From Vicinamibacteria bacterium (lineage in GTDB: Bacteria; Acidobacteriota; Vicinamibacteria; Fen-336): a stretch of 64,000 nt of DNA. The stretch covers positions 62,001 through 126,000 of the forward strand of contig DATMML010000064.1 in NCBI GenBank assembly GCA_035570235.1, read 5' to 3'. The notes below the pieces were generated by a model, which ran no database searches, had not been told where the DNA came from, and was given only the letters and a program-made list of their open reading frames with translations. A program made the translations under genes and the position numbers. Below are positions 1-64,000 of the stretch, piece by piece. Each line of letters starts with the position of its first letter. Within the stretch, counting starts at the first letter, position 1.

Positions 1-2
1 CG

Positions 3-1442
3 CGCGTGCTCAAGGATGGCAGCGATTCTGTCGGCGCGCTCGGGGCACTTAACCGTGTGTACCTCAACATCGGTCTGTTCAGCGAAGAGTGGCTGCTGCA
101 CTTCAACGCCCTAGTGGGCGGCAAGCCTACCACGCGGATCGAAATCGCGGTGGCGCGCAAGAACTCGGCCTACTGGCTCGCTACCGAGGCCCAAACCCCG
201 AACCTGGCCCTCTTCTTCCTGAATAGCACGGAGCCCCACAGGCTGAAGGATGGCCTGCGATTCCTGCAGAGCAATGCACCCGAACAACTCAAGCAGATCC
301 CTGGCGGGCTCGACTACCTTCCTACTGAAATGCCAAGATTCGCCCGCGGCAAGCAGGTTTTCGCCGAGCGCTGCGCGCGCTGTCACTCGAGCAAGCTGCC
401 CTCGCCCGCCATAGGCCTCGACCCCGACGGCTGCAACGGCGCGCAGTACCTGGGCTGCTGGAACCGGTACTGGGACTGGACCAAGACCGACGACTTCAAG
501 CGGCAGATGGGGCAGATCGTCCAGGCTAAGGACTTCCTCGAGAACAACTTCCTCTCGAGCGAGTTCCGCGTGCCGGTCACACTACTGCAGACCAACGCTT
601 GCAGCACCCTGGCCACGAACGCCATTGCTGGCAGCATTTGGGACAACTTCTCCTCGCAGTCCTACAAGGAACTGCCATCGGTCGGTGAGATCACAGTGCA
701 CCACCCATATACCGGAGAGCCGTGGACCTACAAGATGCCGGCGGGGGGCCGGGGTTACACGCGTCCGGCCTCGCTTGTCAGCCTCTGGTCCACCGCACCC
801 TTCCTCCTCAACAACAGCGTGGGTCTCTTTGACCCCAGCCCGTCCGTCGATGCCCGCCTGCGCTCTTTCCAGGACTCAATCGAGAAGATGCTGTGGCCCG
901 AGAAAAGGGACAAGGACGACCTGCTCGGGGACAAGGTACCGGGCCGGATCGACCGCACCACGGCCACCAGCTACCTGCGCGTCCCGGCCGGCTTCCTGCC
1001 CAGCGCTCTACAGCCTCTGCTCGGTTGGGGAAGCCGCTGGTTGCCGGCAGTCTTCGGGGAGAGCGGCATCGAGATCGGGCCGATTCCCAAGGGCACGCCA
1101 GTGAACTTGCTCGCCAACCTAGAGCTAGTGTCGGCTTCGGACGATGCCGGCACGAGCTTGGTGCACGGCAAACAGGTGGTTGATCTTCTGGGCAAGGTCA
1201 AGCACGACCTAGAGGCACTGCCCGCGAACGCGACTGACGAACAAGCCAGGCAGGTCTTCGCCAACCTGGTCGGGAAGCTCAAAGACGGCCAGCCTGAGCC
1301 GGGGACGCTGCTCGCCCTCAGCAAATGCCCCGACTTCGTCGTGAACCGCGGCCACTACTTCGGCACCGACCGCTTCGCGGAGGAGCCCGGCCTCCGGGAC
1401 GACGACAAACGCGCTCTGATCGAGTTCCTGAAGACCTTCTGA
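3..1442 (+). CDS. c-type cytochrome, 5' partial
   Basis: The reading frame is open to the left edge, so the true start lies outside the window and at least 478 residues are visible. One haem c attachment motif, CARCH, sits at about residues 123-127 of the visible part, directly after a helix-like RGKQVFAER stretch typical of class I cytochrome c folds. The later segment PASLVSLWSTAPFLLNNSVG resembles the region of di-haem peroxidase-like proteins that follows the haem domain, and the C-terminus ends in a terminal helix (DDDKRALIEFLKTF). Another haem site could lie in the missing part. The stop is 12 bases before the GMC oxidoreductase start, so the two are probably co-transcribed and the cytochrome may take electrons from that flavoenzyme in the periplasm. 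The family is clear; the partner role is inference. Confidence 0.85.
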   Translation, partial: RVLKDGSDSVGALGALNRVYLNIGLFSEEWLLHFNALVGGKPTTRIEIAVARKNSAYWLATEAQTPNLALFFLNSTEPHRLKDGLRFLQSNAPEQLKQIPGGLDYLPTEMPRFARGKQVFAERCARCHSSKLPSPAIGLDPDGCNGAQYLGCWNRYWDWTKTDDFKRQMGQIVQAKDFLENNFLSSEFRVPVTLLQTNACSTLATNAIAGSIWDNFSSQSYKELPSVGEITVHHPYTGEPWTYKMPAGGRGYTRPASLVSLWSTAPFLLNNSVGLFDPSPSVDARLRSFQDSIEKMLWPEKRDKDDLLGDKVPGRIDRTTATSYLRVPAGFLPSALQPLLGWGSRWLPAVFGESGIEIGPIPKGTPVNLLANLELVSASDDAGTSLVHGKQVVDLLGKVKHDLEALPANATDEQARQVFANLVGKLKDGQPEPGTLLALSKCPDFVVNRGHYFGTDRFAEEPGLRDDDKRALIEFLKTF

Positions 1443-1454
1443 GGAGGGCGAGCC

Positions 1455-3335
1455 ATGGCTGATCGGCAGGCCGACTGCGAGTACATCGTGGTCGGCTCGG
1501 GCGCAGGTGGCGGCACGCTCGCCGCCAGGCTGGCCGAAGCGGGCCGCACGGTCGTGCTCCTCGAGGCCGGGGGCGACCCTCGCCAGCTGCAAGGTGGCGA
1601 CCCCCATGTCCCCGACGGGCACCGCTTGCCCGACGACTACGACGTGCCTGTATTCCACGCCTTCGCCTCGGAGAACGAGGCCATCGGGTGGGCCTTTTTC
1701 GTGCGTCACTACGGCGACCTCGCCCGGCAGCGGCGGGACCCGAAGTTCGTGCCCGAGAGCGACGGCGTCTTCTACCCGCGTGCCGGCGCGCTGGGGGGCT
1801 GCACGGCGCACAACGCGATGATCACGGTCTACCCGCACAATGCCGATTGGAACGAGCTCGCCCGGGTGGCGAACGATGCATCGTGGGGCGCGGACCGCAT
1901 GCGCACCTACTTCGAGCGGCTTGAGAACTGCCACCATCGCCCCGTCGACCGCTTCCTCCGCTTTTTGGGCCTGAACCCCTCGCGGCACGGCTGGACGGGC
2001 TGGCTGCACACGGAGAAGGCCATCCCCCTCGCGGCGCTCGACGATGACGATCTCGTCAAGGTCATTACCGAATCGGCCCACGACGCTTTCGAGTACCTGG
2101 GCAACCCGGTCACGAGGCTCAAGTCGTTCTTCGAAACCTTCGAGAGCTGGGCCGACCCGAACGACTGGCAACTGGTGCAGCAGAGGGCCGAGGGCATTCG
2201 CTACGCACCCCTCTCCACCTGTGGCCACCAGCGCATGGGTGCCCGCGAGCGCGTGCTGGACGTAGCCCGACGCTACCCCGATCGACTGCGGATCGAGTTG
2301 GACGCACTCTGCACGCGTGTCGTCTTCGACGAGCGCAACCGCGCCCTAGGAGTCGAATACCTGAAGGGCGCGCGGCTCTACAAGGCCCATAGCAAGCCCA
2401 GCAGCGCGCCGGGCGAGCGCCGCGAGCTGCGCGCCTCACGCGAGGTCGTGCTGAGCGGCGGGGCCTTCAACACACCACAGCTCCTGATGCTTTCGGGGGT
2501 CGGGCCGAAGGACGTTCTCGCCAAGCATGGCATCACCATGCGCGTAGACCTGCCGGGCGTGGGCCGGAACCTGCAGGACCGTTACGAGGTAGGTGTTGTC
2601 AACCGCATGAACTTCCCCGCCTGGTGGGTGCTGAAGAACGCGACATTCGCCCAGGGCGACCCGCAGTACCGAGAGTGGGCCCGCTCGCGCAAGGGCGTCT
2701 ACAGCACAAACGGCGCGGTCCTGGCCGTCATCAAGCGCGCCGCCGCCAACCGGCCCCTGCCCGACCTGTTCTGCTTCGCGCTGCTGGGCCTATTCAAGGG
2801 CTACTATCCTGGGTACTCCACCGTCTTCGCCAAGAATCTGAACTACCTCACTTGGGCCATCCTTAAGGCCCACACGAACAACCGCGCGGGCCAAGTGACC
2901 CTCCGCTCAGGTGATCCGCGCGACACGCCGCTCGTCGACTTCAAGTATTTCGATGAAGGCAGCGACGCGAGCGGCGACGATCTCGCCTCCGTCGTCGCGG
3001 GCATCAAGTTTGTACGCACGATGACGAAGAAGCTCAAGGAGCAGAAGCTGATCGCCGCGGAGGAGGTGCCCGGGGACGAGGTTCAATCCGAAGACGATCT
3101 CGCCCAGTTCGTGAAGGACAACGCCTGGGGCCACCACGCCTCCTGCACCTGCCCGATCGGCTCGCGTGCGGAGGGCGGCGTGTTGACGGGCGACTTCAAG
3201 GTGCACGGCACCGAAGGCTTGCGCGTCGTGGACGCTTCGGTCTTCCCGCGTATCCCGGGCTTCTTCATCGTGAGCGCAGTCTACATGATCGGTGAAAAGG
3301 CCGCCGACGTGATGCTGAACCAGGCGTCGTCATAG
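1455..3335 (+). CDS. GMC family oxidoreductase (choline dehydrogenase-like)
   Basis: This is a 626-residue FAD-dependent oxidoreductase. The N-terminus has the Rossmann dinucleotide-binding motif GSGAGGGTLAARLAEAG followed by the acidic end of strand two (LLEAGG). The GMC signature FNTPQLLMLSGVGP lies mid-protein. The C-terminal catalytic region has the expected histidine pair (H560-H561, in GHHASCTCPIG) and a final VDASVFPRIPG segment that contacts FAD. ATG is preceded by GAGGAGGG at good spacing. GMC enzymes oxidise alcohol groups of sugars, choline, sterols or other lipids; the substrate here cannot be read from sequence. No Tat or Sec signal is evident at the N-terminus. Linkage to the cytochrome upstream suggests a dehydrogenase passing electrons to haem c rather than an oxidase using oxygen. 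Family very sure, substrate unknown. Confidence 0.93.
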   Translation: MADRQADCEYIVVGSGAGGGTLAARLAEAGRTVVLLEAGGDPRQLQGGDPHVPDGHRLPDDYDVPVFHAFASENEAIGWAFFVRHYGDLARQRRDPKFVPESDGVFYPRAGALGGCTAHNAMITVYPHNADWNELARVANDASWGADRMRTYFERLENCHHRPVDRFLRFLGLNPSRHGWTGWLHTEKAIPLAALDDDDLVKVITESAHDAFEYLGNPVTRLKSFFETFESWADPNDWQLVQQRAEGIRYAPLSTCGHQRMGARERVLDVARRYPDRLRIELDALCTRVVFDERNRALGVEYLKGARLYKAHSKPSSAPGERRELRASREVVLSGGAFNTPQLLMLSGVGPKDVLAKHGITMRVDLPGVGRNLQDRYEVGVVNRMNFPAWWVLKNATFAQGDPQYREWARSRKGVYSTNGAVLAVIKRAAANRPLPDLFCFALLGLFKGYYPGYSTVFAKNLNYLTWAILKAHTNNRAGQVTLRSGDPRDTPLVDFKYFDEGSDASGDDLASVVAGIKFVRTMTKKLKEQKLIAAEEVPGDEVQSEDDLAQFVKDNAWGHHASCTCPIGSRAEGGVLTGDFKVHGTEGLRVVDASVFPRIPGFFIVSAVYMIGEKAADVMLNQASS

Positions 3336-3360
3336 CCTTGGCGTCCGAGAGACCCAGACA

Positions 3361-3418
3361 TGGGACCACGAAACCAACGGCTCAAGGGGTCCGCATTGTC
3401 CCACGCGCCCTTTTTTCG
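3361..3418 (+). terminator. possible intrinsic terminator after the GMC gene
   Basis: Downstream of the GMC stop, TGGGAC (3361-3366) can pair with GTCCCA (3398-3403), or GGACC (3363-3367) with GGTCC (3388-3392). A GC-rich step and a run of six T (3411-3416) follow. The loop is long and the pairing weak, so this may be only an attenuator. It separates the cytochrome/GMC pair from the DUF4331 gene. Confidence 0.35.
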
Positions 3419-3475
3419 TGCCGTAGTTGGTGACGTTGACGGCGGGTGTCGGAAGGAAGGCCCGCAGGAGCGATC

Positions 3476-5296
3476 ATGCGATATCGACGGGTGCCCTGGA
3501 TTTCCCTGGCGGTGACGCTGTGCCTGCTGGCGACAGGTGCCACGCGTGCCGCTGATCACAACGACCCTAACGCGATCAACTCGATCTTCTCCGACGTGCA
3601 GGTCAGCGCCGCCGACCTCTACGACATCTTCGGCTTTCCCGCCGACGACGAGACTGGCGGTGAGCGAGTGGTCATCGCGCTGACTTTTGCCTCGGTCCCG
3701 AGGGCGGGCGCCTTCGACACCGATATGCTCTACCGGGTCCGGATCTATCCCGGCCCGCGCCCGGCCCCGCCGCTCGAGAATGACCAGAGCCTTGAGGCCA
3801 TGCTGGCCTACTTCGAGACGGTCAAGGATAAGTACCTGCACGCGAAGCCGGCCGAAGTGCGCTTGACCGTCGACGCCGCGGGCAAAGCATCGCTCGTGTT
3901 CCTGGGCTTCCCGAGTGGCAGTTTCGAAAAGGCCATTGAAACGAACACGGTCACGACCGTCAAGAGCCCCGACGGGCAGGTGCTCAAGGTCTATGTCGGC
4001 GGGCGCGACGACGCATTCTTCAACGACCTACCGGGCTTCTTCCGCTCTATCAACTACGCGCCCCAGTTCTATCACGTGCCAGTCTCGGCGCCGAAGGAGC
4101 TGAGGGAGCTGCCCATCCCCAAGACGCTCCTCGAGCTGGAGGGCAACACGCTTTTCAACTTCAACCCCCAGAAACCAAACCTGGGCAGTGGCGTGAAGGA
4201 GGATCTGCCTCCGGGCCCGTACACCTGGAACGGCAAGGGCTACCTCAAGGACGCCAACGGCAACTACCGCTTCGTCTACAGCGGTAAGGACGCCCAAGCC
4301 GGGCGCAACGTCAACTCAATGATCTTGGAACTCCCTCTCTCCTTCGTCACCAAGACCCCGCAGATCGACCGGCTCGTGAACACCTGGGGCGAGAGCTGGG
4401 TGCTCAAGGCAGCGCACAGGATCATGGCGATTCCGGACGACCGCCAGCGCCCGCGCGGGCCGGCCTGGGTACGCCATCCGTGGGTCACGGGGGGCGCTGT
4501 AATCGTGCTTGGGCTCTTGCTCTTTCTGGTCGGAAGGCCGGCGCCAGCAGCGATGCGGGGCGGACACAAGGTAATCCGGCTGGCGGGTCTTGCGCTGATG
4601 GCTGGAGGCTTGGCCGCCGGCGTCCTGATCTCGCGGCTCGAGCAGTCCAGCGACGCGTTGCACGGCCCGCCCGACGCCCAACTCGAGAAATACAAGCTCG
4701 TGGACACCGATGGCCAAGCGTTCGCCGACGCGGCGCTCAACGAGCGCGAGGACGACCGCCAGGTGGGCGCGGACAACTTCTGGCTCGCGGAGCACTTCGT
4801 GACGCGCCTCGCGCACCTGGGCTGGGGGTTCGGGCCCTCCGTCAGCGCGTTGGGTCTCAAGACGGCCTTCGACCACGGTAACTCACCTATTTCGGTGCAC
4901 AAGACCTACGCGTTGGCTGCAGAGGCCTTTCCGCGTGTCAAGAAGATGATCTTCCAGCGCCTGAACATGCCCGACGACACTTGGAATAAGCACCACCTGA
5001 AGATCCCGTTGCGCCGCACGTTCGAGGTCTTCATCCCCAACGTCTGCGCGATCGACATGGACACGACCGGCACCTGGCCCTTCGGACGGAGGCCAGAAGA
5101 CCAGGTCGCCACGCGCTTTCTCTCGCTCTTCCTCGATATGGAGGCGGAGCTAAACGGTAAGAAGTACAACGTGGAGACGCTCAACGACCCGGAACTGTGG
5201 GCACACGCGCCCATCGAACCAAAGACGCCGCCGAACCCGCTCAAGAACGACAAACCGTTCCTCACGGCGTTTCCCTATTTGGCCGAGCCATGGTGA
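3476..5296 (+). CDS. DUF4331 protein with internal membrane segments
   Basis: The protein has 606 residues. ATG at 3476 is chosen because GCAGGAG lies just upstream and it opens a clean signal peptide (VPWISLAVTLCLLATG, cleaved near ATRAADHN). The mature N-terminus, ADHNDPNAINSIFSDVQ followed by DLYDIFGF, is the start of the DUF4331 fold. The far C-terminus (GTWPFGRRPEDQVATRF and FLTAFPYLAEPW) matches the usual end of DUF4331. Between them lie two hydrophobic helices, around residues 340-360 and 370-390, and about 80 more residues, so the domain seems interrupted by a membrane-spanning insert. The stop overlaps the start of the next gene. DUF4331 has no established biochemical function. The gene heads a tight three-gene unit with a TPR protein and a HupE/UreJ-type membrane protein. 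Confidence 0.85.
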   Translation: MRYRRVPWISLAVTLCLLATGATRAADHNDPNAINSIFSDVQVSAADLYDIFGFPADDETGGERVVIALTFASVPRAGAFDTDMLYRVRIYPGPRPAPPLENDQSLEAMLAYFETVKDKYLHAKPAEVRLTVDAAGKASLVFLGFPSGSFEKAIETNTVTTVKSPDGQVLKVYVGGRDDAFFNDLPGFFRSINYAPQFYHVPVSAPKELRELPIPKTLLELEGNTLFNFNPQKPNLGSGVKEDLPPGPYTWNGKGYLKDANGNYRFVYSGKDAQAGRNVNSMILELPLSFVTKTPQIDRLVNTWGESWVLKAAHRIMAIPDDRQRPRGPAWVRHPWVTGGAVIVLGLLLFLVGRPAPAAMRGGHKVIRLAGLALMAGGLAAGVLISRLEQSSDALHGPPDAQLEKYKLVDTDGQAFADAALNEREDDRQVGADNFWLAEHFVTRLAHLGWGFGPSVSALGLKTAFDHGNSPISVHKTYALAAEAFPRVKKMIFQRLNMPDDTWNKHHLKIPLRRTFEVFIPNVCAIDMDTTGTWPFGRRPEDQVATRFLSLFLDMEAELNGKKYNVETLNDPELWAHAPIEPKTPPNPLKNDKPFLTAFPYLAEPW

Positions 5297-6561
5297 CCAC
5301 GGCCCCCCGCGTCCGTCGCGGGGGGGCCTTCGTCCTTGTCGTCCTCGGCGCATGCGCTGCGTTAGTCCTGCGCACCGACGAATCGCAGGCACGGCTGACC
5401 GACTATGCGACCGACCTGCAGCGTCTCGACGCCCAGCTCCTCGCCCTCGGTCCGAGGCTGATCGCACCTTCCCCTCTAGAGCGCGCCACTCGCCAAGTGG
5501 CGCTGCTCCAACGCCGGGCGGCGCTCACGGGGAGCACGGCCGACGAGGCCCGCGCCCGCGCAGCGGCCGCCGAGAACCTCCAGGGCCTCGGCCCGGCGCC
5601 CGACCTGCTTCTTCTCGCCGCTGACTTCGCCCTTCGCTTCCACCGACTCGCAGAAGCGCGCGCCGACCTTGAGCGGCTGCCGGCGCGCATCGCGGGCCCG
5701 AGCGCCGAGGCCTTGCGGTCCGACCTGGCCCTGCAAGAAGGCGACTACGCCCGAGCACGGCTGCACTGCGAGGAAGCCTTGCGCGTTCGCCGCGATTGGG
5801 ACGTGCTCGAACGGCTGGCACACCTCGAGTCCCTCAGGGGCGCTAGCGAGAGCGCCGACGCCCTGTACGCCCAGGCCGAGGACGAGCTCACCGCCAAGGA
5901 GATGCGCGCCTACGCCTGGGTCGAACTGCAGCGTGGCCAGCTCGCGCTCAGCCGTGGCCGTCACGCCGAGGCGGAGCAGCACTACGCGCGCGCCGAGCGC
6001 GGCTACTCCGGGGATTGGCGGGTTGCGGAGCACTTGGCCGAGCTGTGCGCCGCAGAACGGCGCTTCGAAGAGGCGGTGGCGCTTTACGAGCGGGTGGTGG
6101 CGCGTGTGGCGCGGCCCGAGATCGAGCAGGCGCTCGGCGATCTGCTGGCCTTCATCGGCCGTCCTGAGGCCGCACGCGGCTGGCACGACCGAGCCTTGCG
6201 GGGCTACCTTGCGTCCGTGGGGCGCGGTGAAGTGCACTACTTCCACCACCTGGCGGGCTTCTTCGCGGACGCACGCCCGGACGCGGACGAGGCTCTGCGC
6301 TGGGCGCGTCGGGACGCGGCATTGCGCGGCGGCGTTCCCACGCAGGACGCGCTGGCCTGGGCGCTCTACCGCGCTGGTCGCTTCAGCGAGGCGCTGGATG
6401 CGATGCGTACGGCGCTCCAGGGCGGCATCCGGGACGCGCACCTCTGCTTCCGCGCCGGCATGATCCACCTGGCCGCTGGCCGCGCCGCGGAAGGGCGTCA
6501 TTGGCTGGCGCTCGCCGCCGACCTCAACCCGCACTACGACGCCTTCCATGAGCACCGCTGA
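5290..6561 (+). CDS. TPR-repeat protein, membrane anchored
   Basis: This 423-residue protein starts at an ATG that overlaps the end of the DUF4331 gene (ATGGTGA), which indicates translational coupling. A hydrophobic N-terminal helix (FVLVVLGACAALVL) would anchor or export it. The rest is alanine- and arginine-rich helical sequence with degenerate tetratricopeptide units, for example segments ending RAERGY, ALYERVVARVARPEIEQALG and ALRGGVPTQDALAWALYRAGR. TPR arrays act as protein-binding scaffolds, so it probably holds the DUF4331 and HupE/UreJ partners together at the membrane. That role is inferred from operon structure. The last 14 bases overlap the next gene. Confidence 0.82.
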   Translation: MVTTAPRVRRGGAFVLVVLGACAALVLRTDESQARLTDYATDLQRLDAQLLALGPRLIAPSPLERATRQVALLQRRAALTGSTADEARARAAAAENLQGLGPAPDLLLLAADFALRFHRLAEARADLERLPARIAGPSAEALRSDLALQEGDYARARLHCEEALRVRRDWDVLERLAHLESLRGASESADALYAQAEDELTAKEMRAYAWVELQRGQLALSRGRHAEAEQHYARAERGYSGDWRVAEHLAELCAAERRFEEAVALYERVVARVARPEIEQALGDLLAFIGRPEAARGWHDRALRGYLASVGRGEVHYFHHLAGFFADARPDADEALRWARRDAALRGGVPTQDALAWALYRAGRFSEALDAMRTALQGGIRDAHLCFRAGMIHLAAGRAAEGRHWLALAADLNPHYDAFHEHR

Positions 6562-7666
6562 GTCGGCCCCCCGCCAGCCCTGGCTGGGCTTCTGTGTCTT
6601 GACCGCCCTGCTGGCGGCTGCCCAGCTCGCCGAAGGGCACCCCGTCGCGCAGGGCCGCATGGCAGTCGAGATCCTTCAGGACCGGCTGCTAGTGCGCGCA
6701 ACCGTCCCGCTCGAGGAAGTGCTCGTCGCCTCCGCCCAGGCCTCGCCCGACGAGGCGGCGCTGCCGCTGAGACTACGTACGCACGGCGACTACTTGGCTT
6801 CACACCTGCACGTCGTGGCCGATGGTTGCGCCCTGACGGGGCGCGTCCTAGAGGGGCCCGAGCGGTACACAGGCGGGTGGCCGAGCTACCTGCTCGAGTA
6901 TGGACCGACCCGCGCTCAGCCGACACACATCGAGCTACAGCAGAACGTTCTCCGCGAGTTCCAGTTCGCGCCGGGCAACCCATGGGAGGCCAGCTACATC
7001 GTGAGCATCGGCCGGGCGGGGGAGCGGCCGGAGCAGGGCTCGCTGCTCACGTCGCGGGGGCCGCTCAATTGGCAGGACTCGTCGCACGCCACGGAGGTGG
7101 GGCTTCTGGCTGCGTTCGTGCGCCACGGAATGACGCACATTCTGGCCGGCTACGACCACCTGCTCTTTGTCGCGGCACTGGTCCTGGCGGTGGCGTCGCT
7201 CTGGGACTTGGTGAAGGTCGTTGCGGCGTTCACGCTGGCGCACACGTTAACTCTCGCTCTAGCCGCATTCGGCCTGCTGCGCCTGCCCGGCGCATTCGTC
7301 GAGCCCATGATCGCGGCGAGTATCGTCTGCGTCGCCCTGCAGAACGTGCTCTGGCCCGAGCGCAGCCGCGGCCGCAGCCGCCTAGTAGTCGCGTTCCTGT
7401 TCGGACTCTTTCACGGCCTTGGCTTCGCCGGTGGTTTGCTTGAGGCCATGGCCGGCCTTCCGACCGTGAGCGCTTTGCTGGCGATCGCGGCCTTCAGCGC
7501 GGGGGTTGAGATTGGGCATCAGGCGGTAGTGCTGCCGGCTTTTGCCGGTCTCCGCTTGTTGCGGCGTACCGGGCTGTCGAATGGACCCGACGCAGTCCTG
7601 AGCCGCTATGGGTCGGTGCTGATCGCTGTTGCGGGTAGCGTGTATCTCGCTGCCGCGTTGCGCTAG
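6548..7666 (+). CDS. HupE/UreJ-like membrane protein
   Basis: This 372-residue protein overlaps the TPR gene by 14 bases. An N-terminal signal or anchor helix is followed by a soluble domain of roughly 160 residues. The C-terminal half has about six transmembrane helices with the HupE/UreJ signature region: a histidine-containing RHGMTHILAGYDHLLF, then TLAHTLTLALA, and later LFGLFHGLGFAGGL and GVEIGHQAVV. The repeated His residues within helices are the hallmark of this family, whose better-known members are nickel or cobalt permease-like accessory proteins of hydrogenase and urease. This gene is far from the urease genes in the window and belongs to the DUF4331/TPR unit, so a metal role is possible but unproven. 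Confidence 0.85.
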   Translation: MSTAESAPRQPWLGFCVLTALLAAAQLAEGHPVAQGRMAVEILQDRLLVRATVPLEEVLVASAQASPDEAALPLRLRTHGDYLASHLHVVADGCALTGRVLEGPERYTGGWPSYLLEYGPTRAQPTHIELQQNVLREFQFAPGNPWEASYIVSIGRAGERPEQGSLLTSRGPLNWQDSSHATEVGLLAAFVRHGMTHILAGYDHLLFVAALVLAVASLWDLVKVVAAFTLAHTLTLALAAFGLLRLPGAFVEPMIAASIVCVALQNVLWPERSRGRSRLVVAFLFGLFHGLGFAGGLLEAMAGLPTVSALLAIAAFSAGVEIGHQAVVLPAFAGLRLLRRTGLSNGPDAVLSRYGSVLIAVAGSVYLAAALR

Positions 7667-7685
7667 GTGAGGAGCAGGAGGATGA

Positions 7686-10397
7686 ATGGCTGAGCCCGTG
7701 AAGATCGCTGAGGTGCTGGAGAAAGAGCTGGAGCACCTCGGGAAGCAGGACGGCCTGAAAGAAGCTGCCAAGAGGGACCTCAAGGAGCTCTACACACACA
7801 TCGGCACTCTGCCCGAGGGGCGGGAGCTATCGGCCCTCTGCTTCTCCGGAGGCGGCATTCGCAGCGCCACCTTCAACCTGGGCGTGCTTCAGGCGCTAGC
7901 CAACCTCGGAGTGTTGAAGCACTTCGACTACCTGTCGAGCGTGTCTGGAGGCGGCTACATCGCGGGGTGGCTGAAGGCTTGGATGCATCGGGAGCCACTG
8001 CCGCAGGTCGTCGAGCAGTTAGCGAGGCCCGCACGCATGGCCGGATTCCGTCCCCTCGCCCCCGAGCCCCGGCCCATCGACCACCTGCGCGAGTACAGCA
8101 ACTACCTCACACCGCGCCTTGGCTTCTTCTCAGCCGACACCTGGAGCGCCGCCGCCATGATCGTCCGCAACTTGCTCCTTAACTGGCTGGTGCTCGTGCC
8201 GGCCCTGACGGCCGTCGTGGCGGTTCCTCAAGTGGCACTCATCGTGGCCGCGCAGGCCTATTCCGACTTCACCTGGGGTGCGGTGGCCTTTGGGTTCGCA
8301 CTGCTCTCGGCGCTCATGGCCAGCTTGGCGATTTACCGGCTTCGCCGTGATGGAGGCCAACCTCCCCTGATACTGCTCTTCGGCGTGCTCCCCCTCTGGC
8401 TCTCGGCCCTCCTCCTGTCGCTGGCGGCTCGGTGGATGGGCGGGGGCTTTGAGGGGCCCGAGCTGTGGATCTTTTGCGCACTCTGGTACATCGTCATCCC
8501 GTTGGGAGGTTGGCTCGCAGCGCGCCTCTCGACGGGGGCACACGAGGCTCAGCCGCCTGCCCGCGCGGAGATCGTCGCCCTCGTGCTGTCTAATGGCGTC
8601 GCGGCGTTGCTGCTAGGGTTAGTCGCGCGCGCCTGGCTCCCAGGTGTGCAGCAGCACCCGCGCCGATTCGTGCTCTTCGCTGTCCCGATTTTGCTGGGGC
8701 TCTACCTGCTGGCACGGACGTTGTTCGTGGCCTTTGCCAGCCTGGGTGAGCGCGACCCGCGCGACCCCACTCCAAGCACCTGGACACCTGAGCTCGGCAA
8801 CGCTGACCGCGAGTGGTGGGCACGTCTTTCCGGATGGGTACTTCTCCTCTCCGTGGGCTGGATCGGCATCAGCGCGCTTGTGCTGGGCGGTCATATGCTG
8901 ACGGCCATCACGGGCCAATTGGTGGCTGCCGCGGGAGGCCTGACGGGCCTGATCACGGCTCTCTTAGGGGCGAGTTCTCGTACCCCCGGGGGCAGCGAGC
9001 CACGGCATCAGACGCCGTCGCCCGTGGCGGCTTGGGGGCTGCGCCTCCTGGCTCCGGCCACGCTGGCTGGCATTGTATTGGTCCTCGCCGAGCTGAGCGC
9101 CTGGGCTGGCCGGCTGGCAACTGGTCGCGACGCCCTCCTAGTGCCCCACGTCCCGCTTGTCTGCTATTCCTTCCCAGAGGTAGTCACCCTCGTTGGACGC
9201 TTCTTGATCGTGCCCGCCAGCTGCACCCTTCTGTCCTGGCTACTCGGCTGGGTCGTGAACGTCAACCGTTTCTCCCTCCATGGCTTCTACCGCAACCGGC
9301 TCGTGCGCGCCTACCTGGGCGCCTCGAACACACACCGCCGGCCGAATCCGTTTACCGGCTTCGACGCGAACGACGACGTGCCCTTGCCTCAGCTGGCCCA
9401 CGACATCTCGCCCCGGCCCTTCTCCGTGATCAACGTCACGCTCAACCTGGTGAGAAGCGGTGAAAACCTCGCCTGGCAGCAGCGCAAAGCCGAGTCCTTC
9501 TCGATGACGCCCCTCTACTGTGGCAATTTCCACGACGGCTATCGCCCGACGTCCGAGTACGGGGGCCCGAACGGCATTTCGCTCGGCACAGCCGTCACAA
9601 TCTCCGGTGCCGCTGCGAACCCGAGCTCGGGCTACCACTCGTCCCCACTCGTAGCGTTTCTGATGACGCTTTTCAACGTCCGCTTGGGCGCGTGGCTCGG
9701 CAACCCAAACCGCAATGGTGAGCGTGTCTACCGCTTCAGTGGGCCGCGGCACGCTTGGAAGCCGCTCTTTGCCGACCTTTTCAGCGAAACGGACGCTCAG
9801 CACGCATACGTGAGCCTTTCCGACGGCGGTCACTTCGAGAACTTGGCGATCTACGAGATGGTGCTGCGGCGCTGCCGGCTCATTGTGGCCAGTGACGCCG
9901 GGCAGGACCCGGGGCATGACTTCGAGGACCTTGGCAACCTGATCCGCAAGGTGCGCATCGACTTCGGAATTCCGATCGAGTTCGACCAGCCGATCCGAAT
10001 CCTGGCTCGCAGCGCGGAAGGCCAGCACGGGCTTGCCTGCGCGCTGGCCAGGATCCGCTATGACCTAGTCGACCTCGGCACGCCGCCCGGCTACCTTCTC
10101 TATCTGAAGCCAACGCTCCTGGCAACGGCCGTGCCCATCGACGTCCTGGCCTATTCTCGTACCTCGAAGACCTTCCCCCACGAGACTACGGCCGACCAGT
10201 TCTTCACCGAAGCGCAATTCGAGAGTTATCGGGCGCTGGGCTTTCAGTTGGCTGAGCGGCTCGGTGGCAATCGCATTCCGGCCAGCTTGACGGACCTGTT
10301 CGCCACTGTTTCACGGCAGCTCGACGAGGCAGCCAGGCAGGCAGGGGCCGTACCGCCGCCGGGTGACGCCAATCCAACGGTGCCGTTTGCTCCGTGA
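7686..10397 (+). CDS. patatin-like phospholipase with inserted membrane domain
   Basis: The protein has 903 residues. ATG at 7686 follows a GAGGAGCAGGAGG ribosome site. The patatin oxyanion loop SGGGIRSATFNLG is near residues 54-66 and the nucleophile is Ser87 in SSVSGGG; the usual first Gly of G-x-S-x-G is Ser here. The partner aspartate is Asp713 in LSDGGHFENLAIYE. Serine and aspartate are about 626 residues apart, far more than in compact patatins, because several hydrophobic helices (roughly residues 155-540) are inserted in the fold. It is therefore probably a membrane-embedded acyl hydrolase that releases fatty acids from phospholipids or other lipids. It precedes a large unknown membrane protein and a fatty-acid-oxygenase-like haem protein on the same strand. 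Catalytic residues are present; substrate and side of the membrane are not known. Confidence 0.9.
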   Translation: MAEPVKIAEVLEKELEHLGKQDGLKEAAKRDLKELYTHIGTLPEGRELSALCFSGGGIRSATFNLGVLQALANLGVLKHFDYLSSVSGGGYIAGWLKAWMHREPLPQVVEQLARPARMAGFRPLAPEPRPIDHLREYSNYLTPRLGFFSADTWSAAAMIVRNLLLNWLVLVPALTAVVAVPQVALIVAAQAYSDFTWGAVAFGFALLSALMASLAIYRLRRDGGQPPLILLFGVLPLWLSALLLSLAARWMGGGFEGPELWIFCALWYIVIPLGGWLAARLSTGAHEAQPPARAEIVALVLSNGVAALLLGLVARAWLPGVQQHPRRFVLFAVPILLGLYLLARTLFVAFASLGERDPRDPTPSTWTPELGNADREWWARLSGWVLLLSVGWIGISALVLGGHMLTAITGQLVAAAGGLTGLITALLGASSRTPGGSEPRHQTPSPVAAWGLRLLAPATLAGIVLVLAELSAWAGRLATGRDALLVPHVPLVCYSFPEVVTLVGRFLIVPASCTLLSWLLGWVVNVNRFSLHGFYRNRLVRAYLGASNTHRRPNPFTGFDANDDVPLPQLAHDISPRPFSVINVTLNLVRSGENLAWQQRKAESFSMTPLYCGNFHDGYRPTSEYGGPNGISLGTAVTISGAAANPSSGYHSSPLVAFLMTLFNVRLGAWLGNPNRNGERVYRFSGPRHAWKPLFADLFSETDAQHAYVSLSDGGHFENLAIYEMVLRRCRLIVASDAGQDPGHDFEDLGNLIRKVRIDFGIPIEFDQPIRILARSAEGQHGLACALARIRYDLVDLGTPPGYLLYLKPTLLATAVPIDVLAYSRTSKTFPHETTADQFFTEAQFESYRALGFQLAERLGGNRIPASLTDLFATVSRQLDEAARQAGAVPPPGDANPTVPFAP

Positions 10398-10417
10398 AGG
10401 AGCCTTTTCAGCAAACA

Positions 10418-10435
10418 GAGCGGGCGGACCCGCTC
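10418..10435 (+). terminator. hairpin after the patatin gene
   Basis: GAGCGGG (10418-10424) and CCCGCTC (10429-10435) form a perfect 7-bp stem with a CGGA loop, 20 bases after the patatin stop. A second small stem, CTCGC/GCGAG, follows near 10447-10462. There is no T tract, so this is a weak terminator or an RNA-processing element. Confidence 0.4.
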
Positions 10436-10665
10436 CTGGGGAGCCCTCGCTAACGGCGAGAGGAAACGACCGGCTCAGGCGGTCGGCAGGGTCTAGTCTC
10501 TTCCAGGCCCGCGCATCGACTGAGCCCCAGGGGCTGCACTCTTGCGTCAGCGTTGTGGTTCGAGTTGGCGGGCGAGGCAGGTCCCTTACGACTAGGCTCT
10601 CCTGGATGTGGCCTTAGCTGCTGCTTGGTTCGTCGGAGCCCTCTGGAGTCCAAGGATGGAGACCA

Positions 10666-13600
10666 ATGAAGCGTGACCAGCCCCTGTTGTGGCTCCTCAT
10701 TGTTGCGTTGCTCGGGGGCGTGGTCTCACCCCAGTTCCTAGGCTCGCGGGCCACCCCCACGAAGGGGAAGACCGACATCCCTAAGGCTCCCAGCCCGATC
10801 CTGCCGACTTCACCTGTCAAAGCGGAGTTCGTCTCGGTTCTTGCCCGCTTCTTGACACCGGATCTCGACTCTGCGGCGGCCACGCTGCCCGCCCTGCGGA
10901 AAGAGGCCGAGAAACAATCGATTGACGTGCGCTTCTTGATCGCCACCCTGCCGGATCCGATCGATTCGCATGCCGGCTGGCTGTTCGATCCGCTCCTTGA
11001 CGCCATCCAGAGCGCGACTGCGGCTAGCGGCTACGTACTCGATCGATACTCGGTACCTTGGAGGCCCACAACCGAGGTCTCCGGAGGAAGGCTTCATCGA
11101 ATAGGGCTCTTTAATCATGAGGAAGCGCCCGCGGTCGTCCTGCTCCGCCGCACCGGTCCACAACCAAGCTACAAACAAGAGCTTCTAGTGCTCTTCCTCG
11201 TGGGAGAAACACCCACCTCTGGGATCCATACCAGAGCGCTCCTGGCGGCGTTAAAGGTAATCGGGGACTGGAATCCTGATGGAGCCAGGACTATCCCGAT
11301 CCTGGGGCCGTCATTTTCAGGGTCAACCGCGTCGCTGGTTAGTGCCATCCGATCCTGGGGCCGCGCCAACCACAATGCAAAGTGCCTACGCATCGTCTCG
11401 GGGAGCGCCACCAGCATTGTGCGCAAACGAATCGAAGAGGTTCTACCGAACCGCGTGACCTTTCGAGCAACGGTCGCACCTGATACCTGGGTGCTTGAGA
11501 AGATGCACTCTTATATGAGTGACACCTATGGCCTGTTCGAGGAGCGCGGCCCCCTCGGAAAACGGCTAGCTGCCCTACTTGTCGAGTCCAACACCGACTA
11601 CGGTCGTGCTCTCAGTGACTACCTGTCAACCCAGCAAGCAGACGCGCTTGTCCTTCGCTTTCCGCTCCACATCGCCCACCTAAGAAGTGCCTACGCGAGC
11701 GATCGGGTCGAAGCACCGCCAGAAACAAGCACTTCCGCCACAAGCTTGTCGCTCCGCCTTTCCTTCGACGAGCCTCTCGACGCGGCGGACCTCCTCCCGA
11801 CGTTTGATCCATTGCCGACGTCCCGCGAGGTGGATCTCGCCTTGTCAAACATCCTTGACGTCCTTGGTCGTGAGCGCGTCTCCTACGTCGGGCTCTTGGC
11901 AACCGACTCCCGCGACAAGCTGTTCCTCGCGCAGCAGATCGCGAGACATTGCCCCGACGTGGTGCTCTTCACGCTCGAGAGTGACTTGTTTTATGCTCAC
12001 CCGGACTACGCCCGCTACATGCGCGGCGCGATCGTGGTCTCGAGTTACCCCGTCTTCAACGGTACGCAGTCTTGGACGCTGCCGTTCGAAGGCGCTCGTA
12101 TGCGTCTACAGCTTCCGACGACGAACACACAAGGTGTCTACAACGCCACTCTCGCCCTGCTGGGGTACGACGAGGAGGGCAATCCGCTCAGCTATTCCCC
12201 CGCGCCCCCGAATCTCGTGGACTACGCGGTCCCCCAGGCTCTCGATTGTCCAGACGGCTGCCGTCCTCCGCTTTGGTTCAGCGTCGTGGGGCGAGGCTCG
12301 ATATGGCCACTTGCGACCGCAAAGCCGAGTTCTGACGTGTTGGCCTATGTTCAGCCTTGGAAACCCCCGAGCCATGGCAACCTGTCTGAAGTCCCCGTCG
12401 CGCTCCACCCCTCCGAATTCGCACTGGCCGCCTTCGGTGTTCTAACCTTCATCGGCCTGGCTCATGGGCTAGCCTACTGCTTTCAGCGCCAGGAGAAGCC
12501 CTGGCCCCTCCTCAGCTCATTAGGTTGCCGGGGCCATGCTGAGCGGCAGCCGTATCTGTTTGTCTGCTTCGGCGTACTGAGCTCGCTCTATGCCGTCTGC
12601 GCTCCCGTCCTCCTCATTGCGTTGGGCCTGATTCGACCTGGAAAGCTGTGGCCCGCAGGTCTGGGCTGGGGTAAGGCCGGGCTCGTGGCTGTCGCGTTCT
12701 GCGCCATCGGACTCGCCTCATGCACGGTCTGGTCGGGCTTGAGCGCAGCCGCCCTCACGTGGTCCAAGAAGGGGGGCCACGTGAATGTCAGCGAGGAGGA
12801 CAACAGGCAAAAAGGCATCGCGTCAGGGCTGCTCCTTGGCGCTCTGCTCGTCGGTTGCAGCGCTGCCGCCTGGTTTCTCTGGTACTCATGGGCCGTTCTG
12901 CAAGGGCTGTTTTCAGTGGACCTCCAGACTCGCGCGGCGCTCTTGTTCTACGTCGAGCGGGCCACAAATCCCGGGAACGGCGTGTCCCCCTTGGTGCCGC
13001 TTCTTCTGCTCGGCGCTGCCTTTTACGCTGCGGCTTTCCTTCAGCTGCGCCGGCTCAGTCTTCCTCATCCGGTCTTGGGAGCGGACGGCCTTCCAGAGAT
13101 CAAGCGACTCGCCAAGGGTGCCATCGACGGCGAGCGCGCAGCCCTCGGGTGGCTTGTTGGGCCGGGCACTCTGTTGCTGCCACCGTGGCGGCTCGCGGTA
13201 CCCGTCCTTGGCCTGATCTTTGGTGCTTTCTGCCTCAATTTGCGCCAGCGCCTTTCGACGATCGAGGGTCCTGTCTTCGACGCGGGCTGCGAGCTCTCGT
13301 TCCTGTTGCTCCATGGCCTGGTCGCACTGTCGCTGCTTCGTTTTGTCTGCCTCTGGTCGTCCCTCAAGGATTTGCTGCGGCGTCTAAGTGCCCACCCGAT
13401 CGTTGCGGCCTACAGCCGTCTCTCGCCGAGGCTTGCCCGCACCTTCGAGGCGAGGTACTCGCCCGCGGTTCCTGAGATGCTCGAGCTGGGTGAGCCGCTT
13501 GGCCTCGCTAGGCGGCTCGACGATGGATTGGGCGCCGTCAAGAACGACCTTGAGACCCGCTACCCGTACTGCAAGGGCCCGCTCCTAGTCCTAGTGACTG

Positions 13601-14223
13601 CGCTCGGTGGGTCCGCGGCGACGGAGGTGATGTTCGAGAACGAGGTCGGCGAACCAAAAGCGGCCACGACATGGTCTGGCAGTGGCACTTGGCAGTTCTT
13701 GGTCGGATTGACGGCCCCCATGATTGACTTCCTCGATACGTTCTGGACTGGCCATCCGAACGTCATGCTGGCGACGAGAGATTCCGACAAACCGGATCCG
13801 CCCCTTGAGTGGCTCTCTCGAGGCGAGGAGTTCCTGGCGACTCTCGTGGCCCTCTGCGTCCGCGAGGTGCTCGCACATCTCAGGAACTGCCTGCTCTTTG
13901 TGATGATCGGCCTCTTCCTCATCCTGGGTGTTGTTTCCTCGTTCCCGTTCCAGCCGCAGCGGCACCTGCTCGGGTTTCCTTGGGTAGTCATGCTTGGCGT
14001 GATCGGTGCGCTTGTGATGGTCTTCGTCCAGATCGATCGGGACGAGGTGATCAGCCGGATTTCGGGCACGCCCCCGGGGAGAGTGAGCTGGGATTGGACC
14101 TTCGTCTCGAGCCTCCTGACCTACGGGTTGCTGCCGCTGGCGACGCTCTTCGCAACGCAGTTCCCTGAGATCGGAACGGTCGTCCTGACGGCTTTGCAGC
14201 CGGTTCAAAAGAGCATTCCGTGA
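10666..14223 (+). CDS. large multi-pass membrane protein of unknown function
   Basis: The protein has 1185 residues. ATG at 10666 opens a signal-anchor (LLWLLIVALLGGVV). Residues of about 45-560 form a soluble, probably periplasmic, region. A segment reading FLIATLPDPIDSHAGWLFDP followed by a run ending in DRYSVPW resembles uncharacterised bacterial proteins. The later parts LLVLFLVGETPTSGIH, IPILGPSFSGSTASLVSAI and VSYVGLLATDSRD look like alternating strands and helices of a type I periplasmic-binding fold. From about residue 580 to the end there are roughly ten hydrophobic helices, with a soluble loop near residues 900-1020. I recognise no catalytic motif. It lies 268 bases after the patatin gene on the same strand. 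A sensor or transporter-like role is speculative. Confidence 0.75.
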   Translation: MKRDQPLLWLLIVALLGGVVSPQFLGSRATPTKGKTDIPKAPSPILPTSPVKAEFVSVLARFLTPDLDSAAATLPALRKEAEKQSIDVRFLIATLPDPIDSHAGWLFDPLLDAIQSATAASGYVLDRYSVPWRPTTEVSGGRLHRIGLFNHEEAPAVVLLRRTGPQPSYKQELLVLFLVGETPTSGIHTRALLAALKVIGDWNPDGARTIPILGPSFSGSTASLVSAIRSWGRANHNAKCLRIVSGSATSIVRKRIEEVLPNRVTFRATVAPDTWVLEKMHSYMSDTYGLFEERGPLGKRLAALLVESNTDYGRALSDYLSTQQADALVLRFPLHIAHLRSAYASDRVEAPPETSTSATSLSLRLSFDEPLDAADLLPTFDPLPTSREVDLALSNILDVLGRERVSYVGLLATDSRDKLFLAQQIARHCPDVVLFTLESDLFYAHPDYARYMRGAIVVSSYPVFNGTQSWTLPFEGARMRLQLPTTNTQGVYNATLALLGYDEEGNPLSYSPAPPNLVDYAVPQALDCPDGCRPPLWFSVVGRGSIWPLATAKPSSDVLAYVQPWKPPSHGNLSEVPVALHPSEFALAAFGVLTFIGLAHGLAYCFQRQEKPWPLLSSLGCRGHAERQPYLFVCFGVLSSLYAVCAPVLLIALGLIRPGKLWPAGLGWGKAGLVAVAFCAIGLASCTVWSGLSAAALTWSKKGGHVNVSEEDNRQKGIASGLLLGALLVGCSAAAWFLWYSWAVLQGLFSVDLQTRAALLFYVERATNPGNGVSPLVPLLLLGAAFYAAAFLQLRRLSLPHPVLGADGLPEIKRLAKGAIDGERAALGWLVGPGTLLLPPWRLAVPVLGLIFGAFCLNLRQRLSTIEGPVFDAGCELSFLLLHGLVALSLLRFVCLWSSLKDLLRRLSAHPIVAAYSRLSPRLARTFEARYSPAVPEMLELGEPLGLARRLDDGLGAVKNDLETRYPYCKGPLLVLVTALGGSAATEVMFENEVGEPKAATTWSGSGTWQFLVGLTAPMIDFLDTFWTGHPNVMLATRDSDKPDPPLEWLSRGEEFLATLVALCVREVLAHLRNCLLFVMIGLFLILGVVSSFPFQPQRHLLGFPWVVMLGVIGALVMVFVQIDRDEVISRISGTPPGRVSWDWTFVSSLLTYGLLPLATLFATQFPEIGTVVLTALQPVQKSIP

Positions 14224-14540
14224 GCGACCTGTCGAGGGGAATCCCTGTCGTCGCCTTCGCTCTCGCCAATGTCTTACCGGCTGCTTCTGGCACGGCTTTA
14301 GACCTCTTGTGTCAGCTGCCTCGCGGCCCGATTCAGGGCCTCGTCGTGAAGGTCGGAGGGCCTTCCCTCGCGCCACCTCGCCTACGCTTGACCTTGCTGC
14401 ACTTGCCGCGGGTTGAAGCGATGACGGCGGCGGTTGTAGGGAAGAAGACGGGCAGGAGATTATCGTGGGCCAACACTGGATTGTTTGCCGCTCGAGAACC
14501 ACAGTGGCTGTTCGCATTCCTACGCCGGAGGCTGGCATGA
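14220..14540 (+). CDS. possible small coupled ORF, unknown
   Basis: This is a 106-codon frame starting at GTG inside the stop of the 1185-residue gene (GTGA) and ending in ATGA at the start of the peroxidase gene. Such exact overlaps at both ends are typical of translationally coupled genes, and the frame fills a gap that otherwise has no gene. Against it: the predicted protein (MSDLSRGIPVVAFALANVLP at the N-terminus, then a basic C-terminal half) resembles nothing I know, and in GC-rich DNA open frames of this length arise by chance. It may instead be leader sequence. Confidence 0.3.
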   Translation: MSDLSRGIPVVAFALANVLPAASGTALDLLCQLPRGPIQGLVVKVGGPSLAPPRLRLTLLHLPRVEAMTAAVVGKKTGRRLSWANTGLFAAREPQWLFAFLRRRLA

Positions 14541-17365
14541 CAATACTCCGTCTTCTCCTGTTCCCTATTGGACTTTTGGTGCTTCAGCCTTGCCTTGGAG
14601 CGACTGAAGGTAATCCAAAGGAGGAATTCGAGTCACTGAAGGCCTGCGCCAGCATGGCCCGCGACGGACTTCCAGACATGGCGGAGACGCGCGACCGTCG
14701 GTTTGAGGGCAAGGTCCCGGTGGCAACTGCGCTGTGCCGCGGGGGTGAGAAGGCCCTGCAATTGCGTCTCACGCCCTGGGTGGACTGGTCGCAATACTGG
14801 GGCACCGGCGACCTCAGATCGAGACCAACCGGACTGATCACGAGCAGCGGGCCGTCCTTTCGTGGCCTAACAGGAGCCTTGTTCGACTTGGAGTATGAGC
14901 GCATCGAGCTGCTCAGGTTCAATCTTTTCGACAACAACAAGACCTATAAAGAGTACGTTACCGGACGAACTGCTGTTGCTGGTCCCACTATCAAGGTCTG
15001 GCCTGAGATGAGGCTGCCCAGCGGTCATCCCGACTATCAGAGCGTTGGGGGTGATGGAATTCAGGTCTGCAAGGGGGATCTGATCCGCAGCCGGACTCCG
15101 ACAGGGATCTGTAACGACATCTTGAATCCTCTCATGGGCTCCTCCGGGCAGCTTTTCGCGCGCAACGTGGAGTTTGACACCACGTTCCCGGACCTGGGTC
15201 GGAACGAGCTGACCAAGAACCGCCACGGCAACCGACTGAGCCTCCTCATGCCTGATCCGCAAGTCGTGAGTAGGAAGCTATTTACTCGATCGCAATCACA
15301 CCCGGAGGCTTGTAACGAAGGACTTGGCCTTCCTAACAACCCTCCATCCGCAAACTGCGAATACAAGAAGGCAGCATTTCTGAACGTGCTCGCAGCGTTT
15401 TGGATTCAGTTCATGACCCACGATTGGTTTTCTCATTTGGTGGAGGGGCACAACCACGCTGAATTCATGCCGGTGGGATGCCAGGCCCGGCTTTACAACA
15501 ATGTCGAGACGCCCTTGACCGCGGATGAGATCCAGCGGCTTGGGTGCCGACCAGGGGACCGTATCGACAAAGCGTACGTTGAGGAGGCTGCGGAGCCGGA
15601 GCACTTCGTGAGCGGCGGCAAGGACTATCTCGCGCGGGCGCCGAAGACCATGCGCAACAACAATACGGCTTGGTGGGACGCATCACAGCTCTATGGATAC
15701 GATGACGTTTCGCGAAACCGCGTCAAGCTCGATCGAAACGATCCCGCCAAACTACGTCTCGATCCCCTCCCGGGCTCGGCCGGCCCGGGTTACCTCCCTC
15801 TCTTCGAACCTGGCGATCCCATCAATCCCGAATGGACAGGACAGGAGGCCACCGGATTCCCGGACAACTGGACGATCGGACTCAGCTTCTTTCATAACGT
15901 GTTCGCCAGAGAGCACAACGCGTTTGTCGATGAGTACCGGAAGGTGGCAGCGCAAACGCCGCTGGCGGACTGCGGTTTGCGGAACCCCTCGGACCCCTCG
16001 CGGATCATTCGCTATAAGGATGTATCACCTGCCGAACTCTTCGACGTAGCCCGGTTAGTGGTATCGGCCGAGATCGCCAAGATCCACACCACCGAATGGA
16101 CACCCCAACTGCTTTACAACGAACCCCTCTACAAAGGAATGAACGCAAACTGGAATGGCCTGCTAGGCCCCGGTGACGAACAGGTCTCAAGGGCGCTAAG
16201 CCTCTTGGTGAGTGCCCTTGGGGAATCTAAGGACGCGCAAGGCGCGTTGAAGTGGTATTCGGTGCTCGCCTCCGGGCCGGGTATTGTTGGTCTGGGCAGC
16301 AGAGTGCCCCACTATGACATCACAGACCCCGCATACACGAACGGCGGAGTCAACCATTTCGGATCTCCCTTCAACTTTCCAGAGGAATTCGTGACGGTGT
16401 ATCGGCTGCATCCATTACTTCCGGACTTAATTGAGTACCGTCGGCTGGAAAAGGATCCAAACACGATCGTAGCCAAAATCCCCCTGGCAGCGACCTTTCG
16501 CGGCAAGGCCACTGACGTCATGCACTCGATCGGCCTTGCCAACTCTGCACTCAGCATGGGCCGTCAGCGACTGGGTTTGCTGACCCTCCACAATCATCCG
16601 CTATTCCTACAGAACCTCCGGATGTCGAGACTCGAGAGTGACACGCATCAGATCGACGTGGCAGCGTTGGATTTGATTCGTGACCGGGAGCGTGGGGTGC
16701 CTCGCTTCAACGAGTTTCGGCGACAGTATGGGCTTCGGCAGCTTACAAGCTACGACGACTTCATGGATCGTCGCTTGCCGCCTGACTCGCCCGAACGACC
16801 CGGGCAGGAGGAGATGGTCAAGTCACTCCGCGAGCTCTACGGCCAACACGTGTGTGATTCATCGAAGGTGATCACGGACGCGCAACGAAACGAGGACCGC
16901 TCCCCCATCAACGATTGTTTGGGAAGCCCGAACGGAACACTGATCGACAACATCGAAGATGTGGATACCGTCGTCGGGTGGCTCGCGGAGTCAACGCGGC
17001 CGCATGGGTTCGCGATCTCCGAAACTCAGTTTATCGTTTTCGTACTGAACGCATCCAGGCGCCTGTTCAGCGATCGCTTCTTCACGTCCAGCTTTCGGCC
17101 CGAGTTCTACACGACGCTCGGTCTGGACTGGGTGAACCACAATGGCCCAGGACCGGAGGTGATCGAAAAGGGCACCCCGAATGGTCACAAACAGCCGGTG
17201 TCTCCATTGAAGCGCGTCCTCATGAGGACGATTCCGGAGTTGAAGCGCGAGTTGCAGCCGGTAGTCAACGTCTTTGATCCGTGGGCAAGAGATCGAGGTG
17301 AGTACTATAGCCTCGAATGGATACCCCGCCCGGGCGCACAATCCGACGAGGCATTTCCAAGATGA
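14537..17365 (+). CDS. animal-type haem peroxidase / cyclooxygenase-like dioxygenase
   Basis: This 942-residue secreted protein starts at ATG 14537, preceded by CCGGAGG and opening a signal peptide (MTILRLLLFPIGLLVLQP). It has the peroxidase-cyclooxygenase superfamily core in order: TGICNDILNPLMGSSGQLFA, the distal-side helix FMTHDWFSHL with His295, the segment RNNNTAWWDASQLYG, the helix FAREHNAFVDEYR with Glu459, and VYRLHPLLPD with Tyr622 and His625. The last matches the cyclooxygenase element Y-H-W-H-P-L-L-P-D, where the Tyr forms the catalytic radical and the His ligates haem. This points to a fatty-acid dioxygenase more than a halide peroxidase. Base composition looks less GC-rich than upstream genes, so transfer is possible. 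Family is sure; substrate is inferred from the motif and the nearby lipase. Confidence 0.92.
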   Translation: MTILRLLLFPIGLLVLQPCLGATEGNPKEEFESLKACASMARDGLPDMAETRDRRFEGKVPVATALCRGGEKALQLRLTPWVDWSQYWGTGDLRSRPTGLITSSGPSFRGLTGALFDLEYERIELLRFNLFDNNKTYKEYVTGRTAVAGPTIKVWPEMRLPSGHPDYQSVGGDGIQVCKGDLIRSRTPTGICNDILNPLMGSSGQLFARNVEFDTTFPDLGRNELTKNRHGNRLSLLMPDPQVVSRKLFTRSQSHPEACNEGLGLPNNPPSANCEYKKAAFLNVLAAFWIQFMTHDWFSHLVEGHNHAEFMPVGCQARLYNNVETPLTADEIQRLGCRPGDRIDKAYVEEAAEPEHFVSGGKDYLARAPKTMRNNNTAWWDASQLYGYDDVSRNRVKLDRNDPAKLRLDPLPGSAGPGYLPLFEPGDPINPEWTGQEATGFPDNWTIGLSFFHNVFAREHNAFVDEYRKVAAQTPLADCGLRNPSDPSRIIRYKDVSPAELFDVARLVVSAEIAKIHTTEWTPQLLYNEPLYKGMNANWNGLLGPGDEQVSRALSLLVSALGESKDAQGALKWYSVLASGPGIVGLGSRVPHYDITDPAYTNGGVNHFGSPFNFPEEFVTVYRLHPLLPDLIEYRRLEKDPNTIVAKIPLAATFRGKATDVMHSIGLANSALSMGRQRLGLLTLHNHPLFLQNLRMSRLESDTHQIDVAALDLIRDRERGVPRFNEFRRQYGLRQLTSYDDFMDRRLPPDSPERPGQEEMVKSLRELYGQHVCDSSKVITDAQRNEDRSPINDCLGSPNGTLIDNIEDVDTVVGWLAESTRPHGFAISETQFIVFVLNASRRLFSDRFFTSSFRPEFYTTLGLDWVNHNGPGPEVIEKGTPNGHKQPVSPLKRVLMRTIPELKRELQPVVNVFDPWARDRGEYYSLEWIPRPGAQSDEAFPR

Positions 17366-17465
17366 AGCAGGACAACGACTTGGCGGCGTGTCTTGGGGGG
17401 AGGAACGAAACTGTGGTTGACCCGTTGATAGCTCTCACACCGGTTCTTAACGCTTGGAGGCGTCC

Positions 17466-18494
17466 ATGAAACAGATCCTCAGGCCCCTTTTGTGGCGCGC
17501 CGTCTTGCTAGCAGGCGCCCCGTTGCTCCTCTTCAGCTCGGTGCTTATCGCCGATTCAGTGGCCACAGTCGCTCGGTCATCGAATCTGCGCAAGGATCAC
17601 GACGTCTCGGCGGCCTTGGTGAAGCACCTTCCTGCTTCGACGCCGTTGACCGTCCTGGATACGAACCCCCAGAATGGCTACCTCCACGTTCGGACGGCCG
17701 AGGGCGATGAAGGTTGGGTTCTTGCAGGGAACGTCAATGCCGGAGCGGAAAGGCAGCCTGCTCACCACCCCACTCCCTTTGCGGCTCGGGCCGCCAAGGC
17801 GCGTTCGCGCAGCTCCGGACCTTGTGCCGCCTCGCTGAGCGATTGCACACCCGACGGCTGTGACTCTCCAGGCACCCCACACGCACTCCTCAACAACCGC
17901 AAGCGAACGGTACTCCCGGACGGTCCTGTGGTCACCCTCACCTTCGCTGACCTGCGGGCGCTGCAAGGTAGTACGGATCAGAAGGGCATTGCGCAGGGCG
18001 CCGACATAACCGATCGGGGCGTTCTCGTGGACCTCGACCTGGGTGGGGGCCGCAAGATCAGTGAAGGCACCCTCGTGCAGGTGGCCGGCTTCATCAGCCC
18101 AGAAAGAAACCTCGTCAAGGGGAGCGCTGAGTCCGTCAATTGCCGTCTCACCAGCGCCGACGAAACCGACGTGCACCTCCCCATTGTGGAGACGGCTGAA
18201 GGCACCGAGTTCGAGTCCCTGGTGGTAGAACCCATCCCTCAAGGCCGGCCCCCCAATTGGAACCTCACCCTTTGGAAAAACATCCAGACTGATGGGACCA
18301 AGCTCTTGGTCCGCGGACAGCTCATGTACGACAACATACACACCGTGAACGACGACCCGAGCCATACACAGGGCGGGCAACCCAAGAGGTTCACCCTCTG
18401 GGAAGTCCATCCCATCAGCGCGATCTTTGAGTGCGCCGTGCCTTCGAACGACTGCGACCCGGCGCGGGAAGCAGACTGGATCCAGGCGAAATGA
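17466..18494 (+). CDS. secreted SH3-domain protein, unknown function
   Basis: The protein has 342 residues; ATG 17466 follows TTGGAGGCG. A signal peptide or anchor (LLWRAVLLAGAPLLLFSSVL) is followed by a bacterial SH3 domain at about residues 35-95 (SNLRKDHDVSAALVKHLPA, then LTVLDTNPQNGYLHVRTAEG and DEGWVLAGNV). A linker has two Cys pairs (GPCAASLSDC and TPDGCD). The C-terminal domain of about 200 residues is probably beta-rich and I do not recognise it; it also has Cys residues (FECAVPSNDC). SH3b domains often bind peptidoglycan or peptides in the periplasm. It lies 100 bases downstream of the peroxidase and is probably part of the same transcription unit. Confidence 0.75.
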   Translation: MKQILRPLLWRAVLLAGAPLLLFSSVLIADSVATVARSSNLRKDHDVSAALVKHLPASTPLTVLDTNPQNGYLHVRTAEGDEGWVLAGNVNAGAERQPAHHPTPFAARAAKARSRSSGPCAASLSDCTPDGCDSPGTPHALLNNRKRTVLPDGPVVTLTFADLRALQGSTDQKGIAQGADITDRGVLVDLDLGGGRKISEGTLVQVAGFISPERNLVKGSAESVNCRLTSADETDVHLPIVETAEGTEFESLVVEPIPQGRPPNWNLTLWKNIQTDGTKLLVRGQLMYDNIHTVNDDPSHTQGGQPKRFTLWEVHPISAIFECAVPSNDCDPAREADWIQAK

Positions 18495-18670
18495 TCAACC
18501 TGGCCGGCCACGGGGAATGGGTTGGGTTCAATATCTGCCGGATCCGTGCGACCTTGCCCTACTCGCGTCGCTCGATGCCCTGCTGATACTCCCGGATCAA
18601 GTAGACCTGCGCGCCCAGTGCCCCCTTTCTACGATCAGGGAAGGGGCTGCGTTTAGCTAGGGGGTTAGTA

Positions 18671-20305
18671 GTGAGCTGGTTACGTGTTTCCTCATCGTTA
18701 TGGTTCATGATCGTCAGCGGCGCCCTGTTGAGCCTCGTGGGTTTTGGCGCCCATTGGTTGCCGGCCTCGCCTCCGATTCAGCATTGGGAAGGATGGGAAC
18801 TCGCTGCGATCTCATGGACGGGGCTGTTCGCGCTTTACTACCATTTCAATTCTCCGTTTGTTGGTGACTTCGGCTTCCATAGATGGATGACACTGTTGTG
18901 CCTTGTGGGCGTAGGCCTCTCAGCCGCACTAGCAGCAGTTTGTCTTGTGTTGTGGCATCTCCATCCCTCGCTGCACCAGCTTCTTGACGCGCATTTGTGG
19001 TTTGCCGGATTCATCTCGGCAATGCTGCTCCTCTCCGACGTGCTCTTTTATGGACGCCACGACGATCCAGTTGAAAAGGCAGCCTTTCTGCAGAGCGCCC
19101 TCTTTGCCGATCTCCCCGCAACGTTCGCTTTGGTTATCCTCATTGCGTTTAACACGTTCCATCATTTTCACCTTTGTGGCGAGAGCCTGGAGGCCTTCCT
19201 AGGGGGGGCCATCTCCTTACAATTTCTGGCAGCGAACGTCGTATTCGTTCTGATCCAAGGGGGCCTCGTGAGCAGGGCTCAGGCCGGATCGGCCGGCAGC
19301 TTCCTGACTCTGCTCAAGATTTCCACTGTTGCATGCATTCTTCTTGCGGTGGTGCCCTTTGGTTTCCTCGTCACGCACCGCCGTGACGAATGGATTGACT
19401 TTGAGTCCTGGCTCGGCCACGAGGGGGCTGCCCGGCGCCAGTTCGACCTAGACCAACAAGAAGGAAATATTCGCGGCTTGCTTTCTGGCGCTTGGAACTC
19501 CGGGACGAGCACGAGCAAAAGAGGGTTTGGCAGACCTGAAATCCAGACGGTGTTCTACATTCCAAATCAAGTGTGCGAATCCTCTCCTGGCCACCCCGGG
19601 AAGCTGGCCATCAAGCTCCAGAGAATCCGGGACCGTCCGGAGAGCCAACGGTTCGTATGCCTGTTTGTAACCGGGACACCCAGCTTCGCAGATGGAACAG
19701 CAGGTTCCGTTCTCTTGACGAGAGTGGCTTCGGGTGATCACGAATTTGCCATTGTGAGGCATGCTCGCTGGCTTGAACTACCCGATCTCGTAGAAGCCTT
19801 CGTGGTTACGAAGTATTGCGAGTCTGACTTGCCCTATACGGACTTTATTCAAATCCACACTCGCAAGTACCTAGGGACAGCGCCTGAAGACAGCGGAGAA
19901 GCCGAGGTGGACGTAGCTCTCGAGTCGGCAAAGGAGGTGAGCCGAGCGCATGTGTGGGAAATGCGACCGCGCGCTCAAGGTGCCGGGATCCCACTTGAGT
20001 TCCGAGAGGCTGGTGGAGTTGACGCTGGCATATCGCCGCTTGAGCCGCAATTTAGAGAGTGGATCCACTATGTCAACAGCTGCGTTAAGGGCGAGTCTGA
20101 ACCGCGTCCAGGGCCGACGGCCGACGGACCCTCCTGGAAAGATGCGAAGCAATTGCTGACGGAAGCGGCCATCTTGCTGGCTGAGAGCGAGTATAAATAT
20201 AAAAGGCACTGCGCCCTCACTTCGACGCGGAACGCTGTGGTATTCACCTACACGCTCAAGATCGAGCACGAACCGGGTGCAGCCCGGCCGACCACTGGGC
20301 CGTGA
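18671..20305 (+). CDS. membrane protein with C-terminal soluble domain, unknown
   Basis: This 544-residue protein begins at GTG 18671 behind an AGGGGGT site. The first 240 residues hold about seven hydrophobic helices, including LWFMIVSGALLSLVGFGAHW, TLLCLVGVGLSAALAAVCLV and a His-rich stretch, FNTFHHFHLCGE, at a membrane boundary. The remaining 300 residues are soluble and mixed alpha/beta (for example FVCLFVTGTPSFADG, HEFAIVRHARWLELPDLVEA), with no motif I can name. Base composition is visibly lower in GC than the urease or MoxR genes in this window. As the last gene of the co-directional run it may work with the peroxidase and SH3 protein, but no function is assigned. Confidence 0.7.
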   Translation: MSWLRVSSSLWFMIVSGALLSLVGFGAHWLPASPPIQHWEGWELAAISWTGLFALYYHFNSPFVGDFGFHRWMTLLCLVGVGLSAALAAVCLVLWHLHPSLHQLLDAHLWFAGFISAMLLLSDVLFYGRHDDPVEKAAFLQSALFADLPATFALVILIAFNTFHHFHLCGESLEAFLGGAISLQFLAANVVFVLIQGGLVSRAQAGSAGSFLTLLKISTVACILLAVVPFGFLVTHRRDEWIDFESWLGHEGAARRQFDLDQQEGNIRGLLSGAWNSGTSTSKRGFGRPEIQTVFYIPNQVCESSPGHPGKLAIKLQRIRDRPESQRFVCLFVTGTPSFADGTAGSVLLTRVASGDHEFAIVRHARWLELPDLVEAFVVTKYCESDLPYTDFIQIHTRKYLGTAPEDSGEAEVDVALESAKEVSRAHVWEMRPRAQGAGIPLEFREAGGVDAGISPLEPQFREWIHYVNSCVKGESEPRPGPTADGPSWKDAKQLLTEAAILLAESEYKYKRHCALTSTRNAVVFTYTLKIEHEPGAARPTTGP

Positions 20306-20700
20306 GCGTCACGCTTCCCCTCGACGTTGGGACACTCTGCTGTGGCCAGAAGGGCCGTCGCTCCTCGGCGGTCGCTGGCGCTGGCTTCGTCCGCCCTCTG
20401 TCTTTTAGTGCAGAAAGAGAGAGTGGCGGTAGCCTAGCGGGGCGAGTCGACATCACCCGCGCGATCGCCAGGCTCATAGGACAATAGCGCTTGACCCGCT
20501 ACCAGGCGGGAAGCCTGGCGTGTTCACGAGGATGGAAAGGATGAGGCATCGGCCCCGCAGCGGCTGCCGCAGACCGAGAGGCTCATCTTAGCTGCCCTGT
20601 GGAACAGAGCCAGGTGGAATTCCTCTCTACAAGGCTGCCCCCCGAGTCGCGGACGAGAGATGTGAGCGGCCTGAGGCAGCAATGGGAGGGAGTCCGGGCG
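20306..20700. other. intergenic region, 395 bases
   Basis: This separates the end of the membrane-protein run from the TfoX-like gene. A 61-codon frame (20302-20487) begins at a GTGA overlap but is not convincing. No tRNA fold, clear promoter or long repeat was seen. The region probably holds the terminator of one unit and the promoter of the next, but I cannot place them. Confidence 0.5.
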
Positions 20701-21069
20701 ATGGGCTACGACAATAAGACGGCTGATCGAGTGCGGCGGATACTCTCCCGTCGGCGGGACGTCGTCGAGAAGAGGATGGTCGGAGGACTGTCCTTCATTG
20801 TGAGCGGCGGCATGTGTTGCGGCGTCACCAGCACAGCGCTAATGGTTCGCGTGGGACCTGAAGCGCGCGAGTGGGCGTTGGCTCAGCCGCACGTGCGGGC
20901 GATGAAATTCGCTGGGCGGCCCTTGGCTGGCTTCGTGTGCGTCGATCCTGCAGGCTTTCGGACCGAGACGGCACTCGCAAGATGGGTTCAGCGGGGCGTC
21001 GATTTCGTATCGGGACTCCCCGCGAAGAGAAGGGCCACGAGGAAGGCTCGACCCAGGACGCCGTTGTGA
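20701..21069 (+). CDS. TfoX/Sxy N-terminal domain protein
   Basis: The 122-residue protein starts at ATG 20701, 10 bases after GGGAGGGAG; the longer upstream frame lacks family similarity. The pattern is that of the TfoX N-terminal domain: a short helix (TADRVRRILSRRRDVVEKRM), a beta-hairpin (GGLSFIVSGGMCCGVTSTAL), VRVGPEAREWAL, and a second half with MKFAGRPLAGFVCVDP and a final helix. The family is named after a competence regulator, but stand-alone N-terminal-domain proteins are common in soil bacteria and have no proven role. No competence genes are nearby. A hairpin follows the stop. Confidence 0.85.
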   Translation: MGYDNKTADRVRRILSRRRDVVEKRMVGGLSFIVSGGMCCGVTSTALMVRVGPEAREWALAQPHVRAMKFAGRPLAGFVCVDPAGFRTETALARWVQRGVDFVSGLPAKRRATRKARPRTPL

Positions 21070-21090
21070 GGTGGTTGCCGAGGCACTAGA

Positions 21091-21116
21091 GGGTTGGCGG
21101 CCACTCTCGCCAACCC
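21091..21116 (+). terminator. hairpin terminator after tfoX-like gene
   Basis: GGGTTGGCG (21091-21099) and CGCCAACCC (21108-21116) form a perfect 9-bp GC-rich stem with an 8-base loop, 22 bases after the TfoX-like stop. Only a short pyrimidine tail follows. The convergent SRPBCC gene ends at 21199, so it could serve both directions. Confidence 0.6.
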
Positions 21117-21198
21117 CCCTTGTGTCTGCCCGCTCGTCTGAAGCCCTTGCACGTTGGGCCGGCAGGACCGGGCGCTTGCTGATCACCTCCGGCAAGAC

Positions 21199-21672
21199 TT
21201 ACTGGACAAATGGCCGTTCGAGGTGTTCCGCCAACCCCTCGAGACAGCCGTGCCACCCCTCCCGGTGCCGATCGCGGACGCTTGGGTCAAGGATGCGTTG
21301 GTGCACGACAATGACCTCGGTCCCGTTGGCATGTGGCTCGAAGCGAACGTGAACCCGCTCTGGCGGTTGCGAAGCTGACTCCAGGCGCCACGTGTAGACG
21401 AGCTCGTGGGCTGGTTTGATGACCTCGAATTCCCCCACGATCCACACGATCCTCCCGTCGGGGTGTTGGTTGCCGATGCGGTAGCGGCCGCCGACCCGCA
21501 GATCGATCTGCGCATCCACACAGGTGACGTCACGGGGACCCCACCACTCCCTGAGGTGGGCGGGCTGGGTCCAGGCCTCGAAGACGGTGTCGGCCGTGGC
21601 ACGAATCACCCTGCGAACCTCCAGGCTCAGGGGCCGGAGCGGAGGAGCGTTCTTGGAATTCTCGTTGCCCAT
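21199..21672 (-). CDS. SRPBCC (AHSA1-like) protein
   Basis: This 157-residue protein of the START/Bet v1-like superfamily belongs to the branch named after the Hsp90 ATPase activator Aha1. Typical elements are VRRVIRATADTVFEAWTQPA, HLREWWGPRD, an RVGGRYRI strand, ELVYTWRLES and the C-terminal helix REGWHGCLEGLAEHLE. ATG 21672 is preferred over a TTG six codons earlier because GGAGAAG precedes it. It lies just downstream of, and almost overlaps, the ArsR-type regulator. This pairing is very common: the regulator usually controls the SRPBCC gene. The fold has a hydrophobic cavity, so binding of a small lipophilic ligand is plausible, but the ligand is unknown. Confidence 0.9.
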   Translation of the reverse strand: MGNENSKNAPPLRPLSLEVRRVIRATADTVFEAWTQPAHLREWWGPRDVTCVDAQIDLRVGGRYRIGNQHPDGRIVWIVGEFEVIKPAHELVYTWRLESASQPPERVHVRFEPHANGTEVIVVHQRILDPSVRDRHREGWHGCLEGLAEHLERPFVQ

Positions 21673-21686
21673 CACTTCTCCGTGAC

Positions 21687-22058
21687 TCAACGACCGCCGT
21701 CTTGCTTATTCTTGTCCTGCTCGACATAGCGGGCGAGTGCGTCGAGGGTTTCTTCCCAGAAGGGTCGGTAGCGACTCAGCCACTGGTCCGCCTCCCGCAA
21801 GGGCTCCGCGCCGAGCGAGCACCGGTGGACGCGGCCATCGACGTCCCGGACGAGCAGCCGGGCGCGCTCCAGGACTTTCAGGTGCTTGGACACCGCGGGG
21901 AGGGACATTTTGAAGGGCTCGGCGAGATCGGTCACCTTGGTCGGCCCCTGAGCGAGGCTACCGAGAAGGGCCCGCCGAGTGGGGTCGGCAAGGGCCCGGA
22001 AGACCAGGTTGAGCCGATCCTCGGCTTTAGATCTCCTGTAGGAAGCACTTGACAGCAT
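21687..22058 (-). CDS. ArsR/SmtB-family transcriptional regulator
   Basis: This 123-residue winged-helix protein begins with FRALADPTRRALLGSLAQGP, the characteristic first helices of the ArsR family. The recognition unit is LAEPFKMSLPAVSKHLKVLE, followed by a wing (LLVRDVDGRVHRCSL). There is no Cys-rich metal site (no CVC motif in the recognition helix), so it is not a classical arsenic sensor. It belongs to the ArsR subgroup that travels with SRPBCC genes. A perfect 16-bp palindrome lies 26 bases upstream of its start, between it and a divergent gene, and is the likely operator. It is probably autoregulated and represses both directions. Confidence 0.92.
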   Translation of the reverse strand: MLSSASYRRSKAEDRLNLVFRALADPTRRALLGSLAQGPTKVTDLAEPFKMSLPAVSKHLKVLERARLLVRDVDGRVHRCSLGAEPLREADQWLSRYRPFWEETLDALARYVEQDKNKQDGGR

Positions 22059-22083
22059 GGGGAGACCTCACTAAACTCAATAT

Positions 22084-22099
22084 TAAACCATATGGTTTA
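22084..22099. promoter_or_regulatory. palindromic operator in divergent promoter
   Basis: TAAACCATATGGTTTA is a perfect 16-bp inverted repeat in an AT-rich patch between arsR-type and SRPBCC genes read in opposite directions. Its centre, AACCATATGGTT, matches the type of operator known for ArsR regulators paired with SRPBCC proteins. Binding there would block both promoters. The assignment to the adjacent regulator is inference. Confidence 0.75.
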
Positions 22100-22187
22100 C
22101 TTAGTCAATGACCGATCGCGTCGTCTATCTAGCGCACAGTAAACAAGTTGTCAGGATTTGCGGCCAGAACTGAGGGGGCAAGTGGTG

Positions 22188-22739
22188 ATGAATGAAAATG
22201 TGAAGCCGAGGGTGGTGACCCTCGTGAGCGCAAGGTCACGAGGGCTCGTGATCTCCGGAGCCATCCTACTTGGTGGTCTGGCCACGGTTGGCCTCGGCCC
22301 CGGGCCTCGCCCAAAGCCCTCAGCTGAAGACAAAGCGGTCGAGGCGGCCTCGGCGTCAATCTCAATCCACCAGGAGATCGACCTAAACGCGAGTCCGCAG
22401 CGCGTCTACGAGGCGCTCTTGGACGCCAAGCAGTTCAACACGTTCTCGGGCCTTCCGGCCGAGATCCATCGCGAAGCCGGCGGGGACTTCTCGTGCTTCG
22501 GCGGCCACATCGTGGGACGAAACGTCGAGCTCGTGCCCAACCAGCGGATTGTTCAGGCCTGGCGCGCCGTCGGCTGGCCCGAGGGCGCCTATTCCATCGC
22601 CAAGTTTGAGTTGAAGGCACAGGGCTCCGGGACCCGGGTGATCCTGGATCACAGGGGTTTTCCGGAGGGGTTGAAGGATCATCTCGCCCAAGGCTGGAAG
22701 GAACACTACTGGGATAACCTGACCAAGTACTTCCCCTGA
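22188..22739 (+). CDS. membrane-anchored or exported SRPBCC protein
   Basis: This 183-residue protein starts at ATG 22188, after GAGGGGGC. Unlike normal cytosolic SRPBCC proteins it begins with a basic stretch and a hydrophobic helix (GLVISGAILLGGLATVGLGP), then a Pro-rich linker. The domain itself starts at about residue 50: IHQEIDLNASPQRVYEALLD, with FSGLPAEIHREAGGDFSCFG, IVQAWRAVGWPEG and the last helix WKEHYWDNLTKYF. It is divergent from the ArsR gene across the palindromic operator, so both SRPBCC proteins are probably under one regulator, one inside the cell and one at or beyond the membrane. Ligand unknown. Confidence 0.85.
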   Translation: MNENVKPRVVTLVSARSRGLVISGAILLGGLATVGLGPGPRPKPSAEDKAVEAASASISIHQEIDLNASPQRVYEALLDAKQFNTFSGLPAEIHREAGGDFSCFGGHIVGRNVELVPNQRIVQAWRAVGWPEGAYSIAKFELKAQGSGTRVILDHRGFPEGLKDHLAQGWKEHYWDNLTKYFP

Positions 22740-23008
22740 GCAGGTCCTCGTGGTCGTGAGGTCGCCCCGCCCGGGGTCGGGCGCGGTTAGGCGGAGAGAA
22801 TTGGGGGCGCCGAGGACAAGCCCGGTCTAGGGGGCGGAATGTGTCAATGATTGTGAGACGGTCAACGAGTGGTTTGTTGGCGTTCCTCCAGCCGCCGATC
22901 ATAGCGGTGACGAACTCTTGGTCCGATCGGATCTCGGGAGACGAAGCGTCCTACTTGGGGTCGTGCGTTGTAGTAGATAAAACGCACCCTCCGCGCTTCG
23001 GCGGCACC

Positions 23009-23587
23009 TCACGGGAGCGGTGGACTACGTGATCGTCGTCCCCTCGGTGTTCGCGTCAAATGGAGCGCTGCGGTCCAGCCAACAGAGGACTTGTAAACCT
23101 GGGCATCCACGTTCAGCGTTTCGTCAACCGAGTTCCAAGAAAAGGAGTCAGGCGGGGCGCCAGGTCTGGTACTCGCCAGGACTTCAGACCGGATTTTCGG
23201 AGGAGCGCCTGTCGCGCGGACTAGTCGATCCAGTTCGTCGATGGCGTCGATCGCTCTGTGCGAAGTTCGCTTCACAATCACCGCCGTCAGACCGCGCGCG
23301 TCGTCGGCACTTCCAGTGTCGAATACGAATGTCGTACAGCACTCACACTCGCCGTCAATCACTCGCCCAGACCACGTGAACATGCGATGGGGTGTATCGG
23401 AGTCACTGGGGCTCATTGGTCCCGGCACGACTTGCAGGATGTCTTTCAGAGTCAGCGTCTCTCCTGGCGAGCTCCCTAAGCGCTTCAAGAGTTGCTCGTC
23501 GGCCCCTAGGCTGCGGCATACGCTGGGGGGTGACGAACCGCCAGAGAGTGTTAGCAGGATCGGAAGTATGGCGTAAGTTGAGGTCAT
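23009..23587 (-). CDS. small secreted protein, unknown
   Basis: A 192-residue frame opens with a short hydrophobic leader (MTSTYAILPILLTLSGGSS) consistent with a Sec signal peptide. AGGAGG lies 13 bases upstream, a long but usable spacing. The mature part has a Cys cluster (DGECECCTTFVFDTG) reminiscent of surface-exposed knots. I do not recognise a family. The C-terminal 15 residues are Arg/Pro-rich and may reflect frame drift. Its start lies 49 bases after the stop of the DUF4388 gene on the same strand, so the two may be co-transcribed. Confidence 0.55.
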   Translation of the reverse strand: MTSTYAILPILLTLSGGSSPPSVCRSLGADEQLLKRLGSSPGETLTLKDILQVVPGPMSPSDSDTPHRMFTWSGRVIDGECECCTTFVFDTGSADDARGLTAVIVKRTSHRAIDAIDELDRLVRATGAPPKIRSEVLASTRPGAPPDSFSWNSVDETLNVDAQVYKSSVGWTAALHLTRTPRGRRSRSPPLP

Positions 23588-23636
23588 TGACGATTCGCGG
23601 CCTCCTGGGTTGCTCTCGACTGAAGGGGAGGAATCA

Positions 23637-24413
23637 TCACGAATCGAGAACGAACTCCAAGCCGTCATCATCGAGGGGCCGTTCTGTCGTCACCGCTACG
23701 CGCCTGACGACACCGATGACCCGGAAAGCCCATAGCGTGCGGCAGACCTCAAAGCTGGAAAGGCGGGACTGCGCACAGAGGAACTCGACGTCGCGGGCCT
23801 CCCCCAGGGAAGCCACGAGCTCCATAGCCTGAGGCGAGAGACTCATCTGCTGGATCGTGGCCTCCTGGCCCCCGCAGCGCACGTAGCGCGCCTCCAACCC
23901 CCCAACCGCGCGCTCTATTCGGGTCCAGGACTCGATCCTCCTTATGCCCTCGAGGATCACGCTCGGTGTGTTGATGTTCAGGGTGATGGACTCGTGGGAT
24001 TCCGCTCCCTCGTCGAGCCGATAGCGCCCTTCAGTCCACTGGAACGCCCCGTAGATGATCTCCTGGGTCTGGTCGACGACCGCCCGCACGAGGTCTTTGG
24101 GGGCAAGTGTGCCCTGCTCCACCAGGATGGTCCCCAGCCGCTTGCCGGGTGTGATGGCCTTGGACCCGTCGACGAGCTGCCGCAGGGTGAGGGCGCCCCG
24201 CCGCAGCAGGAGCGTTCCCAGCCGGCTGTCGGGATCGGAGGAGGAGGCAAAGACCATCCTGCCGTCCTTCAAGCTCACACGCACTTCCACAGCTGTCCGA
24301 CCCAGGATCAGCACGCCCGTCCAAAGGCGCCGACTCAGGTCCAGGACCAGATCGGGCAGGTCCTGTTCTCCCAGGTTCCCTTCGGGCCGCGGGGATGAAG
24401 CCTCTGTTCCCAT
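23637..24413 (-). CDS. DUF4388 domain protein
   Basis: This 258-residue cytosolic protein has an N-terminal DUF4388 (PATAN-like) domain: LPDLVLDLSRRLWTGVLILG, VSLKDGRMVFASSSDPDSRL, GTLLLRRGALTLRQL, and then KRLGTILVEQGTLAPKDLVR and EIIYGAFQWTEGRYRLDEG. The C-terminal 100 residues are helical and resemble a winged-helix-like tail. DUF4388 proteins are frequent in Acidobacteriota, myxobacteria and Thermus, often near two-component or motility systems, where they act as signalling adaptors. This one is 62 bases downstream of ureD on the same strand and could receive read-through from the urease operon, though a functional link is doubtful. Confidence 0.85.
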   Translation of the reverse strand: MGTEASSPRPEGNLGEQDLPDLVLDLSRRLWTGVLILGRTAVEVRVSLKDGRMVFASSSDPDSRLGTLLLRRGALTLRQLVDGSKAITPGKRLGTILVEQGTLAPKDLVRAVVDQTQEIIYGAFQWTEGRYRLDEGAESHESITLNINTPSVILEGIRRIESWTRIERAVGGLEARYVRCGGQEATIQQMSLSPQAMELVASLGEARDVEFLCAQSRLSSFEVCRTLWAFRVIGVVRRVAVTTERPLDDDGLEFVLDS

Positions 24414-24474
24414 GCGCGGCTGATTATCGGAGATTACTGAGTCTGCGCCAAGCGCGGAACCTTGTTCCTTCTCA

Positions 24475-25308
24475 TCATGGATTCAGCGCCCGCCCTACTC
24501 GAGCCCGTGCTTCGTGGAAGCGGGGGCCGGATGGGGCCAGCAAACGCACGAGCAGGAAACGCCGGTCGAGCTCGTCGACCGCAGCCCGCATCCCCCCGAA
24601 AGCCTCGAGCTCCTCGTGGAGACCCTCCACAACGGCTGCGTCGATTTGGCGTCCGGTTATCAGCGTCGTTCCCAGATACGAGGCATCGCTGGCGACCCAC
24701 GGCCGGGACACGTCTTCCTCGCTGGGCTCGACCCGGTAGCGTTCCAGGTATTCGAGCGAACCAGCGCGTGACACCGCCAGCTCGTGGGCCAGGGTGGCGA
24801 ACATCCATTGCTCGCCCCGCGCCTTCCGCCCGCTCATCAATGCATCGCTCCAGTAGAGATAGCCGCTGTCGGAGAGGTCTATCTCGATCCGTTGGTCGAT
24901 CCGGGCCCCTGCGAATGGGATCAGCGGCTTCCACTGGCATTGCAGCCGGGCGTCATGCCCGATGTAATACGTGCTCAGGAGCCGCGCCACGCTCCCTTCA
25001 GGGCTGGGATGCACCTGCAAGGCCGATTGGGACGTCAGCCGCACCGACGCGCCCCGCTCCACACGGATCCTTTGCTCGAAGCAGTCGCCGCCGAAGACGC
25101 CCGGGGCGGACGAGGCGAGAATCACGTGAAGTCCCTCGCCCTCTCGGAAGCACCGGCCGACGCGGAGCGGCGGCTCCGCGTACGCGTCTGCCAGCACGGT
25201 TCGACCGTTCCGACAGGCAAACCGCAGCTCGAGCCTGGCATGCCGGCCGATCGTCGACAGGGAACGGCGATCGCGACTCTCGACAAGCGGTTCGGCCGAC
25301 CCGCGCAT
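24475..25308 (-). CDS. ureD: urease accessory protein UreD
   Basis: This 277-residue protein is the scaffold that contacts apo-urease and channels nickel with UreF and UreG. Family landmarks are RVGRCFREGEGLHVILASSA, GVFGGDCFEQRIRVERGA, the ALQVHPSPEG loop, the core YYIGHDARLQCQWKPLIPFA, and MFATLAHELAVSR. The start is taken at ATG 25308, 7 bases after the ureG stop; longer frames run back into ureG. In many bacteria ureD is the first gene of the operon; here it is last. The DUF4388 gene follows on the same strand. Confidence 0.93.
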   Translation of the reverse strand: MRGSAEPLVESRDRRSLSTIGRHARLELRFACRNGRTVLADAYAEPPLRVGRCFREGEGLHVILASSAPGVFGGDCFEQRIRVERGASVRLTSQSALQVHPSPEGSVARLLSTYYIGHDARLQCQWKPLIPFAGARIDQRIEIDLSDSGYLYWSDALMSGRKARGEQWMFATLAHELAVSRAGSLEYLERYRVEPSEEDVSRPWVASDASYLGTTLITGRQIDAAVVEGLHEELEAFGGMRAAVDELDRRFLLVRLLAPSGPRFHEARARVGRALNP

Positions 25309-25315
25309 CACTAGA

Positions 25316-25936
25316 CTAGCCGGCGACATCTTCGTAAAGCAGATCACGCCGAATCCACGTCACCACATTCTCGAGGCCCGCACCGTTCTTGAGGTTGGTG
25401 AACACGAACGGCCGATCGCGTCGCATCAGCTTCGCGTCCCGTGCCATGACGTCGAGGCTGGCGCCCACGTGCGGTGCGAGATCGATCTTGTTGATCACCA
25501 GGAGGTCGGACCGTGTCACCCCCGGTCCGCCTTTGCGTGGGATCTTGTCGCCGCCCGATACGTCGATGACGTAGATCGACGCGTCCACGAGCTCCGGACT
25601 GAAGCTCGCCGCCAGATTGTCCCCCCCGCTCTCCAGGAACACGATGGCCAGATCAGGATGCCGGTGGCAGAGCTCGTCGAGAGCGTCGAAGTTCATCGAC
25701 GCATCCTCCCGAATGGCCGTGTGGGGGCATCCTCCGGTCTGCACGCCGATGATGCGGTCGGCGGGCAGGGCTTCGCTCCGAACCAGAAACTCCATGTCCT
25801 CGCGCGTGAAGATGTCGTTCGTGATGACGCCCAGGCGGTACCGCTCGCGCATGGCCTTGCAGAGAGAATCGACGAGCGCGGTCTTGCCGGATCCCACTGG
25901 TCCGCCGATCCCGATCCGTAGGGGGGTGCGGCTCAC
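25316..25936 (-). CDS. ureG: urease accessory GTPase UreG
   Basis: This 206-residue SIMIBI-class GTPase delivers nickel to urease. The P-loop GGPVGSGKT is at residues 11-19, and the conserved metal-binding Cys-Pro-His is in [19 protein letters not shown]. Next come [38 protein letters not shown] and the guanine-specificity motif NKIDLAP. It starts with GTG overlapping the ureF stop (GTGA), showing tight coupling. Length and motifs are entirely typical. Confidence 0.97.
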
Positions 25937-26607
25937 GATCGGAATAGCCGTGAATGGAGGTGCCGCTGGGCCATGAGGGCGATGTCCATGGCCGGCGTAA
26001 ACGACTCGGCCCGGGCTCGGCCCGCCATGGCCTCCACCACGGCCGGGACCCGTTTGAGGACGGCGGCCAGCTGGGTGTGCGCATCCGTTTGTCCGATCGA
26101 CATCAAGCGCATCGCCGCCGAGATCGTTGACGCGAGCCGCGTGTACGCAAACGCCGCGGCCGCATCAAGTTTCGCCACTCCCGCCGCCGCCGACACGCAG
26201 CCAAACCCGACCGGCAGCGTCGGCCGAATGATCCTGCGATTGGCGAGCTCGAGTGCCTCCTCCAGGCGTGGATCGGGATAGAGCGCGTGCCAAGTGGTCA
26301 CCAGCCGCAGGCCCATCGCATGACTCGAATGACGCGCTGACGCCGCCGGTCGCAAAGCGTGGATCTCGTCATCCAGCCTGCCGAGCGCCGACCACTCACG
26401 ATTGGTGAAGGCCGCCCATGCCTGGAGCATGGTCGGACCGTCGGCGCGGCCGAGGGTCTCATCGAGACACACGTCGAGCCATGCGCGCAGGTCGCCGGGG
26501 GTTCGGACACGCCCCGCGGAAGTCGCCGCTTCAAGGCCGTCCGAGTAGCCGAAAGCCCCGATCGGAAACAGGCTGTCGCAGAGGTGCAGCAGGGCGACCA
26601 GCGTCAT
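25933..26607 (-). CDS. ureF: urease accessory protein UreF
   Basis: The protein has 224 residues, all-helical. ATG 26607 is chosen because the family N-terminus, [20 protein letters not shown], starts there; the longer frame runs through ureE and is unrelated. Further family segments are [35 protein letters not shown], and a C-terminal part with [12 protein letters not shown]. UreF bridges UreD and UreG and gates GTP hydrolysis during nickel insertion. It begins two bases after the ureE stop and overlaps ureG. Confidence 0.94.
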
Positions 26608-26609
26608 CG

Positions 26610-27098
26610 TCAATGTTGATGGGGGGCGACGGCCGTCGCAGGCGTGAACGGCAACGTCGCGCGCGTATAGGGGATGTGCTGCTGCTCCAGCAGCTGCTCG
26701 ACGCCCGCGACGTCCGGACACACGATCGCACGCTCGGCAATCATCAGCGGCTGATGCCGGTTGCCGATGTGGTACGCAAACAAGCCCCACTCCTGCTGGG
26801 TCCGCGGCTCGATCACGAACACGGGTTCCGGCCGCTCGACGACGGTCACCACCGTGCGGGCAGCGTCGACCACGAGGCAGTCGCCCTGGCGAAGAATCGT
26901 CCCCCGCGGCAGCGCCGTGCCAAACTCAACCCCGCCATCTGACCGCCGCCGGCCGTGCACGTGCACACGGTCCTCCCAGCCAAGAGTTATGGTGTCCAGC
27001 GCGTAGCCCCGGGCGGCTTCGGGCAGTGAGTCCTCGTGGTGTGTCCCTTCAATGACCGTCACGGTTGGTGTCGTGGCGCCTGAGTTGATGCCTGCCAA
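26610..27098 (-). CDS. ureE: urease nickel metallochaperone UreE
   Basis: The protein has 162 residues. The N-terminal peptide-binding domain contains TLGWEDRVHVHGRRRSDGG and VEFGTALPRGTILRQGD; the C-terminal metal-binding domain contains AYHIGNRHQPLMI, with the conserved interfacial nickel ligand His110 and a second His at 115. The tail ends in a short His-containing sequence (APHQH) instead of the long His-rich tail of some UreE proteins, so nickel storage capacity is probably low. It lies 10 bases downstream of ureC. Confidence 0.95.
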   Translation of the reverse strand: MAGINSGATTPTVTVIEGTHHEDSLPEAARGYALDTITLGWEDRVHVHGRRRSDGGVEFGTALPRGTILRQGDCLVVDAARTVVTVVERPEPVFVIEPRTQQEWGLFAYHIGNRHQPLMIAERAIVCPDVAGVEQLLEQQHIPYTRATLPFTPATAVAPHQH

Positions 27099-27108
27099 CG
27101 CGGTCCCC

Positions 27109-28815
27109 CTAGAAAAGAAAATACCGCTGCGCGAGAGGTAGAACGTCGGCCGGTTCGCTCGTCAACAGCTGCCCGTCCGCGCGAACCTCATAGGTGTCCG
27201 GATTCACCTCTACTTTGGGCAGTGCGTCGTTGAGCACGAGGTCGCGTTTTCCGAGCGTCCGGCAGCCGCGGACCGCGGCTGCCCGGCGCCCCAGCCCGGC
27301 GAGGGCGCCCGAGGCGACGCCGGCCTGGCTGACGAAATTCAGGCTGCACGCGTTCAGCGCCCCGCCGTAGAACCCGAACATCGGCCGCCCCACGACCGGC
27401 TGCGGCGTCGGAATCGACGCGTTGCCATCGCCCATCATCGCCCCTGCGATGAACCCACCCTTGAGGATCAACTCTGGCTTGACGCCAAAGAACGCCGGCT
27501 TCCACAGTACGAGGTCCGCCAGTTTGCCGACCTCGATCGACCCGACCTCGTGCGCGATGCCGTGCGCGATCGCCGGGTTGATGGTGTACTTCGCGATGTA
27601 GCGCCGAACGCGCAGGTTGTCGCTTCCCGGCGTCTCCCCGCTCAACGGGCCCCGCTGACGCTTCATCTTGTCCGCCGTCTGCCACGTGCGGCAGATCACC
27701 TCGCCGATCCGCCCCATCGCCTGCGAATCAGAGGACATCATGCTGATGGCGCCCAGATCGTGCAGCACGTCCTCGGCGGCGATCGTCTCCGGGCGGATGC
27801 GCGAGTCGGCGAACGCAACGTCCTCGGGGACGTGCGGCGACAGGTGATGGCAGACCATGAGCATGTCCAGATGCTCGTCGAGCGTGTTGCGCGTGAAGGG
27901 CATGGTTGGGTTCGTGGACGAGGGCAGCACGTTCGGCTCTCCGCAGAGGCGGATGATGTCCGGAGCGTGGCCACCACCTGCACCCTCGGTGTGATACGTG
28001 TGGATCGTCCGCCCCTTGATGGCGCGGATGGTGTCCTCGACGAACCCCGCCTCGTTCAGCGTGTCGGTGTGAATCGCCACCTGAACGTCGAACTCGTCGG
28101 CCACGCACAAGCATTGGTCAATGGCGGCGGGCGTAGTGCCCCAGTCTTCGTGGAGCTTGAGGCCGAGCGCGCCCGCGCGGATCTGCTCCCGCAACGACTC
28201 CGGACCGGACGCGTTGCCCTTGCCAAGAAACCCGAAATTGAGCGGAAACGCCTCCACCGCCTCGTACATGCGGCGGATGTTCCACGCGCCGGGCGTGCAG
28301 GTCGTGGCCTTCGTTCCTGTGGCGGGTCCGCTCCCGCCGCCAATGAGGGTCGTGATGCCAGCGTAAAAGGCTTCCGGAATCTGGTTCGGCGAGATGAAAT
28401 GGACGTGGGTGTCGATGGCGCCTGCGGTCAGGATGTGGCCCTCCCCCGCCAGCACCTCGGTCGAGCCGCTGATGATCAGCTCGGGCGATACGCCCTCCAT
28501 CACGCCTGGATTGCCGGCCTTTCCGATGCCGGAGATGCGGCCGTCGCGTATGCCCACGTCCGCCTTTCGGATCCCGGAGCTGTCGACGATGACCACGTTC
28601 GTGATAACGAGGTCGGGCGAGCCCGCCCCGCGGCTGGCCGTCGCCGACTGCCCCATGCCGTCGCGAATGACCTTGCCGCCCCCGAATTTTGCCTCGTCGC
28701 CGTAGACCGTGGCGTCGGCCTCGATCCGGATGACGAGCTCCGTGTCGGCCAGCCGCATGCGGTCGCCCGTTGTCGGGCCGTAGTGGTTCGCGTAGGTCAG
28801 GCGATCGATCTTCAT
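27109..28815 (-). CDS. ureC: urease alpha subunit UreC
   Basis: This 568-residue catalytic subunit hydrolyses urea to ammonia and carbamate. All active-site residues are visible: His137 and His139 (DTHVHF), the carbamylated nickel bridge Lys220 ([10 protein letters not shown]), His249 (VAIHTDT), His275 ([15 protein letters not shown]), the mobile-flap Cys322 and His323 ([20 protein letters not shown]), and Asp363 ([12 protein letters not shown]). Numbering runs three ahead of the Klebsiella enzyme. Its start overlaps the ureB stop. The enzyme should be functional if nickel is supplied by the E, F, G and D products. Confidence 0.98.
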
Positions 28816-29180
28816 GGTGACGGCTTGAGGAAGCGGCCTACGGCCTCCAGGGCGGCGGCGCGCACGGCGGCGTCATCGAGCGCGCCTTCGACGAGGCGAT
28901 TGAGGCCGATCACCTCACGGGACCCGCCGATGGCCACCAGCTCCACTTCGCGCGTGTCGCCGGGCTCGAAGCGAACGGCCGTGCCCGAGGCGACGTTCAA
29001 GCGCATGCCATATGCTGCTGGGCGGTCGAACGACAGGCAACGATTCACTTCGAAGAAATGGAAGTGCGAGCCCACCTGAACCGGGCGATCACCGGTGTTC
29101 GCCACCTCGAGGCGCCTCGTCGCTCGGCCGGCGTTCAGCTCGATCGGGTCAGGGGCAAAAAAATATTCTCCGGGGATCAT
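28812..29180 (-). CDS. ureB: urease beta subunit UreB
   Basis: This 122-residue small structural subunit has the characteristic start [40 protein letters not shown], and the [18 protein letters not shown] core. It is a separate gene from ureA, as in most bacteria. It starts four bases after ureA ends and overlaps ureC by four bases (ATGA), supporting translational coupling of the three structural subunits. Confidence 0.97.
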
Positions 29181-29184
29181 GACC

Positions 29185-29487
29185 TCACCTAATGGGCTGA
29201 TGGATCGTCACGAGCTTGGTGCCATCGGGAAACGTCCCTTCCACCTGAATCTCCCCGATCATCTCGGCGACGCCCTCCATGACCGCATCCTGGGGAAGGA
29301 TGGTCGGGCCGACGCTCATGATCTCGGCCACGGACTTGCCGTCGCGGATGAGCTCCAGGATCTCCGACGTAATGAGGGCCACCGCTTCCGGATGATTCAG
29401 CTTCAGGCCGCGCGCGCGACGCTTTCGAGCGAGCTCGCCCGCGCTGAAGATGAGCAGTTTGTCGATTTCGCGCGGTGTTAGATGCAC
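29185..29487 (-). CDS. ureA: urease gamma subunit UreA
   Basis: This 100-residue protein is of the normal length. It starts [20 protein letters not shown] and contains [40 protein letters not shown] and the final [14 protein letters not shown]. It is the first gene of the ureABCEFGD operon, transcribed leftward. Its promoter must lie in the 800-base region shared with the divergent porin-urt genes. Confidence 0.97.
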
Positions 29488-30287
29488 GCAAGCGCCTCGT
29501 GGAAGGTTGGCTAGACGTTAACACACGGGAGGTGCACTACCCAATGTCGAATTGATCAGCAATAGGCGTGCCTCGCGACCTTCCGAATGCCCGAAGGGGC
29601 CCTCTTGGCGTTGGTGCCGGCGTTCCGAGGTTGGCGTTCAGAGCCTTCGTGCACGGTCGCTGAGCCGCTGGACGCAAGTCAGGGTGGCGTGCCCGAGCGA
29701 CCGTACGTCGAGCCGGGTCCGACCGCCTTGGGCACTCCGGTTGAAACGCCACCCGTGACATTTGTGTTACCTATTTGGGCTCATCGCACATTTGCGTCAC
29801 GAGCGATGGTGGGTGCTCCTCAAGGGGCTCGCGACTCTCGACGGCCGACTCATTGGGGTTCCCCTAGGTGAGTGGTCTCTCCATCTGACTGGGACATTAA
29901 GGTCACATTGAATTCACGATACTACAATTCTGTCAGCTCGTCTTAACATCTTGGTGCTGCCCGATAGCCTCGCTAACTAACGCTTCACATTGGTGTTAGC
30001 GCCCGCATTCTAGGCCGGTGGGGACCCGGTCTCAAGCTTGCATTCTTAGGCACCCGACGTCCAACTCTTCGTTTCGTGCGCGCGTGTCTCGGCCAGCTCC
30101 TCGGCGATTTGGCAGGTGGGGTTCTGGCGGTCCTGAAGTCCGTGACAGGCGCGCCATCTTGGGAGACGGCCACGTGCGAGCTCATCTTGACCTTCGGTGG
30201 ACCGGGCAAGGATTCGATCGTGGTGCTGCCCAAAAGACACGAGGTTTGTCAGTTCGCCCTTCCCGCGCCCACGCGAAAGGATGGACA
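29488..30287. promoter_or_regulatory. 800-base divergent control region, ureA / porin-urt
   Basis: This region holds no convincing gene; open frames on both strands are short and unlike any protein I know. The part around 29880-30000 is markedly AT-richer than the rest and contains a good -10-like TACAAT (29923-29928) without a clear -35 at the right distance. It therefore probably includes the rightward promoter. I looked for a sigma-54 -24/-12 element and saw none that fits. An inverted repeat at 29971-30001 is listed separately. The length suggests multiple regulator sites, as expected for nitrogen control, but no NtrC or NAC site can be assigned. Confidence 0.5.
29971..30001. repeat. inverted repeat in urea control region
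   Basis: CGCTAAC (29971-29977) and GTTAGCG (29995-30001) are a perfect 7-bp inverted repeat with 17 bases between. The left arm also forms a short direct repeat (CTAACTAAC). It could be a dimeric regulator site or an RNA hairpin just downstream of the candidate promoter. Confidence 0.4.
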
Positions 30288-31391
30288 GTGATCGATATCT
30301 ACATCGGGAAACACTCCGCGGCTTCTGCGCGCTATGGAGCAACTGCTCTTCTCGCGTGTGCCCTGGTGCTGGCGTCCGCGCCGCTGCGAGCGGAGGACGC
30401 CCCACTCCCCAGCGTCTCGGTGGGAGGTGGTGTACGAACCAGCTTCCAGCACGACTCACCCGACGGCGGGAGCTCCACAGACTCCTTTCTTCTCAACAGC
30501 GTTCGTCTCTACGTGAACGGCTCGGTCACCCGCAAGATCAAGCTCATGTTCAACACCGAGTACGACGGATCGGGCAATCACGTGACGGTCCTCGACGCGG
30601 TCGCGCGTCTGGAGTGTTCCGACCAGGTCAATTTCTGGGTCGGTCGGATGCTGCCACCGAGCGACCGCGCGAACCTCTATGGCCCGTACTACGCAAACCA
30701 CTGGGACGTGTACACCGACGGCGTCCAAGATGGCTATCCGTTCGTCGCCACCGGTCGCGACAACGGCGCCCTGTACTGGGGCCAGTTCGGCAAGGTGAAG
30801 GTCGCGGCCGGCGCCTACGACGGCACCTCCGCCACCGGGGTCAGCAAGCTGATCGGAGCCGGCCGGGTCCAGGTCGATCTCTGGGATCCGGAGCCCGGCT
30901 ACTACATGAACGGCACGTACTACGGCGAGAAGAACGTTCTCGCCTTCGGGGCGGCCGGGCAGGTGCAGGGCAGCGACAAGGCCCAGGGAAGCAACAAGGC
31001 TTACAGCGGCGACTTCCTGGTTGAGAAGAAGCTAAGCGGCGGCAGTGCCTTCTCGATCGAGGCCGAATACGCGAAGTACGACGGGCTCGGCGGCTACCAG
31101 GCGCGCTACGCCACGGACAAGGGTGGCTACGTGCTGGCGAGCTATCTCTTCCCCCCCGCGAAGGGCACGACACGGAGGTTCGAGATCCTCGGCAAGTTCG
31201 CCAAGGCGACTTTCAGCAATGGCATCACGGCGAAGGACCGTGACTACGACCAGAAGACCATCGAAGTCAACGTGAATTACCTGGTCAAGGAATTCAACGC
31301 GCGCGTGATGCTGTTCTACCTCCACAAGGACTTCAGCGCGGTACAACCGAACGACCAGCAGTTCGGCGTCGGTTTCCAGGTGCAGATCTAA
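30288..31391 (+). CDS. outer-membrane porin (phosphate/short-chain-amide porin type)
   Basis: The protein has 367 residues. GTG 30288 is preferred: it follows AAAGG and opens a signal peptide (ATALLACALVLASAPLRAED). The mature protein is rich in alternating beta-strands with aromatic girdles. Examples are VGGGVRTSFQHDSPDGGSST, NSVRLYVNGSVTRKIKLMFN, the gated loop near WVGRMLPPSDRANLYGPYYA, and a final strand ending in QQFGVGFQVQI. This fits the OprO/OprP-like porin family, which includes the short-chain amide porin FmdC. It sits 67 bases before urtA, so urea or amide diffusion through the outer membrane is the likely role. The last strand does not end in the usual Phe. Confidence 0.85.
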   Translation: MIDIYIGKHSAASARYGATALLACALVLASAPLRAEDAPLPSVSVGGGVRTSFQHDSPDGGSSTDSFLLNSVRLYVNGSVTRKIKLMFNTEYDGSGNHVTVLDAVARLECSDQVNFWVGRMLPPSDRANLYGPYYANHWDVYTDGVQDGYPFVATGRDNGALYWGQFGKVKVAAGAYDGTSATGVSKLIGAGRVQVDLWDPEPGYYMNGTYYGEKNVLAFGAAGQVQGSDKAQGSNKAYSGDFLVEKKLSGGSAFSIEAEYAKYDGLGGYQARYATDKGGYVLASYLFPPAKGTTRRFEILGKFAKATFSNGITAKDRDYDQKTIEVNVNYLVKEFNARVMLFYLHKDFSAVQPNDQQFGVGFQVQI

Positions 31392-31458
31392 ATGACAAGG
31401 ATGTCCCGCGGAGGCACGGTCTTGAGTCCTCGATCCCGATTCATAAAGGAGTTAAGCC

Positions 31459-32745
31459 ATGAGTCGTAGACACTTGTTCCTGGCCGCCCTGTCGCTTGGT
31501 CTGGCGCTGGCTCTCCCGAGCGCCGGATCGGCCCAGGACACCATCAAGGTCGGCGTTCTCCATTCCCTCTCGGGAACGATGGCGATCAGCGAGACCACCC
31601 TCAAAGACACGGTTCTCATGATGATCGACGAGCAGAACAAGAAGGGGGGACTGCTCGGCAAGAAGCTCGAAGCCGTCGTGGTCGATCCCGCATCGAACTG
31701 GCCGCTCTTTGCGGAGAAAGCCCGTCAACTCCTCGAGAAGGACAAGGTCGCGGTGGTCTTCGGATGCTGGACCTCGGTGTCCAGAAAGTCCGTGCTGCCC
31801 GTGTTCGAGAAGGATGACGGATTGCTCTTCTACCCCGTCCAGTACGAGGGCGAGGAGTCGTCGAAGAACGTGATCTACACGGGAGCGGCGCCCAATCAGC
31901 AGGCTATTCCCGCGGTCGATTACCTGATGAAGGAAGTCGGGGTGAAGCGCTGGGTGCTCGAAGGGACCGATTACGTGTACCCGCGCACCACCAACAAGAT
32001 TCTGGAGGCCTATCTCAAGGCCAAGGGTGTGGCGCCTGCCGACATCTCGATCAACTACACCCCCTTTGGTCACTCGGACTGGCAGACGCGAGTAGCCGCC
32101 ATCAAGACGTTCGGTTCCGCCGGTAAGAAGACCGCGGTGGTGTCGACGATCAACGGCGACGCCAACGTGCCCTTCTACAAGGAGCTCGGCAACCAGAAGA
32201 TCTCGGCGGAAGACATTCCAGTCGTGGCGTTCTCGGTGGGTGAGGAGGAGCTCTCCGGTCTCGATACCAAGCCGCTCGTCGGCCACCTTGCGGCCTGGAA
32301 CTACTTCATGAGCAACAGCTCACCCGCCAACAAGGCGTTCATCGAGCGGTGGCATGCGTTCATCAAGAACCCCAAGCGGACGACGAACGATCCGATGGAG
32401 GCACACTATATCGGGTTCAACCTGTGGGTGAAGGCGGTCCAGAAGGCGGGCTCGACCGACGTTGAGAAGGTGCTTGCCGCCCTCCCCGGCCTCGAGGTGC
32501 CCAACCTCACGGGTGGCGTGGCCAGGGTCCTTCCCAACCACCACATCACCAAGCCTGTCTACATTGGGGAAGTGCGGGCCGACGGTCAGTTCGACGTGGT
32601 CTGGAAGACCACGGCCCTGGTTCCCGGCGATGCCTGGTCGCCTTACCTGACAGGCAGCAAGGACATCGCCGCCGATTGGGTAACGCTCAAATGCGGTAAT
32701 TTCAACACGATAACGAAGGTTTGTTCGGGACAGAACTACAAGTAA
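31459..32745 (+). CDS. urtA: urea ABC transporter substrate-binding protein UrtA
   Basis: This 428-residue protein has a strong AAAGGAGTTAAG ribosome site. A signal peptide (LFLAALSLGLALALPSAG, cleaved after SAQ) is followed by the type I periplasmic-binding fold. The UrtA-type hallmarks are IKVGVLHSLSGTMAISET, VFGCWTSVSRKSVLPVFE, GLLFYPVQYEGEESSKNVIY, TGAAPNQQAIPA, and DANVPFYKELGNQKI. The tail has Cys residues (LKCGNFNTITKVCSGQNYK). It is the high-affinity urea receptor for the permease encoded downstream, and high expression is suggested by the strong ribosome site. Confidence 0.96.
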   Translation: MSRRHLFLAALSLGLALALPSAGSAQDTIKVGVLHSLSGTMAISETTLKDTVLMMIDEQNKKGGLLGKKLEAVVVDPASNWPLFAEKARQLLEKDKVAVVFGCWTSVSRKSVLPVFEKDDGLLFYPVQYEGEESSKNVIYTGAAPNQQAIPAVDYLMKEVGVKRWVLEGTDYVYPRTTNKILEAYLKAKGVAPADISINYTPFGHSDWQTRVAAIKTFGSAGKKTAVVSTINGDANVPFYKELGNQKISAEDIPVVAFSVGEEELSGLDTKPLVGHLAAWNYFMSNSSPANKAFIERWHAFIKNPKRTTNDPMEAHYIGFNLWVKAVQKAGSTDVEKVLAALPGLEVPNLTGGVARVLPNHHITKPVYIGEVRADGQFDVVWKTTALVPGDAWSPYLTGSKDIAADWVTLKCGNFNTITKVCSGQNYK

Positions 32746-32808
32746 CCTTTCATGCCCCTCCTCGATCGGCGACATGTGCGTGGGCGTCGGTCCGGTCGAG
32801 GAGCGGGC

Positions 32809-34449
32809 ATGGCCAACCCGCCGAGGCCGCTCTGGCTGCTGGCGGGTCTCGCGCTCCTGTTTCCCGCGCTCGCCCAACCCCAGGACGACAGCTTCCTGGC
32901 CACGCTCGGAGAGCTGCGCGAGGCCAGCTTTCCGGACAAGGAACGGATCGTCGAGCGTCTGGGCGAGGGCGGCCATCCGAGCGCGCGGCCGGTCCTCGCC
33001 GCCTGGCTCGAGGATCGGCTCTGCGTTCGCCAGTCGGACCAGAAGATCCTCATCGTCAAGTCGACGGACGAGAGCCTGGCGTCGCTCGAGCTCGTCGATC
33101 CCGGCTCGCAGAAGGACGCCGGCTCCGCGACCCGGGACGATCTGGCCAAGATCGGAACGAACAATCATCTGCGCCGGCAGCTCAAGATCGCGCTCGCGCG
33201 GTTCGACCTGTCGAGCACGGATCCGGCCGTGCGGCTCGGGGCCGTTCGGGAGATGCTGCGCGCGCTGGACGAGCCGAGCATCGCCCTCATGCGAAAGAGG
33301 GTCGGCCTCGAGAAGGATGCCGCCGTGAAAGGAGAGATCGAGACCGGCTTGGCGCTCGCGGCGCTGGACGGCAGCGATCCCAAGGCCCGGCTGGAGGCGA
33401 TCGCGGCCCTCGCCCACAGGCTCAGGCCCGACGTCCGCAATCGGCTCGCGAGCCTGCTCGAGAAGTCAGCGGACGGCACGTCCGCCGAAAGCGATGCCGC
33501 GGTCAGAAAGGCGGCCGCCGCGGCCGTTCGCACGATTGATCAGAAGCGTGCCGTGTACTCGGGGGTTGAAACGCTGTTCTTCGGCCTGAGCCTGGGGTCG
33601 GTGCTCGTGCTGGTGGCCATCGGGCTCGCGATCACCTTCGGCGTCATGGGCGTGATCAACATGGCCCACGGCGAGCTGATGATGCTGGGAGCCTACACCA
33701 CGTACGTCGTGCAGCAGTCGATGCCGAATCACGTCGAAGCCTCGGTCCTCATCGCCATCCCGGCCGCGTTTCTCGTTGCCGGGGCGGCGGGGGTGGTCCT
33801 CGAGCGCACGATCATCCGCTTTCTCTACGGCCGGCCCTTGGAGACATTGCTCGCGACCTTCGGCGTGAGCCTTGTCCTGCAGCAGCTGGTGCGGTCCATT
33901 TTCTCGGCGAACAACCGGGCGGTCGAGACGCCCGCCTGGATGAGCGGCACCCTGCAGCTCAACGAAGCGCTGTCGATCACCTATAACCGCTTGTACATCA
34001 TCGTCTTCACGATGTTGGTGTTTGCGATACTCGTGATGGTTCTGAAGCGGACCCGCCTGGGCCTCGACATCCGGGCCGTAGCCCAGAATCGCGCGATGGC
34101 GCGGGCCATGGGGGTTCGCAGCCAATGGGTGGACGCCATGACCTTTGGTCTCGGGTCCGGCATCGCGGGCGTGGCCGGGGTGGCGTTGAGCCAGCTCACC
34201 AATGTCGGCCCCAACCTCGGCCAGTCCTACATCATCGACTCGTTCATGGTGGTCGTGTTTGGCGGCGTCGGCAATCTCTGGGGCACGCTGATCGGCGGCA
34301 TGGCCATGGGCATCGTCAACAAGCTGCTGGAGCCGTACGCGGGCGCGGTGCTCGGAAAGATCCTCGTCCTGGTGGCGCTGATCCTCTTCATCCAGCGCCG
34401 GCCGCGGGGGCTGTTTCCCCAAGTCGGCCGGGCGGCGGAGGCCCAATGA
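32809..34449 (+). CDS. urtB: urea ABC transporter permease UrtB
   Basis: The protein has 546 residues; ATG 32809 follows GAGGAGCG. Residues 1-25 form a signal or anchor. About 240 residues of helical repeat-like sequence follow (ARPVLAAWLEDRL, GAVREMLRALDEPSIALMRK, RLEAIAALAHRLRPDVRNRL), a periplasmic domain often seen in UrtB. The C-terminal 300 residues are the LivH-type permease with helices such as VLVLVAIGLAITFGVMGVIN, MAHGELMMLGAYTTYVVQQS and FGGVGNLWGTLIGGMAMGIV. It overlaps urtC by four bases. Confidence 0.95.
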   Translation: MANPPRPLWLLAGLALLFPALAQPQDDSFLATLGELREASFPDKERIVERLGEGGHPSARPVLAAWLEDRLCVRQSDQKILIVKSTDESLASLELVDPGSQKDAGSATRDDLAKIGTNNHLRRQLKIALARFDLSSTDPAVRLGAVREMLRALDEPSIALMRKRVGLEKDAAVKGEIETGLALAALDGSDPKARLEAIAALAHRLRPDVRNRLASLLEKSADGTSAESDAAVRKAAAAAVRTIDQKRAVYSGVETLFFGLSLGSVLVLVAIGLAITFGVMGVINMAHGELMMLGAYTTYVVQQSMPNHVEASVLIAIPAAFLVAGAAGVVLERTIIRFLYGRPLETLLATFGVSLVLQQLVRSIFSANNRAVETPAWMSGTLQLNEALSITYNRLYIIVFTMLVFAILVMVLKRTRLGLDIRAVAQNRAMARAMGVRSQWVDAMTFGLGSGIAGVAGVALSQLTNVGPNLGQSYIIDSFMVVVFGGVGNLWGTLIGGMAMGIVNKLLEPYAGAVLGKILVLVALILFIQRRPRGLFPQVGRAAEAQ

Positions 34450-35617
34450 TGCGCGCTCCGCGGCTATGGATCCCGCCGCGGGAGGACCCGGGCGGCGCGG
34501 TGTTCCTGCTGCTGTTGGCGGCGGTGGCGATTGGCGTCCCGGTCCTGAACCAGGTGGCTCCCGCGTCCTCGCCGCTGCACCTATCGACCTACACCCTTAC
34601 CCTCGCCGGCAAGTACCTGTGCTACGCGATGCTGGCACTGGCGGTCGATCTGGTCTGGGGGTACTGCGGCATCCTGAGCCTGGGTCACGCCGCTTTCTTC
34701 GCGCTCGGCGGATACGCCATGGGCATGTACCTCATGCGCCAGATCGGCCCCCGCGGCGTCTACGGCAACCCGCTGCTTCCCGACTTCATGGTCTTCCTCA
34801 ACTGGCAGAAGCTGCCGTGGTTCTGGCTGGGATTCGACCGCTTCTGGTTCGCGGTCGTGATGATGGCGCTGGTGCCGGCGGCCCTGGCGGTCGTGTTCGG
34901 CTGGCTCGCCTTTCGCTCGCGGGTGACGGGCGTCTATCTCTCCATCATGACGCAGGCGCTCACCTACGCCCTCATGCTCGCGTTCTTCCGAAACGACATG
35001 GGCTTTGGCGGCAACAACGGCTTCACGGACTTCAAGGACATTCTGGGCTTCGATCTCCACCAGGACAGCACCCGGGTCGTCCTGCTGGTGGTCACGACGG
35101 CGGCCCTGGCGGCTAGCTACCTCGCCTCCCGGATGATCGTGCGGTCCCGGGCCGGGCGCGTCATCCGCGCCATCCGCGACGCGGAGAGCCGCACCCGGTT
35201 CCTCGGCTACCGGGTCGAGTCCTACAAGCTCTGGGTGTTCGTGTTCTCCTCCGTGGTGGCGGGCATCGCGGGCGCGCTTTACGTGCCCCAGGTCGGCATC
35301 ATTAATCCCAGCGAGTTCGCGCCCATCAACTCGATCGAGGTGGTCATCTGGGTGGCGGTCGGAGGGCGAGGAACGCTCGTAGGAGCCGCGGCGGGCGCCT
35401 TTCTAGTGAACTACGCCAAGACATTCTTGACGGGCGCCCTCCCGGAGGTGTGGCTCTACGCGCTGGGCGCCCTCTTCGTGTTGGTGACGGTCTTCCTGCC
35501 CCGTGGGCTGATGGGCCTCCTGTCGCGCCCCTGGCGGTCGCGTCCGGCCGGAGAGGCTACTCCGGCCGCGTGGACCCATCAACCCCAGTTGGGCGTGTCG
35601 GCCGTGATCAAGGCGAA

Positions 35618-35621
<4 letters not shown>
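34446..35621 (+). CDS. urtC: urea ABC transporter permease UrtC
   Basis: This 391-residue protein starts at the ATG that overlaps the urtB stop (ATGATG). It is a LivM-type permease with about ten helices. Family segments include DLVWGYCGILSLGHAAFFAL, YAMGMYLMRQIGPRGVYGNP, NDMGFGGNNGFTDFKDILGF, RAIRDAESRTRFLGYRVESY and VWVAVGGRGTLVGAAAGAF-like sequence near the end. It pairs with UrtB to form the inner-membrane channel. The stop overlaps urtD (ATGA). Confidence 0.95.
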
Positions 35622-36375
<754 letters not shown>

Positions 36376-36379
<4 letters not shown>

Positions 36380-37077
36380 GCGTGCTCGCGGTCAATAGAC
36401 TGAACCAGTCCTACGGCGGCAGCCACACGCTCTGGGACGTCGACGTTGCCGTGCCCATGGGAGCGTGCACGTGTCTCATGGGCCGCAACGGCATGGGAAA
36501 GACCACGCTCCTGAAATGCATCATGGGCCTCCTGCCGGCGTCGTCCGGGGAGATCCGCTTCCGCGGCACCGATCTGCGCAGGCTTCCCGCGGAGGGGCGC
36601 GCCCGCCTCGGCATCGGCTACGTGCCCCAAGGCCGGGAAATATTTTCGCATCTCACGGTCGAGGAGAATCTGCGCGTCGGCCTTGGCGCGCACAGAGCCG
36701 GCGTGCGTTCGATTCCGGCCTACGTCTTCGAGCTGTTTCCCATGCTGAAGCAGATGCTGCATCGGCGCGGCGGCGACCTCTCCGGTGGACAGCAGCAGCA
36801 GCTGGCCATCGGCCGCGCGCTCGTCCTGGAGCCGACGCTGCTCATCCTCGACGAGCCCACGGAAGGGATTCAGCCCAATCTCGTGCACGAGATCGGCGAC
36901 GTCATCCTCAGGCTCAACCGGGAAGCGGGGGTCACGGTCTTGGTCGTGGAGCAGCAACTCCGCTTCGCCCGGCGCGTGGCGAGTGAATTCTGCATTCTTG
37001 AAAAGGGCCGGTGCGTCGCCGGCGGCTCCATAGCCGCGTTGACCGACAGCGTCGTGCGCCAACACCTGAGCGTCTGA
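36376..37077 (+). CDS. urtE: urea ABC transporter ATPase UrtE
   Basis: The 233-residue protein starts at GTG overlapping the urtD stop. It is a LivF-type ATPase with Walker A GRNGMGKTTLLKCIMG, signature LSGGQQQQLAIGRAL, Walker B LLILDEPTEGIQPNLVHEIG, and the switch His position replaced by VVEQQLRFA, as is typical for LivF/UrtE proteins. It is the last gene of the porin-urtABCDE unit. No clear terminator was found before the AraC gene 126 bases on. Confidence 0.96.
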
Positions 37078-37202
37078 AAGAACGCCCATCCCACCCTAAG
37101 CTCCTCTCTCCTAGAGCCCGAGGCTGGCGGTACTACTCCACGACACGCTTGCTGGCGGACTCGCCCGGGTGCGACTCCCCTAGTTGGCGTCGCTGAGCTA
37201 CG

Positions 37203-38003
37203 ATGTCGGGGGTTCCGATCGTGATCCGCCTTCACCACACTCCGTCCGCGCCGCTCTCCGACTTCGTAGACCTGCTTTGGCTGTACGACGGCTACGCTCC
37301 GTCGCACGCTAAGGAGCGGCTGCTTCCCATGGGCACCGTGGAGCTCGTGGTGAACCTGCGGGAAGACCAGCCCGCCTTCCGCCGCCCCGTGGTTGCCGGG
37401 CCCCATTCGGAGTATTCGGTCCTCGACACCTCCCAGCAAGCGTCGGTGATCGGCGTCCATTTCAAGCCGGGCGGAGCCTTCCCGTTCCTCGGCGTTCCCG
37501 CGGGAGAGCTCCACAATCTCGAGGTGGACCTTGACACCCTGTGGGGAGCGAGGGCTGCGGAGATGCGCGAGCGGATCCTCACCGCTCCCACCCCCCAGGC
37601 GAAGCTCCGGGTCCTGGAGCAGGCGCTTCTGGCCACCGCACGGTCTTTCGCGCGGCACCCGGCGGTGGCTTTTGCTCTCCGCGAGTTCGAAGCCGTACCC
37701 CAGGCACGGAGGATTGCCGACGTCACGAACGCCGTGGGCCTGTCGCAGAGACGCTTCATCGACCATTTCCGCGACGAGGTGGGTCTTACGCCCAAGCTCT
37801 TCTGCCGGGTGCGCCGATTCCAGGAGGTGGTGCGCCTCGTTCATCGGGCGCGGGAGGTCGACTGGACGGACGTCGCGCTCTCCTGCGGCTACTTCGACCA
37901 GGCTCACTTCATCCACGATTTCCGTGCCTTCTCGGGGCTCAGTCCCACGACCTACCTCGCCTGGAAGAGCGACCACCAAAACCACGTCCCGCTACCCGAC
38001 TAG
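37203..38003 (+). CDS. AraC-family transcriptional regulator
   Basis: The protein has 266 residues. The N-terminal 150 residues form the ligand-like domain seen in many soil-bacterial AraC proteins (HHTPSAPLSDFVDLLWLYDG, ERLLPMGTVELVVNL, VIGVHFKPGGAFPFLGVP). The C-terminal double helix-turn-helix contains ADVTNAVGLSQRRFIDHFRD, VGLTPKLFCRVRRFQ, DVALSCGYFDQAHFIHDFRA and FSGLSPTTYL. It probably controls the VOC-domain gene just downstream, 70 bases away on the same strand. No effector can be named. Confidence 0.92.
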   Translation: MSGVPIVIRLHHTPSAPLSDFVDLLWLYDGYAPSHAKERLLPMGTVELVVNLREDQPAFRRPVVAGPHSEYSVLDTSQQASVIGVHFKPGGAFPFLGVPAGELHNLEVDLDTLWGARAAEMRERILTAPTPQAKLRVLEQALLATARSFARHPAVAFALREFEAVPQARRIADVTNAVGLSQRRFIDHFRDEVGLTPKLFCRVRRFQEVVRLVHRAREVDWTDVALSCGYFDQAHFIHDFRAFSGLSPTTYLAWKSDHQNHVPLPD

Positions 38004-38073
38004 GCGTCAGTTTTTTACAATCCTCGGGGCCCAGTCTTCGGGCAGTGTAGGTGTGTCAAGGAGGCGAACGAAT

Positions 38074-38520
38074 ATGGCAGGAAAAGTGAAGCCGATCCCT
38101 GAGGGTTACCACACGGTCACGCCGTACTACACAGTCGCAAACGCCGCCAAGCTGCTCGAGTTCGTGAAGCAGGCCTTCGGGGCGGAGGAGACCTTCCGGA
38201 TGGCAGACCCTGATGGCTCGATCCGCCACGCGGAGGCACGCATCGGCGACTCGATGGTGATGATCGGCCAAGCGCGCGACCAATGGAAACCGAACCCGAA
38301 CGCCGTCTACCTCTACGTCCCCGACGTCGACGCCACGTACCGAAAGGCCCTGGCCGCGGGAGCCCGGTCGACGCAGGAGCCGACCACGCATTTTTACGGC
38401 GATCGGGGCGCCGGGGTCGAGGACGCGCAAGGCAACATCTGGTGGATCGGGACGCACGTGGAAGATGTGCCTCCGGGGGAGATGGAGAAGAGGGCAAAGG
38501 CGGCTCAGGCTAAGGCCTGA
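38074..38520 (+). CDS. VOC-family (glyoxalase/bleomycin-resistance-like) protein
   Basis: The 148-residue protein begins at ATG 38074 after AAGGAGGCG. It belongs to the PhnB-like branch of the VOC fold: PEGYHTVTPYYTVANAAKLL, FVKQAFGAEETFRM, GSIRHAEARIGDSMVMIGQA, VYLYVPDVDATYRKALAAGA, FYGDRGAGVEDAQGNIWWIG and a final THVEDVPPGEM. These proteins are cytosolic dimers, often without a demonstrated reaction. The tail is Lys/Ala-rich. Regulation by the preceding AraC protein is plausible. Confidence 0.92.
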   Translation: MAGKVKPIPEGYHTVTPYYTVANAAKLLEFVKQAFGAEETFRMADPDGSIRHAEARIGDSMVMIGQARDQWKPNPNAVYLYVPDVDATYRKALAAGARSTQEPTTHFYGDRGAGVEDAQGNIWWIGTHVEDVPPGEMEKRAKAAQAKA

Positions 38521-38609
38521 GGCCCCGTGGGGAGCGCGCCCCGGGCAATAGGCGGCCCGCCAAAGCCCAAGTAGCGTGCGTTTGCGGTCTTGAGATCGGA
38601 CCTGTCCTG

Positions 38610-38630
38610 AAGGGTCTGTGTGAGACCCTT
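38610..38630. repeat. perfect hairpin after the VOC gene
   Basis: AAGGGTCT (38610-38617) and AGACCCTT (38623-38630) form an 8-bp stem with a GTGTG loop, 90 bases after the VOC stop and 21 bases before a small ORF. There is no T tract. It could be a terminator-like element for the VOC gene or a binding site for the next unit. Confidence 0.45.
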
Positions 38631-38650
38631 GGCCGAGGTTTGCTCGCTGC

Positions 38651-38866
38651 ATGCGGCTCATTCGTCGTCGGGACCATGTCGTCTTCCAGGCTGAGGTCAC
38701 CGGAGGGGAGGCCTCGCTTCCGATCCTCCTCATAGACGGCCAGCCATTTCCTCCCGCGGAGGCAGCCGGCTATTTCCTTGCGGAAGCGACCGCAGCCGAG
38801 CTTGCTGAGCTCCGCCGAGGGGGCTACGTCCTCCTCTTGGCCGTCGAAGGAGCGGTAGTGCCATGA
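38651..38866 (+). CDS. small ORF, unknown
   Basis: This is a 71-codon frame. The predicted product has an even, soluble-protein-like composition with a beta-then-helix pattern (DHVVFQAEVTGGE, LPILLIDGQPFPPAEAAGYF, AELAELRRGGYVLLLAVEG), and it has no repeats or frame-shadow signature. I see no good ribosome site. It resembles no family I know. The next small ORF, at 39115, has a similar size and a Glu/Leu-rich end; the two may belong together. Confidence 0.4.
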   Translation: MRLIRRRDHVVFQAEVTGGEASLPILLIDGQPFPPAEAAGYFLAEATAAELAELRRGGYVLLLAVEGAVVP

Positions 38867-39114
38867 AGGAGCAGGGGTAGGGCCTTGTCTGTGTGCTCAA
38901 ACTGCCCTCACCCCCTACCGACGCCTTGAAGGCCCTGCGCGCAGTACAACTCGGCCCCACTTGCCACCGAAGCCCACACCGCCTTGGCCTTCAGGAGTAA
39001 CGCCTTCTATTTCATGGAGTTGAAGACGCTCGAGCGCTTCCGCAACGGCGGCCATTGGCCAACCCTGCTCCGGCCCCGGGCCAGCCCGCGGGTGAGCTTC
39101 CGACGAGCGCGCTG

Positions 39115-39372
39115 ATGAACGTCAATGACCTTCTCGCGGCTGCCGGGGGCCTCGATGAAGATGGGACGGTACGCCTTCCGGAGGTCCTTTGGAGGCTCCT
39201 CGGCGACGCTCCCAACGCTCTCGTCTTCGCCGCCGACCGTTCGACCGTTATTGGAGAAATTCGGCTTGCCCCCAACGGGGCCGGCGTCTACCACGTGCAG
39301 GGCGAGGGCTACACACTCCTTTCGCCCGAGGAGCTCGAGGAGCTCCTTCGCGTCGTGCCTGTGAGCGTCTAA
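39115..39372 (+). CDS. small ORF, unknown
   Basis: This is an 85-codon frame from ATG 39115; an in-frame TTG at 39055 would extend it to 105. The predicted protein is soluble and well balanced: VNDLLAAAGGLDEDGTVRLP, EVLWRLLGDAPNALVFAADR, TVIGEIRLAPNGAGVYHVQG and a final helix LSPEELEELLRVV. The ribosome site is weak. The frame ends 37 bases before the promoter of the next operon. No family recognised; coding is likely but not certain. Confidence 0.45.
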   Translation: MNVNDLLAAAGGLDEDGTVRLPEVLWRLLGDAPNALVFAADRSTVIGEIRLAPNGAGVYHVQGEGYTLLSPEELEELLRVVPVSV

Positions 39373-39409
39373 CCTTCATTTCCTCCGACTAAGCCACCTC
39401 ACAAAGTGT

Positions 39410-39438
39410 TTGACTTACTCTATTTTATAGAGTACTCT
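39410..39438 (+). promoter_or_regulatory. promoter with overlapping palindromic operator
   Basis: TTGACT (39410-39415) is a good -35 box. The 19-base palindrome TACTCTATTTTATAGAGTA (39416-39434; 8-bp arms, TTT centre) fills the spacer and reaches the -10 position (TACTCT, 39433-39438). The stretch is strikingly AT-rich for this genome. A dimeric winged-helix repressor binding here would block the promoter. The winged-helix protein encoded by the third gene of this operon (40737-41039) is the obvious candidate; that link is inference. Confidence 0.7.
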
Positions 39439-39488
39439 GTCCCCCTATGAAGCTTCCTGCAGTTTGGTTTCTGCCCATAGGAGCGCGA

Positions 39489-40058
39489 ATGAAGACCGCG
39501 ATTCCCACCCTTGCTCTTCCGCTTTTCCTCTCCACAGCGGTGCTCGCAGCGACATTCGTTCTTTCGTTGAGTCATCCGCTTGCCGCGCAGCCGCCGGTTT
39601 CAAACAGCGTCGACGCTCAACACGAGGCTATGCGCAAGCTCTCGTTTCTGGCCGGCCACTGGTCGGGGCCTGCGACCGTCTTTCGCGGACCGGGCGAAGG
39701 GCTTCATCTCACCCAGACGGAGGTTGTGGAGTACAAGCTGGACGGCCTCGTCCTGCTCATCGAAGGCACGAGCACAAGCGCTGACGGCAAGGTTGTCTTC
39801 AGCGCGCTCGCCACGATCGCGTACGACGACGCCTCCCATAGTTATCGCTTCCGCGCGTACCACGACGGCCACTATCTCGACACGGAGCTCCTGGTGCCCG
39901 CCAACGGTTTTTCCTGGAGCTTTACGGCCGGGCCAGCTCACGTCGTCAACACGATGGAGCTAACCAGCAAGGGCGAATGGCACGAAGTCACAGAGGCGAC
40001 CGTTGGCGGCAATCCCCCTCATCGCAGCGTGGACATGCTGCTTCAACATCTGCCGTAA
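39489..40058 (+). CDS. secreted DUF1579-like protein
   Basis: The 189-residue protein starts at ATG 39489 behind AGGAGCGCG; an ATG at 39447 would add 14 residues. A signal peptide (LALPLFLSTAVLAATFVLSL) ends near PLAAQ. The mature domain starts with MRKLSFLAGHWSGPATVF and EVVEYKLDGLVLLIEGTSTS, then VFSALATIAYDDASHSYRFR and HDGHYLDTELLVPANGFSWS. This is a lipocalin-like beta-barrel of the DUF1579 type, with no known activity. It is the first gene of a three-gene operon behind a palindromic operator. Confidence 0.8.
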   Translation: MKTAIPTLALPLFLSTAVLAATFVLSLSHPLAAQPPVSNSVDAQHEAMRKLSFLAGHWSGPATVFRGPGEGLHLTQTEVVEYKLDGLVLLIEGTSTSADGKVVFSALATIAYDDASHSYRFRAYHDGHYLDTELLVPANGFSWSFTAGPAHVVNTMELTSKGEWHEVTEATVGGNPPHRSVDMLLQHLP

Positions 40059-40068
40059 ACGAAGAGCA

Positions 40069-40092
40069 CGCTCCCGCGCAGCCGTGGGAGCG
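40069..40092 (+). other. intercistronic hairpin
   Basis: CGCTCCC (40069-40075) and GGGAGCG (40086-40092) form a perfect 7-bp stem with a 10-base loop, 11 bases after the first stop of the operon and 50 bases before the next start. There is no T tract. It may protect the upstream mRNA or partially terminate. Confidence 0.4.
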
Positions 40093-40141
40093 ACGCGGAG
40101 GCAGTGCGCGGCGGTTCGCGCTTCCTCAAGGAGAAGTAGCC

Positions 40142-40744
40142 ATGCAAGACCACGCCACCGAGCAGGAGCTGAAGGAGAGGCTGAGCCTCATCGAGAGCAT
40201 GATCGCCGAGGGACGCCGGAGCACAGAGAGCTGGGGGTGGACGTTCGTCCTGTGGGGTGCTGCTTACTATCTCGCCATCGCCTGGTCCACGCTGGGTCAC
40301 GGCGTCTGGGCTTGGCCAGTGACTACCTTGATCGCGGCCATTGTTACCTTTGTCGGTGCCTCCTCGAAGGGGGGCGATCACCCGGAGACCACTCTGGGCC
40401 GGGCAATCGGCTCTATCTGGATTGCCTTGGCAATCTCCCTGTTCCTGCTGTTTCCAGCCCTCGGCTTCAGTGGAAGACTGACCGATCTGCATGTTTTCGT
40501 GGCCGTCATATCGGCTATCCTTGGCATGGCGAACGGAGCCTCCGCCCTGATCCTTCGCTGGAAGGCTCAGGCGGCGTGCGCAGTCGTGTGGTGGGTTACG
40601 GCGGTGGCGGCCTGCTTCGGCACCGACGCGCAGAGCATGTTCGTGTTTCTCGTCGCCATTTTTCTCTGCCAGATCCTGTTCGGTATCTACGGCATGATCG
40701 CCGACGCGCAAGAGCGCAAGCGGCGCCGGCCAATCAATGCCTGA
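40142..40744 (+). CDS. multi-pass inner-membrane protein, unknown
   Basis: The 200-residue protein starts at ATG 40142 after AAGGAGAAG. A short helical N-terminus (EQELKERLSLIESMIAEGRR) precedes about six hydrophobic helices, for example GWTFVLWGAAYYLAIAWSTL, WPVTTLIAAIVTFVGASS, IWIALAISLFLLFPALGF, VFVAVISAILGMANGASAL and MFVFLVAIFLCQILFGIYGM. The arrangement of a coiled N-terminus then helices is common in acidobacterial membrane proteins co-transcribed with a small winged-helix regulator. The next gene starts inside its last codons. Confidence 0.8.
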   Translation: MQDHATEQELKERLSLIESMIAEGRRSTESWGWTFVLWGAAYYLAIAWSTLGHGVWAWPVTTLIAAIVTFVGASSKGGDHPETTLGRAIGSIWIALAISLFLLFPALGFSGRLTDLHVFVAVISAILGMANGASALILRWKAQAACAVVWWVTAVAACFGTDAQSMFVFLVAIFLCQILFGIYGMIADAQERKRRRPINA

Positions 40745-41039
40745 CGTGCCCGACCTCAATCCCGTGGTTCACGGCAGGCTGCGCCTAGCCTTGCTATCGC
40801 TGCTCAGCGGGGTGGAAAAGGCCGAGTTCAAGTGGCTGCGCGCCAAGACTGAATCCACAGACGGCAACCTGGGCGCGCAGCTGCTCAAGCTCGAAGAAGC
40901 CGGCTACGTGGCCGTCGAAAAGAAGTTCGTGTTGCGCAAGCCGCAGACCCTCTATCGAATGACCGAAGCCGGCCGCCATGCCCTCACCGAATACGTCCAG
41001 GCACTAAGACAACTGCTTGGCCCAGCCATCAAGATGTAG
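40737..41039 (+). CDS. small winged-helix transcriptional regulator
   Basis: This 100-residue single-domain DNA-binding protein overlaps the membrane protein gene by 8 bases. The pattern LNPVVHGRLRLALLSLLSGV, FKWLRAKTESTDGNLGAQLL, KLEEAGYVAVEKKFVLRKPQ, then a wing and TLYRMTEAGRHALTEYVQAL matches the MarR/PadR-like family that senses through dimerisation. It is the last gene of the operon that starts at 39489 and probably binds the palindrome at 39416-39434, making the unit self-repressing. Confidence 0.9.
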   Translation: MPDVPDLNPVVHGRLRLALLSLLSGVEKAEFKWLRAKTESTDGNLGAQLLKLEEAGYVAVEKKFVLRKPQTLYRMTEAGRHALTEYVQALRQLLGPAIKM

Positions 41040-41390
41040 AGTTCCGCGAGCTTGGCCTCGCGAGCCGGATCCTGCTTGGGGCTCCCGGCCAGCTGGCGGA
41101 TCCCAACCGAGTCCTGCGATGTTTATGAAGCATGCTTTGGCGGTCGGATCGGGGCCTGAGTAGCGGTCCTGCCAGGCCAGGACCTCCCTCCTCATGTGCG
41201 TGGCGTGGCACGAGGGGCTGAATTGGGCCCCCTGTTCTCGCAACGCTCCTGTCAAAGGCAGGCTCTCAAGCGCACGTTGACCCCAGAGTAAGCGCTGTCC
41301 GTCCCCGGGTCCCTGGAGGAGGGTCACTCGGTGCTATCCTTCGCTCCAAGCGTCGACGGAGACTTGGAATCTCACTTGAGGGGGTAGGCA
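41040..41390. other. intergenic region, 351 bases
   Basis: Immediately after the regulator stop, CGCGAG (41045-41050) and CTCGCG (41057-41062) form a 6-bp GC hairpin that could end the preceding operon. The remainder has no gene I can support. The end of the region must contain the promoter of the RDD-to-DUF58 cluster; no clear boxes seen. Confidence 0.45.
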
Positions 41391-42104
41391 TTGGAGCGCC
41401 AGGGCTCTGGTGGCCCATCGGAAACGACAGTCCTTGGCCTAGACAACGTGCCCCTGGACCTCCCTATCGCCGGGGCGGGGAGTCGCGCTCTGGCGGGCTT
41501 TCTCGACTATCTCGTGATTGGAATCGCTGTCGTCATCTGGGGCATCGCGTGTATCGTCGGCTCGACGGTTGGAGGACGGGCCCGATGGTGGATGCTCGCG
41601 CTGTTCCTCGTCGGCTTCTTCATCATCGAGTATGGCTACTTCGCCGGAGTGGAGGTCGCGCGGGCGGGGCAGACGCTGGGCAAATGGGCGCTCAGCCTCC
41701 GCGTCGTGACGCGGGAGGGAGGACGGCCAGGAACGGCAGCTTTCCTCATCCGAAATGCCGTGCGCAGTGTGGACCTCGTCGTCGGGGTACCGCTCATCGT
41801 AATGGACCCCCTGGCGCGACGGCTGGGGGACCGCCTCGCGGGAACCCTCGTGGTACATACGCAGGCGCCCACTCGCGAGACCGTCGTCCACCGCACGCCG
41901 CGGGGATGGAACGCGCAGGAGTCCGCGCTGCTTGAGAACTTCCTGCGCCGGGTCTCGGACTTGGAGCCTTGGCGCGCTGAACGCCTTGCTCGCCAGCTCC
42001 TCACCTGTATCGAGCGGGACGACCCCACCATGGCTTCGGAGATCGACCGAAGCAAGGACCCGGTCGAGGCGTTGCGGCGGGTTCTGCAGGCCGAGAGGAT
42101 GTGA
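41391..42104 (+). CDS. RDD-family membrane protein
   Basis: The protein has 237 residues. The start is taken as TTG 41391 because GAGGGGGTAGG is correctly spaced and no better start fits. An N-terminal VPLDLPIAGAGSRALAGFLD carries the R-x-x-A-x-x-x-D signature of the RDD domain, followed by helices VIGIAVVIWGIACIVG and MLALFLVGFFIIEYGYFAGV, the GQTLGKWALSLRVV motif, and DPLARRLGDRLAGTLVV. The C-terminal 80 residues are soluble and helical. RDD proteins are small permease-like membrane proteins of debated function. This is the first gene of a seven-gene envelope cluster. Confidence 0.9.
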   Translation: MERQGSGGPSETTVLGLDNVPLDLPIAGAGSRALAGFLDYLVIGIAVVIWGIACIVGSTVGGRARWWMLALFLVGFFIIEYGYFAGVEVARAGQTLGKWALSLRVVTREGGRPGTAAFLIRNAVRSVDLVVGVPLIVMDPLARRLGDRLAGTLVVHTQAPTRETVVHRTPRGWNAQESALLENFLRRVSDLEPWRAERLARQLLTCIERDDPTMASEIDRSKDPVEALRRVLQAERM

Positions 42105-42105
42105 G

Positions 42106-43071
42106 ATGGACTATGAGCAGTTCGTTCGGCTCCGGTCTCCTCTCTGGGACGAATTCGAGGCCCGGCTGCGTGCGGCCGAGAAGGAGCGGGAGAAGGTCCG
42201 CTACAGCGACCTTGAAGCGGCCGCGCTTCAGTACCGCCAAGTGCTTCACGATCACGCTCTCGCCGCTTCCCGCTTCTCCGATAGCGGGGCGGCCCGCCGC
42301 CTCCTCGCTCTAGCGCTCCAAGGCACCCATTGGCTGCACTGGGACCGCAGTGACCGCTTGCCCCCGCTGCGCCAGTTTTTCAGTCGAACGTTCCCGCTGG
42401 CCTACCGCAGCCACCTTCCGCATCTTGCCGTGGCGGCTGCCCTCTTCGCCACGGCACTTGTCTTCGGAGCCACTCTCGCGACCGTGCAGCCCGGCGCGGG
42501 CACGGCGCTCCTGGGGCCGCAAGCTGTCGAGGGCCTGCGTCGGGGCCACCTCTGGACGGAGTCGCTGGTGAGCGCCGTGCCGCCGGTCGTCTCGTCCTCG
42601 GGCATCGCCACCAACAATATGACCGTGGCCATCACCGGCTGGGCTGGCGGCGCTCTGTTCGGCCTCGGCTCCCTTTACGTCGTCCTCCTCAACGGCTTCC
42701 TCCTCGGCGTGATCCTCGCCACCACAGCCCACTACAGCCTCGCCGGCAACCTCTTGGCGTTCGTCGCGGCCCACGGGCCGCTCGAGATCACGCTCGTCCT
42801 CACCACCGCCGCGGGGGGGCTTCGCCTCGGCCAGGCCCTCGTCGCCGCCGGGGATCGCCCGCGCCGTGAGGTCGTGCGCGGTGCCAGCCGCGAGGCTCTC
42901 GTGCTGCTGCTCGGCTGCCTGCCCTGGTTTCTCCTCCTCGGTCTCGTCGAGGCTGTGGTCTCCCCCGCGCCCGCGATCCCCGCGCCGCTCAAAGCGGGGC
43001 TGGGCCTGGGCCTCGAGACCCTCTTCCTGACGGTCGCCTGGAACCCTCGGCTGGATAAGCACAACCCGTGA
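42106..43071 (+). CDS. stage II sporulation protein M-like membrane protein
   Basis: This 321-residue protein starts one base after the RDD stop. A soluble helical N-terminus of about 90 residues (YEQFVRLRSPLWDEFEARLR, RQVLHDHALAASRFSD) precedes about six helices of the SpoIIM fold, including HLAVAAALFATALVFGATLA, SSGIATNNMTVAITGWAGGA, GLGSLYVVLLNGFLLGVIL and FVAAHGPLEITLVLTTAAGG. The asparagine-containing NNMTVA element and the HGPLE segment are family hallmarks. Despite the name, the gene occurs widely in non-sporulating bacteria next to RDD and MoxR genes, as here. Confidence 0.92.
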   Translation: MDYEQFVRLRSPLWDEFEARLRAAEKEREKVRYSDLEAAALQYRQVLHDHALAASRFSDSGAARRLLALALQGTHWLHWDRSDRLPPLRQFFSRTFPLAYRSHLPHLAVAAALFATALVFGATLATVQPGAGTALLGPQAVEGLRRGHLWTESLVSAVPPVVSSSGIATNNMTVAITGWAGGALFGLGSLYVVLLNGFLLGVILATTAHYSLAGNLLAFVAAHGPLEITLVLTTAAGGLRLGQALVAAGDRPRREVVRGASREALVLLLGCLPWFLLLGLVEAVVSPAPAIPAPLKAGLGLGLETLFLTVAWNPRLDKHNP

Positions 43072-44015
43072 CGAGCGTCCCACCGCCAACGCAGCCCCTG
43101 TCGTTCCGGCTTCTGCTGGATGAGGCCGTGCGGCATGCGCGGCAACATTTCCGACGGATCTATCCGGCCGTCGCGATCCCGCTGGCCCTGGCCGGGGGCG
43201 CGCTCCCGCTGATCCAGTTGTCCTTCTCTGGGTACATGATTCTTCCGGGCCGGACGGGCCCGGCCCCGGGGGCTGTCCTCCTGGGCTTCGTTGCCAGCGC
43301 CGTCGCCATGCTCGTGGTGATGACGGTCTACTTGCTGGGCTACAGCGTGCTGGTGGTCGCGGCGCTGAACGCTCTCGCCCAGCGAGAGGTGTCGATGGCC
43401 CGCGCGTGGCTCTTCGTCCTGCGACCCAGGGTGCTCGGCACACTAATCCTGAAAACGATCGTGATCGGCTTCGGGCTTATTTTCTGTATGGTGCCGGGCA
43501 TCTACTGGAGCCTTCTCTTGAGCCTCGCGCTCCCCGTCATGGTCGAGGAGGCTCGTTTTGGAACGGGTGCGTTGCGACGGAGCGGCGAGCTGGCGCGCTA
43601 CAACCCGCTTCGTGACCTGGAGGCCGACCCACGGCTCAAAGCCTTCTTGATCTATTTCGTCGGGATCTTGCTCGGCCAGGTCGCCAACTTCGTAATCCAG
43701 CTCCCCTTGGTCGCCATCCAGCAAGTCATGATGTTCCGCGACCTGGCAGGCGGGCAGCGGATGGATCCTGCCACCATGATGAGGCGCCTCGCGTGGGTAC
43801 AGGTGCCCTCCGCGATGCTCGGAATGCTCATTCAGGCTGCTGTCTATCTCTACATGTCCTTCGGGATCGCCCTTCTCTTCTTCGACGTCAAGCGACGTAA
43901 AGAGGGGCTGGACCTTGAGGTGGCGATCGCTCACGTCATGGCGACGCGGGGGATCTCGGTCGCGGAGGCGGGGCCACTACCCTCCCCACCGGCAACGGAG
44001 AGGCCGGAACCATGA
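43068..44015 (+). CDS. multi-pass membrane protein of the MoxR/RDD cluster
   Basis: The 315-residue protein starts at GTG overlapping the SpoIIM-like stop. It has about six helices, for example VAIPLALAGGALPLIQLSF, VLLGFVASAVAMLVVMTVYL, IVIGFGLIFCMVPGIYWSLL, FLIYFVGILLGQVANFVIQL and AMLGMLIQAAVYLYMSFGIA. The PGIYWSLLLSLALPVMVEEA region and the AFLIYFVGIL helices resemble the DUF7544/glycerophosphodiester-phosphodiesterase membrane-domain type. A linker with a Pro-rich tail ends the protein. Function unknown. Confidence 0.82.
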   Translation: MTSVPPPTQPLSFRLLLDEAVRHARQHFRRIYPAVAIPLALAGGALPLIQLSFSGYMILPGRTGPAPGAVLLGFVASAVAMLVVMTVYLLGYSVLVVAALNALAQREVSMARAWLFVLRPRVLGTLILKTIVIGFGLIFCMVPGIYWSLLLSLALPVMVEEARFGTGALRRSGELARYNPLRDLEADPRLKAFLIYFVGILLGQVANFVIQLPLVAIQQVMMFRDLAGGQRMDPATMMRRLAWVQVPSAMLGMLIQAAVYLYMSFGIALLFFDVKRRKEGLDLEVAIAHVMATRGISVAEAGPLPSPPATERPEP

Positions 44016-44614
44016 CGGAGCGGGCGCCGATGGACCTTGTGGAGAGGGTCCTCGTGGAAAGCGGCGTCGACCGGACGGTCCCCCCGCCGGGCTGGGGCGG
44101 ATACCTGAGGGCGCTCGCCGAGGCCTTCGCGGAATGGCTTCGCCGCTCGTTTCCTGGATTCCGGGGCCTGACCGACATCCCGACAAAGCTCGGGCCTCTG
44201 GTGAGTGTTCTCCTGGCGCTGGTTCTCGTCTTGATCGTCGCCGCGCTGGTGCGGATGGTCGTTCAGACCCGGAGGGCCCGGCGTATGGTCCCGGCCGCGC
44301 CGGAGTTGTTGCCCGCTAGGGCCGCCAGCGTACCCGAGCGCGATCGCGCGGCCTGGAGACTGGAGATCGACCGCCGACTCGCTGCGGGCGACGTGGCGGG
44401 CGCCCTAGAGGCGATCTGGTGGTGGTTCGCGCGATCAGTCTCCGCCATCCCTGTGGACCAGTCCTGGACGAGCCGCGAACTGCTGGTCCGCTGCGACCGG
44501 GGTGACTTAGCACCCCAGGCCTGGGCCCTGGACCGGCTGCTCTACGGTGCGGAGCGCCCTGATTCCGAGCGCCTTCGGCTTTTCCTTAGGGGGCTGGAGG
44601 AGGCCCTCCCATGA
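44012..44614 (+). CDS. DUF4129 protein
   Basis: The 200-residue protein starts at ATG overlapping the previous stop. One transmembrane helix (LVSVLLALVLVLIVAALVRM) divides a short N-terminal part from the DUF4129 domain, which shows WRLEIDRRLAAGDVAGALEA, IWWWFARSVSAI, SWTSRELLVRC and FYGAERPDS-like LLYGAERPDSERLRL. DUF4129 commonly sits in transglutaminase or MoxR/DUF58 clusters and may help assemble the membrane complex. Confidence 0.88.
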   Translation: MTERAPMDLVERVLVESGVDRTVPPPGWGGYLRALAEAFAEWLRRSFPGFRGLTDIPTKLGPLVSVLLALVLVLIVAALVRMVVQTRRARRMVPAAPELLPARAASVPERDRAAWRLEIDRRLAAGDVAGALEAIWWWFARSVSAIPVDQSWTSRELLVRCDRGDLAPQAWALDRLLYGAERPDSERLRLFLRGLEEALP

Positions 44615-45686
44615 GGGACACCCACGCGGTCATCGCGGCCGCAGTCGTCGCGGGAGCCATGACGTTGTCCGCGGTGTTCCTACTCGGTGGACAAGGGAGC
44701 GCGGACGCGAGCGTGCTCTCGCGGGGCAGCCGGGGCTGGCTTGCCGCGCGTCGGTATTTGGAGGAGAGAGGCTGCCGCGTGTCCCTCCTGGATCACGCCC
44801 TCGACGAACCCGTCGTGGCAGGGGTCCTCGTCCTGGCTCTCCCCTGGCAGGAGCTGGGCTTCGAAGATCTGTCCGGAGGGATCGGTCGCCATCTCGGCAC
44901 GGGTCGCGACATCGTGTTTGCCTACTCGGCCGATGTCTTTGACTCGTCCGCGTCGGCCGTGGCGGACGCTCTTGACCTCGCCTGGGATGACCGGCGAGGA
45001 CGGCCCCCCCTGAATCCGTCCCGGTGGCGGCAATATGCTTCCGAGGAGTGGAGCCTCGCACCCGAACCGCTCCTGGGAGATGGCCTTCGGCCCGTCCGGA
45101 TTGAAGCGCCGAGGCGCGTCCCCCGACTGCCGACAGGCGCGACCGTCCTTTTACGCGACGGACGGGGCGGACCCACGGCATTCACCTTTCCCCGTTCGCG
45201 CGGCCACGTCACGGTTCTACCCGCCGATGCCTTCTCCAACGCCCGCCTCGGTGAGCCCGGCAACGCGGATCTCCTGGAGACGCTGCTGCAGAGACTGGGC
45301 GACAGGTGGGTCTTTGACGAGTTCCACCACGGCCTGCGCGCGTCGCTCGGGCCGGGTGAGACCGGACCTCAGCGCATTTTTCTCCTCTACCTCCTGCAGG
45401 TCGCCTTCGTATACGTGCTGGGCGTCGTCGCCGTCGCGCGCCACTTCGGCCCGGTCTGGAGTGAGCCCTTGGTGGCTCGCGGCTCCGCGGCCACGTTCCT
45501 GGTGGCGCTGGGCGCCCTCCATAACCGGCTCGGGCACCAGCACGCCGCAGCCCGACTTCTACTCTCTCGGGCGCGGGAGCTGGATGGACGCCTCGCCCTC
45601 CCAGACGACACCCGGGCGGATGCGGGCGGCTTCTTGGAGCTCGCGCGGTGCGTGGGAGAGGCACAATCCGGGAAGGGGAAGAGCGC

Positions 45687-45690
<4 letters not shown>
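44611..45690 (+). CDS. DUF4350 protein
   Basis: The 359-residue protein overlaps the DUF4129 stop. An N-terminal anchor helix (VIAAAVVAGAMTLSAVFLLG) is followed by a periplasmic domain with SVLSRGSRGWLAARRYLEER, GCRVSLLDHALDEP and VLVLALPWQELGFEDLSGG, the DUF4350 pattern, related to the GATase-like fold. A second helix (LLYLLQVAFVYVLGVVAVAR) and a C-terminal helical cytosolic tail complete it. DUF4350 proteins regularly accompany MoxR, DUF58 and DUF4129 genes. Function unknown. Confidence 0.88.
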
Positions 45691-46655
<965 letters not shown>

Positions 46656-46658
46656 ACG

Positions 46659-48041
46659 ATGCCCGCGGCCCGCGCATTCATAGTGGTCGGCCTGGCCACG
46701 CTCGCGGTGGCGGTCGCGGTGGCGGTACCGTGGCTGGCCGCGTGCGCTGTGGTCCTCGATGCCCTCCTCGTAGCCGCGCTGGTGATCGACGCACGGCGCG
46801 CCGCCTCCGTGCCCCTTTCCGCCAGACGGCTTTGGCCACCCCTCCTCGTGCAGGGAGCTCGAGCTGCCGTCGAGGTCCGCGTCTCCTCCCCCGCCCGCGT
46901 CATCCTTCTTGCTCGTGAGGCTCTTCATCCTGGCCTCGCGGCCGGTCCCCTGAGACACCGTCTCACGGTGGCACCCGGCGACGAGGCGTCATGGCGGTAC
47001 GAGATCCTTCCTCGTTGGCGTGGTGAGCACACCGTGGGGCCGCTCACGGTGCGCGTGCTGGGACCCTGGGGCCTGGCCTGGTCGCAGCGGGACCTGCTCT
47101 CTCCCGATGAGCGCCGCGTCTACCCCCAGACCCGCTGGGAGGGACGCGTCGGTCGGCTGCTCGCCCTCGCCGACCGTCGAGAACTGGGTCAGGCCCCGCT
47201 GCGAATACAAAGCGCGGGGACCGAGCCTTATGCGCTGCGGGAGTACCGGCCGGGTGACCCCCCGACGCGCATCCAGTGGAAGGCCTCGGCCCGTCACCAG
47301 CGGCTCTTGTCGCGAGAGGACACCTGGGAGCGGGGGACGCGTCTCGTGATCCTCCTCGACTGCGCGCGCGCCATGACCTCCCTCGATGGCGCACGCAGCA
47401 AGCTCGACCACGCTCTAGCGGCGGCGCTGGCTCTGACCCGGATCGCCGTGAGCCGGGGCGACCGCGTCACCGTGATCGGATTCTCCGACCGGATCGAGCG
47501 CGTCATTCGTGTCCGCTCCGGCAGCCGGGGCGTTGCCCTGGCCTATGGAGCGCTCTATGACCTCGCGGCCCGCCTCACCGAGCCCGCCTATGACCTGGCC
47601 GTGGAGACGGTTTCCAAGCTCGAGTCGCGTCGGGCGCTGGTCGTGCTGCTGACCTCCGTCGTGGACCTGGTTGCGAGCGAGCTGCTGCGGTCTGCCCTCG
47701 TCCATCTCAGCCGCAAGCACCGCCCCGCTCTCATCAACCTCGAGGACCCGGACCTCACCCGTCTCGCCTTTGGCGTACCGGCTATTCCCGAGGAGGCCTT
47801 CGCCAAGACCTCAGCTCTCGAGATGCTCCTCGGCAATCGAAGGCTGGGCCGGCGGCTCCAGAGGGCGGGGATTGCGGTGGGCATGGCCGCCGCCGACCAG
47901 CTCGCCTGGAGGACCCTTGAGACTTATTTCGGCCTCTCCCGGTGGGGCTCGCGGCCCCCGCCCCTGGCTCAGCGCAGGTCCGTGCACCTCGTTGGGCAGG
48001 CGCCGTCAACGACCGGAGGCTCAGAGCCGTCGGCCAGGTAG
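46659..48041 (+). CDS. DUF58 (VWA-like) protein
   Basis: The 460-residue protein begins three bases after the MoxR stop. Two N-terminal hydrophobic helices precede a beta-rich part (HRLTVAPGDEASWRYEILPR, WRGEHTVGPLTVRVLGPWGL). The DUF58 signature is YALREYRPGDPPTRIQWKAS, followed by a von Willebrand A-like region with VILLDCARAM in the metal-site position (DxSxS changed to D-C-A-R-A, so metal binding may be lost), then RAGLALTRIAVSRGDRV-like sequence. It ends 73 bases inside the 3' end of the convergent pilin-like gene. Confidence 0.92.
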   Translation: MPAARAFIVVGLATLAVAVAVAVPWLAACAVVLDALLVAALVIDARRAASVPLSARRLWPPLLVQGARAAVEVRVSSPARVILLAREALHPGLAAGPLRHRLTVAPGDEASWRYEILPRWRGEHTVGPLTVRVLGPWGLAWSQRDLLSPDERRVYPQTRWEGRVGRLLALADRRELGQAPLRIQSAGTEPYALREYRPGDPPTRIQWKASARHQRLLSREDTWERGTRLVILLDCARAMTSLDGARSKLDHALAAALALTRIAVSRGDRVTVIGFSDRIERVIRVRSGSRGVALAYGALYDLAARLTEPAYDLAVETVSKLESRRALVVLLTSVVDLVASELLRSALVHLSRKHRPALINLEDPDLTRLAFGVPAIPEEAFAKTSALEMLLGNRRLGRRLQRAGIAVGMAAADQLAWRTLETYFGLSRWGSRPPPLAQRRSVHLVGQAPSTTGGSEPSAR

Positions 48042-48676
48042 CAGATTCGGCCGCTGTCATCGACGCAGAACGAGCGGACACCGGTCTGTCCCGGTGCGAC
48101 GGGGATGGCCACGTAGGCATAGTGTGCCAGGCTGGATTGCGACCCCGCAGCCGGGCGGGCGCCCGATGTCGCCGGCACACCTTGGAAAACGCGCCGATAC
48201 CCACCTTTGACCGTCGCCGTCGCCAGCTGGCCGTCGAGCATCGCCGTACCGGAGTGCCCGGGGAGGCAGGCGGTCGGCTTGGCCAGGCACTCGAGCGTGT
48301 CGTAATAGCCTCCGTTGGCGGAAGCGTAGGCGGTTTCGGCCGCCGCCACCGTGCACACGTCGGCGATGGCAGCGGACTCGTTCGCCGTTACCCGCGCCCG
48401 CAGGACGCTCGGTATGACGATCGCCGCGATGATGCCCAGCACGAAGGGCATCACGAGGACGGAGAGCGCGGAGAGCGCGATCCCCGTCACCGCCAGGCCC
48501 TTCCCCCCGTACTCGGCGGGCGCATTCCTCGCCTTCACCAGGGCAACGACGCCGAGCACGATGCCGAGCATGGCACCGACGCCAACGAGGCCTATGGTCG
48601 GTATGCTGAGGATTCCGAGAACGAGAGACGTTATGGCGAGGCCCCGCCTGGGGCCCCCAGGTCCTGCATCAACCAC
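47969..48676 (-). CDS. DUF4190 plus type IV pilin-like fusion protein
   Basis: This 235-residue protein begins at GTG 48676 behind GGGGAG. Its first part has two hydrophobic helices of the DUF4190 type (LAITSLVLGILSIPTIGLVG, GAMLGIVLGVVALVKA). The third helix, FVLGIIAAIVIPSVLRARVT followed by ANESAAIADVCTVAAAETAY, is the hydrophobic spine of type IV pilins and pseudopilins, although it is internal, not at a prepilin-peptidase site. The C-terminal globular part has four Cys. It is probably a membrane-held pilin-like domain that cannot be processed normally. It converges on DUF58 with a 73-base overlap. Confidence 0.8.
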   Translation of the reverse strand: MVDAGPGGPRRGLAITSLVLGILSIPTIGLVGVGAMLGIVLGVVALVKARNAPAEYGGKGLAVTGIALSALSVLVMPFVLGIIAAIVIPSVLRARVTANESAAIADVCTVAAAETAYASANGGYYDTLECLAKPTACLPGHSGTAMLDGQLATATVKGGYRRVFQGVPATSGARPAAGSQSSLAHYAYVAIPVAPGQTGVRSFCVDDSGRICYLADGSEPPVVDGACPTRCTDLR

Positions 48677-49000
48677 AATCTACTCCCCGAGCCGGCGCGC
48701 CCTCAAAACACGCTGCGAAGCAGCGCTTCAGGCGCTCCGTGACCGCGGTTCGCTGGAACAACCAACACTGACCCCGTTTCCGTCGACACGCATTAGACCC
48801 TCGAATCATGCTCTTGACAACTAGCGAGGCCACTGAGTCTCGCGAGGACCTCTCCGCGACGCTCTCGCAGCTGCGACGGATCCGGGCAATTGACCCGCGA
48901 CGATCTGACGGTGGGCACGTCGTTTCCGGAATGCCACCGCCTCTTCGCGGCCTAGCGGAAGTTCCCGTTGCTTCGGGCGCGGGCCCCAACTCCGGCTAGA
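48677..49000. other. intergenic region, 324 bases
   Basis: This region is upstream of both the pilin-like gene (leftward) and the MFS gene (rightward), so it should hold two divergent promoters. I see no strong consensus boxes and no credible small gene. Confidence 0.45.
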
Positions 49001-50287
49001 ATGCGCGGCGGCATGCGCGGCGGCGTCCTCCTATCCTATCGCTGGTGGGTCGTGGTGATGCTGTGGGGGGTCTGCTTGCTGAACTACGCAGACCGGCAGG
49101 CCATCTTCTCCGTGTTCCCGCTGCTCCAGGCAGAGATGGGCCTGGGTGATGTCGAGCTCGCAATTGTGGGCGGGTTCTTCATGTGGATCTACGCCCTCGC
49201 CCTCCCACTCGCCGGCTTCGTGGGCGACCGGTTCAGCCGGCGAGGGCTCGTCATCGGGGGCCTCGTGTTCTGGTCCCTCGTCACCTTGGCCACCGCCCTC
49301 TCGACGAGGTACTGGCACCTCGTGATCTTCCGCGCGCTGGAGGGCTTCGGCGAGGCCTTCTACTTCCCCGCCTCGATGTCGCTCATCGCCGACTACCACG
49401 GGCCACAGACGCGCTCGCGCGCGATGGCGCTTCACCAATCGAGCGTCTACGCGGGCACGGTGCTGGGTGGCACCGCGGCCGGCTTCTTCGGGCAGCACTA
49501 CGGCTGGCGCTCGGGTTTCTACGTCTTCGGCGCCGCAGGCGTCGTCCTCGGGATCGCCCTACTTGGATTCCTGCGCGAGCCGCAGCGGGGGCGGGCGGAT
49601 CTCGCACCGGCCGACGTCGGGGTGGAGACATCGACCCTACGGGGGGCGATCCACGACGTCTTCGGCCTGCCGATCGTCTGGGTGCTCGTCGCCGTCTTCC
49701 TGGGCGCGAACTTCGTGGCCGCGATCTTCCTCACCTGGATGCCGTCGTTCCTGGGCCGCAAGTTCGGGATGAGCCTGTCAATGGCCGGATTGAACGCGAC
49801 AGCGTGGATCCAGATCGCGTCTATAGCCGGCGTCCTGGCCGGAGGGTGGCTCGCGGACCGCTGGGTCCGGCGCCACCACGGTGGCCGGATGATGACGCAG
49901 GCTCTCGGCCTATTGGCCGGAGTACCCTTTCTTTTCGTCACTGGCTGGACGCTCTCGGTGCCGGTGCTGGTCCTGGCGATGGTCGGCTTCGGCTGCTTCA
50001 AGGGGGTCTATGACGCCAACATCTGGGCCGCTCTCTACGACGTGGTGCCGCTGAACCGTCGCGCAACAGCGGTGGGGGCGATGAACGCGATCGGCTGGCT
50101 GGGCGGCGGCACCGCTCCAGTGGCCATGGCGGCCGTCTCGCAGCGCTGGGGCATGAGCGCGTGCCTGAGCGCCACCTCGGTGGTCTACCTCTTCGTCGGA
50201 GGTCTGATGGCGCTGGGCGTCCGTTTGTTCCTCCCCGCCCGGTCGACGGCTGTGGGCACGCCGACCCCGCCGCCAGCCGCGGGCTAA
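49001..50287 (+). CDS. MFS transporter (spinster-like)
   Basis: The protein has about 428 residues from ATG 49001; an in-frame ATG 12 bases later is equally possible because the start region is a 12-base tandem duplication (MRGGMRGG). Twelve helices are visible, with the MFS motif A at loop 2-3 (GFVGDRFSRRGLVIGG) and the motif NYADRQAIFSVFPLLQAEM after helix 1, typical of the Spns/hexuronate-like branch. Later segments are RALEGFGEAFYFPASMSLIA, GWRSGFYVFGAAGVVLGIAL and AGGWLADRWVRRHHGG. Substrate unknown; organic acids or lipids are transported by relatives. Confidence 0.93.
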   Translation: MRGGMRGGVLLSYRWWVVVMLWGVCLLNYADRQAIFSVFPLLQAEMGLGDVELAIVGGFFMWIYALALPLAGFVGDRFSRRGLVIGGLVFWSLVTLATALSTRYWHLVIFRALEGFGEAFYFPASMSLIADYHGPQTRSRAMALHQSSVYAGTVLGGTAAGFFGQHYGWRSGFYVFGAAGVVLGIALLGFLREPQRGRADLAPADVGVETSTLRGAIHDVFGLPIVWVLVAVFLGANFVAAIFLTWMPSFLGRKFGMSLSMAGLNATAWIQIASIAGVLAGGWLADRWVRRHHGGRMMTQALGLLAGVPFLFVTGWTLSVPVLVLAMVGFGCFKGVYDANIWAALYDVVPLNRRATAVGAMNAIGWLGGGTAPVAMAAVSQRWGMSACLSATSVVYLFVGGLMALGVRLFLPARSTAVGTPTPPPAAG

Positions 50288-50462
50288 GGAGCAGGTGCCG
50301 CTTGCCGTTTCGGTTGACAGAATGGCGTTGGTCCCAACATGCTGAGCTCGAGCACTCTGACCGCCTCCTGCTAAGTAGAGCCCTCGGCGGATGCTCACCT
50401 GAGGGCAGCTTCTGCTGGCGTCAGCTATGAATCGGCGCGTCCCGGGCAGCTCATCGCGGACT

Positions 50463-51325
50463 TCAGACATCCGTCATCTGGCCGCATTCCTGGACTATGA
50501 ACTCGCTGAACCTCGTCCGCGTCTTCCTCTGGGTCTGGGCAAAGTGCCAGACCACGACGATCGTGAGCAGCAGCAGCCACAGCATCACTGTTAGGAAAGG
50601 GTCCTTCACGAAAGGGTTTTCGTAGAATGTTCGCGGAGGGCCCCCCTGGCTCTCGTGAGCGGGCAGCCAAGCCGCGCGCGCCCAGTAAGCCATGAGAGCA
50701 ATATAGGCGCCCACGTCCGCGTAGTTCACGAGGGTCCGAAGGTCCCAGCCATAGCTGTCTAGAACGTTGAGGCCAATGGTGAAGAAGAGCAGGTAAGGTA
50801 CGAACCCGATCAGGATGGCTTTGTGAAAGGGATCTACGGGAAGCCGGTACCAGAGGATCGTGGCCGCGATGGCCGTGAACAACCAGATGGTCCCGTTCAC
50901 CAAGCGCGGCTGGATGCGTCCCGCGGTCAGCTCGAACGTAGGGGGAGTGGAGGCCGTGCTCTGGCTACCATCCCCGGTCACGGCCAACACCGTAGCAAAC
51001 GTCACGGCCAAGAGTAGAAGCACGACGCCCCTCGCCGTGGACCGCGCTCCCGGGAACGCGCGGAAGGTCCGGAAGGACAGCTCGAGAGCCACCCCGAAGC
51101 GGAGGGCGGCGACGAAGACCTCCTTCAGGACCCAGGCATCCGGGTGTAAAACCACGCTGGCCCGAAAATCACCAGGAGGTCGAACGTCAGCACCGCCCCC
51201 AGGTACAGCACGAACGTGGGGCAGTTGCGGTAGCGCCGCCGAATGACAATCCCGACCACGGCCGCCAGGATCAGCAAGTCCCCGGCGAGCGCGACGGCGA
51301 TCTCGATCGGGCTCATGTGACTCAT
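50463..51325 (-). pseudogene. membrane protein gene with a one-base frameshift
   Basis: Two overlapping frames give one coherent membrane protein. The first (51325 down to about 51141) reads SPIEIAVALAGDLLILAAVV, then RYRNCPTFVLYLGAVLTFDL and ends FGPAWFYTR before drifting to a stop. The second continues DAWVLKEVFVAALRFGVALE and runs through about seven helices to the stop at 50463. Joining needs a -1 shift at about 51138-51142, equal to one missing G in the coding strand (CGGGAT read as CGGAT). No slippery heptamer fits, so this is a recent mutation or a sequencing error more than programmed frameshifting. Family: acidobacterial-type multi-pass protein of unknown function. Confidence 0.7.
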
Positions 51326-51639
51326 CGATGGTTTGCCCGCAATCTGGGGCCTCTAGGGAAGTCCCCACGGTCAAGACCTTTTCGATTGAAGCATATTTCG
51401 CGGGCGGCAGAAGCGGCCGTGAAGTCTACCGACACCGGCAGACCGGCCGGAAGATCCGGTCATCGGCGGTCCCGCCCGCCCGAAGCGACTCATGAAGGGC
51501 GCTCTGAACCCGTCTAGGACGGGTACGGGCGGATCACCCTTGCCGGACATATTGACAAGTACCGCCCGGCCGTCCCGCTCCTGAGGGTCCACGGCAGCGA
51601 GGCCCACGAGCACCCGCAGCGGCCACGGGCAGATGAAGG
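51326..51639. other. intergenic region, 314 bases
   Basis: This lies between the response-regulator stop and the start of the frameshifted membrane gene, both on the minus strand. ACCCGTC (51508-51514) and GACGGGT (51518-51524) form a perfect 7-bp stem with a 3-base loop, a weak terminator candidate for the LytTR operon. An 80-codon minus-strand frame here (51371-51613) looks non-coding. Confidence 0.4.
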
Positions 51640-52371
51640 CTACTCCAGCAGCTCCCGGAGGCGGGTGTATCCCTCCCGGCTCACCGGCACGCGCGTGCCG
51701 TCGGCCAGGATGGCCACGTGGTCGTTCTTGCCGTAGGGCTCGAGAGCCCGGATGCGATCGAGACGCACGAGGAACGAGCGATGGACGCGGACGAACTGCG
51801 ACGGGTCAAGGCTCGCCTCGAGGCCTGCCAGGGTCTGCGTCTTGAGGAACGTCTTCCCGTCCGTGCGCAGGGCGACATAGTCGTCCTGGGCCTGGGCGTA
51901 GTCCAGCCGCTCGATGGGGATCACCTGGATGTGCGCGCCGTCCTTCACCACGACCCGCTGCGCGTACTCTCCGGGCCGACGGGCGGCGTTGGCAAGGAGA
52001 GTGGCGTCGGGCCGCTCCCCCACCCGAGCGCGGGCGCGCGCCAAGGCCTCGCGAAGGCGCGCCGCCCGGTAGGGCTTCAGCACGTAATCGACCGCGTGCA
52101 CTTCGAAGGCGCGCAGGGCATGGCTATCGTAGGCGGTGACAAAGACGACCGCGATCGAGGGATCTAGGAGCTCCAGGACCTCGAAGCCGTCAAGCTTCGG
52201 CATCTCGATGTCCAGAAAAACCACCTCCGGCTCGAGATCCGTCGCCGCCTTGACCGCTTCCAGCCCGGTGGCGGCCTCGCCCAGGATTTCCACGTCCGGC
52301 TCCCCGGCAAGCATCTCGCGGAGGAGGGCCCGCGCGGGGGCCTCGTCGTCGACGATCAGCACGCGAATCAC
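51640..52371 (-). CDS. LytTR-type response regulator
   Basis: The 243-residue protein starts at GTG overlapping the kinase stop (GTGA); the longer frame upstream is not coding. The receiver domain has the acidic pair DD at residues 8-9 and the phospho-acceptor Asp54 in VVFLDIEMPKLDGFEVLELL, with switch Thr/Lys in VTAYDSHALRAFEVHAVDYV and LKPY. The C-terminal LytTR DNA-binding domain includes RVVVKDGAHIQVIPIERLDY, FLKTQTLAGLEASLDPSQFV and VHRSFLVRLDRIRALEPYGK. It is the partner of the adjacent LytS-type kinase. Confidence 0.95.
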   Translation of the reverse strand: MIRVLIVDDEAPARALLREMLAGEPDVEILGEAATGLEAVKAATDLEPEVVFLDIEMPKLDGFEVLELLDPSIAVVFVTAYDSHALRAFEVHAVDYVLKPYRAARLREALARARARVGERPDATLLANAARRPGEYAQRVVVKDGAHIQVIPIERLDYAQAQDDYVALRTDGKTFLKTQTLAGLEASLDPSQFVRVHRSFLVRLDRIRALEPYGKNDHVAILADGTRVPVSREGYTRLRELLE

Positions 52372-53432
52372 TCCACAACCTCCGCGGGCATGGAGATCGC
52401 CACCCGGAAACGATCGGCGCCGCGCACAGCTTCGACCAGCGCGCGATCCCCGTAGGCCGCCAGCAGCCGGCGTCGGACGTTGGCGAGCCCGACGCCCACC
52501 CCGGGCCGGCGCGGCGCATCGGGATCGAACGGGTTCTCCACACTGATGCGCATGCGCTGCCCGTCGGTGCGGGCCTCGATGCGCAGCACACCGCCCTCCG
52601 GGCAGGTGGCGATGCCGTGCCGGATGGCGTTCTCGACGAGCGGTTGCAGGAGGAGGGGCAGCAGCCGACAGCCCCGCGCCGCCTCGTCGACGCACTCGTC
52701 GACGGACAGCCGCGTGCCGAGCCGCATTCCCTCGATCGCCAGGTAGGTCCGGGCGACCGCGACCTCCTCCTCCAGAGTCACCGTGGATTTCTCTCCGAGG
52801 GCGAGCGTGCTCCGGAAGAACTCCGCGAGCAGGATGCACATCTCGCGGGCGCGCAGGGGATCGATGGACACGAGCGCGCTGATGGAATTCAGGCTATTGA
52901 AAAGGAAGTGCGGGTGGACCTGGGCCCGCAGCGCTCTGAGCTCCGCCTCGCGGGCCAGGATCGAGAGCTCCATGGAGTGCTGCTCGGCGCGCCGAGTGGC
53001 ATCCACGCCCAGGAGCACGTAGTGGAAGGACACGGCCAGGACGTAGACCAGGACCCCCGCGGCTATGACCCCTGTGGAGCGGGTCGCGTAAGAGCCTTCG
53101 ATCCCCGCACCAGGGCGCGTGGAGCCGGCGAGGCGAGCTAGAGCTCCTCCGAGGTAGGCGGCGGCCAGGCCCGTGAGCAGCGCTCCACCGGCATGGGTGA
53201 GCAGGAGACGGGAGGCGGAGGTCTCGTCGACCGGCAGCGCGCGGCACAGGTACCAGACGGGCAGCAGAAGAAGGGTGACAGCCACGGACAGGGGAAACGC
53301 GATCAGCGCCGCCGACGCCGCAGGCAGAGCGTTGCGGCCCTGTGCGAGGAACGCCGTTCCCGCCAGGGCCACTGGCACCGAGGCCGTCATGTACATCGCC
53401 AAGCGGCGGCGGTCGGCAAGGACGGGGTGCAC
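52368..53432 (-). CDS. LytS/YehU-type sensor histidine kinase
   Basis: The protein has about 354 residues; the start is GTG 53432, just after the LiaF-like stop, with an internal ATG at 53396 as alternative. Four hydrophobic helices are followed by the phospho-acceptor segment LRAQVHPHFLFNSLNSISAL, typical of the His_kinase family with FNSLN. The ATPase part has the N-box LVENAIRHGI and the G-box GVGVGLANVRRRLLAAYG. The short cytoplasmic linker suggests that membrane helices or the LiaF-like partner are the sensing elements. Coupled to the response regulator gene. Confidence 0.93.
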   Translation of the reverse strand: MHPVLADRRRLAMYMTASVPVALAGTAFLAQGRNALPAASAALIAFPLSVAVTLLLLPVWYLCRALPVDETSASRLLLTHAGGALLTGLAAAYLGGALARLAGSTRPGAGIEGSYATRSTGVIAAGVLVYVLAVSFHYVLLGVDATRRAEQHSMELSILAREAELRALRAQVHPHFLFNSLNSISALVSIDPLRAREMCILLAEFFRSTLALGEKSTVTLEEEVAVARTYLAIEGMRLGTRLSVDECVDEAARGCRLLPLLLQPLVENAIRHGIATCPEGGVLRIEARTDGQRMRISVENPFDPDAPRRPGVGVGLANVRRRLLAAYGDRALVEAVRGADRFRVAISMPAEVVE

Positions 53433-53434
53433 GC

Positions 53435-54112
53435 TCAGGACCTGATCGACACGGCGCCCATGATCACGTGGCCGCGCACCACCAGTCCTGGCCCGCCGGA
53501 GGCGGAGAGGGAGTCCACCTTGTCCTCGAAGGCGCCCATCACGGGGACAACCCTCGCATCCACCTTCCACCCGGTCGGAACCTTGATCTCGATCCCTCCC
53601 CAGAAGGCAAAGACATCAAGGTAGGCGGTGCCGCTCGTCAAGGTCGCCTTCCGAAGGTCGACTTCCACGCCGCCTATGACGGCGGTGACGGAGCCGCCGC
53701 GGAAATCGACGGATGGGTGGCTGCGCTTGAGGTAGCCGATGAGCGCCATGTCATCCAGGTAGGGCGATTCCGAGACCGCTTCCGCCCGTGGCCCCTCGAC
53801 GCCCTGCCGCAGCAGGAACACCCCGATGGCCACCATGAGCAGAGCCCACGAAGACCCGGAGGCCAGGAGACTCGTCAACTGGAAGAGGCCCCCGAGGAGG
53901 AGGAACGCGGTTCCGGCGGCCCGCTGGCCGTCCTCCCGCGGCTGTCTTACCTTGACGATGCCCGCTCCAATGAGGAGCAGCGGCCACCACCTGCCGACTC
54001 CCGTGCCCAGGACTCCTGCGCTGTCCAGGGTGAAGATCAGGCCGATGGCGATTAGGACGAGGGCGAGCGCGGTGCGGCTGCGGTCGGTGCTTGCGGAGAA
54101 GGCCGTTCTCAC
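53435..54112 (-). CDS. LiaF-like membrane protein
   Basis: The 225-residue protein starts at GTG overlapping the stop of the discoidin gene. It has four hydrophobic helices in the first half (ALALVLIAIGLIFTLDSAGV, WWPLLLIGAGIVKV, AFLLLGGLFQLTSLLASG, WALLMVAIGVFLLRQGVEGP) and a C-terminal beta-helix-like domain of the LiaF/DUF2154 type: FRGGSVTAVIGGVEVDLRKA, LDVFAFWGGIEIKVPTGWKV and VVPVMGAFEDKVDS. In Firmicutes LiaF inhibits the LiaSR cell-envelope stress system. Here the downstream kinase and regulator are LytS/LytTR type. Confidence 0.9.
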   Translation of the reverse strand: MRTAFSASTDRSRTALALVLIAIGLIFTLDSAGVLGTGVGRWWPLLLIGAGIVKVRQPREDGQRAAGTAFLLLGGLFQLTSLLASGSSWALLMVAIGVFLLRQGVEGPRAEAVSESPYLDDMALIGYLKRSHPSVDFRGGSVTAVIGGVEVDLRKATLTSGTAYLDVFAFWGGIEIKVPTGWKVDARVVPVMGAFEDKVDSLSASGGPGLVVRGHVIMGAVSIRS

Positions 54113-54924
54113 AACGTGCCCCCCGAAGGTCCAGCCCCGCCCTCATCGGGCCGCTCGCGCCGCCGAAGCGACTGCAGCAGGATCACGACGCCCACCACCA
54201 TCAGGACGACCGACGACGTCTGCCGGAACCCCCAGGAGACGAGGCCGAGGCCCTGGAGCTGCAGGAACGCCCCCGCGGCGGTCATGACCATGCCTACCAC
54301 TTGAGTCGTGTCGTCGCGGGGCGCCAGGAGAAGGGGCAAGCCGGTCGCCATGATCAGGAGCGGCCAGAACCGGAGCCACAGCACGAACGCGCCGTGATCC
54401 TCCACGGACGACGCCGTCGCGGGCTTCCCCTGGGAGACGAGGGTGCCCGCGGAATCGAAGACCTGTAGCTCCCAGAGGGAATAGCCGTACGGCGTGCCGC
54501 GCTGGGTTCCCATGAGGCGGACGTAACGGGCCGTCGCGTCCACCTCCTGCTCCTCGATCCCGCCCACCGCCCCCCTCACTCGGCGGGCGGTCGTCCAATT
54601 CACGCCGTCGCTCGAGACCTGCAACTCGTAGTCCCTTGCATAGGCCGCCTCCCAGTTGAGCCGGACGCGGCTCAGGGGAGTGGCGACCCCAAGATCCACG
54701 GTCAGCCACTGTGGATCGCGGAATTCCGACGACCAGCGGGTCTTAAAGCTGCCGTCCACGGCGTGCTGAGGGTCGAACTGGCGCGCGGGCTCCCCGAGGT
54801 CGATGCGCCCCATGTCGTGCAGGGTGAAGAGTACTCCCATCACGACGAAGAGGCTTCCCCAGACTATCTTGGCCACCCGCTCCTGCCGATCAGCCCGCGC
54901 CCTTGCCCCCGTCCGCTCCACCAT
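54109..54924 (-). CDS. discoidin (F5/8 type C) domain membrane protein
   Basis: The protein has about 271 residues from ATG 54924, 9 bases after GAGAGG. An N-terminal anchor helix (IVWGSLFVVMGVLFTLHDMG) leads to a galactose-binding-like discoidin domain: AVDGSFKTRWSSEFRDPQWL, TVDLGVATPLSRVRLNWEAA, YELQVSSDGVNWTTARRV and ARYVRLMGTQRGTPYGYSLW. Two or three further helices follow, such as WLRFWPLLIMATGLPLLLAP and VVLMVVGVVILLQSLRRR. The F5/8C fold binds carbohydrates or lipids, so this may sense an envelope glycan for the LiaF-like/LytS/LytTR system in the same operon. That sensing role is inference. Confidence 0.88.
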   Translation of the reverse strand: MVERTGARARADRQERVAKIVWGSLFVVMGVLFTLHDMGRIDLGEPARQFDPQHAVDGSFKTRWSSEFRDPQWLTVDLGVATPLSRVRLNWEAAYARDYELQVSSDGVNWTTARRVRGAVGGIEEQEVDATARYVRLMGTQRGTPYGYSLWELQVFDSAGTLVSQGKPATASSVEDHGAFVLWLRFWPLLIMATGLPLLLAPRDDTTQVVGMVMTAAGAFLQLQGLGLVSWGFRQTSSVVLMVVGVVILLQSLRRRERPDEGGAGPSGGTL

Positions 54925-55103
54925 GTCCATCACCTCTCGCGGACAAGATACAGGCGGATGGCCCCGGTCTGCACGTTCAAATCGGTGAACTGGGGATCGG
55001 GATCGGCGGGTGGTAGATCCCCCGCCCGCCGACCGCCGCCCACCATCGGCCGAATCGGGCAGGACATCCCGCCCTCGCCGCCGTAGGTTGCCTTCAGAGG
55101 TGG

Positions 55104-56306
55104 ATGATCATGCCGGAGTCTGCGTCCTCAACGTGCCGTTCACGCTTCCCGCGGCGTCCGCCAAAGGTCGGCGGGGCTCTCGAGGCTCCACGTGCCTTAC
55201 CTCCGGCCCTCCCCGCCGTAGCGCCCGTCATGTGGGCGAGTCAGAGTGGCCCCGTGCTCCGAACGACCCCCAAGTCGGGTCCAATGGCCTTCGGCAGCCT
55301 CTACTCAGTCGCATCCGGCTGCCGGGCGTCGCGTTCGGTCAAGCGCTCCCACGAGCCGCTCCTGGCATCTGGCGACCGTCTCGGCCCCTATCGAGTGGAT
55401 TCCTCCCTGGGCGCGGGAGGCATGGGCGAGGTGTACCGCGCTGTCGATACCCGCCTCGGCCGCGCGGTCGCGGTTAAGGTCCTATCTGGCCACCGCGTCC
55501 GCGATCCCGGACGACTGCAGCGTTTCGAGGAGGAGGCACGTATCGTCGCCGGCCTCAGCCACGCGAACGTTCTCGCCCTCCACGACGTCGGCTCTCAGGA
55601 TGGCGTCGACTACGCCGTCTTCGAGCTGCTGGACGGACAGACGCTCCGCCAGCGGCTGGACAGCGGGCCCCTGCCGGTCTCCAAGGTCGTTGACTATGGC
55701 GTCCAGGTCTGCCAGGGGCTCGCCGCCGTGCACGCGCGGGGGATCGTCCACCGCGACCTGAAGCCCGACAACATCTTCCTGACGCGGAGCGGACAGCTCA
55801 AGATCCTGGACTTCGGCCTGGCCACGCTGGGCCCACGCGGTTTAGGGTCCTTCGCAGGCGGCAGCCACGCCCGCACGCCCACCGAGCCGGGTCTGCTCGT
55901 CGGTACCTGCGGGTACATGGCCCCCGAACAAGCGCGCGGCCGTCCGGCCGACGCCCGCTCTGACATCTTTGCCGTGGGCGCGGTCCTCTACGAAATGCTC
56001 AGCGGCCGCCGAGCCTTCGCAGGGCCGACCCCGGCGGACACGCTCGCGGCGCTGCTCACTCAGGACCCGCCCGAGATCTCCGTCATCTCGCGGCCTGTCC
56101 CGCGGGCCCTCGACCGCGTGGTCCGGCGGTGCCTCGAGCGGAACCCGGAGGAACGCTTCCAATCTGCTCGCGACGTTGCCTTCGGCCTCCAGGCGGTCTT
56201 CGAGGTCGGCGTACCCTCTCCGCTTCGCCCCGGGCGGGGCCTGACCTTGGCGCTCGCGCTACTCGCTTTGGCCAGCACGGCCCTGCTTGCAAGACGCGGG
56301 GCATGA
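55104..56306 (+). CDS. Ser/Thr protein kinase with C-terminal membrane anchor
   Basis: A 400-residue frame is open from ATG 55104 (AGAGGTGG just upstream); the first 85 residues are low in family signal, so ATG 55284 or a later start is possible. The kinase core is complete: glycine loop LGAGGMGEVYRAVD, ATP lysine in VAVKVLSG, HRDLKPDNIFL, DFGLATLG, and the APE motif in GYMAPEQARGR, with SDIFAVGAVLYEMLSGRRAF. The protein ends straight after a hydrophobic helix (LTLALALLALASTALLARRG), so it lacks the WD40, TPR or PASTA extension of most bacterial receptor kinases. An FHA-domain regulator lies 0.7 kb downstream and is a possible phospho-target. Confidence 0.88.
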   Translation: MIMPESASSTCRSRFPRRPPKVGGALEAPRALPPALPAVAPVMWASQSGPVLRTTPKSGPMAFGSLYSVASGCRASRSVKRSHEPLLASGDRLGPYRVDSSLGAGGMGEVYRAVDTRLGRAVAVKVLSGHRVRDPGRLQRFEEEARIVAGLSHANVLALHDVGSQDGVDYAVFELLDGQTLRQRLDSGPLPVSKVVDYGVQVCQGLAAVHARGIVHRDLKPDNIFLTRSGQLKILDFGLATLGPRGLGSFAGGSHARTPTEPGLLVGTCGYMAPEQARGRPADARSDIFAVGAVLYEMLSGRRAFAGPTPADTLAALLTQDPPEISVISRPVPRALDRVVRRCLERNPEERFQSARDVAFGLQAVFEVGVPSPLRPGRGLTLALALLALASTALLARRGA

Positions 56307-56309
56307 AGA

Positions 56310-56849
56310 TCAGCGGCACCGCTGGCGGACGCGTTCCGTGATCTCGAATGTGCTCGGCGGGTTCTCGCCCAGCCCGAGAGTGTGAAGCATCTCGTGGATC
56401 ATCATGGCCTCGGCCAGGAACCCGCTCTCGAACTCGATCTGGGAGAGGCGGGCGTTGAGCCGCCCGCCGCCCGCGGGGCAGACGAAGACGCGGGGCACGC
56501 CCGGGGTGACCGTCATGATCACCGCCGGTGTCCGGCACGCGGGCAGCGAAGACCCGTCTAGGAACGAGAGCTGGAGGAGGTATTGGGAGGGGCTGACGCC
56601 CAGCGGTTGCAGGTTCGCTTCCAGAGTGCGCCCGCCGCGATCCCTGAAGTCCGTCAGGAGCTTGCCGCACTCGGGATCGTCCATACGCGCCGCGGCGCGC
56701 GCTCTCACGCGCTCCACGACGCCCCCGTCGTATGAAGCGAGTGCACGAAACTCGGCAACGGGCCGGGATCCGGCCTCGAGACGTCGGCCGAACGGAAGGA
56801 CGGCCGCGACCAGGAAGAAGACGACGACGAATGAGCGCTGAGGGAACAT
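56310..56849 (-). CDS. secreted HExxH metallopeptidase-like protein
   Basis: The 179-residue protein has a signal peptide (SFVVVFFLVAAVLPFG). The zinc-site motif H-E-M-L-H lies in AMMIHEMLHTLGLGENPPST, near residue 150, followed by a Gly-x-x-E that fits a third ligand as in compact zincins. Two Cys pairs are likely. The preceding segment ends in FVCPAGGGRLN and RLSQIEFESGF. The family is widespread in Acidobacteriota but I know of no characterised member. It is convergent with the kinase gene and divergent from the FHA regulator gene. Confidence 0.8.
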   Translation of the reverse strand: MFPQRSFVVVFFLVAAVLPFGRRLEAGSRPVAEFRALASYDGGVVERVRARAAARMDDPECGKLLTDFRDRGGRTLEANLQPLGVSPSQYLLQLSFLDGSSLPACRTPAVIMTVTPGVPRVFVCPAGGGRLNARLSQIEFESGFLAEAMMIHEMLHTLGLGENPPSTFEITERVRQRCR

Positions 56850-56978
56850 CGGCGACTCCTTTCCGGGAGCCGCCTGGCCAGGCGAGTTCCGTTACGTTCC
56901 ACTCTGAAATATGCGCGGCGGACGTCGCAAAGTCCTGAGGGACTTCGGACGCTATTCGCAGGATTTCCGGGACGGCTG

Positions 56979-57635
56979 ATGCGCGTCTCTTTCTCCGAGT
57001 TCGTCCTCGAAACGGCGACCCGTCAGCTCTTCCGGAGCGGAACGGAAGTGCACCTGGAGCCCAAAGCCTTCGAGCTCCTGGAACTGCTGCTGGCGCGTCG
57101 TCCCGAGGCGGTCTCGAAGACCGAGATCCATGGGCGGCTGTGGCCAGACACCTTCGTGTCCGAGTCAAGCCTCACCGGGCTGGTGGCGCAGGTGCGCAAG
57201 GCGCTGGCGGACGACCGGCGGCAAGAGCGGTTCCTGCGCACCATCCACGGCTTCGGCTATGCCTTCAGCGGAAAGATCGCTGCCGGAGCTGAGAGGGAAC
57301 CGCCTCCCGCCGCTCGGCTCATCTGGGAGGAATCGGTGTTCGTCCTAAAACCTGGAGACAACGTACTGGGCCGGTCTGAGGAGGCGTCGGTCCGCATCGA
57401 TGCTCCGGGCGTGTCACGACGCCACGCGCGCATCGTCGTGACGGAGGACCGCTCGACGATCGAGGACCTCGCGAGCAAGAACGGGACCTTCTTGTGCGAG
57501 CGGCGGCTCGACGGGCCGACACCGCTCCGCGACGGAGACGTGCTGCGCCTCGGTCGTCAGCTCCTCGTGTTTCGGAGCGCGGGCTGGGCGGCATCGACCC
57601 GGACGGACAGCCCGCCCCCCGCGCGGAGTGCTTGA
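56979..57635 (+). CDS. winged-helix (OmpR-type) DNA-binding protein fused to FHA domain
   Basis: The 218-residue protein has an N-terminal winged helix (residues 1-100) of the Trans_reg_C type: VSFSEFVLETATRQLFRSGT, VHLEPKAFELLELLLARRPE, SSLTGLVAQVRKALADDR and RTIHGFGYAF. The C-terminal 90 residues are an FHA phosphothreonine-binding domain: VLGRSEEASVRI, APGVSRRHARIVV, IEDLASKNGTFL and PLRDGDVLRLG. There is no receiver domain, so it is a one-component regulator whose activity could be set by a Thr-phosphorylated partner. The kinase encoded nearby is an obvious candidate source. Start by ATG with no strong ribosome site. Confidence 0.93.
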   Translation: MRVSFSEFVLETATRQLFRSGTEVHLEPKAFELLELLLARRPEAVSKTEIHGRLWPDTFVSESSLTGLVAQVRKALADDRRQERFLRTIHGFGYAFSGKIAAGAEREPPPAARLIWEESVFVLKPGDNVLGRSEEASVRIDAPGVSRRHARIVVTEDRSTIEDLASKNGTFLCERRLDGPTPLRDGDVLRLGRQLLVFRSAGWAASTRTDSPPPARSA

Positions 57636-58100
57636 GGCCGGACGTGCACGAGTGGCGTTCTCAGCGGCCGTCGCTCCTCCGCAGTCGCTCACTTCCCCAT
57701 CGATCCCCCGGCGCTTCAGGCCCTGGGGCGGTTCATGGCTGAAGAGTGGGCCAATCGCGTTTTCTACACCGCGCGCCTGTTCGGGAGCATTGCTTGCCCG
57801 ATAGGCCCGACGAACGCGCCGACGGCTGGCGCGTCCCGGGCGGGCACCATAGGCTGGGCGAAGGCCCGCAGGTGACCGCGGCAGGGCTTCGCGGCCCCGC
57901 CCCGAGTACTCCGTCGGCTGGAGGGCCCGCGCCTCAGCTGCTTCTGTCGCTCTAGATCCCGTTCTCGGAGATACTCTCGTGGCGCGTTCCATACGGACGA
58001 GATCTCGACGGTCCTTTGTGCCCTCGGGCGCCGGACGCGAAGGGGAACGGGAAGAATCACCTTGGGGGCCAATCGGTCTAACGCCACGGTTAGACGACAC
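57636..58100. other. intergenic region, 465 bases
   Basis: This lies between the FHA regulator and the TonB-dependent receptor. Open frames on both strands here are shadow-like, including a long minus-strand one. A promoter for the receptor must lie near the end but no clear boxes are visible. Confidence 0.4.
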
Positions 58101-60422
58101 ATGACCTGGACGTTGGCTCTCTTCCTTGCCGTCGCACCGACTCTCAGTGCTGGAGCGGTTGCTCGCCTTCAGGGCTTGGCGAGGGACGACGCTGGCCGGC
58201 CCCTCCCGGGCGTGACGGCCGAATTGCACGCGCTCACTGGTTCGGGCGACCGCTCCGCGACGACCGGCGTCAACGGCGATTTCGAGATCGCCGATCTTCC
58301 TCCCGGGCGATACCAAGTTGCGTTCCGTTTGCCCAGTTTCGTGACGGCTGTGCGGACGGTGGAAGTTGGCGCGGGCTCAACGGTCAGAGTCGAGGCCACG
58401 CTGCGCGTCGCCCTCAACGCCGACGTGCTTGTAACCGGCCAAAGAACTTTCCGCAGCCTCACGGATCTGGACGTGCCGGGTGACGGCTTGCTCGGTCTCG
58501 CCGAGGCGGGCTCAACGGGTATCGTTACGGCACAGGAGATCGCGGCGCGGCCGGTCTTCCGTTCCGGCGAGGTCTACGAGGCCGTGCCGGGCGTGGTCGT
58601 CAGTCAGCACAGCGGGGAGGGAAAAGCCAACCAGTACTATGTCCGCGGCTTCAACATCGATCATGGGACCGACCTTGCGACCTCGGTGGCGGGGGCGTCG
58701 GTCAACATGCCCACGCACGCCCACGGACAGGGATATTCCGACAACAACTTCCTCATCCCCGAGCTAGTCTCCGGCGTCCAGTACCAAAAGGGGACCTATT
58801 CCGCAGAGGAGGGCGACTTCTCGGCGGCCGGCGCCGTCAACGTGAACTATCTGAACACTCTGGACCGAACGCTCTTCAAGGTCGAGGGGGGCGGAGACGG
58901 CTTCGCCCGGCTTCTATTCGCGGGGTCGACGAGACTCGGAGCCGGCCAGCTCCTCTACGCCGGCGAGGCTCACCACAGCGACGGACCTTGGGTGCGCGCC
59001 GACAACTACTATAAGTGGAACGGCGTTTTGCGCTTCAGCCAGGGCGACCAGCAGAACGGCTTCAGTCTCACGGCCATGGCCTACTCGGGCCGTTGGAACT
59101 CAACCGACCAGGTGCCGGAGCGCGCGATCGCGAGTGGACGCATCGACCGCTTCGGTTACATCGATCCCACCGACGGGGGACGCACTCATCGCTACTCCCT
59201 CGCCGGCCAGTGGCGCAAGAGCACGGGCGCGGGCCTGACCCTGGTCAAAGTCTACGCCATCGACTACGGCCTCGACCTCTTCTCGGACTTCACCTACTAT
59301 CTGCACGATCCCATCCACGGTGATCAGTTCGAGCAGAAGGACGGTCGCGACATCTTCGGCGGCAGCGTCAGCCAACACTTCCTGAGCCACTGGTTCGGAA
59401 AGGACACCGAGAGCGTCGGCGGTTTCCAGGGGCGCTTCGACCACATCCCGACGCTCGGCCTCTACCACACCGAGGCTCGCCAGCGGCTCGACACCATCCG
59501 GCAGGACAGCGTCGATCAGTCGAGCGGCGCCCTCTTCTTCCAGACCAGCATCCAGTGGACCCCCGTGACGAGGACCGTCGTCGGCCTCCGGGATGACGTC
59601 TACCACTTCAACGTGCGGAGCGACGATCCCCGGAACTCGGGAACCCGCATCTCCTCGCTCGCGAGCCCGAAGCTCAGCCTCATCCTTGGTCCTTGGAACA
59701 ATACGGAGATCTACTTCAACTGGGGTTGGGGCTTCCACAGCAACGACGCGCGCGGTTCGGTTGAGACCCGTGACCCGAGCACGGGGCGTCCCACCCTCTC
59801 GGTCGACCCGATCGTCCGCGCGAAAGGCGCGGAGGTGGGCGCACGCACGCTCGCCGTCCACCGTTTCCATAGCACGGTAGCAGGCTGGCTGCTCGACCTC
59901 GCCTCGGAACTGGTGTTTGTCGGTGACGCGGGGACGACCGTGGCGGGCCGGCCGAGCCGGCGGCTCGGCTTCGAGTGGTCAAACGTCTACACTCCCGCGC
60001 CGTGGCTCATGCTGGACGCCGACCTCGCATATTCGAAGGCGCGCTTCCGGGGCCAGGATCTGATCGGCGATCGCATTCCCGGAGCAGTCGAGGGTGTCGC
60101 CTCGGCCGGAGTGACGGCCGACGGGCATGGACCGCTTTCAGCGAGCCTGCGTCTGCGCTATTTCGGTCCGCGTTCCTTGATCGAGGACAATAGCGTTCGG
60201 TCGAAGGCTTCGACGACCCTGAACGCTCGCGCGGCATACCGGATCTCGCCGCGGTACAGCTTCGCGGTCGAGGCTTTCAACCTGACGAACGCCAGAGTCA
60301 GCGACATCGACTACTACTACGTGTCGCGGCTCCCAGGGGAGCCCGTTGAGGGCGTGAACGACATCCACACGCACCCGCTCGAGCCGTTCACGGTGCGCGC
60401 GTCGTTCTCGGCGTCCTTCTAA
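58101..60422 (+). CDS. TonB-dependent receptor with N-terminal regulatory-like domain
   Basis: The protein has 773 residues from ATG 58101; a TTG at 58062 would add 13. A signal peptide (LALFLAVAPTLSAGAVA) is followed by a carboxypeptidase-regulatory-like domain (LAREDDAGRP-type LARDDAGRPLPGVTAELHAL, GVNGDFEIADLPPGRYQVAF). Next come the plug (VYEAVPGVVVSQHSGEGKAN, YYVRGFNIDHGTDLATSVAG, ASVNMPTHAHGQGYSDNNFL) and a 22-strand barrel ending RASFSASF with a terminal Phe. The plug type with THAHGQGYSDNNF occurs in a conserved receptor subfamily of unknown substrate. It converges on a second receptor, 267 bases apart. Confidence 0.93.
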   Translation: MTWTLALFLAVAPTLSAGAVARLQGLARDDAGRPLPGVTAELHALTGSGDRSATTGVNGDFEIADLPPGRYQVAFRLPSFVTAVRTVEVGAGSTVRVEATLRVALNADVLVTGQRTFRSLTDLDVPGDGLLGLAEAGSTGIVTAQEIAARPVFRSGEVYEAVPGVVVSQHSGEGKANQYYVRGFNIDHGTDLATSVAGASVNMPTHAHGQGYSDNNFLIPELVSGVQYQKGTYSAEEGDFSAAGAVNVNYLNTLDRTLFKVEGGGDGFARLLFAGSTRLGAGQLLYAGEAHHSDGPWVRADNYYKWNGVLRFSQGDQQNGFSLTAMAYSGRWNSTDQVPERAIASGRIDRFGYIDPTDGGRTHRYSLAGQWRKSTGAGLTLVKVYAIDYGLDLFSDFTYYLHDPIHGDQFEQKDGRDIFGGSVSQHFLSHWFGKDTESVGGFQGRFDHIPTLGLYHTEARQRLDTIRQDSVDQSSGALFFQTSIQWTPVTRTVVGLRDDVYHFNVRSDDPRNSGTRISSLASPKLSLILGPWNNTEIYFNWGWGFHSNDARGSVETRDPSTGRPTLSVDPIVRAKGAEVGARTLAVHRFHSTVAGWLLDLASELVFVGDAGTTVAGRPSRRLGFEWSNVYTPAPWLMLDADLAYSKARFRGQDLIGDRIPGAVEGVASAGVTADGHGPLSASLRLRYFGPRSLIEDNSVRSKASTTLNARAAYRISPRYSFAVEAFNLTNARVSDIDYYYVSRLPGEPVEGVNDIHTHPLEPFTVRASFSASF

Positions 60423-60689
60423 CTTATTGTCTGTCAATCACATGCTGAGGAGGGCGCTTCTCGTCGCTCTGATGGAAAGCTCGGTGAGGGCAGAGGCCTC
60501 GCGATGCGAAACTCACTCCTGGAGCGTCGTCCCGGGGGAAGGGACGGGGCCGGGGACTGCCCTCCCCGCCCGGCCAGGATTCGTCCGCATCCGGGGCGGC
60601 TACCCGAAAGTGTGGACCTAGATGGTAGGCCGGTCCGCCCCAGGAGGGGCACCGAACGGCCGCGCGCAGGATTCCGCTCCTGGTCGGCA

Positions 60690-62918
60690 TCAGTAGTGAA
60701 AGCGGTAGCGTAACTCACCGTAGACCTGTCTTGGCTCAGACCAGTGGGTACCCCCGAAGGTGGCGCTGTTGTCGAGGAGGAAAGATTCACCCGACACGTT
60801 GAGCGCGTGGACGGCGACCCTCCATTTGGAGCCAAACTCCTTTCCCGCCGAGAGATCGAATGTTGCGCGGCCGGGGAGGTGAGCTGGCGGCGGCTGGGTC
60901 CCATCCGAGAAGCCGGAACCGTAGTGAACGAGTGCTGCCGCATAGACGTGGGCGGGAAGGTTGGCGCGAAGGGAAAGACTCAGCGTGTGTAGCTGATCGT
61001 GGTCGAGCGGGTAGTACCTGCCGCTCAAAGGCGGGGCGAAGCTGGTCAGCCCCCCGGTCACCCCTCCTTGGCCTTCGGCGTGCTGCAATGAATACGCAAG
61101 CGAGACCTCCCCCGCACTCCATGTCCTGGGCGAGCGGAGGGTCACTTCGAACCCTCGGATCCGGGCACGATCGACCGTGATGGGAAAGAAGATGTTCGAG
61201 TTGTTGATCGCGTTGTGGTCGAAGAAGTTCCTGACCCCGGTCCGGAAATAGTTGGTGTCGAGAGCCCAGGCCTTGAATGGGATGGTCAGCCCGACCTGGT
61301 GCTCTTCGTCGCGTTCTCCCCGCAGGGGCAGGAATCCAAAGCCCTGATCGAGAGCGAATTGCAGGAGGGGGCCGGAGACGGTGGAGAGCGGCGGCGCCTG
61401 GTAGTACCGCCCGTAGAACCCATGCAAAGTCCACCTAAGCCTGGGGATCCGGATCGTCCCCCCAACGCGTGGACTCACCGCATTCTCGCTGACCGAAGCC
61501 GCAAAGTGCGTGAGCCGCACGCCGGCCGTCAATGTGAGCCACCCCGTTGCCCGGTACTGGTCTTCCACGAAGAGTGCTTCGAGGTTCCCTGTCGGCTTCT
61601 CCTGGTGCTGAAGGTTCAGCCCGCTGCCGTCGGTAGCCTGGAGACCGAAGAAAGCGTCGTCGGCCTGGTGAAAGCCGTAGAAGCCCGCGCGCGCTTCGTG
61701 CCGACCCTTCCGGAGGCTCACGACCACCTGAGCTCCGGCGTAGTTAGAACTCCGCTTCTCCTGGGGGATCAGCGGAGTATCGCTCGCCCCCCCGACGTAG
61801 TCCGCACGATTGAAGTGGAAGAAAGGTGATGCCACGACTTGGACTGCGGACCCGAAGGTATGGACCCAGGAGAGATTCACAAAGCTGTCCGCTTCTCGTT
61901 CTTCATCGCCGATGCCAGCGGCCTGGGTAACCATGTCGTTTGGGACCCTGTATCGGTCGCCGCGACCGCTCGCGACCAATCGGATCTGATTCGAAGGAGA
62001 GGCGTTGTAGATGAGCGAGACGAAGCCCCCATATCCACGGGAATCATCGTGGAGAATCGAAGAGGTGGGGGTGGACAGGCCGTAGTCGCTGCGGTTGAAG
62101 TTCCCGCTCGCATAGTAGGCGAGCCGTTCGGAGTGATCGCCAAGGCTCAATTGGTCGTTCGTCTGGCGAAAACTGCCGAAACTAGCCGTGACCTCGGCCT
62201 GCCGGTCGCGCTCGAACCCTGTCCGTGGCACGACGTTGAACACGCCGTAGGTTCGATCGCCGTATTCCGCGGAGTACCCCCCCCGCTGAACCTCCAGATA
62301 GTCGATGTCTCGAGGGTCGAACTGGGGCCCCACGTTGCTCGCGATGCTGGTGTTCGCCACGGGCACACCATCGACGAGCCAGGTCACCTGGTGGCCACCC
62401 CGGATGTGGAGCTGGTCGTGGGTCATCCAGGAGCCGGGCACGTAGTCCGTGATCAGGGAAAGGCTGTTAGTCCGTCCGGCCCCGGGCGTCTTGGAGATAT
62501 CCTCGCGACTGAGGAGCACGGTCGGGGTCGGGGAATCGGAATCGACGGCCTCCGGCGTCGCCACCACGTCGACACTCTGGGCAAGACGCACGACTTGGAG
62601 CTGAATTCGCACGAGGGGGGTCCCTGAGGAGCGGACGGTGACGGGCTTCTCAACCGAGCCGAATCCGTCCTGGGAGACCGTCACCGTGTAGTCACCGAGC
62701 GGAACCATGCTGAAGGCAAACGCTCCCGAGTCATCCGTGCGCCCCGTCTGCGAGAAGCTCGAGGTCCGGGCCTTGAGGGTCACGGTGGCGCCTCTGATCA
62801 TTTGATGCTGCGGGTCCTCCACGACCCCACGTACTTCACCAAGAACAGACGCCCGGGCGGGCGGGCCCGGCAGGGCAAGCGCGGCCAATAGGACTACGAC
62901 GAGCGGGAGTACTCGCAT
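60690..62918 (-). CDS. TonB-dependent receptor
   Basis: The 742-residue protein has a good ribosome site (GGGAGGTGG). A signal peptide (LPLVVVLLAALALPGPPARA) leads to a carboxypeptidase-regulatory-like domain (GVVEDPQHQMIRGATVTLKA, DDSGAFAFSMVPLGDYTVTV). The plug contains LSREDISKTPGAGRTNSLSL, HIRGGHQVTWLVDGVPVANT and EVQRGGYSAEYGDRTYGVFN. The barrel ends in VYGELRYRFHY. It is preceded on the same strand by a small Cys-rich secreted protein (62985-63353), so the two probably form an uptake unit, perhaps for a metal complex. Confidence 0.93.
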   Translation of the reverse strand: MRVLPLVVVLLAALALPGPPARASVLGEVRGVVEDPQHQMIRGATVTLKARTSSFSQTGRTDDSGAFAFSMVPLGDYTVTVSQDGFGSVEKPVTVRSSGTPLVRIQLQVVRLAQSVDVVATPEAVDSDSPTPTVLLSREDISKTPGAGRTNSLSLITDYVPGSWMTHDQLHIRGGHQVTWLVDGVPVANTSIASNVGPQFDPRDIDYLEVQRGGYSAEYGDRTYGVFNVVPRTGFERDRQAEVTASFGSFRQTNDQLSLGDHSERLAYYASGNFNRSDYGLSTPTSSILHDDSRGYGGFVSLIYNASPSNQIRLVASGRGDRYRVPNDMVTQAAGIGDEEREADSFVNLSWVHTFGSAVQVVASPFFHFNRADYVGGASDTPLIPQEKRSSNYAGAQVVVSLRKGRHEARAGFYGFHQADDAFFGLQATDGSGLNLQHQEKPTGNLEALFVEDQYRATGWLTLTAGVRLTHFAASVSENAVSPRVGGTIRIPRLRWTLHGFYGRYYQAPPLSTVSGPLLQFALDQGFGFLPLRGERDEEHQVGLTIPFKAWALDTNYFRTGVRNFFDHNAINNSNIFFPITVDRARIRGFEVTLRSPRTWSAGEVSLAYSLQHAEGQGGVTGGLTSFAPPLSGRYYPLDHDQLHTLSLSLRANLPAHVYAAALVHYGSGFSDGTQPPPAHLPGRATFDLSAGKEFGSKWRVAVHALNVSGESFLLDNSATFGGTHWSEPRQVYGELRYRFHY

Positions 62919-62984
62919 CTACCACCTCCCTTGCGGGATGACCAGACCCTGAATGCGGCCCCGGAAGCGGTGGCCGCGATTCGC

Positions 62985-63353
62985 TCAGGTGAGGTGGAGA
63001 GCCTTGGGAGGTGGCGAGTCGATCCGGTGAAAGCCTGCTCTTGGAACGAATGAGCGAACGGGAGGAAGCTGAGACACGACGGAAGCGTATTTCAGAGGAG
63101 TGGCGCGGGGAAGGAGGAAGCTCGGAATCGACAGCGCGGCATGGGTGACCGGTCCGGGGCACTGAAGAGTTCGGGCCGGCTCGGAGCCATGGCACGGTTT
63201 CTGCGGGCCCGCGGGAGAGCGGTGCCCGGTGCAGCACACGCTCTGGGAGCACGCGCAGGCCTGTGCGTCGAGGCTCGCCTGAATGACAAGCGCCGAGGCA
63301 GACAGACCCGACAAGAGACCGACCAAAACCACCGAACAGAGTCGTCGCACCAT
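62985..63353 (-). CDS. small Cys/His-containing secreted protein
   Basis: The 122-residue protein has a signal peptide (LCSVVLVGLLSGLSASALVI). The mature part has a dense Cys/His patch (ACACSQSVCCTGHRSPAGPQ, KPCHGSEPARTLQCPG), consistent with binding a soft metal. The C-terminus reads FHRIDSPPPKALHLT, a Pro-rich ending often seen in small periplasmic proteins encoded beside TonB-dependent receptors, including DUF2946-like ones. It lies 66 bases upstream of the receptor start on the same strand. Family assignment is tentative. Confidence 0.6.
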   Translation of the reverse strand: MVRRLCSVVLVGLLSGLSASALVIQASLDAQACACSQSVCCTGHRSPAGPQKPCHGSEPARTLQCPGPVTHAALSIPSFLLPRATPLKYASVVSQLPPVRSFVPRAGFHRIDSPPPKALHLT

Positions 63354-63731
63354 CCGACCCAGATCATACCCCTACTGGGGCCAGCCGGAGAAGCCTTTGC
63401 CATTCGCGATGCAGCTGGCAACCAGTTTCAAGAAGAGGCGGAAGAACTGCAGGCTACTTATCGACGGACAGTGCGTCGAATCAGTATCTTCCGGTGGCTG
63501 GCTCTCAACTCTCTGACAGCTCGGTGTTTGACCAATTCGTCCAATCTAATCGCCTTTGTGGTCTGAGCCTATTCCTGCTTCTTTTGCGCATATGCCGATG
63601 AGACCACCCCGTCGCTCGGTCCCGGCGTGGGCTTTCAGGCCTGCGCCGGATGGCGGAAGGATTCGTCCTTCACGAGAGGACTCGCGTGTCCTCACGAGCA
63701 CGATGGCCATGCGCGCGAGCAAGGAGGGGCG
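63354..63731. other. intergenic region, 378 bases
   Basis: This must contain the leftward promoter of the Cys-rich protein/receptor unit and the rightward promoter of the cytochrome peroxidase. GAGGAC (63676-63681) and GTCCTC (63688-63693) form a 6-bp stem 38 bases before the peroxidase ATG, possibly a regulatory hairpin. No gene seen. Confidence 0.4.
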
Positions 63732-64000
63732 ATGAACAGTCGATCACAGCTTCCCTTCGCAGTCTTGACGAGCGTTTTCTGCCTTCTCGTCCCCATCTCC
63801 CGCTCTCGGAGCGAACCGCCGTCGGATCTCGACGAGGACCTGCGGGCGACGCTGAGACGGGCCGGCCTCACCGGCGCGATCCAGTCCAGTCTCGAGCCTC
63901 GCCTCGGCCGGAGCCTCGACCAGAATCTGGCCAACCTCGGCCGGCTGCTTTGGTTCGACAAGGCAGGGGGGCTGCACAACGACAACACCTGTGGCGGATG
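63732..64000 (+). CDS. di-haem cytochrome c peroxidase, 3' partial
   Basis: ATG 63732 follows AAGGAGGGGCG, and about 89 codons lie in the window before the right edge. A signal peptide (LPFAVLTSVFCLLVPI) is followed by SLEPRLGRSLDQNLANLGRL, LWFDKAGGLHNDNTCGG and the first two bases of the next codon, read as TG[C or T]. This fits the start of a di-haem cytochrome c peroxidase, with the first CxxCH beginning at the edge (C-G-G-C). These periplasmic enzymes reduce hydrogen peroxide or organic hydroperoxides with electrons from small cytochromes. Confidence 0.85.
   Translation, partial: MNSRSQLPFAVLTSVFCLLVPISRSRSEPPSDLDEDLRATLRRAGLTGAIQSSLEPRLGRSLDQNLANLGRLLWFDKAGGLHNDNTCGG

Follow-up and report, generated by a model that had tools for sequence, protein, structure and literature searches.

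Does a run of genes for a lipase, a haem peroxidase, a flavoprotein and a c-type cytochrome encode a single pathway for the oxygenation of fatty acids? Known bacterial oxylipins are the products of a handful of enzymes, from Pseudomonas aeruginosa and cyanobacteria. The run lies at one end of the window, by which we mean the whole 64,000-nucleotide stretch that was analysed (G000:C64:62001-126000, within the 5.7 Mb genome of a soil-type bacterium). From the protein families and motifs encoded there, we lean toward reading it as a fatty-acid oxygenation cluster that would work as one pathway, with lipase-fed alpha-dioxygenation carried out by a mobile, modular gene set. Alpha-dioxygenase (alpha-DOX) genes in Acidobacteria and Proteobacteria, a fusion of catalase and haem dioxygenase in a cyanobacterium, and the lipoxygenase of N. 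europaea are already on record. A literature search, with subscription papers outside its reach, found no paper on this gene combination.

Layout of the gene run

Open reading frame calling yielded ten large frames between positions 1 and 20305, all on the plus strand, and every gene named in the original prediction is present in this one co-directional run. The first covers the C-terminal portion of a c-type di-haem lipoprotein (dihemeC; positions 3 to 1442), whose start lies outside the window at about G000:C64:60900. It is followed by a GMC flavoprotein (1455 to 3335; PF05199 at 8.8e-30 and PF00732 at 5.7e-19, both above cut-off), a DUF4331 protein with a signal peptide and hydrophobic segments (3446 to 5296; PF14224, 2.6e-12), a TPR protein (about 5290 to 6561; TPR Pfam matches) and a HupE/UreJ_2 membrane protein (6548 to 7666; PF13795, 1.8e-37). 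The second half holds a membrane patatin with about 11 hydrophobic segments (7686 to 10397; PF01734, 1.8e-9), a 1185-aa membrane protein without a Pfam family (10666 to 14223), a secreted, long alpha-dioxygenase-like haem peroxidase (POX; about 14537 to 17365; An_peroxidase, 1.1e-62, 212.7 bits), an SH3-domain secreted protein (17454 to 18494; PF08239 at 1e-5, slightly below cut-off) and a 544-aa membrane protein, also without a Pfam family (18671 to 20305). A pattern scan of the run for promoters and terminators gave nothing exceeding shuffled sequences; consequently, it is only the spacing and shared direction of the genes that suggest co-transcription.

The G+C content drops to 58% between positions 16001 and 20000 of the window, compared with about 65% elsewhere, across the end of the POX gene and the SH3 and 544-aa genes. 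Upstream of the window, on the same strand as dihemeC, a PF04185 phosphoesterase (phospholipase C/acid phosphatase family) precedes it, and the same region (L004:12800-15698) contains a weak match to the metallo-beta-lactamase fold. These two genes may extend the lipid theme.

The haem peroxidase and its partner enzymes

The haem protein had been predicted to contain a Y-x-x-H-P-L-L-P-D element and to be a cyclooxygenase-type enzyme. The element is present, reading Y-R-L-H-P-L-L-P-D (Tyr646 and His649 of the 966-aa frame). A single-sequence search retrieved the rice and Arabidopsis alpha-dioxygenases (4kvj/4hhr) at about 1e-54. Against solved structures, the alpha-DOX 4kvj scored 4.3e-54 by phmmer versus 1.6e-4 for the best match of any other kind, and 4.1e-75 by profile versus 2.6e-7 (myeloperoxidase, about 3e-7). 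In neither the single-sequence nor the profile search did any PGHS chain appear at E ≤ 1e-3, and in POX Pfam recognises An_peroxidase alone, without the EGF and membrane-binding domains of PGHS. We therefore reject the cyclooxygenase assignment.

In rice alpha-DOX, the functional residues comprise the haem His pair, the Tyr radical site, the carboxylate-binding His311, Thr316 and Arg559, and the stacking Phe375 and Phe552 (PMC8720084). By alignment, rice H157, H311, T316 and F375 correspond to POX H319, H541, T546 and F642, and rice Y379, H382, F552 and R559 to Y646, H649, F859 and R866. POX thus keeps the catalytic Tyr646, both haem-associated histidines (His649 and His319), the carboxylate-binding His541, Thr546 and Arg866 and the stacking Phe642 and Phe859, and all eight residues are invariant in 30 of 30 aligned proteins (27 long POX and three short alpha-DOX-like proteins). 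Given the search margin and these conserved residues, the fatty-acid dioxygenase part of the original prediction stands and the cyclooxygenase part falls. POX probably oxygenates fatty acids, as judged from its sequence.

The window POX belongs to a long subfamily of about 950 aa, with a signal peptide or lipobox, whose members among the best 80 loci are 57-72% identical to it and occur in many phyla. Plant alpha-DOX/PIOX and the cyanobacterial CsDOX, CalDOX and LepDOX share its haem family and all eight functional residues; in contrast to these proteins of 560-650 aa, POX has large insertions and a signal peptide, and its alpha-DOX activity is a prediction. To our knowledge, no member of the long subfamily has an activity on record. 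The short alpha-DOX-like proteins that this bacterial class also encodes are 36-39% identical to the window POX, and a long, fully supported branch of the POX tree separates them from the long subfamily. AlphaFold models of POX and of the N. europaea dihemeC had pLDDT values of 49 and 32, too low for use.

The predicted lipase with an intact Ser/Asp dyad is also borne out. The patatin exceeds its Pfam cut-off (38.5 versus 27.7 bits) and carries an SGGG oxyanion loop at residue 54, the nucleophile Ser87 (S-V-S-G-G) and Asp713 (DGG); the residue two before the nucleophile is Ser, not Gly. It is 56% identical over 895 aa to the patatin that adjoins the GMC gene in another genome of the comparison, G110. 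The flavoprotein, proposed as an oxidoreductase for lipid alcohols, has the FAD-binding fold and the GMC C-terminal domain, and retains the catalytic His (WGHHASC). The second catalytic His/Asn is absent, its position being hydrophobic (PGFFIxSAVYM) in all orthologues that cover the region, so that the GMC fold holds but a canonical GMC alcohol oxidase does not.

The expectation of a simple electron-accepting cytochrome c is not supported: the full protein of about 840 aa has a lipoprotein-like start and two CXXCH motifs, at residues 265 and 519 (CAFCH and CARCH), and is a di-haem protein. Its orthologue in G110 is 70% identical, and its score against NCBIfam NF040606 is below cut-off. Membership of the RoxA/FadCcp group was considered on motif resemblance and rejected: the protein has no match to PF21419, the RoxA-like Pfam family, profile search returned no RoxA, and the His of the MauG motif PYxHNGSV is missing, the window protein reading PFLLNNSV. 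The P. aeruginosa oleate diol synthase PA2077/PA2078 and RoxA are likewise secreted di-haem proteins that oxygenate fatty acyl or isoprenoid chains; the window dihemeC differs from them in its larger size and in these two missing signatures. Since dihemeC lacks both and GMC lacks one catalytic residue, an electron-transfer step between them is a guess. RoxA/FadCcp proteins oxygenate rubber and oleate (PMC4496055), and an oxygenase role for dihemeC is therefore as open as electron transfer.

Neighbourhoods in other genomes

The lack of a conserved neighbourhood had been named beforehand as a refuting result. What we found is a recurrent association of POX with lipase, GMC, dihemeC, lipoxygenase, catalase-like and RoxA-like genes across phyla, including the linkage of lipase, dioxygenase and hydroperoxide-processing genes by which an oxylipin cluster is judged. 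The POX neighbours in other phyla are lipoxygenase, a second haem dioxygenase-like protein, catalase-like, DyP-like and RoxA-like di-haem proteins, and patatin or Tle1 lipases. In N. europaea, genes for a tyrosinase, a cyclooxygenase-like haem protein and a lipoxygenase directly precede the POX orthologue, after which come the GMC and dihemeC orthologues on the other strand and, beyond them, cl2, cl3, DyP-like and catalase-like genes. Its lipoxygenase matches solved lipoxygenases along its full length, and the genome's single GMC gene sits between POX and dihemeC. By comparison, the window genome has no lipoxygenase, and no Tle1 either. G030, from the window's class, encodes catalase-like, lipoxygenase-family and POX proteins, an alpha/beta hydrolase and a membrane patatin on one contig; its lipoxygenase-like protein is divergent (42 bits in Pfam; the fourth iron ligand looks unconserved by eye) and is consequently counted as neighbourhood evidence only.

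Further POX loci contain RoxA-like di-haem pairs (PF21419), a P450, FAD_binding_4/ALO oxidases and patatin or Tle1 lipases. A CYP74-like identity for the P450, considered from its NGKQxCAGKD loop, is unsupported, the nearest solved P450s being generic. At loci in the class picked by dihemeC alone, GMC adjoins and patatin, Tle1, catalase-like, DyP-like, RoxA-like or OYE-type genes are present; tandem RoxA-like pairs adjoin POX or dihemeC in genomes other than the window's. The only other genome of the class with both a long POX and dihemeC carries them on different contigs. In G110, one contig carries dihemeC, GMC and patatin and another carries TPR, DUF4331, a short patatin and POX; these two loci are two halves of the window's single run. 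The TPR gene adjoins DUF4331 and POX there too (L065), and relatives of the 1185-aa membrane protein lie near POX at two other loci (L023 and L041). Among the POX loci compared, the HupE/UreJ_2, SH3 and 544-aa proteins lack relatives close to any other POX gene. Over the stretch examined, no partner at all accompanies POX at the majority of Nitrospira loci and at many of those from Burkholderiales.

Several associations were seen apart from the full set. Window-type membrane patatins stand beside or near large proteins with catalase-like domains, without POX, in L145 and L146 (genomes G099 and G093). Short alpha-DOX-like genes adjoin OYE-type FMN oxidoreductases in L135 and L151 (G102 and G092), with a patatin also nearby in L135; this pairing resembles the jasmonate pathway. 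Two uncharacterised families of about 150 and 434 aa accompany DyP-like and catalase-like genes near POX at L069:18052-22597 and its equivalents in about 20 loci, and at L068:14179-16230 the 150-aa family apparently forms the N-terminal part of a fusion with a RoxA-like di-haem protein.

The RoxA-like partners bear on the strongest alternative, in which lipase and alpha-oxidation, joined elsewhere by RoxA-like oxygenases, would degrade exogenous lipids or hydrocarbons for carbon by chain shortening, with no dedicated oxylipin. The export of POX and dihemeC and the nearby lipases agree with such a role, and alpha-DOX products feed into this kind of shortening. However, autotrophs, Nitrosomonas and Nitrospira among them, also have the POX subfamily, and the catalase-like and DyP-like peroxide-processing partners are a better match to product formation or protection; we consider catabolic shortening unlikely.

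To quantify the linkage we give figures that are rough, given the relatedness of the genomes and the fact that some links first came to light by inspection: lipoxygenase is encoded in 2 of the 25 genomes that have POX or a relative, adjoining POX in each of the two, and in 0 of 14 controls (chance about 2e-5); GMC adjoins dihemeC in all eight genomes checked, where the number of GMC genes per genome is 1-7; three of the six genomes chosen by dihemeC alone have patatin no more than 10 kb away from it (0.07 expected, P about 5e-5); the best three patatin matches outside the window genome all fall in dihemeC genomes (P = 6e-4); DUF4331 of the window subfamily occurs in 2 of 193 genomes of the class, the only two with both long POX and dihemeC (P = 0.005); and, for haem peroxidases of any kind, the overlap with dihemeC across the class is weak (P = 0.04). 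The POX tree mixes phyla and is discordant with taxonomy, and GMC adjacency changes on it at least four times and lipase adjacency eleven times. Consequently, the set looks horizontally shuffled.

Such shuffling also suits a second alternative, that independent secreted oxidative enzymes were assembled by horizontal transfer with no common pathway, POX oxidising halides, phenols or metals. A patchy distribution, the tree's conflict with taxonomy, the G+C dip to 58% at 16-20 kb and the three window genes without a recurrent link are all in its favour. We nevertheless judge it improbable, as the GMC-dihemeC pair is constant, the adjacency of lipoxygenase and lipase far exceeds chance, and the carboxylate-binding residues are strictly retained. 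A shade less probable still is an attack on competitor membranes, or protection against competitors, by lipases and oxygenases that make no product: Tle1-like phospholipase genes, which Pfam assigns to a T6SS effector family, recur beside POX or dihemeC, but no adjoining VgrG, Hcp or immunity gene was identified (without a dedicated search), the window genome has no Tle1, and the patatins here are integral membrane proteins.

Proposed route and wider meaning

We therefore return to lipase-fed alpha-dioxygenation as the preferred reading. By its family and motifs, the membrane patatin would free fatty acids from membrane or exogenous lipids. In the exported POX, by analogy with plant and cyanobacterial alpha-DOX, the haem would generate a radical on Tyr646 while His541 and Arg866 hold the fatty-acid carboxylate; the enzyme would then remove the alpha-hydrogen and add O2, giving a 2-hydroperoxy acid that would become an aldehyde one carbon shorter or a 2-hydroxy acid. 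GMC and dihemeC may process these products or supply peroxide, which is the weakest step. The set is patchy and modular, the same POX subfamily being combined elsewhere with lipoxygenase, catalase-like, DyP-like, P450 or RoxA-like enzymes.

The cyanobacterial fusions of catalase-haem dioxygenase and lipoxygenase in Nostoc and Acaryochloris likewise join a haem dioxygenase to catalase-like and lipoxygenase partners. Loci of the window type differ from them in having separate genes, an enzyme of the alpha-DOX rather than the 10S-DOX type, and GMC, di-haem c and lipase genes in addition. More tentatively, and with less confidence than we place in the pathway itself, we propose a widespread, horizontally shuffled bacterial oxylipin toolkit: the long secreted alpha-dioxygenase subfamily and the GMC/di-haem pair, as a new fatty-acid oxidising couple, together with lipases and optional lipoxygenase, catalase-like, DyP-like, P450 and RoxA-like enzymes. 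It could extend over Acidobacteriota, Nitrosomonas, Nitrospirota, methanotrophs, Halomonas, Gemmatimonadota and Campylobacterota.

The recurrence of the same kinds of genes together in unrelated bacteria suggests an unstudied bacterial route to oxygenated fatty acids. A neighbourhood tying alpha-dioxygenase-type enzymes to lipases, lipoxygenase and peroxide handling would be spread over a large number of environmental phyla and be present in nitrifiers that can be cultivated, N. europaea among them. If this is true, the source, chemistry and purpose of oxygenated fatty acids in bacteria would become directly testable, and the enzymes would be a source of new biocatalysts for making aldehydes and hydroxy acids.
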